In this document: in pieces, positions 1-64,000 of the stretch | Position numbering within the stretch: position 1 is the first letter of the stretch | How the letters are laid out: each line of letters begins with the position of its first letter | Source of the DNA: Deltaproteobacteria bacterium | GTDB lineage: Bacteria; Bdellovibrionota; JACOXK01 | DNA length: 64,000 nucleotides | Direction of reading: 5' to 3' | NCBI GenBank assembly: GCA_016186995.1 | Contig: JACPKQ010000010.1 | Span: forward strand, 1-64,000 | Notes under the pieces: generated by a model | Seen by the model: the letters and a program-made list of their open reading frames with translations, nothing else | What the model was told of the DNA's origin: nothing | Databases searched by the model: none | Position numbers and translations under genes: made by a program

Positions 1-1
1 T

Positions 2-109
2 GAAGGGGAGGATCCACACCGGGCGGAGGGGCCCCTGAGGAACCTCCAGGCCATCAAGAACTTAAGCTATAGAGACATGAAGAGAAAGCGGCTTGACCGG
101 GAGGTCTAA
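2..109 (+). CDS. 3' end of an unidentified ORF (partial)
   Basis: A reading frame open from the window edge ends at the TAA at 107-109 and gives about 35 residues ending KRKRLDREV. By my count the first 110 bases are about 57% G+C, far above the neighbouring genes. I do not recognise the protein. The last bases also carry the -35 and spacer of the predicted glpK promoter. It may be the tail of a real gene, a foreign fragment, or chance. Confidence 0.3.
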   Translation, partial: EGEDPHRAEGPLRNLQAIKNLSYRDMKRKRLDREV

Positions 110-121
110 CTTTCCTATAAA
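93..121 (+). promoter_or_regulatory. Predicted sigma70 promoter of glpK
   Basis: The -35 TTGACC (93-98) and -10 TATAAA (116-121) are separated by 17 nt. The ATG of glpK follows only 6 nt after the -10, so transcription should begin at or next to the start codon and there is no room for a Shine-Dalgarno site. Confidence 0.6.
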
Positions 122-127
122 AAGTTC

Positions 128-1591
128 ATGATTCTAGCCATTGACCAAGGAACAACAGGCACAACTGCTCTTCTTATTGATAAAGATATTCATATTATTG
201 ATAAAGTGACTGTCGATTTTCCACAAATCTTTCCACAATCAGGCTGGGTAGAACATAATTTAAACGACATTTGGCAATCAACCCTTCTTGCCATTCAAAA
301 ACTTTTAGAAAAAACAAAAATAAATCCAAAAAAAATTGACGCTATTGGCATCACAAACCAAAGAGAAACAACTTGTGTATGGAATCAAAAAACAGGGAAA
401 CCACTCCATAATGCCATTGTATGGCAATGCAGAAGATCAGCTTCTTTTTGTAACAAGCTAAAAAAGGAGGGGCTTAATCCTTTTTTTCAAAAAAAGACGG
501 GTTTATTACTCGATGCTTATTTTTCAGGAACAAAAATAAACTGGCTTTTAAAAAATGTTTCTAAAACAAAAGAAAAAAATGCTGTTTTTGGAACTATTGA
601 TAGTTTTCTTATTTCAAAATTAACAAACAATGAAGTCCATATTACAGACGTGTCTAACGCTTCCAGAACACTTCTTATGAACATTAAAACTTTAGAGTGG
701 GATGATGAACTTTGTAAAATTTTAAAAATTCCAAAAGATAAACTTCCCCACATTAAATCAAACTGCGAAATATATGGAAAAACAAAAAATGTAGCCATTT
801 TGCCAGATGGTATCCCCATTTCTTCAGCTGTGGGGGACCAACAGGCCGCTCTTTTTGGACAAGCTTGTTTCAAAGAAAACGAAGCTAAATGTACTTATGG
901 AACAGGCTCTTTTTTCCTTTTAAATACAGGAAAAAAACCTGTTTTTTCAAAAAATAATCTTCTGACAACTGTAGCGTGGCACATGAAAAATAAAACAACC
1001 TATGCTTTAGAAGGGAGTGTTTTTATTGCAGGTGCTGCGGTTCAGTGGTTAAGAGACGGACTTAAAATCATTCGATCATCCAAAGAAATTGAAGAACTTG
1101 CCAAAAAAGTACCCACCTCAGAAGAGGTAGTTTTTGTACCAGCCCTAACAGGCTTAGGAGCTCCCTATTGGAACCAAGATGCTCGAGGCGCTTTTTACGG
1201 ACTCACCCGTGGTACAACTCAATCCCATATAGCACGAGCAACCCTTGAAGCCATTGCCTTTCAAAACTACGATCTTGTTAAAACCATGGAAAAAGATACA
1301 AAAAAAACCATTTCTATTCTTAGGGTGGATGGTGGAGCTTCTGCTAACAACCTTCTTATGAATTTTCAAGCAGGACTTCTTAATATTCCTCTTTCTAGAC
1401 CAGAATCACTTGAATCCACTGCCCGTGGTGCTGCACTTTTAGCTGGGCTTGCTATTGGTTATTGGAACGATCTTAAAGAAATCGCCAAAAAATCAAAAAC
1501 CGCAACCCTTTTCAAACCAAAAATGAAAGAAAAAGAAAGAAAACAACATCTTTCAAAATGGCACAAAGCTATTCAAAGAACACTCACCTAA
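128..1591 (+). CDS. glpK: Glycerol kinase
   Basis: This cytoplasmic FGGY-family kinase phosphorylates glycerol to sn-glycerol 3-phosphate with ATP. At 487 residues it is close to the usual ~500. The N-terminal phosphate-binding motif DQGTTGTTALLID starts at residue 6. NQRETTCVWN near residue 77 matches the conserved glycerol-contacting Arg-Glu segment, and YGTGSFFLLNTG lies near residue 257. The C-terminal domain contains the DGGASANN nucleotide-binding motif. The start has no Shine-Dalgarno sequence but sits 6 nt after a good -10 element. No glpF or glpD neighbour is visible, so the gene looks monocistronic. Confidence 0.95.
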   Translation: MILAIDQGTTGTTALLIDKDIHIIDKVTVDFPQIFPQSGWVEHNLNDIWQSTLLAIQKLLEKTKINPKKIDAIGITNQRETTCVWNQKTGKPLHNAIVWQCRRSASFCNKLKKEGLNPFFQKKTGLLLDAYFSGTKINWLLKNVSKTKEKNAVFGTIDSFLISKLTNNEVHITDVSNASRTLLMNIKTLEWDDELCKILKIPKDKLPHIKSNCEIYGKTKNVAILPDGIPISSAVGDQQAALFGQACFKENEAKCTYGTGSFFLLNTGKKPVFSKNNLLTTVAWHMKNKTTYALEGSVFIAGAAVQWLRDGLKIIRSSKEIEELAKKVPTSEEVVFVPALTGLGAPYWNQDARGAFYGLTRGTTQSHIARATLEAIAFQNYDLVKTMEKDTKKTISILRVDGGASANNLLMNFQAGLLNIPLSRPESLESTARGAALLAGLAIGYWNDLKEIAKKSKTATLFKPKMKEKERKQHLSKWHKAIQRTLT

Positions 1592-1636
1592 GCACACTCA
1601 AGTTCTTGAAATGGCACCATGAACAACCTTGGTTCT

Positions 1637-1692
1637 GAGTAGGGAGGGTGTTTTGTTTCCTGAACGTGCAACAAAACACCCAGTCCCTACTC
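1637..1692. repeat. Long imperfect hairpin downstream of glpK
   Basis: The arm at 1637-1656 (GAGTAGGGAGGGTGTTTTGT) is the reverse complement of 1671-1692 apart from a 2-nt bulge, with a 14-nt loop. There is no T-run after it, so it is not a textbook intrinsic terminator, though it could protect or end the glpK transcript. Confidence 0.7.
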
Positions 1693-1748
1693 TCTCATGG
1701 ATATGTCAGATCTTTTTTCCCTTCAAAACATACTAAGTAACTTTATTA

Positions 1749-1844
1749 TGTCACCCTGACCCCGGACTTGATCCGGGGGAAGGGTATAATACGAATTATA
1801 TTCTTCGCTTCGCTCAGAATGACAAAAGAACGCTCAGAATGACA
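1749..1844. repeat. Cluster of dispersed-type palindromic repeats
   Basis: At 1749-1778 there is a repeat with the inverted arms CCCGGA/TCCGGG. At 1800-1824 lies a unit whose reverse complement reads TGTCATTCTGAGCGAAGCGA and onward, followed by a truncated second copy at 1831-1844 (CGCTCAGAATGACA). Units of both kinds are known as dispersed intergenic repeats in many bacterial genomes. They fill much of the 508-bp gap between glpK and yqeY, in which I see no gene. Confidence 0.65.
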
Positions 1845-1863
1845 AAGAATTCGAATTTATGTG

Positions 1864-2025
1864 AAAAAATGGTTACTGTCTGAAGCGGAAATAAAGCGCA
1901 GCACACGGTTTGTAAATATTCAAAACTGTGCATCCCGGACAGTGCTTTAGCACTTACGGGATTAATGAAGAATTCATGTGGAACAACTACAGCGAGCCAT
2001 GTAGCGAAAGATAGTAACCATTTTT
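1864..2025. repeat. Element with 13-bp terminal inverted repeats
   Basis: AAAAATGGTTACT (1865-1877) is exactly complementary to AGTAACCATTTTT (2013-2025). Inside is a second hairpin at 1932-1962 with arms ATCCCG/CGGGAT and AGTGCT/AGCACT. The ~160-bp unit contains no ORF worth calling and looks like a MITE-type or structured-RNA element. Confidence 0.5.
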
Positions 2026-2063
2026 AAGAACTTAAGGTTATCATTAAGAGGGGTGACAAAATG

Positions 2064-2091
2064 TTGTGTGCGTATTATTTCCTGCTATAGT
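2064..2091 (+). promoter_or_regulatory. Predicted promoter of yqeY
   Basis: A -10 TATAGT (2086-2091) is preceded 16 nt upstream by a TTGTGT (2064-2069). The ATG at 2100 is 8 nt after the -10, predicting an almost leaderless mRNA. Confidence 0.45.
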
Positions 2092-2099
2092 AGATAAAT

Positions 2100-2555
2100 A
2101 TGTCGCAACTTAAAAAGAAAATCGAAGAACAATACGTTGCTGCTGTAAAAGGCAAAGATGCTTTTTCTGTTTCTGTGTTTCGTCTTATACGCGCCGCTAT
2201 TAAAAATAAAGAAATTGATACACGCAAACCCTTGAACGAAGATAAAGACATTATTGATATCATTAAGAAAATGATGAAACAAAACGCCGAATCTTTAGAA
2301 CAATTTCAAAAAGGTAAAAGAGCTGATTTAGTAGAAAAAACTCAAAAAGAAATCTCACTCCTTCAAACTTTTCTTCCAAAACAACTAAGCAAAGAAGAAC
2401 TTAAGAAAAAAATTCAAGCAACCATTACTCAAACAGGAGCCTCTTCTTTAAAAGATATGGGAAAAGTCATACAAGAGGTTTCAAAAAACTTCGGATCTCA
2501 AGCTGATATGAAAGAAGTAAGCTCTATCGTCCGCGATCTTTTACCTAAGGCTTAG
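2100..2555 (+). CDS. yqeY: GatB/YqeY domain protein
   Basis: At 151 residues this is the usual length for the stand-alone YqeY family, which resembles the tRNA-binding tail domain of the amidotransferase subunit GatB. Family features seen are the N-terminal SQLKKKIEEQYVAAVKGKD helix, the VFRLIRAAIKNKEID segment near residue 27 and the LLQTFLPKQLS motif near residue 87. The tail has the typical DMGKVIQEV...GSQADMKEVSSIV organisation. Family members are often near rpsU/dnaG, but not here. The precise biochemical role of the family is unclear; a tRNA-related function is inferred from homology. Confidence 0.9.
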   Translation: MSQLKKKIEEQYVAAVKGKDAFSVSVFRLIRAAIKNKEIDTRKPLNEDKDIIDIIKKMMKQNAESLEQFQKGKRADLVEKTQKEISLLQTFLPKQLSKEELKKKIQATITQTGASSLKDMGKVIQEVSKNFGSQADMKEVSSIVRDLLPKA

Positions 2556-2568
2556 AGAAACAACTGTT

Positions 2569-2889
2569 TTATTTCCAACCAGCAAGTTTAAGAATATCAA
2601 CTTTTTTGAATCTATAGTCTTTACCTACTTTAGTGTATTTAACTTTACCTTCTTTAATTCTACGTCTCATGGTTGATTCAGAAAGCCCCATGAATTGACA
2701 TACCTCTCGAAGAGTAAGAAGAGCTGGGCTAGTAAAAAGCTTCATTGAGTCAGTAATATCAATCCCAATAACGTGACCTTTTTTGTCATAACGAACTATA
2801 ATACCTTCTTTATATTCTGACTTCGCCTCCACTTCATCTGTAAAATCAATAGAGAGATAATCAACTTCTTTATTATGATGAACTTTCAT
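2569..2889 (-). CDS. DUF2283 protein with C-terminal HTH; predicted antitoxin
   Basis: This 106-residue protein appears to be a fusion. Residues 1 to about 50 (HHNKEVDYLSIDF, then GIIVRYDKKGHVIGIDI) match the DUF2283 pattern of small beta-rich proteins. Residues ~58-103 form an excisionase/MerR-type winged helix (TLREVCQFMGLSESTMRRRI, then VKYTKVGKDYRFKKVDIL). The start overlaps the stop of the upstream DUF4258 gene by 4 nt (ATGA), so the two are translationally coupled. DUF4258/DUF2283 pairs are known as predicted type II toxin-antitoxin modules. The HTH would supply the autoregulatory function. The role is inferred from pairing and domains. Confidence 0.75.
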   Translation of the reverse strand: MKVHHNKEVDYLSIDFTDEVEAKSEYKEGIIVRYDKKGHVIGIDITDSMKLFTSPALLTLREVCQFMGLSESTMRRRIKEGKVKYTKVGKDYRFKKVDILKLAGWK

Positions 2890-3128
2890 TTTACCACCTC
2901 AAAATTTATTAAAACAGTTAACACCTCACATAATTTTCTTTTTTTCCGAACGACTACTGCAGCTATCATATTATCTTTTCTCAATTTCATTTTTTTATAA
3001 AAAATATATTTATCCTTTGATTGCTTAATTGTTCCATCAGGGTCAGTTAAAACAAACTCCACCTCTTGGGTTGAAACGTTTCTTTGAACCATGCGCTGAA
3101 CAGCATGAGAACTGTACTTAATCTCCAT
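2886..3128 (-). CDS. DUF4258 protein; predicted toxin
   Basis: This 80-residue basic protein has DUF4258 hallmarks: SSHAVQRMVQRNVS at residues 5-18, a short aspartate-containing turn (LTDPDGTIKQSKDKYIFYK), and a C-terminal strand pair ending in LCEVLTVL. The family has a small RelE/BrnT-like fold and is usually beside a DUF2283 or HTH protein, as here (4-nt overlap with the downstream gene). Ribonuclease activity is plausible but unproven. There is no Shine-Dalgarno upstream of the ATG; a near-consensus promoter lies 18-46 nt upstream. Confidence 0.75.
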   Translation of the reverse strand: MEIKYSSHAVQRMVQRNVSTQEVEFVLTDPDGTIKQSKDKYIFYKKMKLRKDNMIAAVVVRKKRKLCEVLTVLINFEVVK

Positions 3129-3145
3129 ATTTATTTATAAACTAA

Positions 3146-3185
3146 ATATTATAACTAGTCAATAACTTGTCAATATCTAGTCAAA
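3146..3185 (-). promoter_or_regulatory. Promoter and three-copy operator of the TA pair
   Basis: Reading the minus strand, -35 TTGACA (3168-3173) and -10 TAATAT (3146-3151) are 16 nt apart; a TATAAT overlaps the latter. Three copies of a 10-mer related to ACTWGTCAAT (3154-3163, 3165-3174, 3176-3185) repeat every 11 bp, one helical turn, and cover the -35. This is the arrangement expected of an autoregulatory operator bound by the HTH antitoxin. Confidence 0.6.
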
Positions 3186-3211
3186 TAAATTTCTGGAATA
3201 AGTGCTTTACG

Positions 3212-3241
3212 CCCCTAACCACTATATCTTGTGGTTAGGGG
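3212..3241. terminator. Perfect 11-bp hairpin beyond the secreted-protein gene
   Basis: CCCCTAACCAC (3212-3222) pairs perfectly with GTGGTTAGGGG (3231-3241) across an 8-nt loop. It lies 15 bp beyond the stop of the minus-strand gene ending at 3257 and just upstream of the TA operator. There is no U-tract, so terminator function is tentative. Confidence 0.45.
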
Positions 3242-3256
3242 GAACACTAATATACA

Positions 3257-3721
3257 CTAGCGGCAATCTTCGATGTGTCTTTCTCCAACCAAAAGAACTC
3301 TATTGTGTGAAAATTGAAACCCTCGAATCATTCCATCTACCGTTTCATCAAGATGAACAATACAAGCCGTTCCTTCTGTATTGGGCCGAACATGTTTTGT
3401 AAGAATGATTTCAAAATTTATCTTCTCAACATCTGGATTATTTTGAATAACATCTTCTGGTAACATAGTTTCATAAGTAGCCAGACAAGGCGCCCCCTCC
3501 CCTGTGTTTCGATGGTCTAAAATGGTAACATCAGCCAATTCCGGCACAAGCACCTTTACGACAGGCGAAACGTACTCAGCGCGTGATAGTTTAAGTTTTG
3601 TTGTAGAAATATCCACATTAAGCTCCACAGTTCTTTTTGAAAGAACCACGGAGCCTGCATTGGCTACAGCCACAGACATGACATAAACAACAAGCCCAAC
3701 AAACAGTTTTTTATTTTTCAT
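3257..3721 (-). CDS. Small secreted protein of unknown function
   Basis: This 154-residue protein begins with a clear Sec signal peptide (MKNKKLFVGLVVYVMSVAV, then ANA-GS as a probable cleavage site near residue 22). The mature part is mostly alternating hydrophobic/polar and probably beta-rich, with three cysteines. I recognise no family. The start is well supported by AAGGAGG about 10 nt upstream. It is divergent from the LysR gene at 3814 with a 92-bp shared control region, so the LysR protein is a candidate regulator. Periplasmic or secreted location is inferred from the leader. Confidence 0.75.
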   Translation of the reverse strand: MKNKKLFVGLVVYVMSVAVANAGSVVLSKRTVELNVDISTTKLKLSRAEYVSPVVKVLVPELADVTILDHRNTGEGAPCLATYETMLPEDVIQNNPDVEKINFEIILTKHVRPNTEGTACIVHLDETVDGMIRGFQFSHNRVLLVGERHIEDCR

Positions 3722-3765
3722 TTTTCTAAGACCTCCTTATTTAAGTTAGTTATATCTTCTGTTAT

Positions 3766-3807
3766 ATAAATAAGTAAAATTGATTTTATTTATTATTGTG
3801 ATAGGTA
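3766..3807 (+). promoter_or_regulatory. lysR promoter with overlapping dyad
   Basis: TTGATT (3780-3785) and TAGGTA (3802-3807) are 16 nt apart and the lysR ATG follows 6 nt later. An imperfect palindrome with core TAAAAT-tg-ATTTTA spans 3766-3796. LysR-type proteins commonly bind such AT-rich dyads between divergent genes, so this is a candidate autoregulatory site also serving the gene at 3257-3721. Confidence 0.45.
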
Positions 3808-3813
3808 AAAGCT

Positions 3814-4680
3814 ATGCTTCCAAATGCTCAAGATTTAAAATATTTCATTGAGGTTTCAAAAACACTTAACCTTACAAGGGCTTCGGAACGATTAGGAATT
3901 AGCCAACCCTCTTTGAGTGTTTCTATCCAAAGGCTTGAAAACAATATAGGGGTTCCACTTCTTATTCGAGGCAAAAAAGGTGTCGCCCTTACACAAGCGG
4001 GGCAAGCGCTTTTAACACAAGCTCACAATATTATTGATTCGTGGGAAAACCTTAAAGAAAAGGCAACAAGCACTTATATGCACATCGCAGGGCAATACAC
4101 CATTGGGTGCCATCCTTCTGTTGCTCTTTATTCACTTCCACATATTATTCCTTCTCTTTTAGAAAACTATCCACAACTTGAAATTAAATGTGTTCATGAC
4201 CTTTCACGTCGAATGACAGAATCAGTCATCAGTATGCAGGTCTCTGTTGGCATTGTAGTCAATCCTGTACCACACCCAGATCTGGTTATTCAAAAACTCT
4301 GTAGCGACATCGTTACTTTTTGGAAAGGAAAAGAAAATAACCCCCTACAAGATCCTTATTCTGGAAAAGGTGTTTTAATTTGCGACCCCGATCTTATTCA
4401 AACACAAGATTTACTTAAAAAAATAAAGAAAACAAAAATTAAATATCGAACCATTCTTTCTTCTTCAAATCTTGAAGTCATTGCAGAACTTGTGGCATCG
4501 GGAAGTGGTTTTGGAATTATTCCAGGAAAAGTTGCAAAACGACAATCCTATATGAAACTACAAAAAATCAAACGGGCTCCTGTTTTTTATGATGAAGTGT
4601 GCGCAATTTATAGAATTGAAAACAAAAACGTTCCAGCGATTCAAATAATTACTCAAAAACTTAAAAAAGCTCTTATATAA
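3814..4680 (+). CDS. LysR-family transcriptional regulator
   Basis: The 288-residue protein has the N-terminal winged helix at residues 1-60 (LKYFIEVSKTLNLTRASERL, then ISQPSLSVSIQRLEN) and the LLIRGKKGVALTQAG segment typical of LysR proteins. From residue ~90 it has a periplasmic-binding-like effector domain (YTIGCHPSVALYSLPHIIPS; ASGSGFGIIPGKVAKRQ). The effector is not predictable. The divergent neighbour is the secreted protein at 3257-3721, a likely target. It converges on radA with a 4-nt gap. Confidence 0.92.
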   Translation: MLPNAQDLKYFIEVSKTLNLTRASERLGISQPSLSVSIQRLENNIGVPLLIRGKKGVALTQAGQALLTQAHNIIDSWENLKEKATSTYMHIAGQYTIGCHPSVALYSLPHIIPSLLENYPQLEIKCVHDLSRRMTESVISMQVSVGIVVNPVPHPDLVIQKLCSDIVTFWKGKENNPLQDPYSGKGVLICDPDLIQTQDLLKKIKKTKIKYRTILSSSNLEVIAELVASGSGFGIIPGKVAKRQSYMKLQKIKRAPVFYDEVCAIYRIENKNVPAIQIITQKLKKALI

Positions 4681-4684
4681 TAAA

Positions 4685-6040
4685 TCAGAAAAAAAGCTCG
4701 AGAGCCTTTTCGATATTAGAAACCCCCACGAGTTCAATACCCTTGATAGATTTTAGCTTAGAAAGGTTTTTTTGAGGAAGAACACATTTTTTAAACCCTA
4801 GTTTTTTGGCCTCGCCCACCCGTACATCAACGCCTCGAACAGCCCTGAGCTCTCCAGAAAGCCCCACCTCACCAATAGCTAAAACATCGTGTGGTAAAGA
4901 TACATTTTTAAAACTACTCATCACAACTAAAAGTGTTCCTAAATCAGAAGCGGTTTCTTGAATTTTAATACCACCCGCAACATTCACATAAACATCATGC
5001 CCAGCTAAAATAATGCCTGAAGATTTTTCTAAAACAGCCAATAAAAGAGAAACTCTTTGTGGATCAAGCCCTAACGTTGTACGTCTTGGGGCTGCAAAAC
5101 TAGTTTGCGAAACAAGCGCTTGAAGCTCCACCAAAATGGGTCGCGTTCCTTCCAAAGAAGAAACAACAATAGAGCCAGGGTTTTTTTCTTCACTTCTTTC
5201 AGATAAAAAGAAACTAGAAGGGTTATTAATTTCCACAAGTCCCTTTTCTTGCATTTCAAAAACTCCAATTTCATGGGTGGATCCAAACCTATTTTTAATG
5301 GATCTTAAAATTCGAAATGAAAGTGTTGGATCAGAATCAAAATAAAGAACCGTATCAACCATGTGTTCTAAAACACGAGGTCCTGCAATAGAGCCTTCTT
5401 TTGTAACATGCCCCACAATAAAAGTTGCAATATTATTTTTCTTAGCCAAATACATAAGTCGCGCTGCACAGTGCCTAACTTGGCTTACGGTACCTGGCGC
5501 TGATTCAAGTTCTTGAGAAAAAAGTGTTTGAATAGAATCAATAACAAGAATATGGGGTTTTAATTTCTCACAATGAGACATTACTTTTTCAAGCCCGGTT
5601 TCAGAAAGAACAAAAAGGTTTTTTTGTGAAATCCCTAAGCGCTCTGCCCTCATTTTGACTTGTAATAAAGACTCTTCAGCAGAAACGTACAAAACATTTA
5701 GTTTTTGCTTTGTGGTATTTCCCACTACTTGTAAAAGAAGGGTTGATTTACCAATACCCGGATCTCCACCTACAAGCGTTAAAGAACCTTGTACAATTCC
5801 CCCACCCAAAACTCGATCGAGCTCTGCAATGCCGGTTGTCATTCGGGTTTCTTCCTCACAATTGATTTGATCTAATGTAATAGGCTTATCTTGAGAGAAT
5901 TCTAGATTCTGATGTTTCTTGGGAGCTTCAATAATATCTTCATAAAAAGTGTTCCACTCATTACAAGATGGACACTTTCCCATCCACTTTTGAGTATTAT
6001 AACCACAACCCGAGCAACAATATTGAGTGTTCTTTTTCAT
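4685..6040 (-). CDS. radA: DNA repair protein RadA/Sms
   Basis: RadA is a RecA-like ATPase promoting branch migration during recombinational repair. From the chosen ATG there is a four-cysteine zinc finger (CSGCGYNTQKWMGKCPSC), Walker A GGDPGIGKST, the RadA-specific KNRFG motif (IKNRFGSTHEIGVFEM) and a C-terminal Lon-protease-like domain (VNVAGGIKIQETASDLGTLL; AIGEVGLSGELRAV). I start at 6040 rather than 6061: MKKNTQYCCSGCGY is the usual beginning, and a promoter (TAGGAT at 6048-6053) would overlap the upstream ATG. The product is about 451 residues. It is divergent from queE. Confidence 0.95.
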   Translation of the reverse strand: MKKNTQYCCSGCGYNTQKWMGKCPSCNEWNTFYEDIIEAPKKHQNLEFSQDKPITLDQINCEEETRMTTGIAELDRVLGGGIVQGSLTLVGGDPGIGKSTLLLQVVGNTTKQKLNVLYVSAEESLLQVKMRAERLGISQKNLFVLSETGLEKVMSHCEKLKPHILVIDSIQTLFSQELESAPGTVSQVRHCAARLMYLAKKNNIATFIVGHVTKEGSIAGPRVLEHMVDTVLYFDSDPTLSFRILRSIKNRFGSTHEIGVFEMQEKGLVEINNPSSFFLSERSEEKNPGSIVVSSLEGTRPILVELQALVSQTSFAAPRRTTLGLDPQRVSLLLAVLEKSSGIILAGHDVYVNVAGGIKIQETASDLGTLLVVMSSFKNVSLPHDVLAIGEVGLSGELRAVRGVDVRVGEAKKLGFKKCVLPQKNLSKLKSIKGIELVGVSNIEKALELFF

Positions 6041-6047
6041 TAAAACC

Positions 6048-6075
6048 ATCCTACCAGCCAAAGTTGTATTTTCAA
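6048..6075 (-). promoter_or_regulatory. Predicted promoter of radA
   Basis: On the minus strand, TTGAAA (6070-6075) and TAGGAT (6048-6053) are separated by 16 nt, with the radA ATG 7 nt after the -10. The site overlaps the upstream region of the divergent queE gene, whose own -10-like TATGCT (6081-6086) sits 6 nt before its ATG. Confidence 0.5.
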
Positions 6076-6092
6076 TGTTATATGCTAATAAA

Positions 6093-6722
6093 ATGTGCGT
6101 GCTTCAGGTTTCTGAAATTTATTACAGTATTCAAGGAGAATCTTCATTTCGAGGAGAGCCTTGTATTTTTATTCGCCTTACAGGGTGCGATCTTCGCTGC
6201 AGCTGGTGTGATACAGAATATTCTTTTTACGGTGGTAAAAAAATGAATATTTCTAAAATTTTGAATGAAGTTTCCAGATTTCCTTGTAAACTTGTTGAAA
6301 TTACAGGTGGAGAACCCCTTTTACAAAAAGAGACTCCAAATCTTTCTCAAAGCCTTTTAAATGAAGGATATACAGTACTTTTAGAAACAGGGGGGCATAA
6401 AGATATTCAAAATATTCCTAAAGAAGTAATTACTGTTATGGATATTAAAACCCCTAGTAGTGGAGAAGCAGAAAAAAATAATTGGGACAATTTAAAATAT
6501 CTAAAGCCACACGATGAAATTAAATTTGTGATTCAAGACAGAAACGATTTTGAGTGGGCAAAAAAAACTGTCCAAGAAAAATTAAAAAAAATAGAAAACC
6601 TCATTCATTTTTCTCCTGTGTTCAAAAAAATGAACCCCCACACACTTTCAAAATGGATTTTAAACGAAAATCTTCCTGTTAAGTTTGGAACTCAACTACA
6701 TAAAGAATTAGGACTGCCCTAA
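6093..6722 (+). CDS. queE: 7-carboxy-7-deazaguanine synthase (radical SAM)
   Basis: QueE converts 6-carboxytetrahydropterin to 7-carboxy-7-deazaguanine in the queuosine pathway. The N-terminus has the expected VSEIYYSIQGES and the radical-SAM Cx3Cx2C cluster motif (TGCDLRCSWCDTEYSFYGG) near residue 35. VEITGGEPLLQKE near residue 70 is the SAM-binding GGE motif. The ATG at 6093 is preferred because upstream starts add only residues absent from the family and would overlap the radA promoter. The product is 209 residues, within family range. No other que gene is in the window. Confidence 0.93.
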   Translation: MCVLQVSEIYYSIQGESSFRGEPCIFIRLTGCDLRCSWCDTEYSFYGGKKMNISKILNEVSRFPCKLVEITGGEPLLQKETPNLSQSLLNEGYTVLLETGGHKDIQNIPKEVITVMDIKTPSSGEAEKNNWDNLKYLKPHDEIKFVIQDRNDFEWAKKTVQEKLKKIENLIHFSPVFKKMNPHTLSKWILNENLPVKFGTQLHKELGLP

Positions 6723-6732
6723 ATTAAGATAA

Positions 6733-6762
6733 TTGACGCTTTAACTTGTACCATGCTACACA
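6733..6762 (+). promoter_or_regulatory. Predicted promoter of the SDR epimerase gene
   Basis: TTGACG (6733-6738) and TACACA (6757-6762) with an 18-nt spacer; the ATG at 6772 is 9 nt after the -10, again implying a leader of only a few nucleotides. Confidence 0.4.
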
Positions 6763-6771
6763 AGAATATCT

Positions 6772-7761
6772 ATGAAGTTAAGAGCTTTTGTCACAGGCGG
6801 GCACGGTTTCGTAGGAAGTCATCTTGTTGAACGGCTTCTTAAAGAAAACTTTGATGTCACTTGTCTTATAAAACCATCAAGCAACTTAAAATGGATTAAT
6901 ACCCTTCCTTTAAAATATTTTTATGGTGATTTAAGAGACTCTGAATCGTTAAAAAAAATATCACAAGATTTTGATTATGTTTTTCATGTAGCTGGACTTA
7001 TCCAAGCAAAGTCAGAAGAAGAGTTTTTTTCTGTGAATGAAAAAGGAACACTCCATTTAATAAACGCCTGTAAATCTACACAAAAAAATTTAAAAAGATT
7101 TATTCTTATAAGCTCTATTGCAGCTTCTGGCCCTGCTGCCGCTTTAAAACCTAGAGGTGAAGAAGATGTAGAAAACCCTGTAAGTACCTATGGCAAAAGT
7201 AAACTTGCTGGGGAAAAGGCTTTAAAAGAAAATGCGGGCACAATTGCCTACACCATTCTTAGGCCACCTGCTATCTATGGCCCACGTGATCGTGGTATTT
7301 TTTTCTTTTTTGAAGCAATCAAAAAATTAAAAGGGCTTCCTATTTTTAAACCTAAAAATAGATATTACAGCCTCATCCATGTTCATGATTTAGTAGATGC
7401 CATTTATAAATCTGCTATTTCCGAGAATGCAGCAAATCAAACTTTTAATATTGTGAATGAAAAACACTATCCACTTGAAGAAATCGTTCAAAAAATTTCG
7501 TTTTCTTTAAAAACAAAACCTCGCGTGTATTATATTCCACGCCCATTTGTTTACGGTGCCTCTTTTATTTCTGATATTATTACAAAATTAACAAAAAAAG
7601 CTTTTCATTTTAACTCCATGAAAATGCCAGATCTAGAAGCGCAGTACTGGATTTTTTCTGCTGAAAAAGCAAAAAAAGAATTGGGCTGGTCAAATAACAT
7701 TCCACTTGAAAAAGGGCTTGCGGAAACGACCCACTGGTATCAAAAATTAGGCTGGCTTTAA
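6772..7761 (+). CDS. NAD-dependent epimerase/dehydratase (extended SDR)
   Basis: The 329-residue protein has an N-terminal Rossmann motif VTGGHGFVGSHLVERLL (GxxGxxG), the FHVAGLIQA segment, a catalytic serine region (LISSIAASG) and the YGKSK catalytic Tyr-Lys pair near residue 142. The following RPPAIYGPRDRG motif is typical of extended SDRs acting on nucleotide sugars or sterol/hopanoid-like substrates. It resembles the dihydroflavonol reductase/HpnA subgroup, but the substrate is not predictable. It is monocistronic and convergent with atpC. Confidence 0.85.
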   Translation: MKLRAFVTGGHGFVGSHLVERLLKENFDVTCLIKPSSNLKWINTLPLKYFYGDLRDSESLKKISQDFDYVFHVAGLIQAKSEEEFFSVNEKGTLHLINACKSTQKNLKRFILISSIAASGPAAALKPRGEEDVENPVSTYGKSKLAGEKALKENAGTIAYTILRPPAIYGPRDRGIFFFFEAIKKLKGLPIFKPKNRYYSLIHVHDLVDAIYKSAISENAANQTFNIVNEKHYPLEEIVQKISFSLKTKPRVYYIPRPFVYGASFISDIITKLTKKAFHFNSMKMPDLEAQYWIFSAEKAKKELGWSNNIPLEKGLAETTHWYQKLGWL

Positions 7762-7771
7762 AATCTATCTA

Positions 7772-10453
<2,682 letters not shown>

Positions 10454-10458
10454 TGTAA

Positions 10459-11979
10459 TTAAAGCCCTTTTTTACTTTTAAATTTTTTATTATAAGCTTC
10501 AAGTGTTTGATTGAGTTTTGTTTTAAGCCCATCATCAAATGCTTTTTTTGTTTTAAGTAATTCAAGCGTTTCTTTTCCTTCTGAAAGCATATAATCAGTC
10601 AAGCCTTGTTCCCACTCACTTAAAACACCAACAGGTAAACTATCTACAAAACCATTAACCCCTGCATAAATAGTAATGATCTGCATTTCTACCTGTTGAG
10701 GCACATATTGATCTTGTTTTAAAAGTTCAACAAGCCTTTCTCCTCTCTCAAGCTGCTTTCTTGTAGTAACATCAAGATCACTTGCGAATTGAGAAAAGGC
10801 TGCAAGTTCCCGATATTGTGCCAAGTCTAAACGTAGTGTTCCGGCTACTTGTTTCATAGCTTTCACTTGAGCCGCGCCCCCAACCCGAGAAACCGAATTA
10901 CCAACATTAATAGCAGGGCGAACACCTGAGTTAAAAAGATCTGATTCTAAAAAGATTTGCCCATCGGTAATAGAAATAACATTTGTTGGAATATAGGCTG
11001 AAATATCTCCTGCTTGAGTTTCAATAATAGGGAGTGCTGTTAAAGAACCGCCTCCTTCTTCTTCACTCATCTTAGCAGCACGCTCAAGAAGCCTTGAGTG
11101 AAGATAAAAAACATCCCCGGGAAAAGCTTCACGCCCTGGAGGGCGTCTTAAAAGGAGGGAGAGTTGTCGATAAGCTTGCGCTTGTTTTGTAAGATCATCA
11201 TAGATAACAAGAGCATGTTTACCATTATCCCTAAAATATTCTCCAATGGTTGCTCCTGCATAAGGAGCCAAAAATTGAAGTGGTGCTGGGTCACTCGCTG
11301 TTGCACTCACAATTGTTGTGTACTCCATAGCACCCTGTTGTTTTAGTTTTTCAATAACCATAGCAACAGTAGATCTTTTTTGACCGATCCCTACATAAAT
11401 GCACTGAACATTTTTGCCTTTTTGGTTAATAATCGTATCAACTGCAACAGCTGTTTTACCCGTTTGTCTGTCACCAATAATAAGTTCTCTTTGTCCACGA
11501 CCAATCGGAACCATAGAATCAATACATTTGAGACCTGTTTGAAGTGGTTCACACACAGGTTGTCTTTTAACAATTCCAGGGGCTTTAACCTCAATCTGCC
11601 TTTTTTGGGTTGTTTTCAGAGGAGCCCCTCCATCAAGAACCTGTCCTAATGGATCAACCACCCTTCCCAAAACTTCCTCTCCAACTGGGATAGAAACAAT
11701 TTCTTTTGTTCTTTTGACAGTGTCCCCTTCGCGAATATCATAATCATGTCCAAAAATGGCAACCCCAACATTATCTTCTTCAAGATTAAGAACCGTACCG
11801 TAAATATTTCCAGGCAACTCAACAAGCTCTCCCATCATGACTTCATCAAGTCCATGAATGCGAGCAACTCCGTCACCCACCTCTAAAACTGTTCCTGTTT
11901 CAGAAACAACAACTTTCTTTTCATAGTTTTGAATTCTTTCCTGAATAATCCGACTGATTTCTTCTGATCTTACTTCCAT
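10459..11979 (-). CDS. atpA: ATP synthase F1 subunit alpha
   Basis: This is the non-catalytic nucleotide-binding F1 subunit, with Walker [16 protein letters not shown] near residue 168 and the signature [15 protein letters not shown] prefer the start [10 protein letters not shown] at 11979: AGGAG is 7 nt upstream of that codon but would be only 1 nt from the ATG at 11985. The product is 506 residues, a typical length. It is preceded by atpH and followed by atpG. Confidence 0.96.
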
Positions 11980-12003
11980 ACTCATGCTCCTCTATTGATT
12001 CAC

Positions 12004-12531
12004 TTATTTAAACATTAATTCCAATTGTGTTTTAAGACTTCCATCTAAAACCCTGCTTCCAACCTTCGTAATCATCCCGCCTAAAATTGTGGGGTTAATA
12101 ACAAAGGTAGGAATAACTTTTTTCTTAAGAGTTTTTTCTAAACTTTCGGTCACTTCTTTTTTAAAACTTTCCGTTAAACTTGTAGCCGTTGTAATAACAG
12201 GTCTTTCAATTCCTTCTACTTGATCTAAAATTTTTTCAAACTCTTTTGCCATTTCTAAAAAGATCCGTCCTCTCTTTTTCTCATACAACAATAATAAAAA
12301 GTTTTTGGTTTCTTTTTGGAAAGAATATTTCATTACAATATCTTCTATAATTTCTTTTACCTCTGAAAACGAAAAAACTGAACCATAATAAATACTTCTA
12401 AGATTTTGATTTATCTCTAATGCTTTAGAAAATATTTCTAAATCAGAACGTGTTTTTTTTTCTTTCTTGCTCTCTTGTGCTATATCAAAAAAGGCCTTTG
12501 CATATGTTCTTGCAACCTTTGTATGTTTCAT
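12004..12531 (-). CDS. atpH: ATP synthase F1 subunit delta
   Basis: This 175-residue peripheral-stalk subunit has the family N-terminus (VARTYAKAFFDIAQES) and the C-terminal signature ending in PTILGGMITKVGSRVLDGSL. The start overlaps the atpF stop by 4 nt. Sequence between the ends is lysine-rich and diverged, as usual for delta. Confidence 0.93.
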   Translation of the reverse strand: MKHTKVARTYAKAFFDIAQESKKEKKTRSDLEIFSKALEINQNLRSIYYGSVFSFSEVKEIIEDIVMKYSFQKETKNFLLLLYEKKRGRIFLEMAKEFEKILDQVEGIERPVITTATSLTESFKKEVTESLEKTLKKKVIPTFVINPTILGGMITKVGSRVLDGSLKTQLELMFK

Positions 12532-13013
12532 CGCAAACTTTGAACCTCTTCGAGCTTTTTAAGATATTCTTTGTTAAGCTTGTCGTGCGCTTTTGTATCT
12601 AAATTATTTTGAAAAATATTTTGTGTCTCTTCAAAAAGTTTTTGCTTTATTTCTTTTTCTAATCTGTTCTTAAAGTTTATCGCTTGAAGCGCTGCTTTTT
12701 GTTTTGCATCTTCTTCAATTCTTCTAAGTTCTTCTTCTGATTTGTGTGTTTGGTGAAGACGAAGCTTTTCAATATCTTTTTCAACTTCTTCCTTTAAAAC
12801 TTTTTTGTATTGGTCAATATTTTTTATTCTCTCTCTACTTTTTTTTAGTGCTTGGTCGGCAAAGTCTTTTAACTCTGTTGATAAACGAATATCTTCTACA
12901 ACTTTTGTGTTTCGTTGGTTCATAGCAGTTTGAGTTGGTTTTTTTAAAAGAAAATAAAGAAGGGCAACAAAAACTAAGAAATTAATAATTGTATAAAGCA
13001 ATTCCATGTTCAT
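12528..13013 (-). CDS. atpF: ATP synthase Fo subunit b
   Basis: A 161-residue protein with one N-terminal membrane helix (LLYTIINFLVFVALLYFLL) followed by a long charged coiled coil, the architecture of the b-type peripheral stalk. It is the second of two b-like genes in tandem. The ATG at 13013 is followed by another at 13007, and either could be used. Confidence 0.88.
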   Translation of the reverse strand: MNMELLYTIINFLVFVALLYFLLKKPTQTAMNQRNTKVVEDIRLSTELKDFADQALKKSRERIKNIDQYKKVLKEEVEKDIEKLRLHQTHKSEEELRRIEEDAKQKAALQAINFKNRLEKEIKQKLFEETQNIFQNNLDTKAHDKLNKEYLKKLEEVQSLR

Positions 13014-13015
13014 TT

Positions 13016-13510
13016 CTATTCTCGTGCTGACACTGATGAAGCATTATTTGAATGAGAAGTTGTTGAAATTGAAAAGGGCACAAGCTTTTTTAAAATCTCT
13101 TCTGTTAATTCTCTCGTATCCTTTTTCAAAGCTTCTTTTGATAAACAATATTCTTCTTCTGAGCGTTTTTTTGCTTCACCTACAACTTTCGTAGCTGTAT
13201 TTCGTGCTTCGTTAATTTTTTCTTCATTTTTTTTAAGTACTTCTTTCTTCTTAAACTCATAAAGCTCCCCTGTTTTTTTCTTTTCAGTGTTGAGCTCTTG
13301 ATTAAACTCCTGATCAAGCTTTTCTGCCTGAATTCTATGTTCACGGCTCTCTTGTTTCATGTTACTTACCCGTTTTTTTCTTTCATTCACAATTTCCAAT
13401 ATGGGACGAAAAAAAAAGATGTTAAGAAAAAAAATAAGTGCAACAAAAAGTCCTATAACATAAGGTAAATATTTCAAATTTTCCAAAATGCTCAAATTTT
13501 CTGAGATCAC
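13016..13510 (-). CDS. ATP synthase Fo subunit b' (second b-type subunit)
   Basis: A 164-residue b-type stalk protein: an N-terminal membrane helix (YVIGLFVALIFFLNIFFFRP) and then IVNERKKRV leading into a coiled coil. Together with the next gene it gives a b/b' heterodimer as in photosynthetic and many deltaproteobacterial F-ATPases. It lies 69 nt after the bactofilin gene and leads the ATP synthase block; the Fo a and c genes are 20 kb away. Confidence 0.85.
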   Translation of the reverse strand: MISENLSILENLKYLPYVIGLFVALIFFLNIFFFRPILEIVNERKKRVSNMKQESREHRIQAEKLDQEFNQELNTEKKKTGELYEFKKKEVLKKNEEKINEARNTATKVVGEAKKRSEEEYCLSKEALKKDTRELTEEILKKLVPFSISTTSHSNNASSVSARE

Positions 13511-13579
13511 AAACTTCTCCCGTTCTCTTTTACAAGAGCTTTGGCTTTCGTAACATTGGGGCCTGTGTGAGTCAATATG

Positions 13580-14008
13580 TTAGGCTGTCTTTGCGGTTGT
13601 CCTGGGTATTGCCTTTCCATCATCAGCAAGAAGATGGGGTTCTTTTTGCTTTTCCATTTTTGTACTCCCTTCATAATGGACTCCTTCTTCAATATAAAGA
13701 GAAGGTGTCTTTATATTTCCTTTAAAAATAGCTGGGGCATAAATCTCAACTTTTTCCTTTGCAACAACATCTCCAACCACTTCACCTGTAATAATAATAG
13801 AGTTTACTTCAATATTAGCAATAATACGCGCACCTTCACCTACAATGAGCGTATCACTTGCCAAAATTTCTCCTTTAAATTTTCCTGCAATACGAGCAGT
13901 TCCCTGAAAAGAAAGCTTGCCCTCAAATTCACAACCAGCTTCTAAAATAGCGGTTACATGCTCATAACTTTCTACTGTTTTTGCTTCTTTCTTCTTTCTA
14001 AAAAACAT
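13580..14008 (-). CDS. bacM: Bactofilin
   Basis: This 142-residue polymer-forming cytoskeletal protein has the bactofilin core of short repeated beta-strands (FEGKLSFQGTARIAGKFKGE; ILASDTLIVGEGARIIANIE) flanked by a basic N-terminus and a flexible tail with KQKEPH. Bactofilins form nucleotide-independent filaments used in cell shape and, in myxobacteria, ParABS organisation. The position directly after parB (1-nt gap) agrees with that link. Symbol by family resemblance only. Confidence 0.85.
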   Translation of the reverse strand: MFFRKKKEAKTVESYEHVTAILEAGCEFEGKLSFQGTARIAGKFKGEILASDTLIVGEGARIIANIEVNSIIITGEVVGDVVAKEKVEIYAPAIFKGNIKTPSLYIEEGVHYEGSTKMEKQKEPHLLADDGKAIPRTTAKTA

Positions 14009-14009
14009 T

Positions 14010-14873
14010 TTAGGCCTCCAATTTTTGGATCATGTCAACAATTCGTATTAAATCCTCTTTAGAATAAAACTCAATTGCAATTCTTCCTCTGTTTTTAGCA
14101 GAGTTTGAAATCATGACCTTTGTTTTAAAAATATTTCTTAAAAGCTCTTCTGTTGATCTTATTTCAGGTGCGCGTTGTGGTTGAGTGAGGAGTGCAGCCT
14201 TCTTTTCTCTTATAAACTGCTCTGTTTCCCGAACGCTGAGTCTTTTTTTTAAAACAACCTCAAGTCCTTGTACCCTCTCACTTTCAGAAGAAAAAGAAAG
14301 AATAGCTCTTGCATGTCCCATTGAAATCTGACCTTGAATAATGGAGTTTTGAATATTCACTGGCAACTCAAGAAGTCTTAACGTATTTGCAATATGACTC
14401 CTATCTTTTCCCACCTTTTCTGCAAGTTCTGATTGGGTATAATGATGTTGTTCTATAAGGCGTTGATAGGCTGTTGCCTCTTCAACACAATTAAGATCTG
14501 CTCTTTGGATATTCTCAATAAGAGCAATTTCCAAGGTCTCGTGATCTTGAAAATTTTGTATTAAAGCAGGCACATGTGATAATCCTGCTTTTTGTGCAGC
14601 ACGCCAACGCCTTTCTCCGGCAACAATTTCATAAACTCCGTTTTTTTCTCGAACAAGAACAGGCTGAAGAACCCCGTGCTTACGAATAGATTGGGAAAGC
14701 TCTAACAATTCTTTGTCAGCAAAGTGCTTTCTGGGTTGAAATTCATTAGGTTTAATTTTAGAAACTTCTAGTTTTTGAATATTTTTTTTCCTAAGCTCTT
14801 TTTCCTCTTCTATAGTAGCTGCATCGGGTATCAGAGATGATAAACCACGTCCTAGTCTATTTTGAGTATCCAT
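14010..14873 (-). CDS. parB: Chromosome partitioning protein ParB
   Basis: A 287-residue parS-binding CTPase. It shows the N-terminal ParA-contacting segment (NRLGRGLSSLIPD), the conserved CTP-binding GERRWRAAQKAGL and ENIQRADLNCVEEA motifs (residues ~105-150), a helix-turn-helix (YTQSELAEKVGKDRSHIANT) and a C-terminal dimer domain. Two exact parS palindromes lie upstream of the parA gene. Confidence 0.96.
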   Translation of the reverse strand: MDTQNRLGRGLSSLIPDAATIEEEKELRKKNIQKLEVSKIKPNEFQPRKHFADKELLELSQSIRKHGVLQPVLVREKNGVYEIVAGERRWRAAQKAGLSHVPALIQNFQDHETLEIALIENIQRADLNCVEEATAYQRLIEQHHYTQSELAEKVGKDRSHIANTLRLLELPVNIQNSIIQGQISMGHARAILSFSSESERVQGLEVVLKKRLSVRETEQFIREKKAALLTQPQRAPEIRSTEELLRNIFKTKVMISNSAKNRGRIAIEFYSKEDLIRIVDMIQKLEA

Positions 14874-14894
14874 TGAATATCCTCCTCAATTATA

Positions 14895-15719
14895 TTAAGA
14901 GCTGATTGGCGGTTGTAAAACTTGTTCCTGTGTTTTAGAAACTAGTTTTGTTTCAACCTTTGGCTCTTGTCTTTTTAATAACTCCTCCGCCAAACTTAAA
15001 TAAGAAGAAGAACCCTTTGATTCGATATCATAAAGTAGTATAGGCTTTCCATGACTAGGGCTTTCCGAAAGTCTAATATTTCTTGGGATCATAATATCAA
15101 AAACGTTCTCCTTAAAATGAGCCCGAACCTCTGAAACAACCTGGTGAGACAACTTATTTCTTGGATCATACATAGTGAGCAAGATCCCTTCTCGTCTTAA
15201 GTTTTGGTTTAGCCCTTTTTTGATAAGTTGTACTGTGTTTACAAGCTTTGAAAGTCCTTCCATTGCAAAGTATTCACACTGCATAGGTACTAAGTAGCTG
15301 TGTGCGGCCACTAAAGCATTAATGGTCAAAAGTCCAAGAGAGGGGGGGCAATCAATAAAAATATAGTCATAGTCATTAAGTATAGGCTCCAAATACTCTT
15401 TAAGTTTGTTTTCCCTACCAAGCACTGAAACAAGCTCAATCTCAACTCCAACAAGGCCCTGATCCGAGGGAATAATATCAAGAAACTGAAGCTCAGTCTT
15501 TATGATTGCCTCTTTAGCTGGAATTTTTCCTATCATGACGTGATAAAGGTTTTTATCAAATCCTGCAATCCCAAGTCCGCTTGTTGCATTGGCCTGGGAA
15601 TCCATATCTATAAGAAGGGTTTTCTTCTCAGAAATAGCAATAGAAGCAGCAAGGTTAATAGCTGTTGTTGTCTTTCCAACGCCACCTTTTTGATTTGCGA
15701 TAGCAATAATCTTTGCCAT
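14895..15719 (-). CDS. parA: Chromosome partitioning ATPase ParA
   Basis: ParA/Soj ATPase with the deviant Walker A motif NQKGGVGKTTTAINLAA at the N-terminus, a Walker B region (YDYIFIDCPPSLGLLTINAL) and the signature YEFAMEGL-like segment CEYFAMEGLSKLVNTV. I start at MAKIIAIANQKGG (15719); the upstream start adds seven hydrophobic residues not expected in Soj proteins and would overlap the promoter. The product is 274 residues. It heads the parA-parB-bacM-atp block and is divergent from the DsbA-like gene. Confidence 0.96.
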   Translation of the reverse strand: MAKIIAIANQKGGVGKTTTAINLAASIAISEKKTLLIDMDSQANATSGLGIAGFDKNLYHVMIGKIPAKEAIIKTELQFLDIIPSDQGLVGVEIELVSVLGRENKLKEYLEPILNDYDYIFIDCPPSLGLLTINALVAAHSYLVPMQCEYFAMEGLSKLVNTVQLIKKGLNQNLRREGILLTMYDPRNKLSHQVVSEVRAHFKENVFDIMIPRNIRLSESPSHGKPILLYDIESKGSSSYLSLAEELLKRQEPKVETKLVSKTQEQVLQPPISS

Positions 15720-15728
15720 TAAGTAAAA

Positions 15729-15756
15729 AAAGTAAATCAAATTTGTTAATAGTCAA
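15729..15756 (-). promoter_or_regulatory. Predicted promoter of parA
   Basis: TTGACT (15751-15756) and TACTTT (15729-15734) are 16 nt apart on the minus strand; the parA ATG follows 9 nt after the -10. Weak -10, so moderate support. Confidence 0.4.
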
Positions 15757-15822
15757 CTCATCTTTGAAACCCCTTGAAACTCAAGCCCTCCAAGAGGTCT
15801 TTTTCAAAACATTTTTTGAATA

Positions 15823-15838
15823 TGTTTCACGTGAAACA
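15823..15838. other. parS site 1 (ParB binding)
   Basis: Perfect 16-bp palindrome TGTTTCACGTGAAACA, the canonical parS sequence. It lies 104 bp upstream of parA in the 315-bp parA/DsbA-like gap, which otherwise holds only AT-rich sequence and promoters. Confidence 0.93.
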
Positions 15839-15894
15839 TATATATTTATGATTATCCATTTGATATTTATTTATGTTATAAAGAATATTCACGA

Positions 15895-15910
15895 TGTTTC
15901 ACGTGAAACA
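15895..15910. other. parS site 2 (ParB binding)
   Basis: Second exact copy of the parS palindrome TGTTTCACGTGAAACA, 72 bp from the first. Paired sites this close to parAB and about 8.5 kb from dnaA are typical nucleation points for origin segregation. Confidence 0.93.
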
Positions 15911-16034
15911 CATGTGAGTACTCTAAACAAATAACAAATTTATTTCATATGAATGAAGAATATTCTCGTTTTATATTGTCATATTAAGATTTTAGAGTTA
16001 GCCTTTTGTTGAAGTTTTAGAAAGGAGAAGAAAA

Positions 16035-17066
16035 ATGAAAAAGTTTATGTTGTTTTTTGTTTTTTTATTAACAGTGGGGTGTTCAAAAACACAAAATCAG
16101 GAAATAAACCCAAACACTGTACTTGCCAAAGTTGAGGGTGAGGACATTAAATGGAAAGATGTAGAGAATGAGCTCGGAACACAGCTTGCTTATATGGAAC
16201 AGAAGTACCAAGAAAGTGTTTATAATACAAAAAAGCAGTATCTTGAAAGGCATATTGGAGATTTGATCCTTAAAAAAGAGGCGGACAAAGAAAAAATAAC
16301 CCCTGAGGAGCTCTTAAATCGTGAAACTTCTCAAGGAACTACAATATCAGACAAAGAAGTAGAAGATTTTTATAAACAAAACGAAGCTTTTTTAAAATCT
16401 CGCTTTCCTGGTGATAAAAAGCCTGAGTTAATATCAAAAATTAAGGTTGGTTTAGGTAATCAACGTAAAGCACAAGCCCACCAAGACTATATTGAGCGTC
16501 TTAAAGAAAAATATAAGGTTGAATTTTTAATTCAAGCTCCACGCATTGAGGTAAGCGCTGATGATGATCCTTATCTTGGGAGTAAAAATGCAAAAGTTAC
16601 CATTATAGAGTTTTCTGACTTTACATGTCCTTATTGTTCTCAAGCAGCCAAAACTGTAAGAACAGTTATGAGCGATCCTAAATATCAAAATAACGTTAAA
16701 TTGGTTTATAGAGACTCTCCAACAGATAGAAGACCAGCGTCTTTTCCAGCTGCCTTGGCTGCACAATGTGCTTTTGAGCAAAATAAGTTCTGGGAATACC
16801 ACGACATAGTATTTGAAAACCAAGCTCGTCTCAGTGTTGATGTTCTTAAAGAGTTTGCCCAAAGTGTTGGGCTTGATATGAACCAATTCAATGCTTGTCT
16901 TGATACCAAAAAATACGATGCTGAGGTTAATAAAGACCTTAGAGATGGGTTTAAGGCTGGTATTTCTGGTACACCCACTTTCTTTATCAATGGAAAGATG
17001 GCTCAAATACCACCAGGTGATGCGGGTGCTCAAGTACTTAAAAAGTTGATCGATGAAGAGCTTTAA
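16035..17066 (+). CDS. Lipoprotein with SurA-N-like and DsbA-like thioredoxin domains
   Basis: The 343-residue protein starts with a lipoprotein-type leader (FFVFLLTVGC, lipidated Cys near 16; the -3 residue is atypical). Residues ~25-165 are helical and resemble the SurA/PpiC N-terminal chaperone domain (VLAKVEGEDIKWKDVENELG). Residues ~180-343 form a DsbA/DsbG-type thioredoxin fold with FTCPYC (C198, C201) and the cis-proline loop GTPTFFING near 313. It probably acts as a periplasmic thiol oxidoreductase or isomerase. AGGAG lies 9 nt before the ATG. The C-terminal half alone resembles DsbA-family lipoproteins of myxobacteria. Confidence 0.82.
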   Translation: MKKFMLFFVFLLTVGCSKTQNQEINPNTVLAKVEGEDIKWKDVENELGTQLAYMEQKYQESVYNTKKQYLERHIGDLILKKEADKEKITPEELLNRETSQGTTISDKEVEDFYKQNEAFLKSRFPGDKKPELISKIKVGLGNQRKAQAHQDYIERLKEKYKVEFLIQAPRIEVSADDDPYLGSKNAKVTIIEFSDFTCPYCSQAAKTVRTVMSDPKYQNNVKLVYRDSPTDRRPASFPAALAAQCAFEQNKFWEYHDIVFENQARLSVDVLKEFAQSVGLDMNQFNACLDTKKYDAEVNKDLRDGFKAGISGTPTFFINGKMAQIPPGDAGAQVLKKLIDEEL

Positions 17067-17723
17067 TTAACAAATAGAATAGATAGCTCTTGGATATTTT
17101 TGATCAAAGGCGTGTTCTATTTCTTTGTTAAGATGGTAAATATTTTCAAAAGTGTTTTCTTGTTCAGCTTTGTTGAAAGATCTTCCTGTATATAAAAATA
17201 TTTTTCCATTTTCTGATAAAAATGCTTTTAGAAAATCGATCATTTCTTTATTCGGTTTAATAGCTCTAAAAAGAATAATGTCCACTTTTTTACCCTTTAA
17301 AAAAAAATCTAAATCCGCCCTAGCTTTCCAATCTATATGAATATTCGTTGAATAGGCTTTTTTAAAACCCAACGTTCTCATGACTTGTTTTTGAAAAAAT
17401 ACTTTTTTTTCTTTTGCATCCACCGAAAAGAGCACCAAAGAAGGATTTGCGATTTTTAAAGGTATCCCTGGAAACCCAGCTCCAGAGCCAATATCCAAAC
17501 ATGTTCTTTTTCCTTGTATAAGTGAAAAACCAAGGAGCGAGTCTGCAAAGTGTTTTTGAATGATTTCTTCTTCTTCCTCTATACTTGAGAGATTAATCTT
17601 GACCACCCACTTTTTATAAATATGCAGGTATTGAAAAAACTGTTTCAATTGTTTTTCATCAAGAGAAACGTTTATCTCTGAGCATAATTTTAAAAGTTTT
17701 TTAGAAAATTCTTCAAAGCTCAT
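17067..17723 (-). CDS. rsmG: 16S rRNA (guanine-N7) methyltransferase RsmG
   Basis: This 218-residue SAM-dependent enzyme methylates G527 of 16S rRNA. The SAM motif I is CLDIGSGAGFPGIPLKIANP, preceded by the family segment KKWVVKINLSSIEEEEEI. It lies in the mnmG/rsmG/parAB neighbourhood as in many bacteria, but here a 350-bp structured gap separates it from mnmG, and it is convergent with the DsbA-like gene. Confidence 0.95.
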   Translation of the reverse strand: MSFEEFSKKLLKLCSEINVSLDEKQLKQFFQYLHIYKKWVVKINLSSIEEEEEIIQKHFADSLLGFSLIQGKRTCLDIGSGAGFPGIPLKIANPSLVLFSVDAKEKKVFFQKQVMRTLGFKKAYSTNIHIDWKARADLDFFLKGKKVDIILFRAIKPNKEMIDFLKAFLSENGKIFLYTGRSFNKAEQENTFENIYHLNKEIEHAFDQKYPRAIYSIC

Positions 17724-17731
17724 TATAACTA

Positions 17732-17760
17732 TTTATACACCACCACCCCCTCAGAACCAA
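17732..17760 (-). promoter_or_regulatory. Predicted promoter of rsmG
   Basis: TTGGTT (17755-17760) and TATAAA (17732-17737) with a 17-nt spacer; the ATG at 17723 is 8 nt after the -10. The -35 lies inside a 15-mer that recurs near 1625-1639. Confidence 0.5.
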
Positions 17761-17816
17761 GGTTATCATTAAAAAGAATACTAATCCCTGTAGATTCGGT
17801 CCAGAATAACAAAACA

Positions 17817-18048
17817 ACACAAAGTCACCTAGTATGTTTTGAAGGCCGTCTCGGAAGCCTAAGCGGGCCCTAGGCTTTTATGAATCATTTTTTAGTTTCA
17901 CAAAAATGATTCATAAAAAAGTTACTCCTGTAGTTAAGTTAGCCTTTCCTATACAGTAAAAAAGAGCGAAGGCTGAGAGGCGTGCGACATTTTTCTCGCA
18001 GGGAAAAATGATCGCTGTGCCTGAGAAATATACTAGGTGATTTTGTGT
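17817..18048. repeat. 232-bp MITE-like element with 19-bp inverted ends
   Basis: The ends 17817-17835 and 18030-18048 are inverted repeats with one mismatch in 19. Inside are three further hairpins: AAGCCTA/TAGGCTT near 17859-17878, a perfect 17-bp stem (17876-17892 with 17902-17918), and a long bulged stem 17979-18021. No ORF is credible. It occupies most of the 351-bp mnmG/rsmG gap. Either a non-autonomous mobile element or a structured RNA. Confidence 0.6.
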
Positions 18049-18074
18049 AAACTGGCTATTTTTAAAATTAAAAA

Positions 18075-19958
18075 TTATTTTAACTTCCTTTGCTCAAAAG
18101 ACCGTTTTTTTAAGTAGATCATAAGATTTGTCATGGCAGAGGGGGTTACACCTGAAATACGACTTGCTTGGCCCAGAGAGGCGGGTTTTACTTTTTCAAG
18201 TTTTTCAATGACCTCACGTGAAAAACCAGGGATATTCGAATAAATAAAATCTTTTGGAATTCTTAAAGATTCTAATTTTTTAAACTGCTGAATTGATTCT
18301 TCTTGTTTTTCAATATATCCTTTAAACTTAATATCAATTTCAAGTTCTTTTCCGACTGAACCATCACAAATATTAACATCAAACAAAGAAAGGTTCTCAT
18401 AACCTATTTCAGGCCTTCTTAAAAGCTCTTCAAGACTTATCATTTTTTTTGGAGTAGCTGTTTTGATCTTTTCAAGTTTTAAAATGTTTTCATTTGAAGG
18501 AGAAATTTTTGTTTCTTTTATTTTCTTTCTAAGTTCATCCAAGCTTTCTTTTCTTTTTTCAAAAACATTCCAACGGTCATCTCGGATAAGCCCTATTTCC
18601 CGCGCCTTTTCTGTAAGTCTTAAATCAGCGTTTCCTTCCCTTAAAAGCAAGCGGTACTCAGCGCGAGAAGTCATCATCCTATAAGGATCTTCTACACCCT
18701 TAGTAATAAGATCATCAATAAGGACACCAATATAAGCTTGTGATCGATCTAAAATAAACGGCTCTTTTCCTTTACAATGTAAAGCTGCATTAATACCCGC
18801 CACAAGCCCCTGGGCCGCAGCTTCTTCATAACCACTTGTCCCATTAATTTGACCAGCCAAATAAAGACCCTCCACTTGTTTTGTTTCAAGCGTTGGTTTT
18901 AACTGAGTAGGCTTTGCGTAGTCATACTCAACAGCATATCCAGTTCTTGTCATTTCAACGTTTTCTAACCCTGAAATCGATCTTAAAAGTTCTATTTGAA
19001 CATCAACAGGAAGCGAGGTTGAAGCTCCATTAATATAAACCTCAGTTGTATTAAGTCCCATAGGCTCTAAAAAAATCTGGTGTCTTTCCCTATTTGAAAA
19101 ACGAACAATTTTATCTTCTATAGAAGGGCAATACCGTGGGCCTGTAGATTTAATAATACCAGCATAAAGCGGGGACTTGTGAAGATTTTTTCTAATAATT
19201 TCATGTGTTTGGGTGTTTGTATAAGTAATAAAACAGGATACTTGGGGTTGTGGAAGGGTTTTTGTCAAAAAAGAAAATGGGGTTGGATTTTTGTCCCCGG
19301 GTTGTTCTAAACACTTTGAGTAGTCAATGGTAAGTCCATCAAGTCGTGGGGGGGTTCCTGTTTTAAACCGACCTAATTCTATTCCTAAAGAAGTCAAACA
19401 TTGTGAAATACCACCACTTGTTCCTTCCCCAGCTCTTCCACCACTTTTACTTTTAGTTCCAACGTGTAAAAGGCCATTCATAAAAGTTCCTGTTGTAATG
19501 ATGATACATCGTGAAAAAAAAGTTTCTCCAATATTTGTTTTAACTCCTTTCACTTGATCATTTTTAATCAAAAGCCCTTCAACAATTTGTTGTTTAAGAA
19601 AAAGGTTCTCTTGTTTTTCCAAAACAGATTTCATTCTGAGAGCATAAAGGTATTTATCAGACTGACATCGAGAAGATTGAACAGCAGCCCCTTTGCGTGT
19701 GTTAAGTTGTCGAAACTGAATACCTGTTGCGTCTGCATTAAGCCCCATCTCTCCACCCAACGCATCAATTTCTTTAACAAGATGCCCCTTACCCAGACCC
19801 CCAATGGCTGGGTTACAACTCATGGCAGCAACAACCTCAATATTCATGGTAAGAACAAGCGTTTTTAAACCTAATCGAGCCCCCGCAAGCGCAGCTTCAC
19901 ACCCTGCATGCCCCGCCCCAACAACAATAACATCATATTGATTGGAATAAATCGCCAT
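18075..19958 (-). CDS. mnmG: tRNA uridine 5-carboxymethylaminomethyl modification enzyme MnmG
   Basis: The 627-residue FAD enzyme forms the wobble-uridine 5-carboxymethylaminomethyl group together with MnmE. The N-terminal dinucleotide fold is VVGAGHAGCEAALAGARLG, followed by the family CNPAIGGLGKGHLVKEIDAL motif. GQINGTSGYEEAAAQGLVAG lies near residue 370 and a helical C-terminal MnmE/tRNA-binding domain follows. It is 1 nt downstream of mnmE, so the partners are co-transcribed. Confidence 0.97.
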   Translation of the reverse strand: MAIYSNQYDVIVVGAGHAGCEAALAGARLGLKTLVLTMNIEVVAAMSCNPAIGGLGKGHLVKEIDALGGEMGLNADATGIQFRQLNTRKGAAVQSSRCQSDKYLYALRMKSVLEKQENLFLKQQIVEGLLIKNDQVKGVKTNIGETFFSRCIIITTGTFMNGLLHVGTKSKSGGRAGEGTSGGISQCLTSLGIELGRFKTGTPPRLDGLTIDYSKCLEQPGDKNPTPFSFLTKTLPQPQVSCFITYTNTQTHEIIRKNLHKSPLYAGIIKSTGPRYCPSIEDKIVRFSNRERHQIFLEPMGLNTTEVYINGASTSLPVDVQIELLRSISGLENVEMTRTGYAVEYDYAKPTQLKPTLETKQVEGLYLAGQINGTSGYEEAAAQGLVAGINAALHCKGKEPFILDRSQAYIGVLIDDLITKGVEDPYRMMTSRAEYRLLLREGNADLRLTEKAREIGLIRDDRWNVFEKRKESLDELRKKIKETKISPSNENILKLEKIKTATPKKMISLEELLRRPEIGYENLSLFDVNICDGSVGKELEIDIKFKGYIEKQEESIQQFKKLESLRIPKDFIYSNIPGFSREVIEKLEKVKPASLGQASRISGVTPSAMTNLMIYLKKRSFEQRKLK

Positions 19959-19959
19959 A

Positions 19960-21348
19960 TTACTTTCCTATACAAAATTCTGAAAAAATTTTTTGAATGA
20001 CCTCTTCAGAGGTTGTTTCTCCAGTTATTTCTCCTAAAAGATGGAGCGCCTCACTAACATCACAAGCTAAATATTCTAAAGAAATTTTATTTTGAATACC
20101 TTCTTTTAAAGATTGAATTTTTTCGTTTGTTTTTTCGAGAATTTCATAGTGTCTTTGGTGTGTGACTATAAATTCCGCATCGTTTATTTCTTTTTCTAGA
20201 TAATTTTCTTTTAAAAATCTCTTTAGTTCATCAATACCCTCGCCACTTTTAGCTGAAACATAAAAACTGTTTTGGAAAAATATTTGTGGGGTGTTTCTTT
20301 TTCCAAGATCAGCTTTATTCAAAAGAAGGACACAGTGTTCTTTCTTATCATGCAGCCATGTTAAAATTTCGTGATCTTCTTTTTGAAAATCTTCATGTGC
20401 ATGAACAACAACAAAAATAATATCTGCAGAATTTATGGCTTTTTTTGTTCTTTCAATACCCTGCTTTTCAACTACATCTTCTGTTTTGTGAACACCTGCT
20501 GTATCAAGAATTTCTATTTCGCTTTGATCAAAAAATACGGTTTCATAGAGCACATCTCGTGTTGTCCCAGGAACTTCTGTCACAATAGCCCTTTCCTCAT
20601 TTAAAAAGGCATTAAATAAACTTGATTTACCTACATTGGGCTTTCCTACAAAAACAACTTTTAAACCCTGCATTAATTTTTGGTTTTGTTTATACGATGT
20701 AGTAAGCCCTTCAACTTTTTTTTGAAGGTTTTCAGTTTTATTCAAAAGAAATCCATCTTGAGAAAACTCCTTAACATCTCCCTCTGTTTCAAAATCAAGG
20801 TGTGCTTCAATATGAGAAAGCGTTTGCACGAGCGCCTCTTTAAGTTCTTTAAGAATGCCAAAAAACTCTCCTTTGAGTTGTTTGTGAGCAAGCTTTCTTG
20901 TTAGAGAAGACTTTGAGTGAATAAGTCCTGAAACAGCCTCGGCTTGTGTTAAGTCCATTTTTCCATTTAAGAACGCCCTGCTTGAAAACTCTCCAGGCTT
21001 GGCAAGCCTTCCACCATTTTGAACGCAAAGATGAAGAATATCATTTAAAATATGTGGGTTCCCGTGGGCATAAATCTCAATCATATCCTCACCTGTATAG
21101 GATTTCGGATTTTTAAAATAAGAAAGACATACTTCATCAACTCTTTCTTTTGTTTTTGGATTTTTAATTGTAGTTTTTATTATTTCATGAGACTTCAAGG
21201 GTTGTGATAACTTTGTTAGATTTTCAACAATAGCTAGCGCTTTGCTACCAGAAAGTCTTACAATGCCGAGAGCGCTCACCCCAATAGGTGTAGCTAGTGC
21301 ACAAATAGTATCGTCAGTTTTATGAATTTGAGATAGGTGAAATAACAA
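19960..21348 (-). CDS. mnmE: tRNA modification GTPase MnmE
   Basis: MnmE partners MnmG. It has the N-terminal tetrahydrofolate-binding domain (TICALATPIGVSALGIVRLS), a G domain with Walker A GKPNVGKSSLFNA near residue 229 and DTAGVHKT, NKAD, and the C-terminal FCIGK containing the conserved cysteine. The start is TTG at 21348, inside the end of the upstream khpB gene (29-nt overlap), with GGGGAG 11 nt upstream; no ATG is available before the conserved domain. Confidence 0.95.
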   Translation of the reverse strand: MLFHLSQIHKTDDTICALATPIGVSALGIVRLSGSKALAIVENLTKLSQPLKSHEIIKTTIKNPKTKERVDEVCLSYFKNPKSYTGEDMIEIYAHGNPHILNDILHLCVQNGGRLAKPGEFSSRAFLNGKMDLTQAEAVSGLIHSKSSLTRKLAHKQLKGEFFGILKELKEALVQTLSHIEAHLDFETEGDVKEFSQDGFLLNKTENLQKKVEGLTTSYKQNQKLMQGLKVVFVGKPNVGKSSLFNAFLNEERAIVTEVPGTTRDVLYETVFFDQSEIEILDTAGVHKTEDVVEKQGIERTKKAINSADIIFVVVHAHEDFQKEDHEILTWLHDKKEHCVLLLNKADLGKRNTPQIFFQNSFYVSAKSGEGIDELKRFLKENYLEKEINDAEFIVTHQRHYEILEKTNEKIQSLKEGIQNKISLEYLACDVSEALHLLGEITGETTSEEVIQKIFSEFCIGK

Positions 21349-21784
21349 TTTTTTTATAACTCCCCTCTCCGATACTCTTTGTTGTTACTTGAGAATCTTC
21401 ACTTAAAACTAAATGAACAATTCTTCTTTCAAAAGAGTTGAGGGGCCTCAATATAATAGTTCTATCTTCTTCTAAAGCTTTATCTCTCATCTCAAAAGCA
21501 AGTTTTTCTAAAAACTTTCTTCGTACTTCTGAGTTATCAATAGTAACACGAATCTTTTCATCTTCTTCACAATCCTTATTAATCACGCGCCACAAAATAT
21601 TTCTCAATGCTTCTGGTATAAGCGGGTTCTTGCCTAAAAGCTCTTCAGCGTCATCTCCGGTAGCTTGAACAACCAAAGAGGTATCTTCGTTATTTTCATC
21701 GAGCTCAAAAGAAACACTATAGGCCATCCTTTTTTTAAGGCCTTCTAAAAAGTCAGCGGCTCTTTTTTTTACTTTTTCATTCAT
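21320..21784 (-). CDS. khpB: RNA-binding protein KhpB/Jag (KH-R3H)
   Basis: The 154-residue protein has a KH-type region (residues ~15-75, with VSFELDENNEDTSLVVQATG and EELLGKNPLIPEALRNILWR) followed by an R3H domain whose core is RPLNSFERRIVHLVLSED. It is shorter than Gram-positive Jag and lacks the N-terminal Jag_N domain. Its place between yidC and mnmE is the conserved one for this family. It probably binds RNA. Confidence 0.88.
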   Translation of the reverse strand: MNEKVKKRAADFLEGLKKRMAYSVSFELDENNEDTSLVVQATGDDAEELLGKNPLIPEALRNILWRVINKDCEEDEKIRVTIDNSEVRRKFLEKLAFEMRDKALEEDRTIILRPLNSFERRIVHLVLSEDSQVTTKSIGEGSYKKIVISPISNS

Positions 21785-21799
21785 TTTTCAACCTTGAGG

Positions 21800-23416
21800 T
21801 TATGCTGTGTGGACTGGTAGCTTTTTGTTAATAAGATACTGCTGTAAAAACGTCAAGACAGTGTTGCACAAGATATAGAGGGTTAATCCTGAAGGGAGCC
21901 AAAATAAAATAACCGAAAAAATAAGTGGGGTCATCATCATCATTTTTGCTTGGGCTGGATCCCCCATTGTTGGAGTCGACTTTTGTTGAATAAACATCAC
22001 AATTCCTGTTAAAATCGGGGTAATAAAATAAGGATCTTTCATAGAAAGATCTTGAATCCAAAAAATAAAAGGCGCACCCCTTAACTCAATAGAACTTCCA
22101 AAAACCCTATAAAGAGCAATAAATACAGGCATTTGAAGAAGCATGGGTAAACACCCACCCATGGGGTTTACTTTGTTTGATTTCATGAGTTGCATAATTT
22201 CTTTGTTTAATCTTTCTTTATCATCTTTATATTTTTCTCTTATTTTTTTCATTTGGGGCTGAATTCTTTGCATTTCTCGCATGGATTTAAAACTTGTGTG
22301 GGTTAAAGGATAAAGAACAAGCTTAACCAAAATGGTTAAAAGAATAATGGCTAAGCCGTAATTTTGAAATAAGTTATAAAGTTTTTTGAGAACCCAAAGA
22401 AGTGGCATGGCAATAAAACGAAACCACCCATAATCGATTGAATTTGCTAATGTTGATGATACAGATCCTAAAAGATCCATTTCTTTTGGTCCTTTAAAAA
22501 GAGAAAACCCAAAGAGTGTTTTTTTTTCCTGAATGGGATATTTAAGATAAGATTTAATGATGCCGTTTTCTATACCAATCCATACTTTGGGGAGGCCAAA
22601 TCGATATCGAGCTTCGCCATTTTCTTCATATTGATGAACAAGTGTTGAGATAAAATACTGCTCGTCTGTTCCAACCCATAGGACTTTTGCATTGAGCTTT
22701 TCTGTAAGATCTTTTCCTTCTTGAATGCTTTCAAGATTTTCTGTGTGCAATCCACTTTCAGAGTTTGCAAATAAAACTCTCTGTACGTTTCCTTGTGGGC
22801 TAAAAAAACTTCCTTTTTGCCCCTCTAAAAAGCGATCTGTTATATAAAAATTGAGTGTTCCACTGCCCACATCTCTTTTGGCTTCAAATAAAATTTTAAC
22901 TTTGATTTGATATGTTTTTGGATCAATTTCATATTTTTTTTCTACTTTTAAATCACCATCTTCATAAACAAAAAGAAGTGTGTTTGCTTCTTGTTGTGTA
23001 AGTTTATAAGGAAAAAGTAACTTTGTTCCTTTTTCTGATGTAAAGGTAGAACCCAAAGTTATGGTCTCCGGGGTTATTCCTTCTTGCTTTATAAGTTCAT
23101 AGGGTTTTTTGTTTGAATCTAAATATTTTTTAAGCTTCCAACTTATCACACCCCCACTTTCTTTATCAAGCAGGGCTTCATAAAAATTGTTTTCTATTGT
23201 GAGGGTGTTTTTGATTTCTTTTTTTACAAAAACTTTTTCAAAAAAACCAGGCTTTTCGCTTTTCTCTGCGAGATGTGACTGTGGGGCTTCGTTTTGTACA
23301 ACGCTTTCTTGTTGTGTTGTATTTTGGTTCGGCACTTCAGTGGGTTGAAAAAGTCTATACCACAAAATAAAAATGAGAAAACAAAGCACAATTGCTAAAA
23401 GACCATTTTTTTCCAT
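21800..23416 (-). CDS. yidC: Membrane protein insertase YidC
   Basis: The 538-residue inner-membrane insertase has an N-terminal anchor (GLLAIVLCFLIFILWYRLF), a large periplasmic beta domain (~residues 70-320) typical of Gram-negative YidC, and the conserved C-terminal five-helix core (NYGLAIILLTILVKLVLYPL; MGGCLPMLLQMPVFIALYRV). It inserts proteins such as Fo subunits a and c, also encoded in this window. It is directly adjacent to yidD. Confidence 0.96.
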   Translation of the reverse strand: MEKNGLLAIVLCFLIFILWYRLFQPTEVPNQNTTQQESVVQNEAPQSHLAEKSEKPGFFEKVFVKKEIKNTLTIENNFYEALLDKESGGVISWKLKKYLDSNKKPYELIKQEGITPETITLGSTFTSEKGTKLLFPYKLTQQEANTLLFVYEDGDLKVEKKYEIDPKTYQIKVKILFEAKRDVGSGTLNFYITDRFLEGQKGSFFSPQGNVQRVLFANSESGLHTENLESIQEGKDLTEKLNAKVLWVGTDEQYFISTLVHQYEENGEARYRFGLPKVWIGIENGIIKSYLKYPIQEKKTLFGFSLFKGPKEMDLLGSVSSTLANSIDYGWFRFIAMPLLWVLKKLYNLFQNYGLAIILLTILVKLVLYPLTHTSFKSMREMQRIQPQMKKIREKYKDDKERLNKEIMQLMKSNKVNPMGGCLPMLLQMPVFIALYRVFGSSIELRGAPFIFWIQDLSMKDPYFITPILTGIVMFIQQKSTPTMGDPAQAKMMMMTPLIFSVILFWLPSGLTLYILCNTVLTFLQQYLINKKLPVHTA

Positions 23417-23634
23417 TATGATTTCCTTGGTACTAAATCTATACCACCTTTATGAAGCGGGTGGCACTTCAAAATCCTCTTTATACTTAAGCAAAAAGCT
23501 TTTATAAAATGAAACTCTTTAAAACACTGTTCAGAATACTCGGAACAAGAAGGGAAAAATCGACATTTTTTTCCAAAAAATGGAGAAACACAAAAACGAT
23601 AAACTCGAATAATAAATAAAAAAAATAATTTCAT
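23416..23634 (-). CDS. yidD: Membrane protein insertion efficiency factor YidD
   Basis: A 72-residue member of the YidD family with the conserved cysteine-rich core (CRFFPSCSEYSEQCFKEF, then LKCHPLHKGGIDLVP). It lies between rnpA and yidC with 1-nt overlaps on both sides, the standard arrangement. It assists membrane protein insertion. Confidence 0.94.
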   Translation of the reverse strand: MKLFFLFIIRVYRFCVSPFFGKKCRFFPSCSEYSEQCFKEFHFIKAFCLSIKRILKCHPLHKGGIDLVPRKS

Positions 23635-23936
23635 TATAAAGAGATTCCGCTTGCAAAATTTTCAAAATTCTTTTGACAATGTTTTAAATTAATATCTGTC
23701 GCATTTTTCTTGGCAACAATAACCATGTCAATTTCTTCAAAACGGTTTTGGTTATATCTGTAGGCCTCTTTAGTAACCCTTCGAATACGGTTTCTTATAA
23801 CCGCCTTGCCTACTTTTCTACTTGTGATAATTCCTAAGCGTCCTTCACCCTTTTCCCAAAAGAAAATAAAGTTTTGAGTCAATTGTTTTTTTCCTGAAAA
23901 AAGCAATCGTTTAAAATCTCTTTTACGAGAAAGCAT
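23634..23936 (-). CDS. rnpA: Ribonuclease P protein component
   Basis: Protein subunit of RNase P for 5' processing of tRNA. MLSRKRDFKRLLFSGKKQ matches the usual N-terminus, and the RNR motif is present as KVGKAVIRNRIRRVTKEAYR. The ATG at 23936 gives about 100 residues and follows rpmH by 19 nt. The frame stays open upstream through rpmH to an ATG at 24020, preceded immediately by GGGAGGA; that longer form would overlap rpmH and I consider it less likely. Confidence 0.9.
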   Translation of the reverse strand: MLSRKRDFKRLLFSGKKQLTQNFIFFWEKGEGRLGIITSRKVGKAVIRNRIRRVTKEAYRYNQNRFEEIDMVIVAKKNATDINLKHCQKNFENFASGISL

Positions 23937-23955
23937 TTTACTTTGTCTGTAAAAT

Positions 23956-24105
23956 TTATTTCTTGCTGGTTGTGGGGACAATGCTTTTTCTACCTTTACG
24001 GCGTCTTCTCCTAAGAACATTCCTCCCCCCCGGTGAACTCATTCGAGATCTAAACCCATGAGTTCTCTTTCTTTTTATTCTACTTGGCTGATAAGTTCTT
24101 TTCAT
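23956..24105 (-). CDS. rpmH: 50S ribosomal protein L34
   Basis: A 49-codon gene encoding [20 protein letters not shown] and ending PTTSKK. This is the unmistakable L34 pattern (TYQPS, KRTHGFR, basic RRRRRKGRK tail). It contains an unusual run of seven Gs at the SPGGRN codons. It is the first gene of the rpmH-rnpA-yidD-yidC block and divergent from dnaA. Confidence 0.96.
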
Positions 24106-24131
24106 TTTATAACCCTTTAATCTAAAAGCTT

Positions 24132-24160
24132 TTTCTATAAAGCAATAAAGCTATTGTCAA
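24132..24160 (-). promoter_or_regulatory. Predicted promoter of rpmH
   Basis: TTGACA (24155-24160) and TAGAAA (24132-24137) with a 17-nt spacer on the minus strand, 27 nt before the rpmH ATG. Unlike several other genes here the leader is long enough for a ribosome site. Confidence 0.5.
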
Positions 24161-24234
24161 AAAAAATCTTGCCTGTTAGATTTTCGACCTTAAGGTCACA
24201 AATGTAATGTGTTGTGCCAAAATAAGGTAACCTT

Positions 24235-25683
24235 ATGACAGAATTATGGGAATCAACTCTTAAAGGCATTCGAGAGCGCGTTAACGAGCAGAGCTTTAAA
24301 ACGTGGTTAGCGCCTTTAAAACTCGTTTCCGTTAAAAATGACTTAGTCGAAATTCAAGTTCCTAATAAATTTTTTGAAGATTGGATCAATGAAAATTACA
24401 TCTCCATGATTAAAGAAGAGCTTTTCAAAAATGCCAGAAAACCCTATGAAATCCTCTTTAAAATTGCAGAACAGCAAGCACAACAAATGCTAAACCTTTC
24501 TCAAAATGCATCCACAAACCCACCTGTAAAAACCGGAATATCTCTTTCTAAGAGTTCTCCTATGATAAACTCTCAAAATATTTCTCACAACAAACCACCA
24601 CTTCAATCCACTCAGGATGTCAAAATTTTTGATTCAGCAACACCTGTGAGAGCTTCGGGTGGAGATTACATTAACCCTAAATATACATTCGATAGCTTTG
24701 TTGTTGGCTCAAGTAATCAATTTGCTCATGCTGCAGCCTTTGCGGTTGCTGAGCAACCAGCACGAAACTATAATCCCCTCTTTGTTTTTGGGGGCGTGGG
24801 TCTTGGAAAAACACACCTTGTCAATGCTATCGGAAATCATGCTCTTAAAAAACAGCCCCACCTTAAAGTGTGTTTTGTTTCTTCAGAAAAGTTTGTTAAT
24901 GAGCTTATCAACTGCTTGCGATATGAAAAAATGGATGTTTTCAGAAAAAAATATAGAGAGGGCTATGATATTCTCCTGATGGACGACATCCAGTTTATTG
25001 CTGGCAAAGACAGAACACAAGAAGAGTTTTTTCACACTTTTAACACTCTTCACAGCTCCAGAAGACAAATCGTAGTCACCTCTGATAAATACCCCAAAGA
25101 CATTCCATTTCTTGAAGAGCGCTTAAGGACACGCTTTGAGTGGGGTCTTATAGCAGATATTCAACCACCAGAAATGGAAACGCGACTTGCCATTCTTAAA
25201 AACAAAGCGGAGCTCGATGATATTTATTTACCTGATGAAGTGGGTATTTTTCTTGCTTCTAATATTAAATCAAACGTCCGTGAACTTGAAGGTTCTCTTA
25301 TTCGTGTTGGTGCTTTTGCATCACTCACAGGAATGGAAATTACAGTTGATCTTGCCAAAGAAATTCTAAAAAATATTATCAAGGATAAAGATAGAGAAGT
25401 CACAATCGAAAACATTCAAAAAGCCACATGTTCTTTTTTTGATATGAAGATTTTAGATCTTAAATCAAAGAAAAAAAATAAACTCTTAAGCACACCACGC
25501 CAAATTGCCATGTTTTTGTGTAGAAAGCATACAAAAGAATCCTTTCCAGAAATTGGCAAGCGTTTTGGTGGCAAAGACCACTCTACTGTTATTCATGCCG
25601 TTTCAAAAATTACAGAAGAACTTTCTAAAGATGTTGCCCTAAGAAATACGATTGCCTCCATTGAACGCTTGGTAGACGTCTAA
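24235..25683 (+). CDS. dnaA: Chromosomal replication initiator DnaA
   Basis: The 482-residue initiator has domain I (LWESTLKGIRERVNEQSFKT), a low-complexity Ser/Asn-rich domain II (~95-140), an AAA+ domain with Walker A GGVGLGKTHLVNAIG and Walker B ILLMDDIQFI, and the C-terminal DNA-binding signature GGKDHSTVIHAVSKI. It is divergent from rpmH and followed by a 603-bp DnaA-box-rich gap. The ATG is preceded by AAGG and a possible TAAGGT -10. Confidence 0.98.
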   Translation: MTELWESTLKGIRERVNEQSFKTWLAPLKLVSVKNDLVEIQVPNKFFEDWINENYISMIKEELFKNARKPYEILFKIAEQQAQQMLNLSQNASTNPPVKTGISLSKSSPMINSQNISHNKPPLQSTQDVKIFDSATPVRASGGDYINPKYTFDSFVVGSSNQFAHAAAFAVAEQPARNYNPLFVFGGVGLGKTHLVNAIGNHALKKQPHLKVCFVSSEKFVNELINCLRYEKMDVFRKKYREGYDILLMDDIQFIAGKDRTQEEFFHTFNTLHSSRRQIVVTSDKYPKDIPFLEERLRTRFEWGLIADIQPPEMETRLAILKNKAELDDIYLPDEVGIFLASNIKSNVRELEGSLIRVGAFASLTGMEITVDLAKEILKNIIKDKDREVTIENIQKATCSFFDMKILDLKSKKKNKLLSTPRQIAMFLCRKHTKESFPEIGKRFGGKDHSTVIHAVSKITEELSKDVALRNTIASIERLVDV

Positions 25684-25859
25684 AAAGAATCATACAATAC
25701 CACTTTATACACAGACCCCATTTTCCCTTAAATGTTGAAATCTTGTGAATAAACATGTTGAAATCTTGTGTTTTGAGTGTTGAGCTGATGTTAAAGCAAT
25801 CTCACAATAAACAGATTTTCACACTATATTCACATGTGTATAAACACATAAAATATTAA

Positions 25860-25899
25860 TAATTTTAATAAGTTAGGCAGGCTATAAACATTTTCACAG
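25860..25899 (+). repeat. 40-bp direct repeat, copy 1 (oriC)
   Basis: Exact 40-base match to 26175-26214, starting TAATTTTAATAAGTTAGGCA and ending in TTTTCACAG. It is not explained by DnaA boxes alone. Confidence 0.95.
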
Positions 25900-26174
25900 T
25901 TTGTTACATAAAGTTAAATTTTGTTTTATTCACAGCTTTTCAACCTGTTTTTAGAAGAAGAATTCACATTTTAAGAAATCCACATAAATCCACAGTTTTT
26001 AAGCCTCGGTTTTTAGAACAAAGGTTAATATTTAATAATTTAAATTTTTTATTTCTTAAGTTGTTTACACAAGTGTGTATAAGTTTGTGGATATGTTCGT
26101 GTTGCAAAATAAAACCAAGATGTATACACTGATCCACAGCTATTAACAGACAGGGTGTCGATGATATTTATCTT

Positions 26175-26214
26175 TAATTTTAATAAGTTAGGCAGGCTAT
26201 AAACATTTTCACAG
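26175..26214 (+). repeat. 40-bp direct repeat, copy 2 (oriC)
   Basis: Second exact copy, 315 bp from the first. It ends 5 nt before the ACT triplet run, and its final ATTTTCACA is a degenerate DnaA box abutting a GGG. Confidence 0.95.
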
Positions 26215-26219
26215 GGTTT

Positions 26220-26231
26220 ACTACTACTACT
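26220..26231 (-). promoter_or_regulatory. Possible DnaA-trio element
   Basis: Four ACT triplets on the plus strand read as repeated GAT in the 3'-to-5' direction on the minus strand, as in the DnaA-trio described for the Bacillus subtilis origin. Degenerate box, GGG, triplets and AT-rich DNA occur in that order, the expected architecture. Confidence 0.45.
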
Positions 26232-26286
26232 GTATTTATATATTAAGTGATTAATAATAACTACAAGTTGTGAATAAGGAGGAATC

Positions 26287-32322
<6,036 letters not shown>

Positions 32323-32339
<17 letters not shown>

Positions 32340-33123
32340 TCTTTGGGTTTTATCCCCACTTTTTTTCATTTTTATTTCTTGTACAACTGAATCACAAATA
32401 GAAAAACAATTTGCTTACGCCCAAGAGCTTGTTATTAAAAAAAAATATAAAGAAGCTATTGATGCTTATTCTAAAATAGCAAAATTAAGAAAGTTTAAAG
32501 ATCTTTCCGAAAAATCCATGATGAATATGGCCTCTGTTCATTATTTTTACTTAAAAGATAATGAAAATGCATTTCATATACTTGATGGTCTTGTTCAAAG
32601 ATCATCAGATATTACAAGAATTATTAAAGCCCTAAGAATGAAAGCCTATATTTATCATTACTCTATTAAAGATTTTGAAAAAGCCCTTATGGAGTATCAA
32701 AAAGTTTTGGACTTTGATCTGACACATAGAGAAAAATCGGAAGTTCTCTTTGAAATTGCAGAATGTTATTTTTTATTGAACCAATATGACCAGGCTCGTG
32801 TAGAGTTTTTAAAATCTTCAGAGTTGACTCAAGATATTCTTTTAAAAGAAAGAATTTCTTATGAGGTTGCAACAAGCTATTTTTTAGAATCCCAATACGA
32901 AAAAGCAGAAGCTACTTATAAAGATCATCAACGTCTATTTTCAAAAGGAAAATATGATTTACAAGTGTCTTTAAACCTCGCTAAGTCATTAGAATCACAA
33001 GAAAAACTTAAAGAGGCTATTCTCATTTACAAAGAAATTTTAAAAGATAATCCTAAACAACAAATTGCAGTACTAAAACTTAAAAAAGTAGAAGAAAGGT
33101 ATAAAATCAAGGGGCTCAAGTGA
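32323..33123 (+). CDS. TPR-repeat lipoprotein (BamD/YbgF-like)
   Basis: Starting at the ATG at 32323 (17 nt inside gyrA) the 266-residue product has a lipoprotein-like leader ([11 protein letters not shown]). It then contains TPR-type helical repeats: [60 protein letters not shown]. It may be an outer-membrane assembly or scaffold lipoprotein. It resembles BamD in size and repeat content, but a firm assignment is not possible. It is in the gyrA-atp transcription unit. Confidence 0.7.
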
Positions 33124-33341
33124 AGCAACTTGACAGTCAAAAATTTCGGTCTTATGCAATGATTTCGGCTCTAGCCCTCCAACTCGTAACAAATATTGTT
33201 ATAGGAATATTTGTTGGAATGTGGTTAGACAAAAAATGGGGTACAACCCCATTTTTACTTTTGATTTGTATTCTTCTCTTTGGGTCTGTAGGTATGATTA
33301 TGTTTATACGAGGGGTTTCAAGATTTAAAAATGGAAAATAG
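33120..33341 (+). CDS. ATP synthase-associated membrane protein AtpZ/AtpI-like
   Basis: A 73-residue protein with two hydrophobic segments (YAMISALALQLVTNIVIGIF; FLLLICILLFGSVGMIMF) joined by VGMWLDKKWGTTP. This layout is typical of AtpZ, the small protein found before atpI. The GTG start overlaps the preceding stop (GTGA). Confidence 0.78.
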   Translation: MKQLDSQKFRSYAMISALALQLVTNIVIGIFVGMWLDKKWGTTPFLLLICILLFGSVGMIMFIRGVSRFKNGK

Positions 33342-33708
33342 TTTAAAAACCATTACTCAAATTCAAAAATCTATGGGCGTTCTTTTATTAATAGTACTTG
33401 TCATCAGTTCTTATTTTAAACCAGAGTTTAAATGGGTTTTAAGTGTTTTTATAGGGGGGCTTCTCATAAATCTTAATTTTTGGGTTCTTCAAAAAGCGCT
33501 TCACTTTTTTCTTCTTCAAAGCCAAGCACAGAAACTTAAGATGTATTTATTTTTGTTTTTAAAATTGCTTCTTTTTATGATTATATTGGGAGCTGGAGCA
33601 GTTTATTTTAAAGAAAATATTATAGGGTTTGTCTTGGGGCTTTCTGTTTTGTTTATGGCGCTTATTTATGAATTTTTAAAAGGGGTTTTTGTCCATGGGG
33701 CACCATAA
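33331..33708 (+). CDS. atpI: ATP synthase subunit I
   Basis: A 125-residue hydrophobic protein with four predicted membrane helices (LLLIVLVISSYF; LSVFIGGLLINLNFWVL; LFLFLKLLLFMIILGAGAVY; FVLGLSVLFMALIYEF). The GG-x-LINLNF segment is typical of AtpI, which assists c-ring assembly or magnesium uptake. It overlaps both neighbours by a few nucleotides. Confidence 0.82.
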   Translation: MENSLKTITQIQKSMGVLLLIVLVISSYFKPEFKWVLSVFIGGLLINLNFWVLQKALHFFLLQSQAQKLKMYLFLFLKLLLFMIILGAGAVYFKENIIGFVLGLSVLFMALIYEFLKGVFVHGAP

Positions 33709-34393
33709 TACATGGTTTGATCTTATTCCTGGATTTTCAGAGCTGCACATCCCATGGTGGATCACCATGATGGTGTTTACTATTTGTATTCTTGTTGTGG
33801 TCGCTATTCTTGCTAAAATGGTAGGCCATTTTGATGAAAAAAAACTTTTTCCTGATGAGGGTTTTTCACTTAGAAATATTTTAGAAGTTATTATTGAAGG
33901 GCTTCTTTCTTTTATAAAATCTATTTTAGGTGAAAAAGGAGTTCTCTATTTTCCTCTTTTAGGAACCCTTTTTATTTTTATTTTTACAGCTAATATTCTA
34001 GGGCTTATTCCTGGTTTTTTACCACCCACAAGCCACATTATTGTTAACCTCGGTTGTTCTCTGGTTGTTTTTGTTTATTATAATTATTTAGGTTTTAAAT
34101 TGAATGGAACCGCCTATTTAAAACATTTTATGGGGCCTGTTATCTGGTTAGCCCCTCTTATGGTCGTTGTTGAAGTGATTGGTCACAGTGTTCGCCCCGC
34201 TTCTTTGGCCTTAAGACTTTTTGGAAACATTAATGGTGACCACATGCTGGTGGGTACTATTGGTCATTTAGTTCCACTGGGCGCTACCATTCCATTTTTG
34301 TTTTTAGGTTTGTTCGTTTCTTTTCTACAGGCTTTTATATTTACTTTATTAACCATGGTGTATATAAGTATGTCTACAGCACACGATCATTAA
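33695..34393 (+). CDS. atpB: ATP synthase Fo subunit a
   Basis: A 232-residue multi-spanning subunit that carries the proton/sodium half-channels. The essential arginine is in SLALRLFGNINGDHM, preceded by VVVEVIGHSVRPA. I begin at ATG 33695 (AGGGG 9 nt upstream) rather than TTG 33689. It overlaps the end of atpI. Confidence 0.95.
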   Translation: MGHHNTWFDLIPGFSELHIPWWITMMVFTICILVVVAILAKMVGHFDEKKLFPDEGFSLRNILEVIIEGLLSFIKSILGEKGVLYFPLLGTLFIFIFTANILGLIPGFLPPTSHIIVNLGCSLVVFVYYNYLGFKLNGTAYLKHFMGPVIWLAPLMVVVEVIGHSVRPASLALRLFGNINGDHMLVGTIGHLVPLGATIPFLFLGLFVSFLQAFIFTLLTMVYISMSTAHDH

Positions 34394-34405
34394 GGAGGAA
34401 TATTC

Positions 34406-34726
34406 ATGAAGAAAGTCGGTATGTTTGTTAGTTTTTTAGTTATTGGGTTAATATCTCAAGCTTTTGCAGCTGAAGGTGAAGTAAGTGCAGTGGGGGATTC
34501 AGTTAAAATGTTTGCAGCATTAGCTGCAGGCTTAGGAATAGGTTTTGCAGCTGCTTTTGGTGCTTTAGGACAAGCAAAAACAACAGCTGCTGCTCTTGAA
34601 GGAATTGCAAGGAATCCCAATGCAGCTGATAAAATGTTTACACCTATGATTATCGGGCTTGCTCTGATTGAAACACTGGTTATTTATACACTTGTTATAG
34701 CATTTATGCTTATAGGTAAAATTTAA
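34406..34726 (+). CDS. atpE: ATP synthase Fo subunit c
   Basis: Rotor-ring subunit with two transmembrane helices around the polar loop ARNPNA. The ion-binding glutamate is E89, with Q56 in helix 1, T90 and Y94; their spacing equals that of Na+-binding c subunits. It carries an N-terminal leader (MKKVGMFVSFLVIGLISQAF, then AAEG), making it 106 residues rather than ~80-90; such leaders occur in some deltaproteobacteria. AAGGAGG lies 7 nt before the ATG, fitting high expression. It is followed by a strong terminator. Confidence 0.95.
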   Translation: MKKVGMFVSFLVIGLISQAFAAEGEVSAVGDSVKMFAALAAGLGIGFAAAFGALGQAKTTAAALEGIARNPNAADKMFTPMIIGLALIETLVIYTLVIAFMLIGKI

Positions 34727-34749
34727 GTTATCTTGAGGAATCAATTTAG

Positions 34750-34781
34750 AAGGCCGGGGGATAAAATTCCCGGCCTTTTTT
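34750..34781 (+). terminator. Rho-independent terminator after atpE
   Basis: AAGGCCGGG pairs with CCCGGCCTT and is followed by a run of Ts. It closes the dnaN-to-atpE direction of transcription; uvrA converges on it from the right. Confidence 0.9.
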
Positions 34782-34796
34782 ATTTCTATCTTATAT

Positions 34797-37607
34797 TTAT
34801 AAAAGCTTTTGTTTTAAGAAGTATCCTGTGTGGGAGTTTTTGTTTTTAAGGATTTCATGGGTAGGACCAAAAAAGACAACTTCACCACCCTTTTCCCCAC
34901 CTTCTCTGCCAATGTCGATAATGTAATCTGAGTGAGCAACCACATCTAGCTGGTGTTCTATAACAATAACCGTGTTTCCTTGATCAACCAAACTTCTTAA
35001 AATTTTAAGAAGTTTATTAATATCATCAAAGTGAAGCCCTGTGGTAGGTTCATCTAAAATATAAAGTGTTTTTCCAGTAGATCTTTTAGAAAGTTCTTTA
35101 GCTAGTTTAATGCGTTGTGCTTCACCACCCGAAAGAGTTGGTGCTTGTTGTCCTAAACGAATGTATCCTAAACCCACTTCTTGAAGAGTGTGAAGCTTTT
35201 TTTGAATTTGAGGTATGTTTTTAAAAACTTCTGAAGCATCATCTATAGTAAGATCAAGAATTTCCGCAATATTTTTTTCTTTAAAAGTAACTTGAAGAGT
35301 TTCAAGATTGTATCTTTTTCCTTCACACTTTTGACATTGTACAAAAACATTGGGGAGAAAGTGCATTTCGATTTTGATCATACCTGCGCCTTCACACATT
35401 TCACATCGTCCACCGGAAACATTAAAAGAAAACCTTCCCGAACCAAAGCCCCTTATTTTTGAAAGTGGAAGGCTTGCAAAAAAATCACGCAGTGGAGCAA
35501 AAATACCCGTATAAGTTGCCGGATTTGATCTGGGTGTTTTTCCAATGGGAGATTGATCTACACAAATAACCTTATCCAAATTCTCAATTCCTGTAATGGA
35601 TTTTAGTTTTGAATGAAGCGGAATCTTTGAATTGTAAAAATAGTTATTTAGGTGTGGAAGAAGCGTGTCCATAATAAGTGAGCTTTTTCCAGAGCCCGAC
35701 ACCCCCGTAACACAAATGAAGTTACCAAGTGGAATTTCAACATTAATGTTTTTAAGATTGCGTGTTTCTACCCCCATAAGGGTTAGTTTTTTAGAATATA
35801 ACTTCGCTTTTTCAGAAAGCTTTTTTGCAGTTGTAACCTGTTTTTCTCCAGAAAGATATTGTCCAGTCAGAGACTTTTTATTTTTTTTAATATTTTGAGG
35901 GGTATCAAAACTAACGACTTTTCCTCCAAGCTCTCCAGCGCGTGGGCCCATATCAAGAAGATAATCAGCTTGAAGAATAGTATCTTCGTCATGTTCAACA
36001 ATAATGAGTGTATTCCCAAGATCTTTGAGAGCCTTAAGAGAGTTTAAAAGTTTGTGATGATCTCGCGGATGAAGCCCTATAGAGGGCTCATCAAGAACAT
36101 AAAGAACGCCTGTAAGGTACGAACCTAGTTGTGAGGCCAATTTAATGCGTTGTGCCTCGCCTGTAGAAAGGGTTGAGGTAGATCTTGAAAGGGTTAAATA
36201 GTGAAGCCCTATTTTTTCGAGAAAGCCAAGTCTTTCAAGAATTTCATTTTTAATTTTTTCGCCTATTTGTTTTTGTTTTTCTGTTAAAGTCCACTTTTCT
36301 ATAAGTTGTATAGCTTTTGAGATAGAAGCATTACAAACATCCCCAATATGAGAATCATTTATTTTAATGGAAAGTGCTTCTTTTTTAAGTCTTTCTCCAC
36401 CACAAGAAGGGCATGGGATTTTATCAAAATACTCTGCAATTCTTTCTCTTTTTTTCTCTGAGTTTGTTTCCAAATATGTTCTTTTTAAATAAGGAACAAC
36501 ACCTTCAAATGATTCTTTAAAAGTGTATATTTTACCGTCACGCTCATATTCAAAAGAGACTTTTTCTTGTGAACCATAAAGAATGATGTTTTGTTGGTTG
36601 GTCTCCAGTTTTTTCCAGGCGGTTTCTCTTGGAATATCAAAATGCTTTGTGACAGACTCAAGAATTTTAATATAATTTGAAGAATTCCAGGGCCTAATAG
36701 CACCACTTTTAAGGCTTAAGCTTGTATTAGGAATAATAAGGCTTTCGTCCGGCGCATCTTTTTTTTCTCCCAACCCCTCGCATTCAGGACATGCCCCATA
36801 AGGGCTATTAAAAGAAAAAAAGCGTGGTTCTAATTCTGGAAAACTAAACTGACACTTTGAACAACCCATTTTTGTATTAAAAAGAAGATCTTCTTGGGTA
36901 TCTAAATTATGAATAAGGACGCTTCCTTTAGATATAAAGTTAGCTTGATCTAAAGATTTTTGAAGTCGAGCACTAACAGTTGGTTCTAAAATGAGCTGAT
37001 CAACAAGAAGATCTAAATCATGATTTATATTTTTCTTTAAATCTATTTTTTCTGTAAAACTTCTCAAAATGCCGTCTATTCTTATTTTTGAAAAACCCTT
37101 TTTTTGAAACATTTCAATTTCTTTTTTAAACTGCCCCTTCCTTCCTTGAACAAGAGGTGCAAAAACATAAATTTTTGTATTTTGAGGAAGTTTTAGTATT
37201 TCTTCTTGAATAGAAGGAAGTGAAGAGTTTGAAATTTTTCCATGCCCATGTGGGCAATATGCAACACCTGCCTTTGCATAAAGAAGCCGTAAATAATCAT
37301 AAATTTCTGTAGCTGTTCCTACAGTTGAGCGTGGGTTTTTAAAAATGGATTTTTGATCAATAGCAATGGCTGCAGAAAGCCCATCTATTGAATCAACATC
37401 TGGTTTTTTAAGTTGGTCTAAAAACTGTCTGGCATAAGAAGAGAGTGATTCCATGTATCTTCTTTGTCCTTCTGCATAAATAGTATCAAAGGCTAAAGAA
37501 CTTTTTCCAGAGCCCGACACCCCTGTGATAACAGTTATTTTATTTCTAGGAATAGAAATCGAAATATTTTTAAGGTTATGCTCCCTTGCCCCACGGATAT
37601 GTATCAT
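34797..37607 (-). CDS. uvrA: Excinuclease ABC subunit A
   Basis: The 936-residue damage-recognition ATPase of nucleotide excision repair has two ABC modules, each with GVSGSGKSSL Walker A. Two zinc-finger clusters are visible (CSKCQF...CPECEG; CEMCEGAGM...CQKCEGKRY), as are two signature/Walker B regions (STGEAQRIKLASQLG; LSGGEAQRIKLAKELS; YILDEPTTGLH). It overlaps the phosphomutase stop by 4 nt, last gene of a surA-pdxA-pmm-uvrA unit. Confidence 0.97.
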   Translation of the reverse strand: MIHIRGAREHNLKNISISIPRNKITVITGVSGSGKSSLAFDTIYAEGQRRYMESLSSYARQFLDQLKKPDVDSIDGLSAAIAIDQKSIFKNPRSTVGTATEIYDYLRLLYAKAGVAYCPHGHGKISNSSLPSIQEEILKLPQNTKIYVFAPLVQGRKGQFKKEIEMFQKKGFSKIRIDGILRSFTEKIDLKKNINHDLDLLVDQLILEPTVSARLQKSLDQANFISKGSVLIHNLDTQEDLLFNTKMGCSKCQFSFPELEPRFFSFNSPYGACPECEGLGEKKDAPDESLIIPNTSLSLKSGAIRPWNSSNYIKILESVTKHFDIPRETAWKKLETNQQNIILYGSQEKVSFEYERDGKIYTFKESFEGVVPYLKRTYLETNSEKKRERIAEYFDKIPCPSCGGERLKKEALSIKINDSHIGDVCNASISKAIQLIEKWTLTEKQKQIGEKIKNEILERLGFLEKIGLHYLTLSRSTSTLSTGEAQRIKLASQLGSYLTGVLYVLDEPSIGLHPRDHHKLLNSLKALKDLGNTLIIVEHDEDTILQADYLLDMGPRAGELGGKVVSFDTPQNIKKNKKSLTGQYLSGEKQVTTAKKLSEKAKLYSKKLTLMGVETRNLKNINVEIPLGNFICVTGVSGSGKSSLIMDTLLPHLNNYFYNSKIPLHSKLKSITGIENLDKVICVDQSPIGKTPRSNPATYTGIFAPLRDFFASLPLSKIRGFGSGRFSFNVSGGRCEMCEGAGMIKIEMHFLPNVFVQCQKCEGKRYNLETLQVTFKEKNIAEILDLTIDDASEVFKNIPQIQKKLHTLQEVGLGYIRLGQQAPTLSGGEAQRIKLAKELSKRSTGKTLYILDEPTTGLHFDDINKLLKILRSLVDQGNTVIVIEHQLDVVAHSDYIIDIGREGGEKGGEVVFFGPTHEILKNKNSHTGYFLKQKLL

Positions 37608-38971
37608 AGTGTTTTTAAAGCAGCTTCAACCTTGTTTTGAAGCTCAATAAGCCTTTCTGGGGTTTTTGCTTCAAAGCGCATCACAAGAATGGGTTGTGTA
37701 TTTGAAGGACGAATAAGCCCCCACCCATCTCCAAATTGAATGCGAATGCCATCAATAGAGATAATGGGATAATCTTTTGAAAAATGCTTTTTAAGCGATG
37801 CTACAATTTTAAACTTTTGGTGATCATCTGAAGGAACGCGTATTTCTGGGGTTGAATAGTATTTTGGGTAATCTTTTGTATGATCTGAAAGTTTTTTATT
37901 GGAATGAATGAGAATTTCTAAAAGACGGCAACTTGCGTATAGTGCATCATCATAACCAAAATAACGATCTTTAAAAAAGATATGCCCACTCATTTCCCCA
38001 GCTATATCAGCGTTTTCTTCGCGCAGTTTATCTTTAATAAAAGAATGCCCTGTTTTCCACATAATGGCTTTACCACCCATATTTTTAATAACTTCGTAAA
38101 GAGAGTTAGAGCATTTAACTTCACCTATGACAGTAACACTCTTTTTTTGTTTGAAAATTTCTTGGGCAAAAAGGGTTAATAGTGTGTCACCCCAAATAAT
38201 TTCACCCCCTTCATTTACAACGCCAATGCGGTCTGCATCGCCATCATAAGCAATGCCCACATCAGCCTGCTCTTCTAAAACCCAATGAATAAGAGAAATT
38301 AAATTTTCTTCGATACTTGGATCGGGGTGGTGGTTTGGAAAAGTGCCATCTACCTCAGAAAAAAGTTCACAGGTTTTAAATCCAAAAGATTTAATAAGTT
38401 TAGGTGCAACCAAGGCAGCAGTTCCATTGCCTGAATCAATCACAACTTTGATGTTTCTATTAAGGTCTTTATTTTGAAGAAGCAGAGGGAATCGCTTATG
38501 AAGGTGTTCTATGTAGGAATCTACAATGGGCTTTTCACGTTTTGTAACACTTCCTTTTGCATCTCTATATTTTTCTTTTTCAATTACTTTTTTAAGTTCT
38601 TGAATTTCTTCACCATGAAGTGATTTTTTACCCAAGCAAATTTTAAAACCGTTATATTCAGACGGGTTGTGTGAACCAGTAATCATAATACCACCATCTA
38701 AGTTGTCGTTAAAAATACTAAAATAAAGAAGTGGTGTTGGACACATGCCGATATTTATGACATGAAGACCGCTTTCCAAAAGACCCTTTTCTAAAGCTTT
38801 GGCGTATTTTAAAGAAGTAAGCCTGCAGTCATACCCCACAGAAACTTTTTGACCGGGCACAAGGCTTAAAGCATAGGCTTTACCTAAGTGATAGGCAAAT
38901 TCTTTATTAAAGTCTTTATCTGCAATCCCACGAATATCGTAAGCTCTAAAAATTTCAGAAGTTACTTTCAT
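37604..38971 (-). CDS. Phosphomannomutase/phosphoglucomutase
   Basis: The 455-residue alpha-D-phosphohexomutase has an active-site serine in ITGSHNPSEYNGFKI (residue ~100), the Mg-binding DGDADRIG (residue ~240), sugar-specificity GEMSGHIFF, and the phosphate-binding RPSNTQPILVMRFEA. This is the ManB/AlgC type making Man-1-P or Glc-1-P for envelope polysaccharides. It overlaps pdxA by 17 nt. Confidence 0.93.
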   Translation of the reverse strand: MKVTSEIFRAYDIRGIADKDFNKEFAYHLGKAYALSLVPGQKVSVGYDCRLTSLKYAKALEKGLLESGLHVINIGMCPTPLLYFSIFNDNLDGGIMITGSHNPSEYNGFKICLGKKSLHGEEIQELKKVIEKEKYRDAKGSVTKREKPIVDSYIEHLHKRFPLLLQNKDLNRNIKVVIDSGNGTAALVAPKLIKSFGFKTCELFSEVDGTFPNHHPDPSIEENLISLIHWVLEEQADVGIAYDGDADRIGVVNEGGEIIWGDTLLTLFAQEIFKQKKSVTVIGEVKCSNSLYEVIKNMGGKAIMWKTGHSFIKDKLREENADIAGEMSGHIFFKDRYFGYDDALYASCRLLEILIHSNKKLSDHTKDYPKYYSTPEIRVPSDDHQKFKIVASLKKHFSKDYPIISIDGIRIQFGDGWGLIRPSNTQPILVMRFEAKTPERLIELQNKVEAALKTL

Positions 38972-39806
38972 TTTTCAAAGCCTCTAAGGTTACTTTTAAG
39001 GCATACAGAAAACTTTTTGGGTTGGCCATGTTTTTTCCAATAAGGTCAGGGGCTGTACCATGATCAACCGTTGTTCTTAAAAAAGGAAGCCCCAAGGTAA
39101 CGCCACAAGAATCAAAAAAGCTAAGTGTTTTCAATGGGATAAGTCCTTGATCGTGATAAAGTGAAATAACTGCATGGGCCTTGTTTTCTAAAGCTTTGAA
39201 AAAGATGGTGTCTGGTGAAAAAGGTCCAAAGATTTTAATTCCTTTTTTTTGGGTTAAGGAAAGTGTGGGTTTAAGAGTTTTTTCTTCCTCATTTCCAAAA
39301 AGTCCACCTTCTCCACAATGTGGGTTAAGTCCACAAAGATAAAGGAGTGGGTTTTTGATTCCAAAATATTTTTGCAAACCTCGGTGTGTATTTTCAATGG
39401 TTGTTATTATTTTTTCTTGGGTGAGTTGAGAGGCTACGTTTTTCAAGGCGATATGGGTTGTGACAAGAGCAACCTTTAAATGAGGGCTTGTAAAAAACAT
39501 AGTGGGCTTTGAATTTGTCTGAGTTGCTAAAATTTCTGTGTGCCCTACACCACCCAAATCTTCTTTTGTTGTTGGAAATGTCAAAAGAGCCTGATTTTCT
39601 TTTTTAAGACAGCTTTGAATAGCTTTTTCAATTACTTTTTGGCTGTTTTCTTTTATAAAATTTATTTTACCTGGAAAAGGTTTTTTAATGTTTGTAAAAA
39701 GTGTAATATCAGCTTTTTTAAAAACAACTGTGTTATAGGATTTTTCTAATATTTCTTTTCCTACCCCACTTTCTTTACATAAAGTAACAGCTATTTTAGG
39801 TTTCAT
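38955..39806 (-). CDS. pdxA: 4-hydroxythreonine-4-phosphate dehydrogenase PdxA (short)
   Basis: PdxA catalyses an oxidation in pyridoxal phosphate synthesis. The metal-binding histidines are in TTHIAL, YHDQGL and TTVDHGTAPDLIGK, and LNPHCGEGGLFG matches the family. At 283 residues it is about 40-50 shorter than usual. The N-terminal GDPAGIGPE-type motif is changed to CKESGVGKE and the GPVHK-type segment to FPTTKEDLGG. It is likely still active, since all three metal-ligand histidines remain, but it is divergent. Confidence 0.85.
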   Translation of the reverse strand: MKPKIAVTLCKESGVGKEILEKSYNTVVFKKADITLFTNIKKPFPGKINFIKENSQKVIEKAIQSCLKKENQALLTFPTTKEDLGGVGHTEILATQTNSKPTMFFTSPHLKVALVTTHIALKNVASQLTQEKIITTIENTHRGLQKYFGIKNPLLYLCGLNPHCGEGGLFGNEEEKTLKPTLSLTQKKGIKIFGPFSPDTIFFKALENKAHAVISLYHDQGLIPLKTLSFFDSCGVTLGLPFLRTTVDHGTAPDLIGKNMANPKSFLYALKVTLEALKNESNF

Positions 39807-39812
39807 TTTATC

Positions 39813-40721
39813 TTAGAGAAGAATTTTAATGGTCGCTTTTTCTCTTTGTTTTTGAATAAACTCGTGCTGAACGCTCAAAATTTTTTCTTGAAAAAGATTT
39901 TGATGAATCTGCTCTTTTGCTTGGCTTGGAAGATCGATGTGAATAATATGATAACCATTTTGGGTTTTAAAAAGAGAGCTAATGTTTCCTATTTTCATTT
40001 TATTAATTTGTTTTTCAAACTCAGGAATCATTTGTCCTTTTGTAAAAACGCCCAAATCACCACCCGATGAGGCAAAAGGTCCTTCAGAATATTTTTTTGC
40101 TAAATCTTCAAACGGTGCCCCCTTTTTAAACTCATCAGTTACTTTTTGAGCTAGTTCAGTATTCTTTGTTTTAAAAAAAACCTGTTTAACTTGAAATTGC
40201 TTTAAATTTTTAGCAATGTTGGGGTGGGTTGCATAGAAGTTATAAATATCTTTATCAGTTATTTTAACTTTGGAAATTTCTGGACCCAAAAGTTTTCTAA
40301 TTTCAATTTCGCCCTTAAGTCTTTTTTTATATTGAGCAATGGTGAAGCCTTCTTTTTTAATAGCTTCTTCAAATTCTTTTTCTGTCATTCCAAATCGTTC
40401 AACAGTTTCTTTAAAGTAAGAATCAACTTCTTTTTGTGAGGCACTAAGGCCTTTTTCTTGAAGGGTTTGGTTTAAGAGTTCATCATTAATAAGAAGTTCT
40501 AAAATGGCGGAATTTGATTTAAGGGCTTCTTTTTCAAAGGGAAGCTTTTCAGATTTTTTCTTTAGCTCATTTTTTTTAATCCTTATATCTGAATAAAGAA
40601 TAACTTTATTGTTAACCTGAGCTATAATTCGATCAACAAGCGTATCCTGCTTGGTTTTAGCCAAGGCGCCATCAGAAAGTAAAAGTGCTAAAAAAAGAGT
40701 TAAAAACTGTATTTTTCTCAT
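39813..40721 (-). CDS. surA: Periplasmic chaperone/peptidyl-prolyl isomerase SurA
   Basis: From ATG 40721 the 302-residue product has a signal peptide (KIQFLTLFLALLLSDGALA). A SurA N-terminal chaperone region follows (VDRIIAQVNNKVILYSDIRI), then a parvulin domain at ~170-270 (ASSGGDLGVFTKGQMIPEFE; NGYHIIHID). The upstream in-frame residues are not signal-like and cover the promoter, so I reject the longer start. It has one parvulin domain rather than E. coli SurA's two. It probably assists outer-membrane protein folding. Confidence 0.88.
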   Translation of the reverse strand: MRKIQFLTLFLALLLSDGALAKTKQDTLVDRIIAQVNNKVILYSDIRIKKNELKKKSEKLPFEKEALKSNSAILELLINDELLNQTLQEKGLSASQKEVDSYFKETVERFGMTEKEFEEAIKKEGFTIAQYKKRLKGEIEIRKLLGPEISKVKITDKDIYNFYATHPNIAKNLKQFQVKQVFFKTKNTELAQKVTDEFKKGAPFEDLAKKYSEGPFASSGGDLGVFTKGQMIPEFEKQINKMKIGNISSLFKTQNGYHIIHIDLPSQAKEQIHQNLFQEKILSVQHEFIQKQREKATIKILL

Positions 40722-40728
40722 AAAAATG

Positions 40729-40757
40729 AGAATAGTAAGTCTATCCTTTTTTGTAAA
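40729..40757 (-). promoter_or_regulatory. Predicted promoter of surA-pdxA-pmm-uvrA
   Basis: TTTACA (40752-40757) and TATTCT (40729-40734) with a 17-nt spacer; surA ATG is 7 nt after the -10. The rest of the 40758-41140 gap holds palindromic repeats and no credible gene. Confidence 0.5.
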
Positions 40758-40928
40758 GCCTCGGCTAAATGTATATTCTGCTCCTATTTCCAAAACCCGT
40801 AGATTCTATGGGATTTCAAAAACCTTTACCTTGAGGCATTGCCTTGGGTGGTTACGCTATAAAAAGACTACTTACACGAGCAAATCTTGCTACAAATCCT
40901 TCCCAAGTTTCTAGTTGGAATGTGTACT

Positions 40929-40956
40929 TGTCATTCCAGCGAAGGCTGGAATCCAG
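40929..40956. repeat. Dispersed palindromic repeat, copy A
   Basis: The 28-bp unit begins TGTCATTCCAGCGAAGGCTG and ends ATCCAG, with inverted arms TCATTCCAGC/GCTGGAAT. It is identical to the copy in the tamA/bamA coding region (60929-60956) and inverted relative to 41965-41992. A related diverged unit follows at about 40987-41012. Confidence 0.85.
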
Positions 40957-41140
40957 AACACAGATACTAAGATGAAAGTCACATATGTTATTCCTGTACA
41001 GGTGGGAAGCCACAGGCGCTAAGTCTGATAGTTAAACGTACTTTATGAGTTGATAAATCTAAATTTAAAAACTCAACAAATTAAAACTTGTTTTTGTTTA
41101 AATGATTTGAGTAAATGTGCAAAAGCACATTGGACAAAAA

Positions 41141-41863
41141 ATGGAACTATATTCGATTCTTACGATAATTTTTATTTTTTCTATTATTCAATCAGTGATG
41201 GGAGTAGGTCTTCTTGTATTTGGTACCCCAACGCTATTATTGTGTGGATTGTCATTCCACGAAACCTTAGGAATTGTACTTCCACCATCGATTATTATTA
41301 GCTTAATGCAGGTTTGTGAAGCTAAAGTTCCTTCAAAGGACTATTTTAAGTCAGAATTTAATAAATTTTGCCTCCCTTTTGTATTAGTGGGAATGGCTAT
41401 TGCATTGACATTGGCACAATCAGTCGATTTTAAATATTTTGTGGGAATCATGCTCATTATCAGCGGAAGTATAAGGCTTTTTAAACAATTTGAGGCAATC
41501 TTAATTAAGGTAATCAAGAAAAACAGAAAACTATATCAAGTGCTAATGGGATTAATTCATGGGTTAACAAATATGGGGGGCGGATTGCTTGTTCTTTTTT
41601 CTTCTTCAATGCATCATAATAAATTGGACATACGATCAGGCGTTGCTTATGGATATTTATTTATGGGGACACTTCAATATTTAACTCTCCTTATCTATGA
41701 TATATCTTTTCTGAAATTTAATATTCTATTTTATATAATAACTGCTACTTTGACCTATGGTGTTTTGGGAAAACGGTTATTTTATAGAACACATGAAAGT
41801 ATTTTTCAAAAAATGATTACATCAATAATTTTTCTTTATGGCATAATACTGTTTGTTAAATGA
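41141..41863 (+). CDS. TauE/SafE-family membrane permease
   Basis: About 240 residues with seven to eight hydrophobic helices and the family-like N-terminal SVMGVGLLVFGTPTLLL followed by VLPPSIIISLMQ; the second half repeats the pattern (LIHGLTNMGGGLLVLFSSSM). The TauE/SafE (DUF81) family exports sulfite or sulfoacetate or transports related anions; substrate unknown here. It is opposite in orientation to all neighbours and lies between inverted repeats. The ATG 41141 is preferred; 41117 is possible. Confidence 0.82.
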   Translation: MELYSILTIIFIFSIIQSVMGVGLLVFGTPTLLLCGLSFHETLGIVLPPSIIISLMQVCEAKVPSKDYFKSEFNKFCLPFVLVGMAIALTLAQSVDFKYFVGIMLIISGSIRLFKQFEAILIKVIKKNRKLYQVLMGLIHGLTNMGGGLLVLFSSSMHHNKLDIRSGVAYGYLFMGTLQYLTLLIYDISFLKFNILFYIITATLTYGVLGKRLFYRTHESIFQKMITSIIFLYGIILFVK

Positions 41864-41964
41864 AAGATAAATATTAAACGGTGAGTATTACAACATGACC
41901 TCGACGTTCTGGGTTCGCTACCTCCGCGGGCGCGATGGTGCACACTTCAATCTAATAAGTGTAC

Positions 41965-41992
41965 CTGGATCCCAGCCTTCGCTGGGATGACA
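41965..41992. repeat. Dispersed palindromic repeat, copy B (inverted)
   Basis: Reverse complement begins TGTCATCCCAGCGAAGGCTG, two substitutions from copy A. Together with 40929-40956 it brackets the TauE gene. The intervening 41895-41960 bases are unusually G+C-rich. Confidence 0.8.
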
Positions 41993-42026
41993 TGGAATAG
42001 ATAACAGCATGATTTAGAGCCTGATC

Positions 42027-42890
42027 TTAAGGAATTTGTCTTAAGAGTTTAGTGTTTTTATAAATTTCTAGAGAGTTAGCGAAAATTTTTATTTTTTCAT
42101 TAAAAAGTTGTCTTTCTTTTTCAAGGCGTAATATTTCGAGTATTTCTTTGCTCTTTTCCTCCAAGGTAATCGTTCCTTCTGGTTTTGTATCAATGAGTTT
42201 GAAAACATGATAACCGTACGATGTTTTAATAACAGGAGATACAGCTTCTTTCTCAAGGTTAAAAAGGGGAACAAACTCTGGTAAAGCCTCAATACGACTC
42301 ATCCAAGGAAGATACCCTCCATTTTCTGCTTCCGGAGAATGTGAGTATTTATGAGCTCTTGAAGTGAATTGATTGGGGCGGTTTTTCAAAAAACTTTGTA
42401 TTTTTTGTGCTAAAGAGGCATCCTTTACAAAAATATGCTGAAGTTTAATTCTTTGAGGTGCTATTTTTTCGCTGTAGTGAGAAGAAAAATAGGAATTAAT
42501 TTCTTCATCAGAAACTTTTATTTTTGATTGTATTTCGTCTTGAATGAATTTTTTAATAAGATCTTCTTGAGAGAGGGTTTTGTTTAAGTTTGGATAGGTT
42601 TTTGAAGCGCTTAAAAAAAGAATTTTTTGATTAATCAAGGGCTTAAGGGCCAAATCTTTGACCAATTTTCTTGTTTTTGGGTTTTTGAGGCTTGTTTTTG
42701 AATATTCTTTTTTGAATTCATAATATTTTTCTAAAAAATCATTAAGATAAATTTTTTCTTCACCCACTTGAGCAATAATAACTTGTGAAGTGTTTTTGCT
42801 TTTAAACTTCCATATAAGAAATAGGGCGAGGGTACTTAGGAAAATGATAAGAATTAAAAGTACTTTTTTATTTTTAAAAAATGGAAGCAT
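42027..42890 (-). CDS. Membrane-anchored PpiC-type peptidyl-prolyl isomerase
   Basis: Starting at MLPFFKNKK (42890) the ~287-residue protein has one N-terminal membrane helix (VLLILIIFLSTLALFLIW). A SurA-N-like region follows (VIIAQVGEEKIYLNDFLEKY), then a parvulin domain (KLQHIFVKD near 155; ENGGYLPWMSRIEALPEF; SYGYHVFKLID). The longer start would overlap the upstream gene stop. It probably acts as a periplasmic foldase tethered to the inner membrane. Confidence 0.85.
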   Translation of the reverse strand: MLPFFKNKKVLLILIIFLSTLALFLIWKFKSKNTSQVIIAQVGEEKIYLNDFLEKYYEFKKEYSKTSLKNPKTRKLVKDLALKPLINQKILFLSASKTYPNLNKTLSQEDLIKKFIQDEIQSKIKVSDEEINSYFSSHYSEKIAPQRIKLQHIFVKDASLAQKIQSFLKNRPNQFTSRAHKYSHSPEAENGGYLPWMSRIEALPEFVPLFNLEKEAVSPVIKTSYGYHVFKLIDTKPEGTITLEEKSKEILEILRLEKERQLFNEKIKIFANSLEIYKNTKLLRQIP

Positions 42891-42891
42891 C

Positions 42892-43737
42892 TTAAGGATT
42901 ATTAACAATAACAATGTGAGCTTGTTTTTTTAAGTCTTCATAATACTGTTCTTGGGCTTTCATTTGTTTGTAAGATTGCGCTCTAAATTGAAGATCGCCA
43001 AGATATTTTTTTTTTATTTCCTCAAAACTAGGTTTTTCTGTAAGCTTAAAAATGTGAAAACCACGTGAAGATTTTAAAACTTCTGAGATGTCCCCTACTT
43101 TTTTAAGTGCAAAAGCTGTTTGAATAAGTTCTGGAAACAAATCTTCTTTTGTTTTAAAACCAATATCTCCACCCACATTGGCTGAAGGGCCGTTAGAGTG
43201 TCTTTTTGCTAAATCTTCAAAAAGGGTTGGAGTTTTTTTAAGCTCCCCTTTAATATTTTGCGCCTTTGTTTTGGTTTTATTCCACTCTTCTTGGCTGCCT
43301 TCTTTTGGAATAAGAACAATTTGAGAAAATTTTAAAAAGCCCTTTTCTTTGAAAAAAGCTTCTAAATCTTTTTCTTCAACTTTTATGGCGTTTATTTTTG
43401 GGGCCAATTCTTGTCTTACAACGAGATTGTGAAGTGTTGTTCGAAAGGCTTCAATAGCCAAATCGGTTTCATCCAACTTTAATTTTTGTGCGCGTTGTAC
43501 GGCAAGTTCGACGTTAATCATGTAATCAAGAAATTCTTTTTTGGAGATTGTTTTATAGGGGCGCCCCTCTGTTGTTAGTTGATATTGTTTTCTAAATTCA
43601 TCTTCATAAATAGCAACAGAATTAACTTTAACAAGAACTTTGCCTTCTCTTTTGTGTGAAAACCTAGGGTGTGCCAACAAAAACGTTTGAGATATGAGAG
43701 TAAGAAAAAACATCATTAAAATAGTTCTTTGAAGCAC
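42892..43737 (-). CDS. Secreted PpiC-type peptidyl-prolyl isomerase
   Basis: A 281-residue protein with a signal peptide (TILMMFFLTLISQTFLLAHP), an N-terminal helical region (VLVKVNSVAIYEDEFRKQYQ) and a parvulin domain (KFSQIVLIPKEGSQEEW; NVGGDIGFKTKEDLFPELIQ; SSRGFHIFKLTEK). It is 17 nt downstream of mfd and directly upstream of the second PpiC gene, so both are in the mfd transcription unit. Confidence 0.85.
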   Translation of the reverse strand: MLQRTILMMFFLTLISQTFLLAHPRFSHKREGKVLVKVNSVAIYEDEFRKQYQLTTEGRPYKTISKKEFLDYMINVELAVQRAQKLKLDETDLAIEAFRTTLHNLVVRQELAPKINAIKVEEKDLEAFFKEKGFLKFSQIVLIPKEGSQEEWNKTKTKAQNIKGELKKTPTLFEDLAKRHSNGPSANVGGDIGFKTKEDLFPELIQTAFALKKVGDISEVLKSSRGFHIFKLTEKPSFEEIKKKYLGDLQFRAQSYKQMKAQEQYYEDLKKQAHIVIVNNP

Positions 43738-43754
43738 GACAAAATGCTCTCATA

Positions 43755-46700
43755 TTAAACAATATGCTGCAATATTTTTTTAAGCTCTTCGTAGATGTTT
43801 AGGGGATCTGTGTTTTCTGTATGAATGATAAACTTTTGAGGTGGGAGAATTTTGTATTTTTTAGATTGTGTTTGAATAAGCTTAAAAACTTTATCAGGTT
43901 GAATGACGTCATTTTTAGCAAAAGAAATGCTTAAAATCTGGTCTTGAGAGATCATTGCTTCTACTTTCATTTTTTTAAGAAGGTTTTTAATGTTCATAAA
44001 ATGTAAAAGATTCTCTGTTTCTTCTGGAAGCTTTCCAAATCTATCTTGTAGTTCACGTTTCATGTCTTCACTTTCCTCGGGTGTTTCTAAAGAGGCAATT
44101 CTTCTATAAAGGGCAAGTCTAAGATGAGAGTCTTTCACATAATAGTTTGGAATGAGAGCTTTGATTTTCATTTTAATGTCAGGGTCAATTTCTTCCGTAA
44201 TTTTTTCGCCCCTCAGTTTTTTAGCTTCGGCTTCAAGAAGACGAGAGTAAAGATCAAGCCCTACAGCAGAAATGTTTCCTGATTGTTTTGAGCCCAAGAG
44301 GTTTCCTGTACCCCTAATTTCAAGATCTTGGGAAGCAATATTAAACCCCGAGCCAAGTTCTGTGTGGTGTTCAATGGCAGAAAGTCTTTCTTTGGCCTCG
44401 GATGTTAGTTTTTGGAGGTGTGGGGTTACAAGATAGCAATAAGCTTGAGAAGAAGATCTCCCAACGCGCCCTCTTAATTGATAAAGATCTGCTAAACCAA
44501 ATTTATGAGCCCCATTAATAATAATGGTGTTACAAGAAGAAATATCAAGCCCAGATCCAATGATTGTTGAGCACACAAGCACATCAAATTCTTTTTTGAG
44601 AAATGAAACCATTCTTTTTTCTAAAACCGTTTTGTTCATCTGACCATGTGCACAGAATATTTTTGCTTCAGGAACCAGAGTTTGAATTTCTTCGGTCATT
44701 TTTTCAATGGTTTGAACTCGGTTGTGTAAAAAATAAACTTGGCCCCTCCGCCCTATTTCTTTAAGAATGGCATCTCGAATGATTTTTTCATTAAAAGGGA
44801 TGATAAAAGTTCTAACAGATTGTCTGCTTAAAGGGGGAGTTGTCATAATACTTAAATCTCTTAAAGAAGAAAGTGCCATGTGAAGCGTTCGGGGTATGGG
44901 TGTTGCTGAAAGAGTTAAAATATCAATGTTTTCTTGCATTTTTGTAATTTTTTCTTTTTGAAGAACGCCAAACCTATGTTCTTCATCAATAATAAGAAGC
45001 CCTAAATTTTTAAACTGAATATCTTTTGATAAAAGACGGTGAGTGCCAATAACAATTTCAACAGTGCCTTTTTGAATTTGTTCTTTAACTTGTTTTTGTT
45101 TTGATTCAGAAACAAAACGGCTTAAAAGAACAACCTCTACAGGGAAGTTTTTAAGTCTTGATTTAAAATTTTCATAATGTTGTTGCGCTAAAAGTGTTGT
45201 GGGCACGAGAAAGGCTGCTTGTTTATTATCCTGGACAGCTTTAAATGCCGCCCGCATGGCTATTTCCGTTTTTCCAAAACCAACATCGCCACAAATAAGC
45301 CTATCCATAGGTTTTGGGGAGATCATATCTTGTAATACCTCTTGAATGCACTTTTCTTGATCAGGCGTTTCTTCATAAGGAAAAGTAGCCTCAAATTCTT
45401 CAAAATAAGCATCGGGTTCTGAAAAAGAAAATCCCTCTGAATGAAGTCTTTTGGCATAAAGTGCAATAAGTTCGCCGGCAATTTTTTTTGCATCTTCTGA
45501 AGCCTTTTTCTTTCTGATGTGCCATTTTTGGGTGCCTAGTTTATCAAGCGGCACAGACTGACCTGTTCCCACATATTTTTGAACAAGATTGAGTTTATGA
45601 ATAGGGACATAAAGCTTGTCTTTTTCTGCGTATTCAAGTTGTAAAAAGTCGGAGTTCATTCCTCCAATTTCAAGTTTTTTAAGACCCACAAATCGACCAA
45701 TGCCATGGCTATCGTGTACGATGTAATCACCATCTTGAAGCTCTTGAAGGTTAAGAAATGATTTTTTTCTGGGTTGTTTTTGTGCCCAGCCCCGTTTCTT
45801 TTTTCCAAAGATTTCTTCTTCAGTGAAATAGAGTGTTTTTTCCTCTTCAAAATAAAAACCCTCGGAAAGCTCACCACTTTTAATGGTCATATTTTTATTT
45901 TCTATATGTGTTGTTTTAAAAATATGATCTAATCTGTGAGTTTGTGTTTCTGAACACACAAAAAATATTTTTTGGTCTTTTTGGTTGTAGGTGCACATCA
46001 GTTCTTGAAGAGTTGGCAAAATATCTTCTTTTTTTTCCCGTATAAGGTTAAATTTTTCTTTCCATATGGAAAGCGATTTAAAATTAAAGAAATACTCTCC
46101 AAGGGAGCTATCCTTAAATGCTTTTAGGGGAACTTTTTTAAAATGATCAATCTCTTTTTTTGTTTGAGATTCATCAAGATGAGTAAGTTCTTTAGTAATA
46201 CCAAGATCTTCCCCACTGTTTTCTATTAAAGGATAAACAAAGGGCTCATCATGAAGCAGTAAACTTTCTTTTGGAAGATAAGAAAAAACACTTTCTAGAT
46301 CAAAAAGAAAGGGTAAGAATGTGTCTGTTTCATGAGAAAAAATACCGTTAAGAGGACTTTCTAAAAGTTCATCCCTTGTTTTTTTCGAGATATTATTGTT
46401 ATCGGCGTGTATTTTAAATTTTTCTTTAAGGGTTTTTTTAGTTTCAAAGTTTAAAATGGATTCTCTTAAAGGAATAACGAAAAAATTTTCAATTTCATTT
46501 CGAGATGTTTGAGATTCAAAATCGAAATGTTTAATGCTTTCTATGTTATTTCCAAAAAGCTCTATTCGAACAGGCTTTTCATGGTGTGGCGGGGAAATAT
46601 CTATAATGTTTCCTCTGATAGCAAAAAGTCCGTTGCCATCGACTAAAGAAGTTTCTTCATACCCCATTTCTTTTATTTTAAGAACAAAATCATCAAGATC

Positions 46701-47102
46701 AATTTTAGATTCTTTCTCGATAGATAAACAATATTCTGTGAAAAGCTTTAAAGGTGTTGTTTTTTGTGTGAGTCCTTGAAGTGAGGCAATAATAAAAGAA
46801 GGTTGTGTGAAAAGAAGATTAAAAAGAGCAACACTTCGTAAAGAGGCCTCTTCAATAGAAATTTTAGAAGAACTCCAACCGGGTATATAAATGATGTCAT
46901 TTTTTGATGAGTGGAAAAATGAAAGATCATTATAAAGGTCTGAAGCCATTTTTTCATCTTGTGTGATGATAATAAAAGGCTTTTCAATTGAGTTTTTTAA
47001 CTTTGAGAGTATGAATGCTTTTTGTGAAGAGGAAAGAACCCCTGCAAGAGAAATTGTTTCTCCACTTTTAATTTTATGACTCAGTGTTTCAAATGAAGTC
47101 AT
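43755..47102 (-). CDS. mfd: Transcription-repair coupling factor Mfd
   Basis: The 1115-residue ATPase removes stalled RNA polymerase and recruits UvrA. An N-terminal UvrB-like module is present (IIDISPPHHEKPVRIELFGN). The RNAP-interaction domain is VHDSHGIGRFVGLKKLEIGG. SF2 motor motifs are GDVGFGKTEIAMRAAFKAV, LLIIDEEHRFGVLQKEKI and TLSATPIPRTLHMALSSLRD. The C-terminal TRCF domain (~980-1080) contains LRLALYRRIASLETPEE. Works with the uvrA product encoded 6 kb away. Confidence 0.97.
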   Translation of the reverse strand: MTSFETLSHKIKSGETISLAGVLSSSQKAFILSKLKNSIEKPFIIITQDEKMASDLYNDLSFFHSSKNDIIYIPGWSSSKISIEEASLRSVALFNLLFTQPSFIIASLQGLTQKTTPLKLFTEYCLSIEKESKIDLDDFVLKIKEMGYEETSLVDGNGLFAIRGNIIDISPPHHEKPVRIELFGNNIESIKHFDFESQTSRNEIENFFVIPLRESILNFETKKTLKEKFKIHADNNNISKKTRDELLESPLNGIFSHETDTFLPFLFDLESVFSYLPKESLLLHDEPFVYPLIENSGEDLGITKELTHLDESQTKKEIDHFKKVPLKAFKDSSLGEYFFNFKSLSIWKEKFNLIREKKEDILPTLQELMCTYNQKDQKIFFVCSETQTHRLDHIFKTTHIENKNMTIKSGELSEGFYFEEEKTLYFTEEEIFGKKKRGWAQKQPRKKSFLNLQELQDGDYIVHDSHGIGRFVGLKKLEIGGMNSDFLQLEYAEKDKLYVPIHKLNLVQKYVGTGQSVPLDKLGTQKWHIRKKKASEDAKKIAGELIALYAKRLHSEGFSFSEPDAYFEEFEATFPYEETPDQEKCIQEVLQDMISPKPMDRLICGDVGFGKTEIAMRAAFKAVQDNKQAAFLVPTTLLAQQHYENFKSRLKNFPVEVVLLSRFVSESKQKQVKEQIQKGTVEIVIGTHRLLSKDIQFKNLGLLIIDEEHRFGVLQKEKITKMQENIDILTLSATPIPRTLHMALSSLRDLSIMTTPPLSRQSVRTFIIPFNEKIIRDAILKEIGRRGQVYFLHNRVQTIEKMTEEIQTLVPEAKIFCAHGQMNKTVLEKRMVSFLKKEFDVLVCSTIIGSGLDISSCNTIIINGAHKFGLADLYQLRGRVGRSSSQAYCYLVTPHLQKLTSEAKERLSAIEHHTELGSGFNIASQDLEIRGTGNLLGSKQSGNISAVGLDLYSRLLEAEAKKLRGEKITEEIDPDIKMKIKALIPNYYVKDSHLRLALYRRIASLETPEESEDMKRELQDRFGKLPEETENLLHFMNIKNLLKKMKVEAMISQDQILSISFAKNDVIQPDKVFKLIQTQSKKYKILPPQKFIIHTENTDPLNIYEELKKILQHIV

Positions 47103-47106
47103 TCAT

Positions 47107-48063
47107 TTAAGATCGAGCTATTAAATAGTCTTGGTGTTTTAAAAACCAGTTTACAGTTTTTTGAAGCCCCTGTTCAAAGGTTGTTTGAGGTTTGAAATCT
47201 GTATATTTTTGTATTTGCTCGATACTTGCTTGAGTGTGAAGAACATCTCCAGGTCTAGGGTCTAGGTATTTGGGTTTAATATCTTTTTTTATAAGTTTAT
47301 TTAATTTTTGAACTAACTCGTTCACAGTTGTTCTATTACCACAGGCAGCATTAAAAACCTTTCCATTAGCTTTGTTACTTTTAAGAACGCTTTCATGTGC
47401 TGCGATGACGTTTTCAACAAAAGTAAAGTCACGACTTTGTTTGCCATCTCCATAAATAGGAGGAGATTCATTCAAGTTAAGAGATTGAATAAACTTAGGA
47501 ATAACAACTGCATATTTGTTTTCAAGGCTTTGACGTGGGCCAAAAACATTAAAGTAACGCAAAGAAACAGTGGGTAAACCAAAGTTTTTAAAGTACATGC
47601 GGCAGTAAACCTCAGCATTTAATTTTGAAATAGCGTAAGGAGAAATAGGATCTGGATAGTATTCTTCTTTAAGTGGGAGGCTTACGTTGTCTCCATAGAC
47701 AGAACTTGAAGAGGCAAGAACAAACTTTTTGATTTTATTTTTGAGAGCTTCTTCTAAAAGAACAATGGTTCCAATGACGTTTATTTTTTCATACCCTGTT
47801 GGGTCACCAAATGATTTAGGTACGGATCTTAAGGCGGCAAGGTGAAAAACAAAATCGCACCCTTTCATGGCGCTCGATACAATAGAAGGATCACAAATAT
47901 CTCCTTCAAAGAAAGAAACATTATTTTTTATGGTTTCAATATTTTTAATGTTGCCCGTCGAAAAATTATCAAGAATATTAATGGCATAGCCCTTTTTCAA
48001 AAAAGCCTCAGCCATGTTTGATCCTATAAAACCAGCTCCCCCTGTGATAAGAATTTTAGACAT
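47107..48063 (-). CDS. UDP-sugar 4-epimerase-like extended SDR
   Basis: From MSKILITGGAGFIGSNM (48063) the ~318-residue enzyme has the GxxGxxG NAD motif, the catalytic ASSSSVYGD and YAISK pair (residues ~122-150), and RYFNVFGPRQ typical of GalE/Gne/WbpP-type epimerases acting on UDP-sugars. The genes upstream in the run (glmU, glmS) make UDP-GlcNAc, a plausible substrate. It is located 4 nt before mfd. Substrate inferred, not proven. Confidence 0.85.
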   Translation of the reverse strand: MSKILITGGAGFIGSNMAEAFLKKGYAINILDNFSTGNIKNIETIKNNVSFFEGDICDPSIVSSAMKGCDFVFHLAALRSVPKSFGDPTGYEKINVIGTIVLLEEALKNKIKKFVLASSSSVYGDNVSLPLKEEYYPDPISPYAISKLNAEVYCRMYFKNFGLPTVSLRYFNVFGPRQSLENKYAVVIPKFIQSLNLNESPPIYGDGKQSRDFTFVENVIAAHESVLKSNKANGKVFNAACGNRTTVNELVQKLNKLIKKDIKPKYLDPRPGDVLHTQASIEQIQKYTDFKPQTTFEQGLQKTVNWFLKHQDYLIARS

Positions 48064-48071
48064 ATCCATTT

Positions 48072-50246
48072 TTATAGCTTTTCAAGCGGTGTATAGGCAA
48101 GAACAAACTTTTTGATTTCACCATTGAGAAATCGAATGGTTGCTTTATCTTGTGAACAATCCACAATTTCTCCTTTGCCAAAGGCGGGGTGAGAAACTCG
48201 TTCACCTCTTTTAAAAGGAGTTGCTATACCTTGAATCGTTTTTGACCCAGAAACAAAACTTGTTGGTATTTCGTCATCGTCGTGATGAAATTTTCTTTTT
48301 TGAGACTTAAATTGAGGGGCAAGGGATGTAATATCTAATGTTTGTAGATACTTTTCAGGTATTTCTTCCAAAAACCGTGAGGAATCATTAAATTGGGGTG
48401 ATCCATAAACTCTTCGATATCGAGTTCTTGTTAAAAAGAGTTTTTCTTTAGCACGCGTCATACCCACATAAAAAAGTCGCCTTTCTTCCTCAATTTCATC
48501 TTCGTCCATCAATGCTTGTGAGTGAGGTAAAAGCCCCTCTTCCATGCCTACAATAAAGACATTTGGAAACTCTAACCCTTTAGCAGCATGTGCTGTTAAA
48601 AGTTTAATAGTTGGGGTGTTTTCATCAAGGTTATCTAAATCTGAAGAAAGGGTCACTTGTTCAACAAACCCTGACAACGTTGGGTTTTCGGATCGCTCTT
48701 CAAACTCTTGAATAGCAACCATAAGCTCTTCTAAGTTTTCAATTCGTGATTGTGCTTGAAGAGTTTTTTCGGCTTTTAAAAGAACAAGATATTTTGTTTT
48801 TTCACAAACATCCTTAAGAATATCCGAGGGCGGCTTGCTTTTTGAACTTTGAATTAACTCGCCAATGAGTTTTATAAAATTCTCAAGCCCGGTTCTTTGT
48901 TTTTTTTGAAGAACTTGTGTTGGGATAAGGTTTTGAGATGCTTCATAGAGAGAAATATTTTTATATGTTGCAAAGGTTGTTATTTTTTCAATACTTGTTT
49001 TTCCAATTTTTCTTGCTGGCACGTTTAAAACCCTTAAGAAACTTATAGAGTCGTGTGGGTTTAAAATAAGCTTTAGATAAGCAAGAAGATCTTTAATTTC
49101 TTTTCTTTCATAAAACCTAAATCCACCAAAAACTTGATAGTTTATATTGTTTTTTCTAAGAACGTCTTCTAAAACACGGGAAAGCGCATTAACTCTGTAG
49201 AATATTGCACAATCATTATAGTTATAGTTCTCTTCTAAACATAATTTTTTGATTTCTTGGATAATAAATTCGGCTTCTGTGTATTCATCATCTACAACCC
49301 ACACATGAATAGCATCACCCTCATTGTTTTCTGTCCAAAGGGATTTAGCATGTCTATCTTTGTTGTGTGAAATCATATGTTTTGCCGCCTCAATAATATT
49401 TTTTGTAGATCGATAATTTTGTTCAAGCTTAATAATTTTTGCATGAGCATAGTCTTTTTCAAAATCTAAAATATTATTAATATCAGCCCCTCGCCAGCGG
49501 TAGATAGACTGATCTTCATCTCCTACGACACAAATATTTTGATGTGCTTTTGCAATGCTATCAGCAAAAAGATACTGAATGCGGTTAGTGTCTTGATACT
49601 CGTCAATAAGAACATATTGGAATTGATCTTGGTATTCAGAAAGAGTTTCGGGTTTTTGCTTAAAAAGTAAAACAGTTTGTAAAAGTAAATCTCCAAAATC
49701 CATGGCATTGTTTTTTTTAAGTTCAGATTGGTACCGCGCATAGACTTGAGAAACTTTTTCTTCAAAGAAATTAAGGCTTTTTTGGGCATAGTCTTGGGGC
49801 AAAAGCCCCTTGTTTTTGGCTCTATCTATATAGGCTTGAACAGCCTTTGGGTGAGTTGTGTTTGCATCAATGTTCATTTCTTTAAGGCATGCTTTTACAA
49901 GCGAGAGAGAGTCTTGATCGTCAAAAATAGTAAAGGGGTTTGAATAGCCCAAAGCTTCAGCATGTTTTCTTAAGATCCGCACACAAGTACTGTGAAATGT
50001 GCCTATCCACAGCTTGTCTACAGATCTGTTGATAAGTGAAGACACGCGAAATTTTATTTCTTGAGCAGCCTTGTTTGTAAACGTAAGAGCTAGAATATTG
50101 AATGGGTTTATTTTATTTTCTTTGATGAGATATGCTATTTTATAAGTAATAACACGCGTTTTACCACTTCCAGCACCTGCTAAAATGAGTAACGGCCCTT
50201 TATTATATTCGACAGCCTCTACTTGTTGTGGATTTAAACCTTGCAC
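48072..50246 (-). CDS. pcrA: UvrD/PcrA/Rep-family DNA helicase
   Basis: The 724-residue SF1A 3'-5' helicase has Q-motif LNPQQVEAVEYNKGPLLILA, Walker A GAGSGKTRVI, Walker B LIDEYQDTNRIQYLFADSI, motif III GDEDQSIYRWRGAD, and motif VI YVGMTRAKEKLFLTRTRYR. The C-terminal Tudor-like tail (RGERVSHPAFGKGEIVDC) is typical of PcrA, which binds RNA polymerase. It is in the minus-strand run between glmS and the epimerase. Confidence 0.93.
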   Translation of the reverse strand: MQGLNPQQVEAVEYNKGPLLILAGAGSGKTRVITYKIAYLIKENKINPFNILALTFTNKAAQEIKFRVSSLINRSVDKLWIGTFHSTCVRILRKHAEALGYSNPFTIFDDQDSLSLVKACLKEMNIDANTTHPKAVQAYIDRAKNKGLLPQDYAQKSLNFFEEKVSQVYARYQSELKKNNAMDFGDLLLQTVLLFKQKPETLSEYQDQFQYVLIDEYQDTNRIQYLFADSIAKAHQNICVVGDEDQSIYRWRGADINNILDFEKDYAHAKIIKLEQNYRSTKNIIEAAKHMISHNKDRHAKSLWTENNEGDAIHVWVVDDEYTEAEFIIQEIKKLCLEENYNYNDCAIFYRVNALSRVLEDVLRKNNINYQVFGGFRFYERKEIKDLLAYLKLILNPHDSISFLRVLNVPARKIGKTSIEKITTFATYKNISLYEASQNLIPTQVLQKKQRTGLENFIKLIGELIQSSKSKPPSDILKDVCEKTKYLVLLKAEKTLQAQSRIENLEELMVAIQEFEERSENPTLSGFVEQVTLSSDLDNLDENTPTIKLLTAHAAKGLEFPNVFIVGMEEGLLPHSQALMDEDEIEEERRLFYVGMTRAKEKLFLTRTRYRRVYGSPQFNDSSRFLEEIPEKYLQTLDITSLAPQFKSQKRKFHHDDDEIPTSFVSGSKTIQGIATPFKRGERVSHPAFGKGEIVDCSQDKATIRFLNGEIKKFVLAYTPLEKL

Positions 50247-50255
50247 TTCATTTTC

Positions 50256-52052
50256 TTATTCGACTGTAACACTTTTTGCAAGGTTTCGAGGTTGATCCAC
50301 ATCTGTGCCCTTAAATCGTGCCATGTAATAGGCGAAAAGTTGAATGGGAATAGAATAAAGAAAAGGATTAATATGCCATTGTGCCAGAGGCAAGATAATA
50401 TTATCGTCTGCAATTTTAATAGGCTTTTGTGAGATAGCAATCACGATACCTTCTCTCGCTTTTACTTCTTCAACGTTACTCATCATTTTTTCAAAAATAC
50501 TATCATTTTGAAGAAGTGCTATAACAGGCAGCTCTTGATCTACAAGGGCAATAGGTCCATGTTTCATTTCTCCTGCAGGATAACCATGGGCTTGAATATA
50601 GGCAATTTCTTTAAGTTTTAGTGCCCCCTCTAATGCTATAGGATAAAGAATGTCTCTTCCCATATAAAGTGCTGCCAGTTTTTGATAATATTTAGAAGCA
50701 ATATTCTTAATTTTTTCAGCTTGGGAGAGAACCTGTTCCATGTAGGAAGGAATTTTTGTAAGTTCTAAAATCTCTTTTGAAACATTTTTATTTTTTTGGG
50801 CTAAATAAAGAGAAAGTAAATTAAAAATAAGAATTTGTGTTGTAAAAGCTTTTGTTGAGGCAACGCCAATTTCTGGGCCAGCCTCTGTGTAAATAATCTG
50901 ATCTGCAGCTCTTGCTATAGAACTTTCCTTGGCGTTGCAAATAGCAAGAGTTTTAATTCCACGCTCTTTGGCTAATTGGAGAGCTGCAAGGCTATCAGCT
51001 GTTTCACCTGATTGTGAAGTAACAATGAGAAGATCATTTTCTTTAAGAATAGGATTTCGATATCGAAACTCGGAAGCTAAATCGATTTCAGCTCGAATAT
51101 TCGCAAATTTTTCTAAGAGATATTTTCCTATAAGAGAAGCATGCCAAGCAGTTCCACATGCAATAAGATAAATAGTTTGAACATTATTAAAAAAAGCTTC
51201 TTCTAAAGGAAGAAGGACTTTATCGTGATTTTCTGAGAGATTTCCAGAAAGGGTGTGAATAATAGCTTGAGGTTGTTCGTAAATTTCTTTTAGCATGAAA
51301 TGTTCAAACCCAGCTTTTTCTATCGTTTGGGCTGACCATGTAATTGTTGTTATTTTTTTTGAGATGTGCTCCCCCTTCATATTTTGAAACTCAACACGAT
51401 GTGGGGTTAAGATAGCAGTTTCATAATCATCCAGATAAGCGACTTGTTTTGTAAAAGAAAGAAGTGCTGGAATATCTGAAGCAAGAAAATATTCTTTTTT
51501 GCCAATACCAATAACAAGAGGAGAAGCTTTTTTAGCTGCAACAAGTTTTTCAGGCTCAAGCTCATTCATAACGACAATAGCATAAGAGCCTTGCAACTTC
51601 CGTAAAGCTTTTTGAACAGATTCTTCTAGAGTTTTAGATTTTTCAGATTCTTTTTTAATAAGGCATGCTATAACTTCCGTATCTGTTTCTGACTGAAATG
51701 TATAGCCCTGAGCACGCAATTCTTTTTTAAGTTCTATGTAGTTTTCGATAATACCATTATGAACAACAGTAATATTTCCTACTTGATGTGGGTGGGCATT
51801 AATAGTTGAGGGTTTTCCGTGTGTAGCCCAACGTGTATGACCCAGCGCTATCGTGCTTTTGATGCTGACGTTTTTAATTTGGTTTTCAAGTTGTGCAACT
51901 TTACCCTTACACTTTTCAATATGAGTTTTTCCATTTTCAAGCCAGGCAACACCAGCTGAATCATATCCTCTGTATTCAAGGTGTTTTAAACCCGTGAGAA
52001 GCACTTCCTTGGGATCGCGAAAAGTACCAATATAACCAACAATGCCACACAT
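50256..52052 (-). CDS. glmS: Glucosamine-fructose-6-phosphate aminotransferase
   Basis: The 598-residue enzyme makes glucosamine-6-phosphate. The N-terminal Cys1 nucleophile is in MCGIVGYIG, and the glutaminase domain contains HTRWATHGKPS. Two SIS isomerase domains follow (IACGTAWHASLIGKYLLEK; TSQSGETADSLAALQLAKER), ending in DQPRNLAKSVTVE. It is 3 nt downstream of glmU; together they supply UDP-GlcNAc. Confidence 0.97.
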   Translation of the reverse strand: MCGIVGYIGTFRDPKEVLLTGLKHLEYRGYDSAGVAWLENGKTHIEKCKGKVAQLENQIKNVSIKSTIALGHTRWATHGKPSTINAHPHQVGNITVVHNGIIENYIELKKELRAQGYTFQSETDTEVIACLIKKESEKSKTLEESVQKALRKLQGSYAIVVMNELEPEKLVAAKKASPLVIGIGKKEYFLASDIPALLSFTKQVAYLDDYETAILTPHRVEFQNMKGEHISKKITTITWSAQTIEKAGFEHFMLKEIYEQPQAIIHTLSGNLSENHDKVLLPLEEAFFNNVQTIYLIACGTAWHASLIGKYLLEKFANIRAEIDLASEFRYRNPILKENDLLIVTSQSGETADSLAALQLAKERGIKTLAICNAKESSIARAADQIIYTEAGPEIGVASTKAFTTQILIFNLLSLYLAQKNKNVSKEILELTKIPSYMEQVLSQAEKIKNIASKYYQKLAALYMGRDILYPIALEGALKLKEIAYIQAHGYPAGEMKHGPIALVDQELPVIALLQNDSIFEKMMSNVEEVKAREGIVIAISQKPIKIADDNIILPLAQWHINPFLYSIPIQLFAYYMARFKGTDVDQPRNLAKSVTVE

Positions 52053-52055
52053 AAA

Positions 52056-53447
52056 TTATTTTTTTTGAAAACCTTTTATTTTCTTAAGTGTTTTGGCGTA
52101 GCCTTTAATATTCGTTTGTCGAGTGCGGGCAATAGCTAAATCATTTTCTGGGACATTTTTTGTAATAGTAGAGCCTGATCCAACGTAAGCATTTTTCCCA
52201 ATCTTAACTGGAGCTACAAGTTGAACGTCGCTTCCTATAAAAGCACCGTCACTGACTGTGGATTTATGTTTTTGAAAACCATCATAATTGCAGGTGATCA
52301 CACCACAACCAATATTAACATGCGCGCCGATATGAGCATCACCAAGATAGGATAAATGGTTTGCTTTAGAGTTTTTACCTAATGTCGTTTTTTTAAGTTC
52401 AACAAAATTTCCAACTCGAGCATTTTCTTCAACAATTGAAAGAGGTCTTAAATGAGCCATGGGCCCAACTGTTACATTCTTTTTAAGGGTACTTTCTTCA
52501 ATGACACTGCTTTGTTTAATATGACACCCCTCTCCAATTTCTGAGTTTTCTATAAAACAGTGACTTTCAACAATAGTATTTTTAGAAATTTTTGATTTCC
52601 CTTTAAGATGCGTATTTGGATGAATAGTAACATCGTTTTCAATCTCAACATCATTATCAATATAAATATTTTCTGAGTTAATAAGAGTAACCCCATTTAG
52701 CATGTGTTTTTCATTAATATTTTTTTGAATTTGAGAACGAATGAGTTCTAAGTCTTTTCTGTCATTAACCCCAAAGATCTCTAAGTTGTTTGAAGTTTTA
52801 TAAACATAAGCTTCTTCAGAAAAAGATACTAAATCTGTTAAATAGAATTCATTTTTTTTATTTTTATTACTAATATTTTTAATGGCGTGTTTTAGAAATG
52901 AAGATTTGACACAATAAATACCAGCATTAACTTCTTTAATGTGTTTTTCTTCAATTGAAGCATCTTTTTCCTCTACTATTTTGAAAACCTTATTGTGACC
53001 TGTTCGTATAATTCTTCCATAAGCGGGAGGTGTTTTAAACTCAGCTGAAATAAGAGAAATGTCTGCTCGGTTTTCCTCATGAAAAGAAATAAGTTTTTCA
53101 AGCGTTTCGTGGCGCAACAAAGGGGCATCGCCATTAATAATAAGTATATCATTTTCTCCTTTAAACTTAGCTAAGCCTGCTTTAACAGCATCAGCTGTTC
53201 CAAGTGCTTTTTTTTGAGGAGCAAAAATAATATTTTTAAAATATTTTTTAATAGAAGATTGAAGCTCTTCTTTTTTGTGCCCGACAACAACAATAATTTT
53301 ATGAATGCCTGCGTCTTGTAAAGCTTTCAAAGGATAAAAAATAAGAGGCCGCCCACAAACTTCATGAAGCGTTTTTTGTTTTTCAGATTTCATGCGCGTG
53401 GAAAGTCCAGCCGCAAGCACAAAAGCCGTAAGTTGTTTTCTTGGCAT
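52056..53447 (-). CDS. glmU: Bifunctional GlmU (uridyltransferase/acetyltransferase)
   Basis: The 463-residue enzyme makes UDP-GlcNAc. The N-terminal pyrophosphorylase motif is VLAAGLSTRMKSEKQKTLHE, with IINGDAPLL; the C-terminal left-handed beta-helix hexapeptides and acetyltransferase core read SYLGDAHIGAHVNIGCGVIT then CNYDGF. A promoter lies at 53457-53485 just before the ATG. Co-oriented with glmS. Confidence 0.96.
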   Translation of the reverse strand: MPRKQLTAFVLAAGLSTRMKSEKQKTLHEVCGRPLIFYPLKALQDAGIHKIIVVVGHKKEELQSSIKKYFKNIIFAPQKKALGTADAVKAGLAKFKGENDILIINGDAPLLRHETLEKLISFHEENRADISLISAEFKTPPAYGRIIRTGHNKVFKIVEEKDASIEEKHIKEVNAGIYCVKSSFLKHAIKNISNKNKKNEFYLTDLVSFSEEAYVYKTSNNLEIFGVNDRKDLELIRSQIQKNINEKHMLNGVTLINSENIYIDNDVEIENDVTIHPNTHLKGKSKISKNTIVESHCFIENSEIGEGCHIKQSSVIEESTLKKNVTVGPMAHLRPLSIVEENARVGNFVELKKTTLGKNSKANHLSYLGDAHIGAHVNIGCGVITCNYDGFQKHKSTVSDGAFIGSDVQLVAPVKIGKNAYVGSGSTITKNVPENDLAIARTRQTNIKGYAKTLKKIKGFQKK

Positions 53448-53456
53448 AGGGGAGAA

Positions 53457-53485
53457 AGATTAACGAGTTCTTATACTTACGTCAA
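53457..53485 (-). promoter_or_regulatory. Predicted promoter of glmU-glmS
   Basis: TTGACG (53480-53485) and TAATCT (53457-53462) with a 17-nt spacer; the glmU ATG follows 9 nt after the -10. It lies just after the ssb stop. Confidence 0.5.
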
Positions 53486-53491
53486 TGTCCT

Positions 53492-53947
53492 CTAGAAAGG
53501 AATGTCATCATCTGTGGCGCCAAAAGAAGGCTCTGGATTTTTGTCAAAAACGGAAGCCGCTGTTGTCGTGGCATCATCTTGCATATCAGCATGAGGAGAT
53601 TTTCCGTTTTCTCCGGAGCCCTTTCCAAGAAACTGCACTGTTTGTCCCACAACTTCTGTTGTGTAGCGTTTCTGCCCTTCTTTATCTTCCCAAGAACGAG
53701 TTTGTATACGTCCTTCAAGGTAAACTTGGCGCCCCTTGCTTAAATACTGTCCGCAAAGTTCTCCGAGCTTTCCCCACACAACAACTCGATGCCATTCTGT
53801 GCGTTCTTGTCGCTCACCTTCTTGGGTTGCCCAGCTTTCACTTGTTGCAATACTAAAACGAGCCATTGCTTTGCCATTTTTAGTATAGCGAACTTCTGGG
53901 TCTCCACCGAGATGACCTAATAGAATAACTTTATTAACTCCGCTCAT
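53492..53947 (-). CDS. ssb: Single-stranded DNA-binding protein
   Basis: The 151-residue SSB has an OB fold starting [34 protein letters not shown] and [11 protein letters not shown], a flexible linker and the acidic tail DDDIPF that binds partner proteins. I start at MSGVNKVIL (53947): a longer ATG at 53959 falls inside the -10 hexamer of its predicted promoter. First gene of the minus-strand run through mfd. Confidence 0.96.
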
Positions 53948-53954
53948 GAAGCCC

Positions 53955-53984
53955 ATCATAGGAGGAAGCTTTCTCGATCGTCAA
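53955..53984 (-). promoter_or_regulatory. Predicted promoter of ssb
   Basis: TTGACG (53979-53984) and TATGAT (53955-53960), 18-nt spacer; the ATG at 53947 is 7 nt after the -10. The alternative ATG at 53959 overlaps the -10, supporting the downstream start. Confidence 0.55.
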
Positions 53985-54017
53985 GCGCTTTTATTAAAGC
54001 ATGTTAAAAAGGTGGCC

Positions 54018-54046
54018 TGGACAATAAAGGCGCTTAAAACTATAGT
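54018..54046 (+). promoter_or_regulatory. Predicted promoter of the TPR-aroQ-acc operon
   Basis: TGGACA (54018-54023) and TATAGT (54041-54046) with an exact 17-nt spacer; the ATG at 54053 is 6 nt beyond the -10, predicting a leaderless mRNA. Confidence 0.55.
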
Positions 54047-54052
54047 GTTTGT

Positions 54053-54823
54053 ATGGGGTCCCCACGATTTAAAGAACTTGATGTCCTTTTAAAAGTGTAT
54101 AGAAAAAATCCTCAGTCAAAAATTTTTGCGCCCATTGCAGAAATGTATCGAAAAAACGGATTAGTGGATGAGGCAAAAGCATTGTGTGAACGAGGACTTT
54201 CTTTTCACCCAGATTATGTGGCAGGCAAAATGGCTCATGCAGCGGCTCTTGTGGATAACGGAGAGCTTAAAGAAGCTCTTTCAGTGCTTCAAGAAGTTAT
54301 TGTTGAAAGACCACACAGTATTTTAGCCCACACACTTCTTATAAAAATATATACTAAGTTGAGTTTAGAAGAGAAATTACAGGAAACAGAAGAACATCTT
54401 TCAAAAATCAACCCTTATTTTTCAAAATTAATAAAAACAGAAAAACCTCAAAAAACAAAAACCACAACGAGAACTGCAAGTATTGAAGGCTTTCAAGTTC
54501 AATCTATTCATAATATTTTTTCTTCTGCAGAACCCCACGAAAAAGTATTAGCTCCTACACAAGGAGATAAAAAATATTATACTCTTTCATTAGCGCAAAT
54601 CTATGAGAAGCAAGGTCATTTTGATAAAGCACTTTATATTTATGAAGATCTTTGTAATCTTTATCCAGACAAGGAAGACTTTTTTCATAAAAAAGAAAGT
54701 TTAAAACAACAGCTAAAAAAACAAACCATTATTCCAAATCCTCCTTCTGAAGACGAAAGAGCCTCTGAAAGAGCTGTAGCGCTCCAAAACATACTCAAAA
54801 ATATTAAGGATGTTAAACCCTGA
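54053..54823 (+). CDS. TPR-repeat protein
   Basis: The 256-residue cytoplasmic-looking protein has no signal peptide. It has TPR-type helix pairs at both ends (FAPIAEMYRKNGLVDEAKAL; MAHAAALVDNGELKEALSVL; SLAQIYEKQGHFDKALYIYE) with a charged, lysine-rich linker near residues 125-165. Function unknown; it may be an adaptor. It is the first gene before aroQ-accB-accC. Confidence 0.75.
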   Translation: MGSPRFKELDVLLKVYRKNPQSKIFAPIAEMYRKNGLVDEAKALCERGLSFHPDYVAGKMAHAAALVDNGELKEALSVLQEVIVERPHSILAHTLLIKIYTKLSLEEKLQETEEHLSKINPYFSKLIKTEKPQKTKTTTRTASIEGFQVQSIHNIFSSAEPHEKVLAPTQGDKKYYTLSLAQIYEKQGHFDKALYIYEDLCNLYPDKEDFFHKKESLKQQLKKQTIIPNPPSEDERASERAVALQNILKNIKDVKP

Positions 54824-54832
54824 GGTAAGTTT

Positions 54833-55285
54833 GTGATTAAGCTTTTAGTAGTACATGGACCCAATCTCAATCTTTTGGGACAAAGACAAAAAGATATTTA
54901 TGGAGATAAGTCCCTTATTTTTATCAATGAAAAAATAAAAGAAGAGGCTTTAAAAAAAGATGTGCTTCTTGATATTTTTCAGAGCAACTCTGAAGGAAAA
55001 ATGATCGATTTTATTCAAGAAAAAAAAGTGGAAAGTAGTGGCATGATTATTAATCCAGGCGGCTATTCACACACAAGTGTTGCTCTTTATGATGCACTTT
55101 TGGCTTATGAAAAACCAGTTATAGAAGTTCATTTAAGTAATCCACTCAAACGCGAGACCTTTCGGGAGCCTTTGTTGACTGCGAAAGCGTGTTGTGGTGT
55201 TATCCTTGGCTTTGGATGGAGATCCTATATTGTGGGTCTTCATGAGGTTATAGAGCTTATGAGAAAGGCAAGAAAAAATGGTTAA
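54833..55285 (+). CDS. aroQ: 3-dehydroquinate dehydratase, type II
   Basis: The 150-residue shikimate-pathway enzyme has [19 protein letters not shown] carrying the active-site arginine and tyrosine, [30 protein letters not shown] and IEVHLSN with the catalytic histidine. The usual REPxxYG is RQKDIYG here. The start is GTG with GAGG about 8 nt upstream. It overlaps accB by 8 nt. Confidence 0.94.
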
Positions 55286-55757
55286 TATTAAACACTTAAA
55301 ACAGCTTCTCAATCTTCTTCAAGGCACAGACATTTCAGAGCTTGAGATAGAAGAAAACGGAGAAAAAATTAAAATAAAAAGAGGTTTTTCAGAAGAGAAA
55401 CCCTCTGTTTGTTATAGTGAACGCCCCTTGAATATTCAAAAGGAAACGCAAACTCAAAACAGCACTCAAGAGTTCAAGTTAAATTCAGAGAAAAATGGAG
55501 AAATAAAAAAAGATTTAGATATTAAATCTCCGTTTGTGGGTACTTTTTATAGAGCTAACTCTCCCGAGAATGCTCCTTATGTTGAAGAAGGTTCTATTGT
55601 TAAAAAAGGAGATGTTCTTTGTATTGTAGAAGCTATGAAACTCATGAATGAAATTGAATCAGAGCTTGATGGTAAAGTAACTGCTGTTCTTGTGGACAAC
55701 GGAAATCCTGTAGAATATGGGCAAAGTTTGTTTCATGTTCGACCCCTTGAAAACTAA
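55278..55757 (+). CDS. accB: Biotin carboxyl carrier protein of acetyl-CoA carboxylase
   Basis: The 159-residue carrier has a family N-terminus ([20 protein letters not shown]), a low-complexity linker (~residues 50-80) and a C-terminal biotinyl domain with the modified lysine in [12 protein letters not shown]. It stops where accC begins (1-nt overlap). Fatty acid synthesis. Confidence 0.96.
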
Positions 55758-57100
55758 TGTATAAAAAAATTCTTATTGCGAATCGTGGCGAAATTGCACT
55801 TCGGGTTATTAGAGCCTGTCGGCAGTTAGGCATTAAAACAGTTGCTATTCATTCTGTGGCTGATCAAGCCTCTTTGCATGTTAAATTAGCTGATGAAAGT
55901 GTGTGTGTAGGGCCTGCCGAGGTTTCTAAAAGTTATCTTCATGTTCCTTCAATTCTTTCTGCTGCTGAGGTAACAGGGAGCGATGCTATTCATCCAGGCT
56001 ATGGTTTTTTGGCTGAAAACCATGAGTTTGCAGAAAGGTGTGAACAATGTGGAGTTCGTTTTATTGGGCCCACACCTAAGAATATAGAGCTTATGGGAAA
56101 CAAGATTAAAGCAAAGCAGTTGGTAGAGGAACTTGATATTCCCACTATTCCCGGAAGCACTACCAAGATGAAATCTGAAAAGGAAGCTGTCTTGGTTGCA
56201 AATGAACTAGGCTACCCCATTCTCCTTAAGGCAGCGCTGGGTGGTGGTGGGCGTGGTATGAGAGTGATTCATAATGAAAACGAACTTAAAAAATCTTTGT
56301 CACTAGTTCGAAATGAAGTTCTTGCTCATTTTGGAAATCCGGACATTTATATTGAGAAATATCTTGAAGGCCCTCGTCACATAGAAGTTCAAATTGTGGC
56401 TGACCAACATGGGACTGTTCTTCATTTGGGAGAACGCGAGTGTTCTTTACAAAGAAATTATCAAAAAATTTTAGAAGAAGCCCCTTGTGCTTTTTTAGAT
56501 CAAGGAATAAGAGAAAAAATTTTGAGAGACGCTGTGAGAATTGCTTCTACCATTCAATATAAAAATGTTGGAACTATTGAATTTTTGGTTTCAGGACAAG
56601 ATTACTATTTTATTGAAATGAACACCCGTATCCAAGTAGAACACCCGGTTACAGAAATGGTAACGGGCATTGATCTTATAAAAACACAGATTCAGGTTTC
56701 TTTGGGCGAAGCGTTGTCTTGGAAGCAAGAAGATATCCATTTTAATGGACACTCTATGGAGTGTCGTATTAATGCTGAAGATCCGGAAACAATGATGCCA
56801 TTTCCAGGAGAAATAAAAGACTATCATGTTCCAGGGGGCATTGGAGTAAGAGTTGATGCAGCTTTATATGATGGGTGTTCTATTTTACCTTATTATGATT
56901 CTTTAATAGCCAAACTCATTGTTCATGGGGATAATAGGGCTGAAGTAATTAACAAGATGAAACATGCTTTGAATGAGTATATTATTGGAGGTATTAAAAC
57001 AAACATCCCTCTATTTAAAAAAATACTGGAAAACCCAAGTTTTATTGGTGGAGAAGTGAACACCTCCTTTTTAAAAAGGTTTTTACAAAAAACAACCTAA
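55757..57100 (+). CDS. accC: Biotin carboxylase subunit of acetyl-CoA carboxylase
   Basis: The 447-residue ATP-grasp enzyme carboxylates biotin on AccB. N-terminal KILIANRGEIALRVIRACRQ, glycine-rich ATP loop AALGGGGRGMRVI, and catalytic EMNTRIQVEHPVTEMVTGID are all present. Its length is normal. Confidence 0.97.
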   Translation: MYKKILIANRGEIALRVIRACRQLGIKTVAIHSVADQASLHVKLADESVCVGPAEVSKSYLHVPSILSAAEVTGSDAIHPGYGFLAENHEFAERCEQCGVRFIGPTPKNIELMGNKIKAKQLVEELDIPTIPGSTTKMKSEKEAVLVANELGYPILLKAALGGGGRGMRVIHNENELKKSLSLVRNEVLAHFGNPDIYIEKYLEGPRHIEVQIVADQHGTVLHLGERECSLQRNYQKILEEAPCAFLDQGIREKILRDAVRIASTIQYKNVGTIEFLVSGQDYYFIEMNTRIQVEHPVTEMVTGIDLIKTQIQVSLGEALSWKQEDIHFNGHSMECRINAEDPETMMPFPGEIKDYHVPGGIGVRVDAALYDGCSILPYYDSLIAKLIVHGDNRAEVINKMKHALNEYIIGGIKTNIPLFKKILENPSFIGGEVNTSFLKRFLQKTT

Positions 57101-57112
57101 TTTTTTACTGTT

Positions 57113-60100
57113 ATGAAAAGAATCGTTAGCCTTTTTTTAGTGATTCTTATTTTATCTTTTTCTAGTTTTGTTTATTTAACAAAACAGCCTTTTTTCCAGC
57201 AGTATTTGAAAAGACTTGTTTATGAATATGCCGAAAAAGAGTTTAAAAGAAAGATAGAATTTAAAACCCTTTCCATAGGGTTTTTGGGCCCTACCATTTA
57301 TTCTGATGAGGTTTCTGTTTCTAAAAAAAACGAGAGTTTGTTTTTAAAAAGTATAAAGGCGCGAGTGAGTATTTTAGCCCTTTTAAAGGGGCAATTTAAA
57401 ATTTCTTCTATTTATGGATATCAAGGAAAATTTCAATCTGTATTAGAGAATAACAAAGGTCAAGGAAAACCCCCAGATATTTTCGGTAGTTTTTTAATTC
57501 CAAAATTTGAATTTGAAAAAATAGATTTTGAAATAAAATCTCAAAATAGTGATGAAATTTTTATTTCAAACGCTTCTATCGAAGGAAATCAAAAATCTGA
57601 AGTTGTTTTCCTCAAATTAAATTTTCCCAAAATAAATTTTAAGTATAAAAATCTAGAAAGAACTCATCTCTCCCTCAATGTGAGGGGAGATGTTTCCCCA
57701 AAACGGATTTATTTAAAGAATTTTTTGTTAAAAGAGAATAATAACAAACTGAACTTAAGTGGATATTATCATTTTAATAAGAAACAAAAGCTTGATATTC
57801 AGTTTGATTCAAATTTCGATGTTAAAAGTCTTCACGATATTCTACCCCAAGTTAAAATCTTGAGTGGGCATGGAAGATCTGTGGGAAGTCTTAAGGGGAT
57901 ATTAGATGCCCCTGTTCTTCAGTTTTCATCGCAGTTTGAAAGTATTTTTGTAGGCCCCCAAGAACTTAAAGAAGCTCAATTTTCTTTTTTGTTAAAGGAT
58001 AAAGTAATTCAAATTACAAATTTAGAATCCTATAAAACAGTTCGGGGGGGTGTAGAAATAAAACTGAGCGATCCTTTAAATGTCAGGGGAAGCCTTCACC
58101 TTTCCCAAACCCCCCTAGAAAATATTTATTATCTTAAGGAATTAGGTATTTTAGGTAAGGCAACCGGTCCTGTTAAATTTGTGATTGATGGAAATCAAAA
58201 ATACCCTGCTTTTTTAGAGAGTGATCTTTTGGTGGAAGGTTTTCAAAGCCCAGTGGGGCAGGTTGTTGATATTCAAAACTTTCAACTCAGTGCCAAGTAT
58301 TCTATTGGTGGAGAAGGGCTGTTAGTAGAAAGCGGAAAGATAAACCGTGGTAAAACTGTATGGAAGATCAAAAAATCTCAAGTTGGTTTTGGGGCGCGCC
58401 CACTTCATTTTGAAATTACCTCGGAAAATTATAGATGGGCAGATTTCCCCCTTTCTCCTATTAAAGAAAGTTTTGATGCCCAGGGTCATGTGCGCGTTTT
58501 ATTTGAAGGAAAAACCAAAGATCTAAAAATAGAAAGTAGTTTTGATCTTAATAATATTAAGTTTTTAGGACTTTCCTGTGAGGGACTTCAAAGCAAGATT
58601 TCTTTTAATAAGTCTATTCTTACAATTCTTGAAGCAAAAGCATTTCAAGAAGATTCTTTTTTAAGCCTTAATGGGCAATATGATTTTATAGAAAAAGAAT
58701 TTAAAAATACAAAGATTCATTCAAACAAAGTTTCTGTAAAAGATTTTATCCAGGCGGGTGTAGCTATTCCTTTTTCACTAGAGGGGCTTTTTGAAGTTGA
58801 TCTTAATGTTCAAGGGTCTCTTACAAGAAAAAATATATTTTTGGAAGGAGAAATTAAAGGTAGAAACACAAGAATTTTAAAGGAAAGTTTTGAGAAGGTG
58901 TCTATTTCTTTTTCTCAAAAAAATGGGAAAACTTTTTTAAAGAAATCTCAGTTTTCAAAAGGCGGAGGTGTTTTAAATATAAGTGGTGTTATTTTTGAAA
59001 ACAATGAGTGTTTGTTAGATTTTAAAACAGAAAACTTTGTTTCTCAGTCTTTCGATTTTTTATCTCAGTATCCTTTTTTCATTTCTGCCCGCGTTGATTT
59101 TTTGGGAAGCTTAAGAGGAAACATTTTTAATCCCAAAGGAAAGGCAAAACTTCATTTTTCAAAATCAAATCTTAATGGAGAGGCTCTTAAAAACTCAACT
59201 TACGAAATGAGTTTAGAGAATAAAAGTCTCAATGTAAAAGGAGAAGTTTTTGAAGGAGAGGCCTCTTTAACATCTCAAATAAAACTTGATGCCCCCTATT
59301 TTTATAAGATACATTTACAAGGGAAAAACTTCAATTTTAAACCCTTTTACGGGCTTATCAGGGGTTTTGTAAGTGAAGGAGTGGGAATTATTGACGGAAG
59401 TATTTTAGCAGAGGGATCTTTGGAATCCCCATTGGTAAATACTTTAGAAGTTAAAATCAATAAATTTAAAATCAACCTCCCCGGATATTTTTTAGAATCT
59501 AAAACCCCTTTTCAAGTTTCTTATAAAAACAACGAGTTAGAGGTGGGTAAGGTTTATTTTTTTGGAACGGAAACAGAGTTTGTTTTTTCTGGCAAGAAAG
59601 ATAAAAATGGAACGCTTGATTTTGACGGCAAAGGAGCCCTAAACATTGCCTTTCTCCCCCTCTTTGTAAAAGAAGTAGAAAGGGGAAGTGGACTTTTAAA
59701 TGTTTCTTTTTCTCTTAAAGGATCTGCAGAAAACCCGCTTCTCTTGGGGTATGTGAGAACAGAAAATAGTTCTATAAGGTCAAGAACACTGAAACAAGGC
59801 ATCAGTAATTTAAATTTAGATATAAAACTTCATAACCAAGAAATTATTTTTGAAAAAGCTATCTTTGATCTGCCGAGAGGTAAGGCAAAGCTGGGTGGCA
59901 ATGTTCTTCTTTCTAAAATAAGGGAACCAGAATTTAACATTTCTCTAGAATTAGAAAAAGGTCGGATTTCTTTTTTTGAAGATCTTTTTTCAACAATGAG
60001 TGGAACTTTATTTTTAGAAGGAAAATCGCCTTTTCTTATAAGAGGAGACCTAGAAGTTTCAAAAATAGAATATGAAAGATATTTGGATTGGAAAAGCAAT

Positions 60101-60919
60101 ATTATACCACTTACAAAAAAAGGAGAAATTAAAGTTTCAGGGGAAAATAAAGAACCCACGTTTAATTTTGATTTAAAAATAAAAAGTATTAGTGATCTTG
60201 AAGTTGAAAATAACCTTTTCCAACTTCAAGGAAGTGGTGTTTTTGAAATTAAGGGAAATAATTTAAACCCCGTTATCTTGGGGCATTTTGATACACAGAA
60301 AGGAAAAATCTTTTTTAAAGATCATACGTTTCAACTTGGGGAAAGCCAGCTTATTTTAAAAGACAAGACAAAAATAAACCCGTTTTTCTCATTTACTCTT
60401 TCGGGTGTGATAAGGGATTATCGCATCACTATTATTGGTCAGGGAGATTTAGTGAAATATAATATTCAACTTCAGTCAGATCCACCCTTGGCCCAAACAG
60501 ATATTGTTTCTCTTCTTACACTTGGGGTTTTAACCGCCGAAATTCAGGGTGAAGAAGCATTAGGTACAACCTCTTTTGAAGCTGCGACGCTTATTTTAAG
60601 TCAGTTTCAGGAAAAAATAGCAGTGGTTGCTAGAAAGACACTGGGGGTTCAGTTTAGACTTGCTTCTTCTTATTCAGATACAAAACATGCTGTTCGTCCG
60701 AGGTTGTTTCTTTCGAAAGATCTTTCCGATCGTTTAGAATTGTCATTTTCATCAACGTTAGATAGAGAGGGTATTTTTGAAGACAAACTTTTTAACTTAG
60801 AATGGCGTTTAAATAGAAGGCTTTCTCTTTTAGGGGTGTGGGAAGATGAAGGAAGTCAGGAAACAAATCAAGAATCTATTTTTGGATTAGATGTTAAATA
60901 TAAATATGAATTTGAATAA
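57113..60919 (+). CDS. tamB: TamB/DUF490-family translocation protein
   Basis: The 1268-residue envelope protein has an N-terminal membrane anchor (IVSLFLVILILSFSSFVYLT), a long beta-rich body with AsmA-like repeats, and the C-terminal DUF490 region (e.g. SLLTLGVLTAEIQGEEALGT; RLELSFSSTLDREGIFEDKL). The family bridges inner and outer membranes for lipid or protein transport. It overlaps the Omp85 gene by 14 nt, matching the usual TamA-TamB pairing. The start at 57113 has no SD. Confidence 0.88.
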   Translation: MKRIVSLFLVILILSFSSFVYLTKQPFFQQYLKRLVYEYAEKEFKRKIEFKTLSIGFLGPTIYSDEVSVSKKNESLFLKSIKARVSILALLKGQFKISSIYGYQGKFQSVLENNKGQGKPPDIFGSFLIPKFEFEKIDFEIKSQNSDEIFISNASIEGNQKSEVVFLKLNFPKINFKYKNLERTHLSLNVRGDVSPKRIYLKNFLLKENNNKLNLSGYYHFNKKQKLDIQFDSNFDVKSLHDILPQVKILSGHGRSVGSLKGILDAPVLQFSSQFESIFVGPQELKEAQFSFLLKDKVIQITNLESYKTVRGGVEIKLSDPLNVRGSLHLSQTPLENIYYLKELGILGKATGPVKFVIDGNQKYPAFLESDLLVEGFQSPVGQVVDIQNFQLSAKYSIGGEGLLVESGKINRGKTVWKIKKSQVGFGARPLHFEITSENYRWADFPLSPIKESFDAQGHVRVLFEGKTKDLKIESSFDLNNIKFLGLSCEGLQSKISFNKSILTILEAKAFQEDSFLSLNGQYDFIEKEFKNTKIHSNKVSVKDFIQAGVAIPFSLEGLFEVDLNVQGSLTRKNIFLEGEIKGRNTRILKESFEKVSISFSQKNGKTFLKKSQFSKGGGVLNISGVIFENNECLLDFKTENFVSQSFDFLSQYPFFISARVDFLGSLRGNIFNPKGKAKLHFSKSNLNGEALKNSTYEMSLENKSLNVKGEVFEGEASLTSQIKLDAPYFYKIHLQGKNFNFKPFYGLIRGFVSEGVGIIDGSILAEGSLESPLVNTLEVKINKFKINLPGYFLESKTPFQVSYKNNELEVGKVYFFGTETEFVFSGKKDKNGTLDFDGKGALNIAFLPLFVKEVERGSGLLNVSFSLKGSAENPLLLGYVRTENSSIRSRTLKQGISNLNLDIKLHNQEIIFEKAIFDLPRGKAKLGGNVLLSKIREPEFNISLELEKGRISFFEDLFSTMSGTLFLEGKSPFLIRGDLEVSKIEYERYLDWKSNIIPLTKKGEIKVSGENKEPTFNFDLKIKSISDLEVENNLFQLQGSGVFEIKGNNLNPVILGHFDTQKGKIFFKDHTFQLGESQLILKDKTKINPFFSFTLSGVIRDYRITIIGQGDLVKYNIQLQSDPPLAQTDIVSLLTLGVLTAEIQGEEALGTTSFEAATLILSQFQEKIAVVARKTLGVQFRLASSYSDTKHAVRPRLFLSKDLSDRLELSFSSTLDREGIFEDKLFNLEWRLNRRLSLLGVWEDEGSQETNQESIFGLDVKYKYEFE

Positions 60920-63437
60920 AAAAAACAATGTCATTCCAGCGAAGGCTGGAATCCAGTTTTTAAAAATTTTTATCTTTTTTATTTCTTTGCAGGTTTTTTC
61001 TGAGCCACAAGAACTTGTCAAAATAAATAAAATTAACTTTGAAGGGCTTCATGAATTTTCTGAAGTTATTACCCTCAAAAAAATAAACTTGAGTGAGTAT
61101 TCTTATGTTGAAAGAGAAGAGATTGAAAAATATGGTAATAAAATTAAAGAGCTTTATAAAAGAGAGGGTTTCTTAAAAGCAGTAGTAATCCCTCTTCTTA
61201 AAGAAGAGGGGAAAAATGAATTTAATCTTATTTTTAATATTCAAGAAAAGAACCGCAGTATTGTTCAAAGTATTTTTGTTGAAACAAATAATAAAAAAGA
61301 ATTAGAAAGCCTTCTTTCTCTTGTTCAAGTAAAAAAAGGCGATTTTTTTATCTACTTTGAGTTAGAAAAAAATCTAGACATTTTTAAAAATGCACTTTAC
61401 GAGAAGGGTTATGAAGAAATTGAGGATTTAAGTTTTGGGTATATTCAATCTGATAAAGATCCTTATGTTGATGTTAAATTTATTGTTAAAACAGGCCCTA
61501 AGTATATTTATCATTTTGAAGATAATGAGACTTTTAAAAACAAAGAAATTTTAAATTTAAAAAAAGAGCAAAATTGGACGCCTGAAGATTTTGCTGACAA
61601 AATTGTCGAGTTTTACAAAAAGTCAGGGTTTCATTTTAGCAAAGTCTATTTTTCTCTTAAAGAAGATATATCTCAAAAAGAAAAAAATCTGTTCTATAAA
61701 ATTGAAGAAGGTCCTCTTGTTACAATTGAAGAGGTTTTTTTTCACGGGGCCATTTTTAGAAACTCGCTCTTTTACAAAGAGTATTTATTTGAAAAATCTA
61801 AGGATTCTCTATCTGTAAAAGCCTTTTATAGAAAATCATTTGAATCTGGATTGCCTGTTGTTATCGAATATTTAGGAAACCAAGGATTTTTAAAGGCTCG
61901 TATCGATCGTACCCAGTATGATTTTTCTGGAGACAATAAAAAAGTTAAAATTCATGTTTATCTCTATGAAGGCCATCAAGTTAAAATCTCTAAAATACAG
62001 ATTCAAGGTATTAAAAAACGTCCCTTAAGTGAAATTATTGATGTTTTGGGTGTAAAAGAAGGAGATGCATTTAATTTATCTTTTTTGGAAAGGTCTTTAA
62101 CAAGGCTTAAAAGTTATTATCGTGAATTGGGGTTTTACTACTTTTCTTTGACAAGTGAAGAAAAAATAATTTTTGCAACCCCAACAAATATCATTCTTGA
62201 TTTACATTTTAGAGAAGGTCCTCTTGTTACAGTTCGCGAGATCGAAGTAAAAAACAACCACAGAACTAAATCAAAAGTTATTAGAAGAGAACTCACCTTT
62301 AAAAAAGAAGATATTTTGAGATCTTCTTCTCTTTTTGAATCAGAAAATAAACTTTTACGCTTGGGGCTTTTTCAATTTGTAAATATTTTTGTTGAAAATG
62401 AAGGGACTCAAGACGCATCTAAAAATATTGTTGTTGAGGTTCAAGAAAGAAAATCTGGACTTTTTGAATTTGGCGGTGGAATTAAAACAGAGGAAGGTTT
62501 TCAGGCTTTTTCAGGCATTTTTTATAAAAACTTAGGTGGGTGGAACAGAACCCTTTCTTTCCACGGAGATTTTAATAGAAAAATTGAGAACCCACAGTTT
62601 ATTGAAAGAGAAATCAATTTTGGAGCTCAAGAACCTTATCTTTTTGGAGTTCCCTTTATTATGAGATTGAATGCCCTTAATAAGAAAAAAGATAAAAGAG
62701 CTTACGATGTGCATACTTGGGAGGGTATTGTTAGTTTTGAATCTAAAGTGTGGGATACTTTTCGAATGCTTTTTGAATACCATTTTTCTTTTAGAGATAT
62801 TTTTAATACACTTAATCCTGCTGATGAAGAAAAAAAATTACTTGGAGTTATAAAACCCGCATTTTACTTGGACTATAGAAATAACGCTCTTAACCCCTCT
62901 AGGGGCACTTTCCATTCTTTTGGGATAGAGTATGCAAGCCCTCTTCTTGGATCAGATGACAAAAATCATTTTTATAAATTACTTGCTTCAACAAACTGGT
63001 ATCTTCCCTTTGATCAAGAAGAAAATGTTGTTGTTGCTTTAGCTTTAAGGGGTGGTTTTGCCCAAAGTCTTTTAACGGGTTCGGGTATTCCTGCTGACCA
63101 AAGATTTTATTTAGGAGGGAGATCCACTATTAGAGGTTTTGAAGAAGATGAGCTGGGTGTTATTAGTACGACAAAAGAAATTACACAAACCTATTTTTTA
63201 AATTATAAAACTGAATTAAGATTTCCTCTATTTTGGAAAATAGGGGGAGCGATCTTTGTTGATGGGGGTAATGTTGCTTTTGGAGGACTTCGAGCGTTTT
63301 CTTCAAGAGAGGCTGCTGGTCTTGGAATTCGATATTTATCGCCTGTTGGACCTCTTTCTTTTGATGCTGGGTATAAATTAGATCGACAGCCCGGTGAATC
63401 AGCCTATCAAATCCATTTTTCAATTGGTGTTTTTTAA
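60906..63437 (+). CDS. Omp85-family outer-membrane protein (BamA/TamA-like)
   Basis: The ~843-residue protein has a signal peptide whose n-region includes VIPAKAGIQ from an embedded repeat, followed by IFIFFISLQVFSEP. Several POTRA domains follow to ~residue 460 (VTIEEVFFHGAIFRNS; VKISKIQIQGIKKRPLSEII; VTVREIEVKNNHRTKSKVIR), then a C-terminal beta-barrel (YLGGRSTIRGFEEDELG with the conserved RGF). The repeat lies 20-47 nt from this ATG. The downstream partner of tamB suggests TamA, but the POTRA number also fits a BamA. An ATG at 60891 is possible. Confidence 0.85.
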   Translation: MNLNKKNNVIPAKAGIQFLKIFIFFISLQVFSEPQELVKINKINFEGLHEFSEVITLKKINLSEYSYVEREEIEKYGNKIKELYKREGFLKAVVIPLLKEEGKNEFNLIFNIQEKNRSIVQSIFVETNNKKELESLLSLVQVKKGDFFIYFELEKNLDIFKNALYEKGYEEIEDLSFGYIQSDKDPYVDVKFIVKTGPKYIYHFEDNETFKNKEILNLKKEQNWTPEDFADKIVEFYKKSGFHFSKVYFSLKEDISQKEKNLFYKIEEGPLVTIEEVFFHGAIFRNSLFYKEYLFEKSKDSLSVKAFYRKSFESGLPVVIEYLGNQGFLKARIDRTQYDFSGDNKKVKIHVYLYEGHQVKISKIQIQGIKKRPLSEIIDVLGVKEGDAFNLSFLERSLTRLKSYYRELGFYYFSLTSEEKIIFATPTNIILDLHFREGPLVTVREIEVKNNHRTKSKVIRRELTFKKEDILRSSSLFESENKLLRLGLFQFVNIFVENEGTQDASKNIVVEVQERKSGLFEFGGGIKTEEGFQAFSGIFYKNLGGWNRTLSFHGDFNRKIENPQFIEREINFGAQEPYLFGVPFIMRLNALNKKKDKRAYDVHTWEGIVSFESKVWDTFRMLFEYHFSFRDIFNTLNPADEEKKLLGVIKPAFYLDYRNNALNPSRGTFHSFGIEYASPLLGSDDKNHFYKLLASTNWYLPFDQEENVVVALALRGGFAQSLLTGSGIPADQRFYLGGRSTIRGFEEDELGVISTTKEITQTYFLNYKTELRFPLFWKIGGAIFVDGGNVAFGGLRAFSSREAAGLGIRYLSPVGPLSFDAGYKLDRQPGESAYQIHFSIGVF
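60929..60956. repeat. Dispersed palindromic repeat, copy C, inside a gene
   Basis: The 28-bp unit is identical to 40929-40956 and is translated in frame as VIPAKAGIQ near the start of the Omp85 gene. Confidence 0.85.
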
Positions 63438-63440
63438 TAG

Positions 63441-64000
63441 CTAGCACCTCTCAACAGAAATAAATCTTGCTATAAAAAAGCCATCGGGACCTGCTAATAA
63501 AGGTGTTGAAAGAAAGCACCCATTCATATCGATAAAAGCGTGGCAGGGTTTTGGTAGAAAATCTTTTAAGTTTTGAAGCTTGAGTGTTGGATATTTTTTT
63601 AAGGTATCTTCAACAAAATCTAAAGTTTCTTCTTTTGAAAAAGTACAAACAGCATAAACAAACACCCCTCCTTTTTTCAGAAAGGGCAAAAGATTGTCTC
63701 TTATCTTTTTCTGTAACTCGGCCAACTTTTCAATATCTTCTGGTTTTTGACGCCATTTGATTTCAGGGTGGTGACGTATAATACCCCACCCTGAGCAAGG
63801 AGCGTCTAAAAGAATTTTCTCAACTTTGGGTAATAGATCCCCGCCTTTGCTGGGAGGATAATTATAAAGATCTTTTTTTTGGAATTGAACATTTTTTATG
63901 TGAAGACGTTCCATGTTCTCTTTCATTTTTAGACTTTCCTTTTTGTCTATTGAAAGAATAGTTCCTTTATTTCCCATCATTTGTGAAATATGAGCTGTTT
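63441..64000 (-). CDS. rsmB: 16S rRNA (cytosine-C5) methyltransferase RsmB (partial, C-terminal part)
   Basis: The reading frame continues past the window end. The visible part has the SAM-binding tail (THISQMMGNKGTIL-like), motif IV with catalytic-site sequence LLDAPCSGWGIIRHHPEIKW, and motif VI VYAVCTFSKEETLDFVED carrying the catalytic Cys. It converges on the Omp85 gene with a 3-nt gap. The 5' end is outside the window. Confidence 0.9.
   Translation of the reverse strand, partial: TAHISQMMGNKGTILSIDKKESLKMKENMERLHIKNVQFQKKDLYNYPPSKGGDLLPKVEKILLDAPCSGWGIIRHHPEIKWRQKPEDIEKLAELQKKIRDNLLPFLKKGGVFVYAVCTFSKEETLDFVEDTLKKYPTLKLQNLKDFLPKPCHAFIDMNGCFLSTPLLAGPDGFFIARFISVERC

Follow-up and report, generated by a model that had tools for sequence, protein, structure and literature searches.

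The 64 000-nucleotide window analysed here (the whole stretch of DNA, positions 1–64000 of JACPKQ010000010.1) raises a simple question. TATAAT-like hexamers with TTGACA-like partners upstream lie a few nucleotides before the start codons of several of its genes: are these promoters, and would the mRNAs that they produce have any leader at all? A sequence-only reading had proposed that at least eleven genes share this architecture and that their transcripts begin at the AUG or no more than a few nucleotides away from it. Our analysis supports the idea that sigma-70-type promoters are set on start codons in this genome, very probably giving leaderless or near-leaderless mRNAs, mixed with genes led by Shine–Dalgarno (SD) sites.

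Candidate promoters in the window

The source assembly comprises 1.68 Mb in 30 contigs. We analysed the window (34.7% GC) and 20 further 20 kb stretches of the same genome (400 kb), amounting to about 28% of the assembly. Genes were called from coding potential alone with a simple caller of our own, which makes no use of upstream signals, and were sorted into first genes of operons (divergent, or preceded by a gap) and operon-internal genes. The raw base-frequency profile upstream of starts gave no clear signal; it is blurred because the position of the signal varies, and a two-box scan was therefore needed. TTGACA/TATAAT pairs with spacers of 15–19 nt were scored at every value of D, the number of nucleotides between the −10 box and the start codon, with dinucleotide shuffles, operon-internal genes and Bacilli loci as controls. 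The bit scores given for genes of the window come from a model whose training genomes were other members of the class. An Rfam search across the window returned no match.

The boxes of all eleven named promoters lie where the sequence-only reading had put them; eight are clear, parA is modest and lysR and radA are weak. The best score in the window, 9.1 bits, is that of a TPR gene (Pfam), with its site at 54018–54052 on the + strand: −35 TGGACA (54018–54023) and −10 TATAGT (54041–54046) are separated by 17 nt and 6 nt remain to the ATG at 54053. On the same strand glpK (93–127; 7.0 bits) has TTGACC (93–98), a 17 nt spacer and TATAAA (116–121), with 6 nt to the ATG at 128, and an SDR/epimerase gene (Pfam; 6733–6771; 6.3 bits) has TTGACG (6733–6738), an 18 nt spacer and TACACA (6757–6762), with 9 nt to the ATG at 6772. 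The site of yqeY (2064–2099, +; 4.6 bits) consists of TTGTGT (2064–2069), 16 nt, TATAGT (2086–2091) and 8 nt to the ATG at 2100.

Four further clear sites are on the − strand. That of ssb (53948–53984; 6.0 bits) combines TTGACG (53984–53979) and TATGAT (53960–53955) across an 18 nt spacer, 7 nt from the ATG at 53947. In surA (SurA domains, Pfam; 40722–40757; 5.1 bits) TTTACA (40757–40752) and TATTCT (40734–40729) are 17 nt apart and the ATG at 40721 follows after 7 nt. The same spacer is found in glmU (53448–53485; 4.7 bits), with TTGACG (53485–53480), TAATCT (53462–53457) and 9 nt to the ATG at 53447, and in rsmG (17724–17760; 3.4 bits, posterior 0.76), with TTGGTT (17760–17755), TATAAA (17737–17732) and 8 nt to the ATG at 17723. 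The modest site of parA (15720–15756, −; 2.6 bits, posterior 0.73) has TTGACT (15756–15751), 16 nt, TACTTT (15734–15729) and 9 nt to the ATG at 15719.

The lysR site (3780–3813, +) pairs a weak −35 TTGATT with TAGGTA over 16 nt, 6 nt from the ATG at 3814, and at 1.6 bits is unconvincing alone. For radA (6041–6075, −) the candidate −35 TTGAAA (6075–6070), a 16 nt spacer and TAGGAT (6053–6048), 7 nt from the ATG at 6040, reach 0.5 bits; the SD score of this ATG, 1.6 bits, is weak too. A similar −10 had been claimed for queE, but no two-box site at such a distance was found for starts at 6075 or 6093. We note that the 5′ regions of radA (4685–6061, −) and the divergent open reading frame at 6027–6722 (+; apparently the queE of the sequence-only reading) overlap, so that, provided that both starts are correct, the promoter of each gene must fall within or next to the 5′ end of the other.

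Enrichment over chance and the choice of ATG

Hexamers resembling TATAAT and TTGACA are common at 35% GC, and those near starts might simply have been picked out. The AT-richness of the genome speaks for such a chance origin, as does the weakness of two or three named cases (lysR, radA and queE). Outside the window, however, promoters at D 5–9 precede 23 of 182 first genes, versus 2.9 in dinucleotide shuffles (p = 3e-14), which refutes it and bears out the enrichment of −10 hexamers at this distance over shuffled controls of AT-rich DNA. Because the window's own genes were excluded, this enrichment does not depend on the choice of examples. With a stricter score at D 5–9 the figures outside the window are ten first genes versus 0.4 in shuffles, while of the operon-internal genes there only 1/110 has a promoter at this distance. 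Bacilli loci passed through the same pipeline gave 3/231 at D 5–9, with 6.8 expected, and their promoters peak at D 20–39. A peak at this distance is what is expected for SD-led genes.

The share of first genes with such promoters was estimated by a mixture model with background, leaderless-promoter and SD components. A fraction obtained by free EM fitting was rejected, since this procedure over-estimates it, returning about 0.3 even on shuffled DNA; the model was therefore trained only on other genomes, those of a related family (f2) within the class, and its parameters were fixed thereafter. The leaderless class then receives 46 of 205 first genes (22%), corresponding to 13% of all genes tested. 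None of 136 internal genes and none in four shuffled sets was so assigned, and only two or five genes were when the scan was slid 15 or 30 nt upstream. Among the 46 assigned genes D is 6–8 in 33 and 9–12 in 13; 29 have a 17 nt spacer. Free motif fitting in this genome returned TTGACA and TA...T with a 17 nt spacer at D 6–10. The start codon is ATG in 43/46 of the assigned genes and in 100/118 of the other first genes, a mild difference only. A pyrimidine occupies position −1 in 34/46; this differs from internal genes (p = 0.002) but not significantly from other first genes (p = 0.10).

The called starts might themselves be wrong. If the true start codons lay farther downstream, the promoters would serve SD-led genes whose 5′ ends had been over-called. 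Our caller relies on coding potential, and the longest-ORF starts of surA, ssb and parA had to be corrected by tens of nucleotides, which lends this alternative some weight. Against it, a signal of at least 3 bits is present at 48/325 in-frame ATGs versus 4/346 out-of-frame ATGs (ATGs of first genes no more than 90 nt from the called start; Fisher p = 3e-12), and the homology of glmU to distant orthologues begins at the same ATG. We therefore consider over-called starts highly improbable. The contrast between frames rules out that promoters are merely abundant near genes and shows that their placement follows the translated ATG. With so few hits in shuffles, internal genes, slid windows and out-of-frame ATGs, a chance origin has next to no probability.

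The same contrast has a practical side. The pattern had been said to resolve the starts of radA, surA and ssb. It does so for ssb, where the ATG at 53947 scores 6.0 bits versus −4.1 for the upstream ATG at 53959, and for surA, where the ATG at 40721 is 24 codons inside the longest ORF and the TTG start of that ORF scores −2.8; the in-frame test extends the principle generally, but radA is unconvincing. A near-ATG promoter may thus serve as a practical rule for placing starts in this lineage, in which gene finders based on SD sites will misplace some of them.

Leader length and Shine–Dalgarno sites

In sigma-70 promoters 6–7 nt separate the −10 box from +1. Because of this geometry, we infer a transcription start at or within a few nucleotides of the A of the ATG. 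RNA polymerase at ordinary housekeeping (sigma-70-type) promoters would start at this A or 0–4 nt before it, and the resulting mRNAs would be leaderless or nearly so and have no SD site. The exact leader length (0 versus 1–4 nt) is a prediction from promoter spacing, and since D spans 6 to 12 some of the predicted mRNAs may carry leaders of 1–5 nt. At most sites transcription could even start 3–8 nt upstream of the AUG, so that the mRNAs would have very short leaders and would not be strictly leaderless. The 13 of 46 genes with D 9–12 allow a few leader nucleotides with a standard discriminator, but at the modal D of 6–8 (33/46) the usual 6–7 nt would make the A of the ATG the +1 position. We regard short leaders at most sites as possible though doubtful, and even a leader of 5 nt would be too short for an SD site.

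The distribution of SD sites agrees with such transcripts. With promoters defined in a manner blind to SD sites, an SD core is present in 2/42 genes with a near promoter, compared with 12/42 genes whose promoter is farther away (p = 0.007) and 32/121 genes that have neither. The near promoter might nevertheless be real but minor, with most transcripts coming from an upstream promoter and carrying a normal leader. There is precedent in Sinorhizobium meliloti, in which 59/171 leaderless start sites are accompanied by another start site (PMC3616915). In the genome studied here, SD motifs are so rare in near-promoter genes that a longer leader would still be without one, and we judge a dominant upstream promoter to be unlikely.

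The reading that promoters set on start codons give leaderless or near-leaderless mRNAs is supported by their position (D = 6–10), their restriction to first genes, their association with in-frame ATGs, the depletion of SD sites and recurrence in relatives. For translation the 5′-terminal AUG would be bound directly by the 70S ribosome (or by the 30S subunit with IF2 and initiator tRNA), by analogy with other leaderless mRNAs; direct 70S binding at such an AUG is known from work in other bacteria (PMC9031893).

SD-led genes had been offered as a contrast. Strong SD scores are indeed found in the window for dnaN (5.7 bits) and atpE (6.0 bits), as well as for parB (6.3 bits). The model does not class atpA, also claimed as SD-led, as an SD gene, because its purine run abuts the ATG (gaggagcATG). 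The assembly itself (G000, rated 93% complete) contains no 16S rRNA gene and neither do those of three relatives (G001, G003 and G005), probably because rRNA operons are commonly lost when metagenome-assembled genomes are binned. The anti-SD (CCTCC) is intact in two other relatives, G002 and G011: GGATCACCTCCTTT. With SD-led genes in the genome itself and the anti-SD read from relatives, the system is most likely a mixed SD/leaderless one and not SD-less. In this mixed system about one-fifth of the first genes of transcription units would be leaderless, while internal genes and the other first genes would use an SD site or neither signal.

Known systems, relatives and glmU

Signals of this type have been described before. 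In Zheng et al. (2011), TANNNT, a −10-like motif about 10–12 bp upstream of starts, is reported in 207 of 953 bacterial genomes, and the TA-led genes of deltaproteobacteria are put at 8/33 genomes with an average of 15.8% (5.7–20.6%) of genes (PMC3160421). The −10-like signal near the start is the point of likeness, and the share found here, 13% of genes tested, is to be set beside those figures. By that account only 20 bp upstream were scored, whereas here a −35 box at 16–18 nt is seen as well; the accessible text holds no mention that we found of genomes of the present lineage. Leaderless transcription is predicted for 21.6% of bacterial species, according to the GeneMarkS-2 class as cited in a later paper (PMC9581028), and the present genome would fall in that class.

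In Mycobacterium tuberculosis, too, a sizeable fraction of genes has a promoter adjoining the start codon, and SD-led genes exist beside them (PMC3898074). Primary 5′ ends were mapped there, whereas our case is made from sequence only, with a −35 box and with starts that are almost all ATG. Among proteobacteria, mapped 5′ ends define mixed systems in Caulobacter crescentus, with 375 leaderless mRNAs or 9.6% of CDSs (PMC4117421), and in S. meliloti, with 171, all of which begin with AUG (PMC3616915); the present one belongs to another phylum and, again, is known from its DNA alone. A literature search for Bdellovibrionota together with leaderless genes found only one paper, on a soil metagenome, in which each is mentioned once. 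The predicted trait is real and lineage-wide, but its kind is already known from other bacteria, including former deltaproteobacteria. A poorly studied, mostly uncultured lineage thus appears to join the genomes that mix leaderless and SD translation, which for specialists is a useful confirmation rather than a surprise.

The near-start peak recurs in G001, of the same family (9/85 versus 1.9; 6 versus 0.3), in G002, of the same class (22/148 versus 3.2; 10 versus 0.6), and in G003–G007 (8/42 versus 1.1; 6 versus 0.1). Other families of the phylum show it less strongly. Control loci from Nitrospirae (L034–L106; 12/84 versus 4.1 at D 5–9) and Acidobacteria (L058–L102; 8/59 versus 2.4) also show an excess, which implies that near-ATG promoters are more widespread and not unique to the phylum.

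Random stretches of relatives yielded too few pairs for promoter orthology and targeted searches for orthologues were used instead. For ssb, glpK and yqeY the near-ATG arrangement is mostly not kept in relatives; that of glpK is not kept in the class, and some ssb orthologues have purine-rich AGGAGG-type sites. As these three genes are not leaderless throughout the class, we rejected the view that the trait is fixed for each gene. The predicted trait is conserved at the level of the genome, with turnover among individual genes.

The phylum is probably Bdellovibrionota. Searches by GlmU identity found no close named relative, and a quick tree built from GlmU places a named Bdellovibrionales sequence together with one genome of the same phylum at a support of 96; this placement is drawn from one gene, in whose tree the members of the phylum do not form one clade.

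At glmU the on-ATG promoter is kept in all readable orthologues of the class, although the proteins are only about 44–57% identical to the query, and it is found in 15/29 genomes of the phylum versus 2/76 named loci from other phyla. Leaderless initiation may be ancient in the phylum and under selection, having been kept at glmU since the phylum radiated while other upstream DNA diverged; we advance this tentatively and think it the less probable view. If it were true, a 5′-terminal AUG would be functionally required at glmU, for example by coupling the supply of cell-wall precursors to the state of the ribosome or initiator tRNA. This promoter, recognisable at the ATG in roughly half of the sampled genomes of the phylum, offers a compact test of selected versus incidental leaderlessness. 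The glmU loci with an on-ATG promoter are L110–L120, L124, L128 and L135, and their GlmU proteins are only about 40–57% identical to the query.

Follow-up and report, generated by a model that had tools for sequence, protein, structure and literature searches.

The CGTC-1 family of REPs includes dRS3 of Neisseria and RPE-6 of R. conorii (Di Nocera et al. 2013, PMC3733652). Both in-frame intragenic CGTC REPs, some of them at N-termini (PMC3733652), and a MITE that forms part of a signal peptide (PMC2229807) have already been published. A head-to-head dimer organisation is a described tendency of CGTC-1 REPs and not a defining feature, CGTC REPs were remarked to lack a dedicated transposase, and ambiguity of the start codon was noted for most N-terminal copies (PMC3733652). 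In Rickettsia, a guanylate kinase bearing an RPE is translated and active (PMC2229807); the Wolbachia palindrome WPE is unrelated to CGTC-4 (PMC3733652).

Here we analysed a repeat copy located in the leader of an Omp85-type gene within a 64,000-nt stretch of DNA (the window), and we used G001, a genome of the same family and another genus, as the sole family-level relative compared. Taken as a whole, the locus is very probably best explained by the in-frame insertion of a CGTC-1-type REP within a tamA-like leader, most likely with neutral effect. The features on which this reading is built are as follows.

57113..60919, plus strand: tamB (PF04357), the 3' end of which shares 14 nt with the beginning of the tamA-like gene.
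60906..63437, plus strand: tamA/bamA-like gene, 843 aa plus stop, with Pfam POTRA and Omp85 matches; its start is kept in G001.
60906..61001, plus strand: signal peptide MNLNKKNNVIPAKAGIQFLKIFIFFISLQVFS, predicted from hydropathy and residue rules, with a putative cut after VFS.
60927..60956, plus strand: putative 30-nt insertion, made up of AA and the 28-nt CGTC-1 REP unit and read as NVIPAKAGIQ.
60929-60956, plus strand: CGTC-1 REP copy TGTCATTCCAGCGAAGGCTGGAATCCAG, inside the Omp85 ORF and read as VIPAKAGIQ.
40929..40956, plus strand: intergenic repeat copy, identical to 60929-60956 at 28 of 28 nt.
41964..41991, minus strand: intergenic repeat copy with three mismatches; 41965-41993 is 93% complementary to 60929-60956.

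When compared with NCBIfam models, the 843-aa protein scored slightly above the cut-off for BamA and under that for TamA, and because these scores are split but the gene lies directly 3' of tamB, we use TamA/BamA-like as the safe name. The first ATG of the ORF is found at 60891 (848 codons). G001 has the same gene pair, with a tamB end reading ...TATGAATTTGAATAA and a tamA-like gene that begins at that ATG (MNLNKKDILFLLLPFVTFGADF), and since the 14-nt overlap with tamB is the same in the window and in G001, we place the start at ATG 60906, the conserved position. A start at ATG 60891 was rejected because G001 has no in-frame start 5' of the equivalent of 60906; its tamA-like frame contains a stop shortly 5' of the ATG and no earlier start. 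An earlier note on this DNA had proposed a comparison with relatives that lack the repeat, and G001 provides it, as its leader starts with MNLNKK like that of the window and the repeat is absent (MNLNKKDILFLLLPFVTFGA). The same note had named a frameshift as a way in which its reading could fail, and none was found: the frame stays intact over 843 codons and contains both POTRA and Omp85 domains.

The tamA-like gene of G001 (L040, G001:C20) comprises 433 codons, starts at the equivalent of window ORF residue 448 and has a leader of its own; most POTRA domains, including the first POTRA region, are missing from it. Because of this missing first region, and because the leader cores of G001 and the window are different, the exact empty site is one that we infer. 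The net insertion is best taken as 30 nt (60927-60956), with boundaries presumably at these positions.

In the Omp85 ORF the repeat is open and is translated within the n-region of the leader, in line with what had been claimed from the sequence. As judged by hydropathy and residue rules only, all features of a Sec signal peptide fit, namely a positive n-region, a hydrophobic core and a -3/-1 site. The part ahead of the core IFIFFISLQVF contains four K/R and zero acidic residues, and the core has a mean hydropathy of 2.58. Joining the flanks of 60927-60956 gives an ordinary in-frame leader (MNLNKKNFLKIFIFFISLQVFS) with a core hydropathy of 2.58 over 11 residues in both versions; the effect of the insert on the leader is one additional lysine and an unaltered hydrophobic core. 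Cleavage between VFS and E, yielding a mature protein that starts with EPQ, would fit the -3/-1 rule. The n-region is tolerant in its own right. Between the repeat and the mature part, TTG 60987 is the only ATG, GTG or TTG; it lies past most of the core and would give LQVFSEP... without a hydrophobic core, bearing out the claim that no canonical start after the repeat retains it. Non-standard ATT and ATC start codons exist, though they are unlikely.

The earlier note had further described the repeat as an exact copy of an intergenic one, and this was confirmed: the identical copy at 40929 sits between two ORFs (39813-40793, minus strand, and 41117-41863, plus strand) and is therefore intergenic, and the copy at 41964 is likewise located between ORFs. 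Allowing up to three mismatches, we counted three copies in the window and zero in 100 dinucleotide shuffles. Two further sequences were seen in the window. An in-frame sequence in an rsmB-like gene (63836-63859, minus strand; PPSKGGDLLP) is two mismatches off the REP pattern and could be a decayed REP copy or chance, and an exact 40-nt direct repeat (25860-25899 and 26175-26214, spacing 315 nt) is not related to the REP.

The genome of the window (G000) is a 30-contig draft of 1.68 Mb that is 93% complete, and copies were taken from whole-genome pattern searches and from the stretches around copies. Matches to GTCATNCCNGCNNNNGCNGGNATC with at most two mismatches numbered 90, with zero for the reversed control, and the 76 copies that had one mismatch at most were read with their flanks. 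These copies define a unit in which T-GTC is followed by a stem of 8 bp, a loop of 4 nt (GAAG or GAAA in most cases) and a tail of the form C-C/T-A-G; the unit has fixed ends, and conservation drops outside it. GTC is almost invariant and is preceded by T in 64 of the 76 copies, the tail reads C, then C or T, then A in most of them, and compensatory changes occur at two stem pairs among the genome copies. The unit at 60929 consists of a TGTC tag, an 8-bp stem (ATTCCAGC/GCTGGAAT), the loop GAAG and the tail CCAG, and its single strand folds into the expected hairpin at -12.2 kcal/mol, better than 200 of 200 shuffles. We compared the element with published anatomies. An unpaired tag (TGTC variant), an 8-bp stem that starts with AT, a 4-nt loop, an unpaired CCA-like tail and a high copy number in the genome are all present, so that the element fits a CGTC-1-type REP by sequence anatomy. 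Head-to-head dimers are not the rule, as most copies are single, with close inverted pairs on contigs C1 (35523/35557), C10 (42253/42288), C14 (48503/48534) and C17 (14674/14701). The tag is TGTC and not the GTAG of RAYT-mobilised REPs. Like Rickettsia RPEs, the element is inserted in frame in conserved genes, and its conserved unit of about 28 nt falls short of the approximately 105-146 bp of RPEs. When paper texts were searched for the repeat, both as DNA and as peptide, the matches looked like primers and other unrelated sequence.

Curation of open frames across copies, in host genes with Pfam or NCBIfam matches, yielded 32 in-frame gene copies (19 interior, 5 N-terminal and 8 C-terminal), 28 of which belong to the 76-copy set with at most one mismatch; class and frame labels were assigned by hand, by reading the open frames against domain matches. 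The interior hosts include UvrC, ThyX, RibD, RibE, a DsbD-like protein, a response-regulator/kinase fusion, MutS, CtaA, prolyl oligopeptidase, CarB, Lpd, ResB, CcsB (three copies), PurN, MnmC2, NadE and ValS, and the majority of the curated copies reside in cytosolic or mature proteins. In ValS, 8-9 repeat residues are absent from nine orthologs, and UvrC has an altered, longer stretch when compared with six of six aligned orthologs. In alignments to PDB structures, PurN and RibE have additional residues at the repeat, and in Lpd and MutS the repeat remains unaligned between conserved blocks. NadE is a weaker case, because its two-mismatch copy aligns through with a small gap. The repeat in CarB occupies a loop of variable length among relatives, where G005 has DPRFRGDD, possibly an independent or older copy. 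This loop holds a REP in the genome of the window and DPRFRGDD in G005, and G001 has a long insert there; it resembles a hot spot for insertions or a site of particular tolerance. At L037 (763-2232, minus strand) and L103 we also observed tandem decayed arrays translated within Lpd (DSRLRGNDKGDRGNDKGDRGNDKGDRGNDE) and the three CcsB copies, which are in one gene.

A stop interrupts one of the unit's six reading frames, and the other five are all found in genes. The hydrophilic frame DSRLRGND is the commonest, with 9 of the 19 interior copies compared to 1 in 5 expected by chance (one-sided p ~0.007). It is conceivable, with the balance slightly against it, that this proteome ranks among the most REP-decorated outside Rickettsia, with core enzymes such as ValS, CarB, MutS and PurN carrying the peptide; if true, an element with a favoured DSRLRGND frame would amount to a naturally occurring in-frame survey of loops that tolerate insertion.

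The exact unit is present in Chloroflexi, Alphaproteobacteria, Patescibacteria, Anaerohalosphaeraceae and other named genomes. Its spread within the same phylum is patchy, with 268 pattern copies in G010 (in ~1.7 Mb, the highest number among the 59 genomes searched), 43 in G004, 24 in G005, 2 in G001 and none in most genomes. In the other named genomes, 18 of 118 exact units fall in ORFs of at least 200 aa, most of which look spurious, versus 28 of 76 here, a comparison that serves as a hint only, the two sets having been selected differently. A search for the Y1 transposase (PF01797) gave no match in the 93% complete genome of the window, which agrees with the published lack of a dedicated transposase for CGTC REPs. 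A RAYT as mover was rejected, since none is found in G000 and Y1_Tnp does not track repeat number in relatives: G005 has 24 repeats and zero Y1_Tnp matches, and three matches are found in G001, which has 2 repeats.

We weighed three other readings of the locus. The REP could have been kept since its RNA hairpin adjusts how tamA is translated, or how stable its mRNA is, relative to tamB. REPs are often transcribed, and they have been discussed as elements of control at the RNA level (PMC3733652); the hairpin, 28-51 nt past the start codon, folds with the energy given above, better than all 200 shuffles. However, the copy in the tamA leader is an ordinary family member that is also found at unrelated places, folding of the wider region is barely above shuffles (z -1.36) and there is no sign of hairpin conservation at the tamA site, and we regard this reading as improbable.

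Even less probable is that translation begins after the repeat at a rare ATT or ATC codon, leaving the repeat 5' untranslated, as suggested for many N-terminal REPs of other species. ATC 60951 and ATT 60966 are in frame, and the start ambiguity of N-terminal REPs is flagged in the literature (PMC3733652), but no ATG, GTG or TTG 3' of the repeat preserves the core, ATG 60906 and MNLNKK are common to the window and G001, and a start after the repeat would lose or reduce the n-region lysines. Misplacement of the repeat into the tamA-like gene during assembly can be given hardly any weight: although repeats can be misjoined and the genome is a 30-contig draft, usual reads are longer than 28 nt, the frame is open with a proper leader despite the repeat, and dozens of further copies are likewise in frame within conserved genes.

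According to the preferred reading, a CGTC-1-type REP, a short non-autonomous mobile hairpin presumably moved by a mechanism acting in trans, was copied in frame into the leader, behind its positively charged start and ahead of its hydrophobic core, and the REP would be translated as about 10 extra n-region residues. Because the charge is kept and the core untouched, the signal peptide should still work in export, and the extra residues would probably be removed together with it. The insertion may have been retained since frame, charge and core survived, and is most likely neutral; in-frame gene insertions would have been helped by five of the six element frames being open. The proposal that removal by signal peptidase explains tolerance does not stand as a general reason, because 19 copies persist in cytosolic or mature proteins; at the tamA site, removal may help. 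More broadly, a short mobile hairpin with five of its six frames open can enter a gene and add a loop or a longer leader with the protein surviving. There are about 30 cases in this one genome, and since many are in enzymes with solved structures, sites of insertion tolerance are directly testable.

With published CGTC-1 REPs the element shares the TGTC-variant tag, the AT-first 8-bp stem, the 4-nt loop and the CCA tail, as well as a copy number in the tens, the lack of a dedicated transposase and in-frame intragenic copies that include N-terminal ones (PMC3733652). It differs in that the host is a small genome outside the species list of that study, the intragenic share looks high, and the leader copy has a start codon backed by a relative. 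The likeness to Rickettsia palindromic elements drawn by the earlier note is apt, as CGTC-1 includes R. conorii RPE-6 by the assignment in PMC3733652; by that assignment, RPE-6 (CGTC-1) and RPE-4 (CGTC-4) fall in the same CGTC superfamily as the element, and they too are in frame in genes. Rickettsia RPE-1 and Wolbachia WPE are also palindromes translated in frame within conserved proteins. RPE-1-type RPEs measure 105-146 bp (PMC2229807) versus a 28-nt unit here, and membership in RPE-1/WPE was rejected because neither size nor published relations fit. Neisseria dRS3 is CGTC-1 too (PMC3733652), but is grouped in intergenic mosaics in Neisseria. The Yersinia RU-2/YPAL MITE (YPO1552; Delihas, PMC2229807) is likewise a mobile repeat whose translation forms part of a signal peptide; there, a 168-bp MITE contributes to the leader of what is putatively a new exported protein (PMC2229807), whereas the 28-nt REP described here extends the n-region in an outer-membrane protein that is conserved. 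For an N-terminal REP the tamA case is unusually clean, because the tamB-overlapping start common to the relative places the repeat behind the start, and its merits are the good support for this start codon and the large number of decorated genes that the genome carries.
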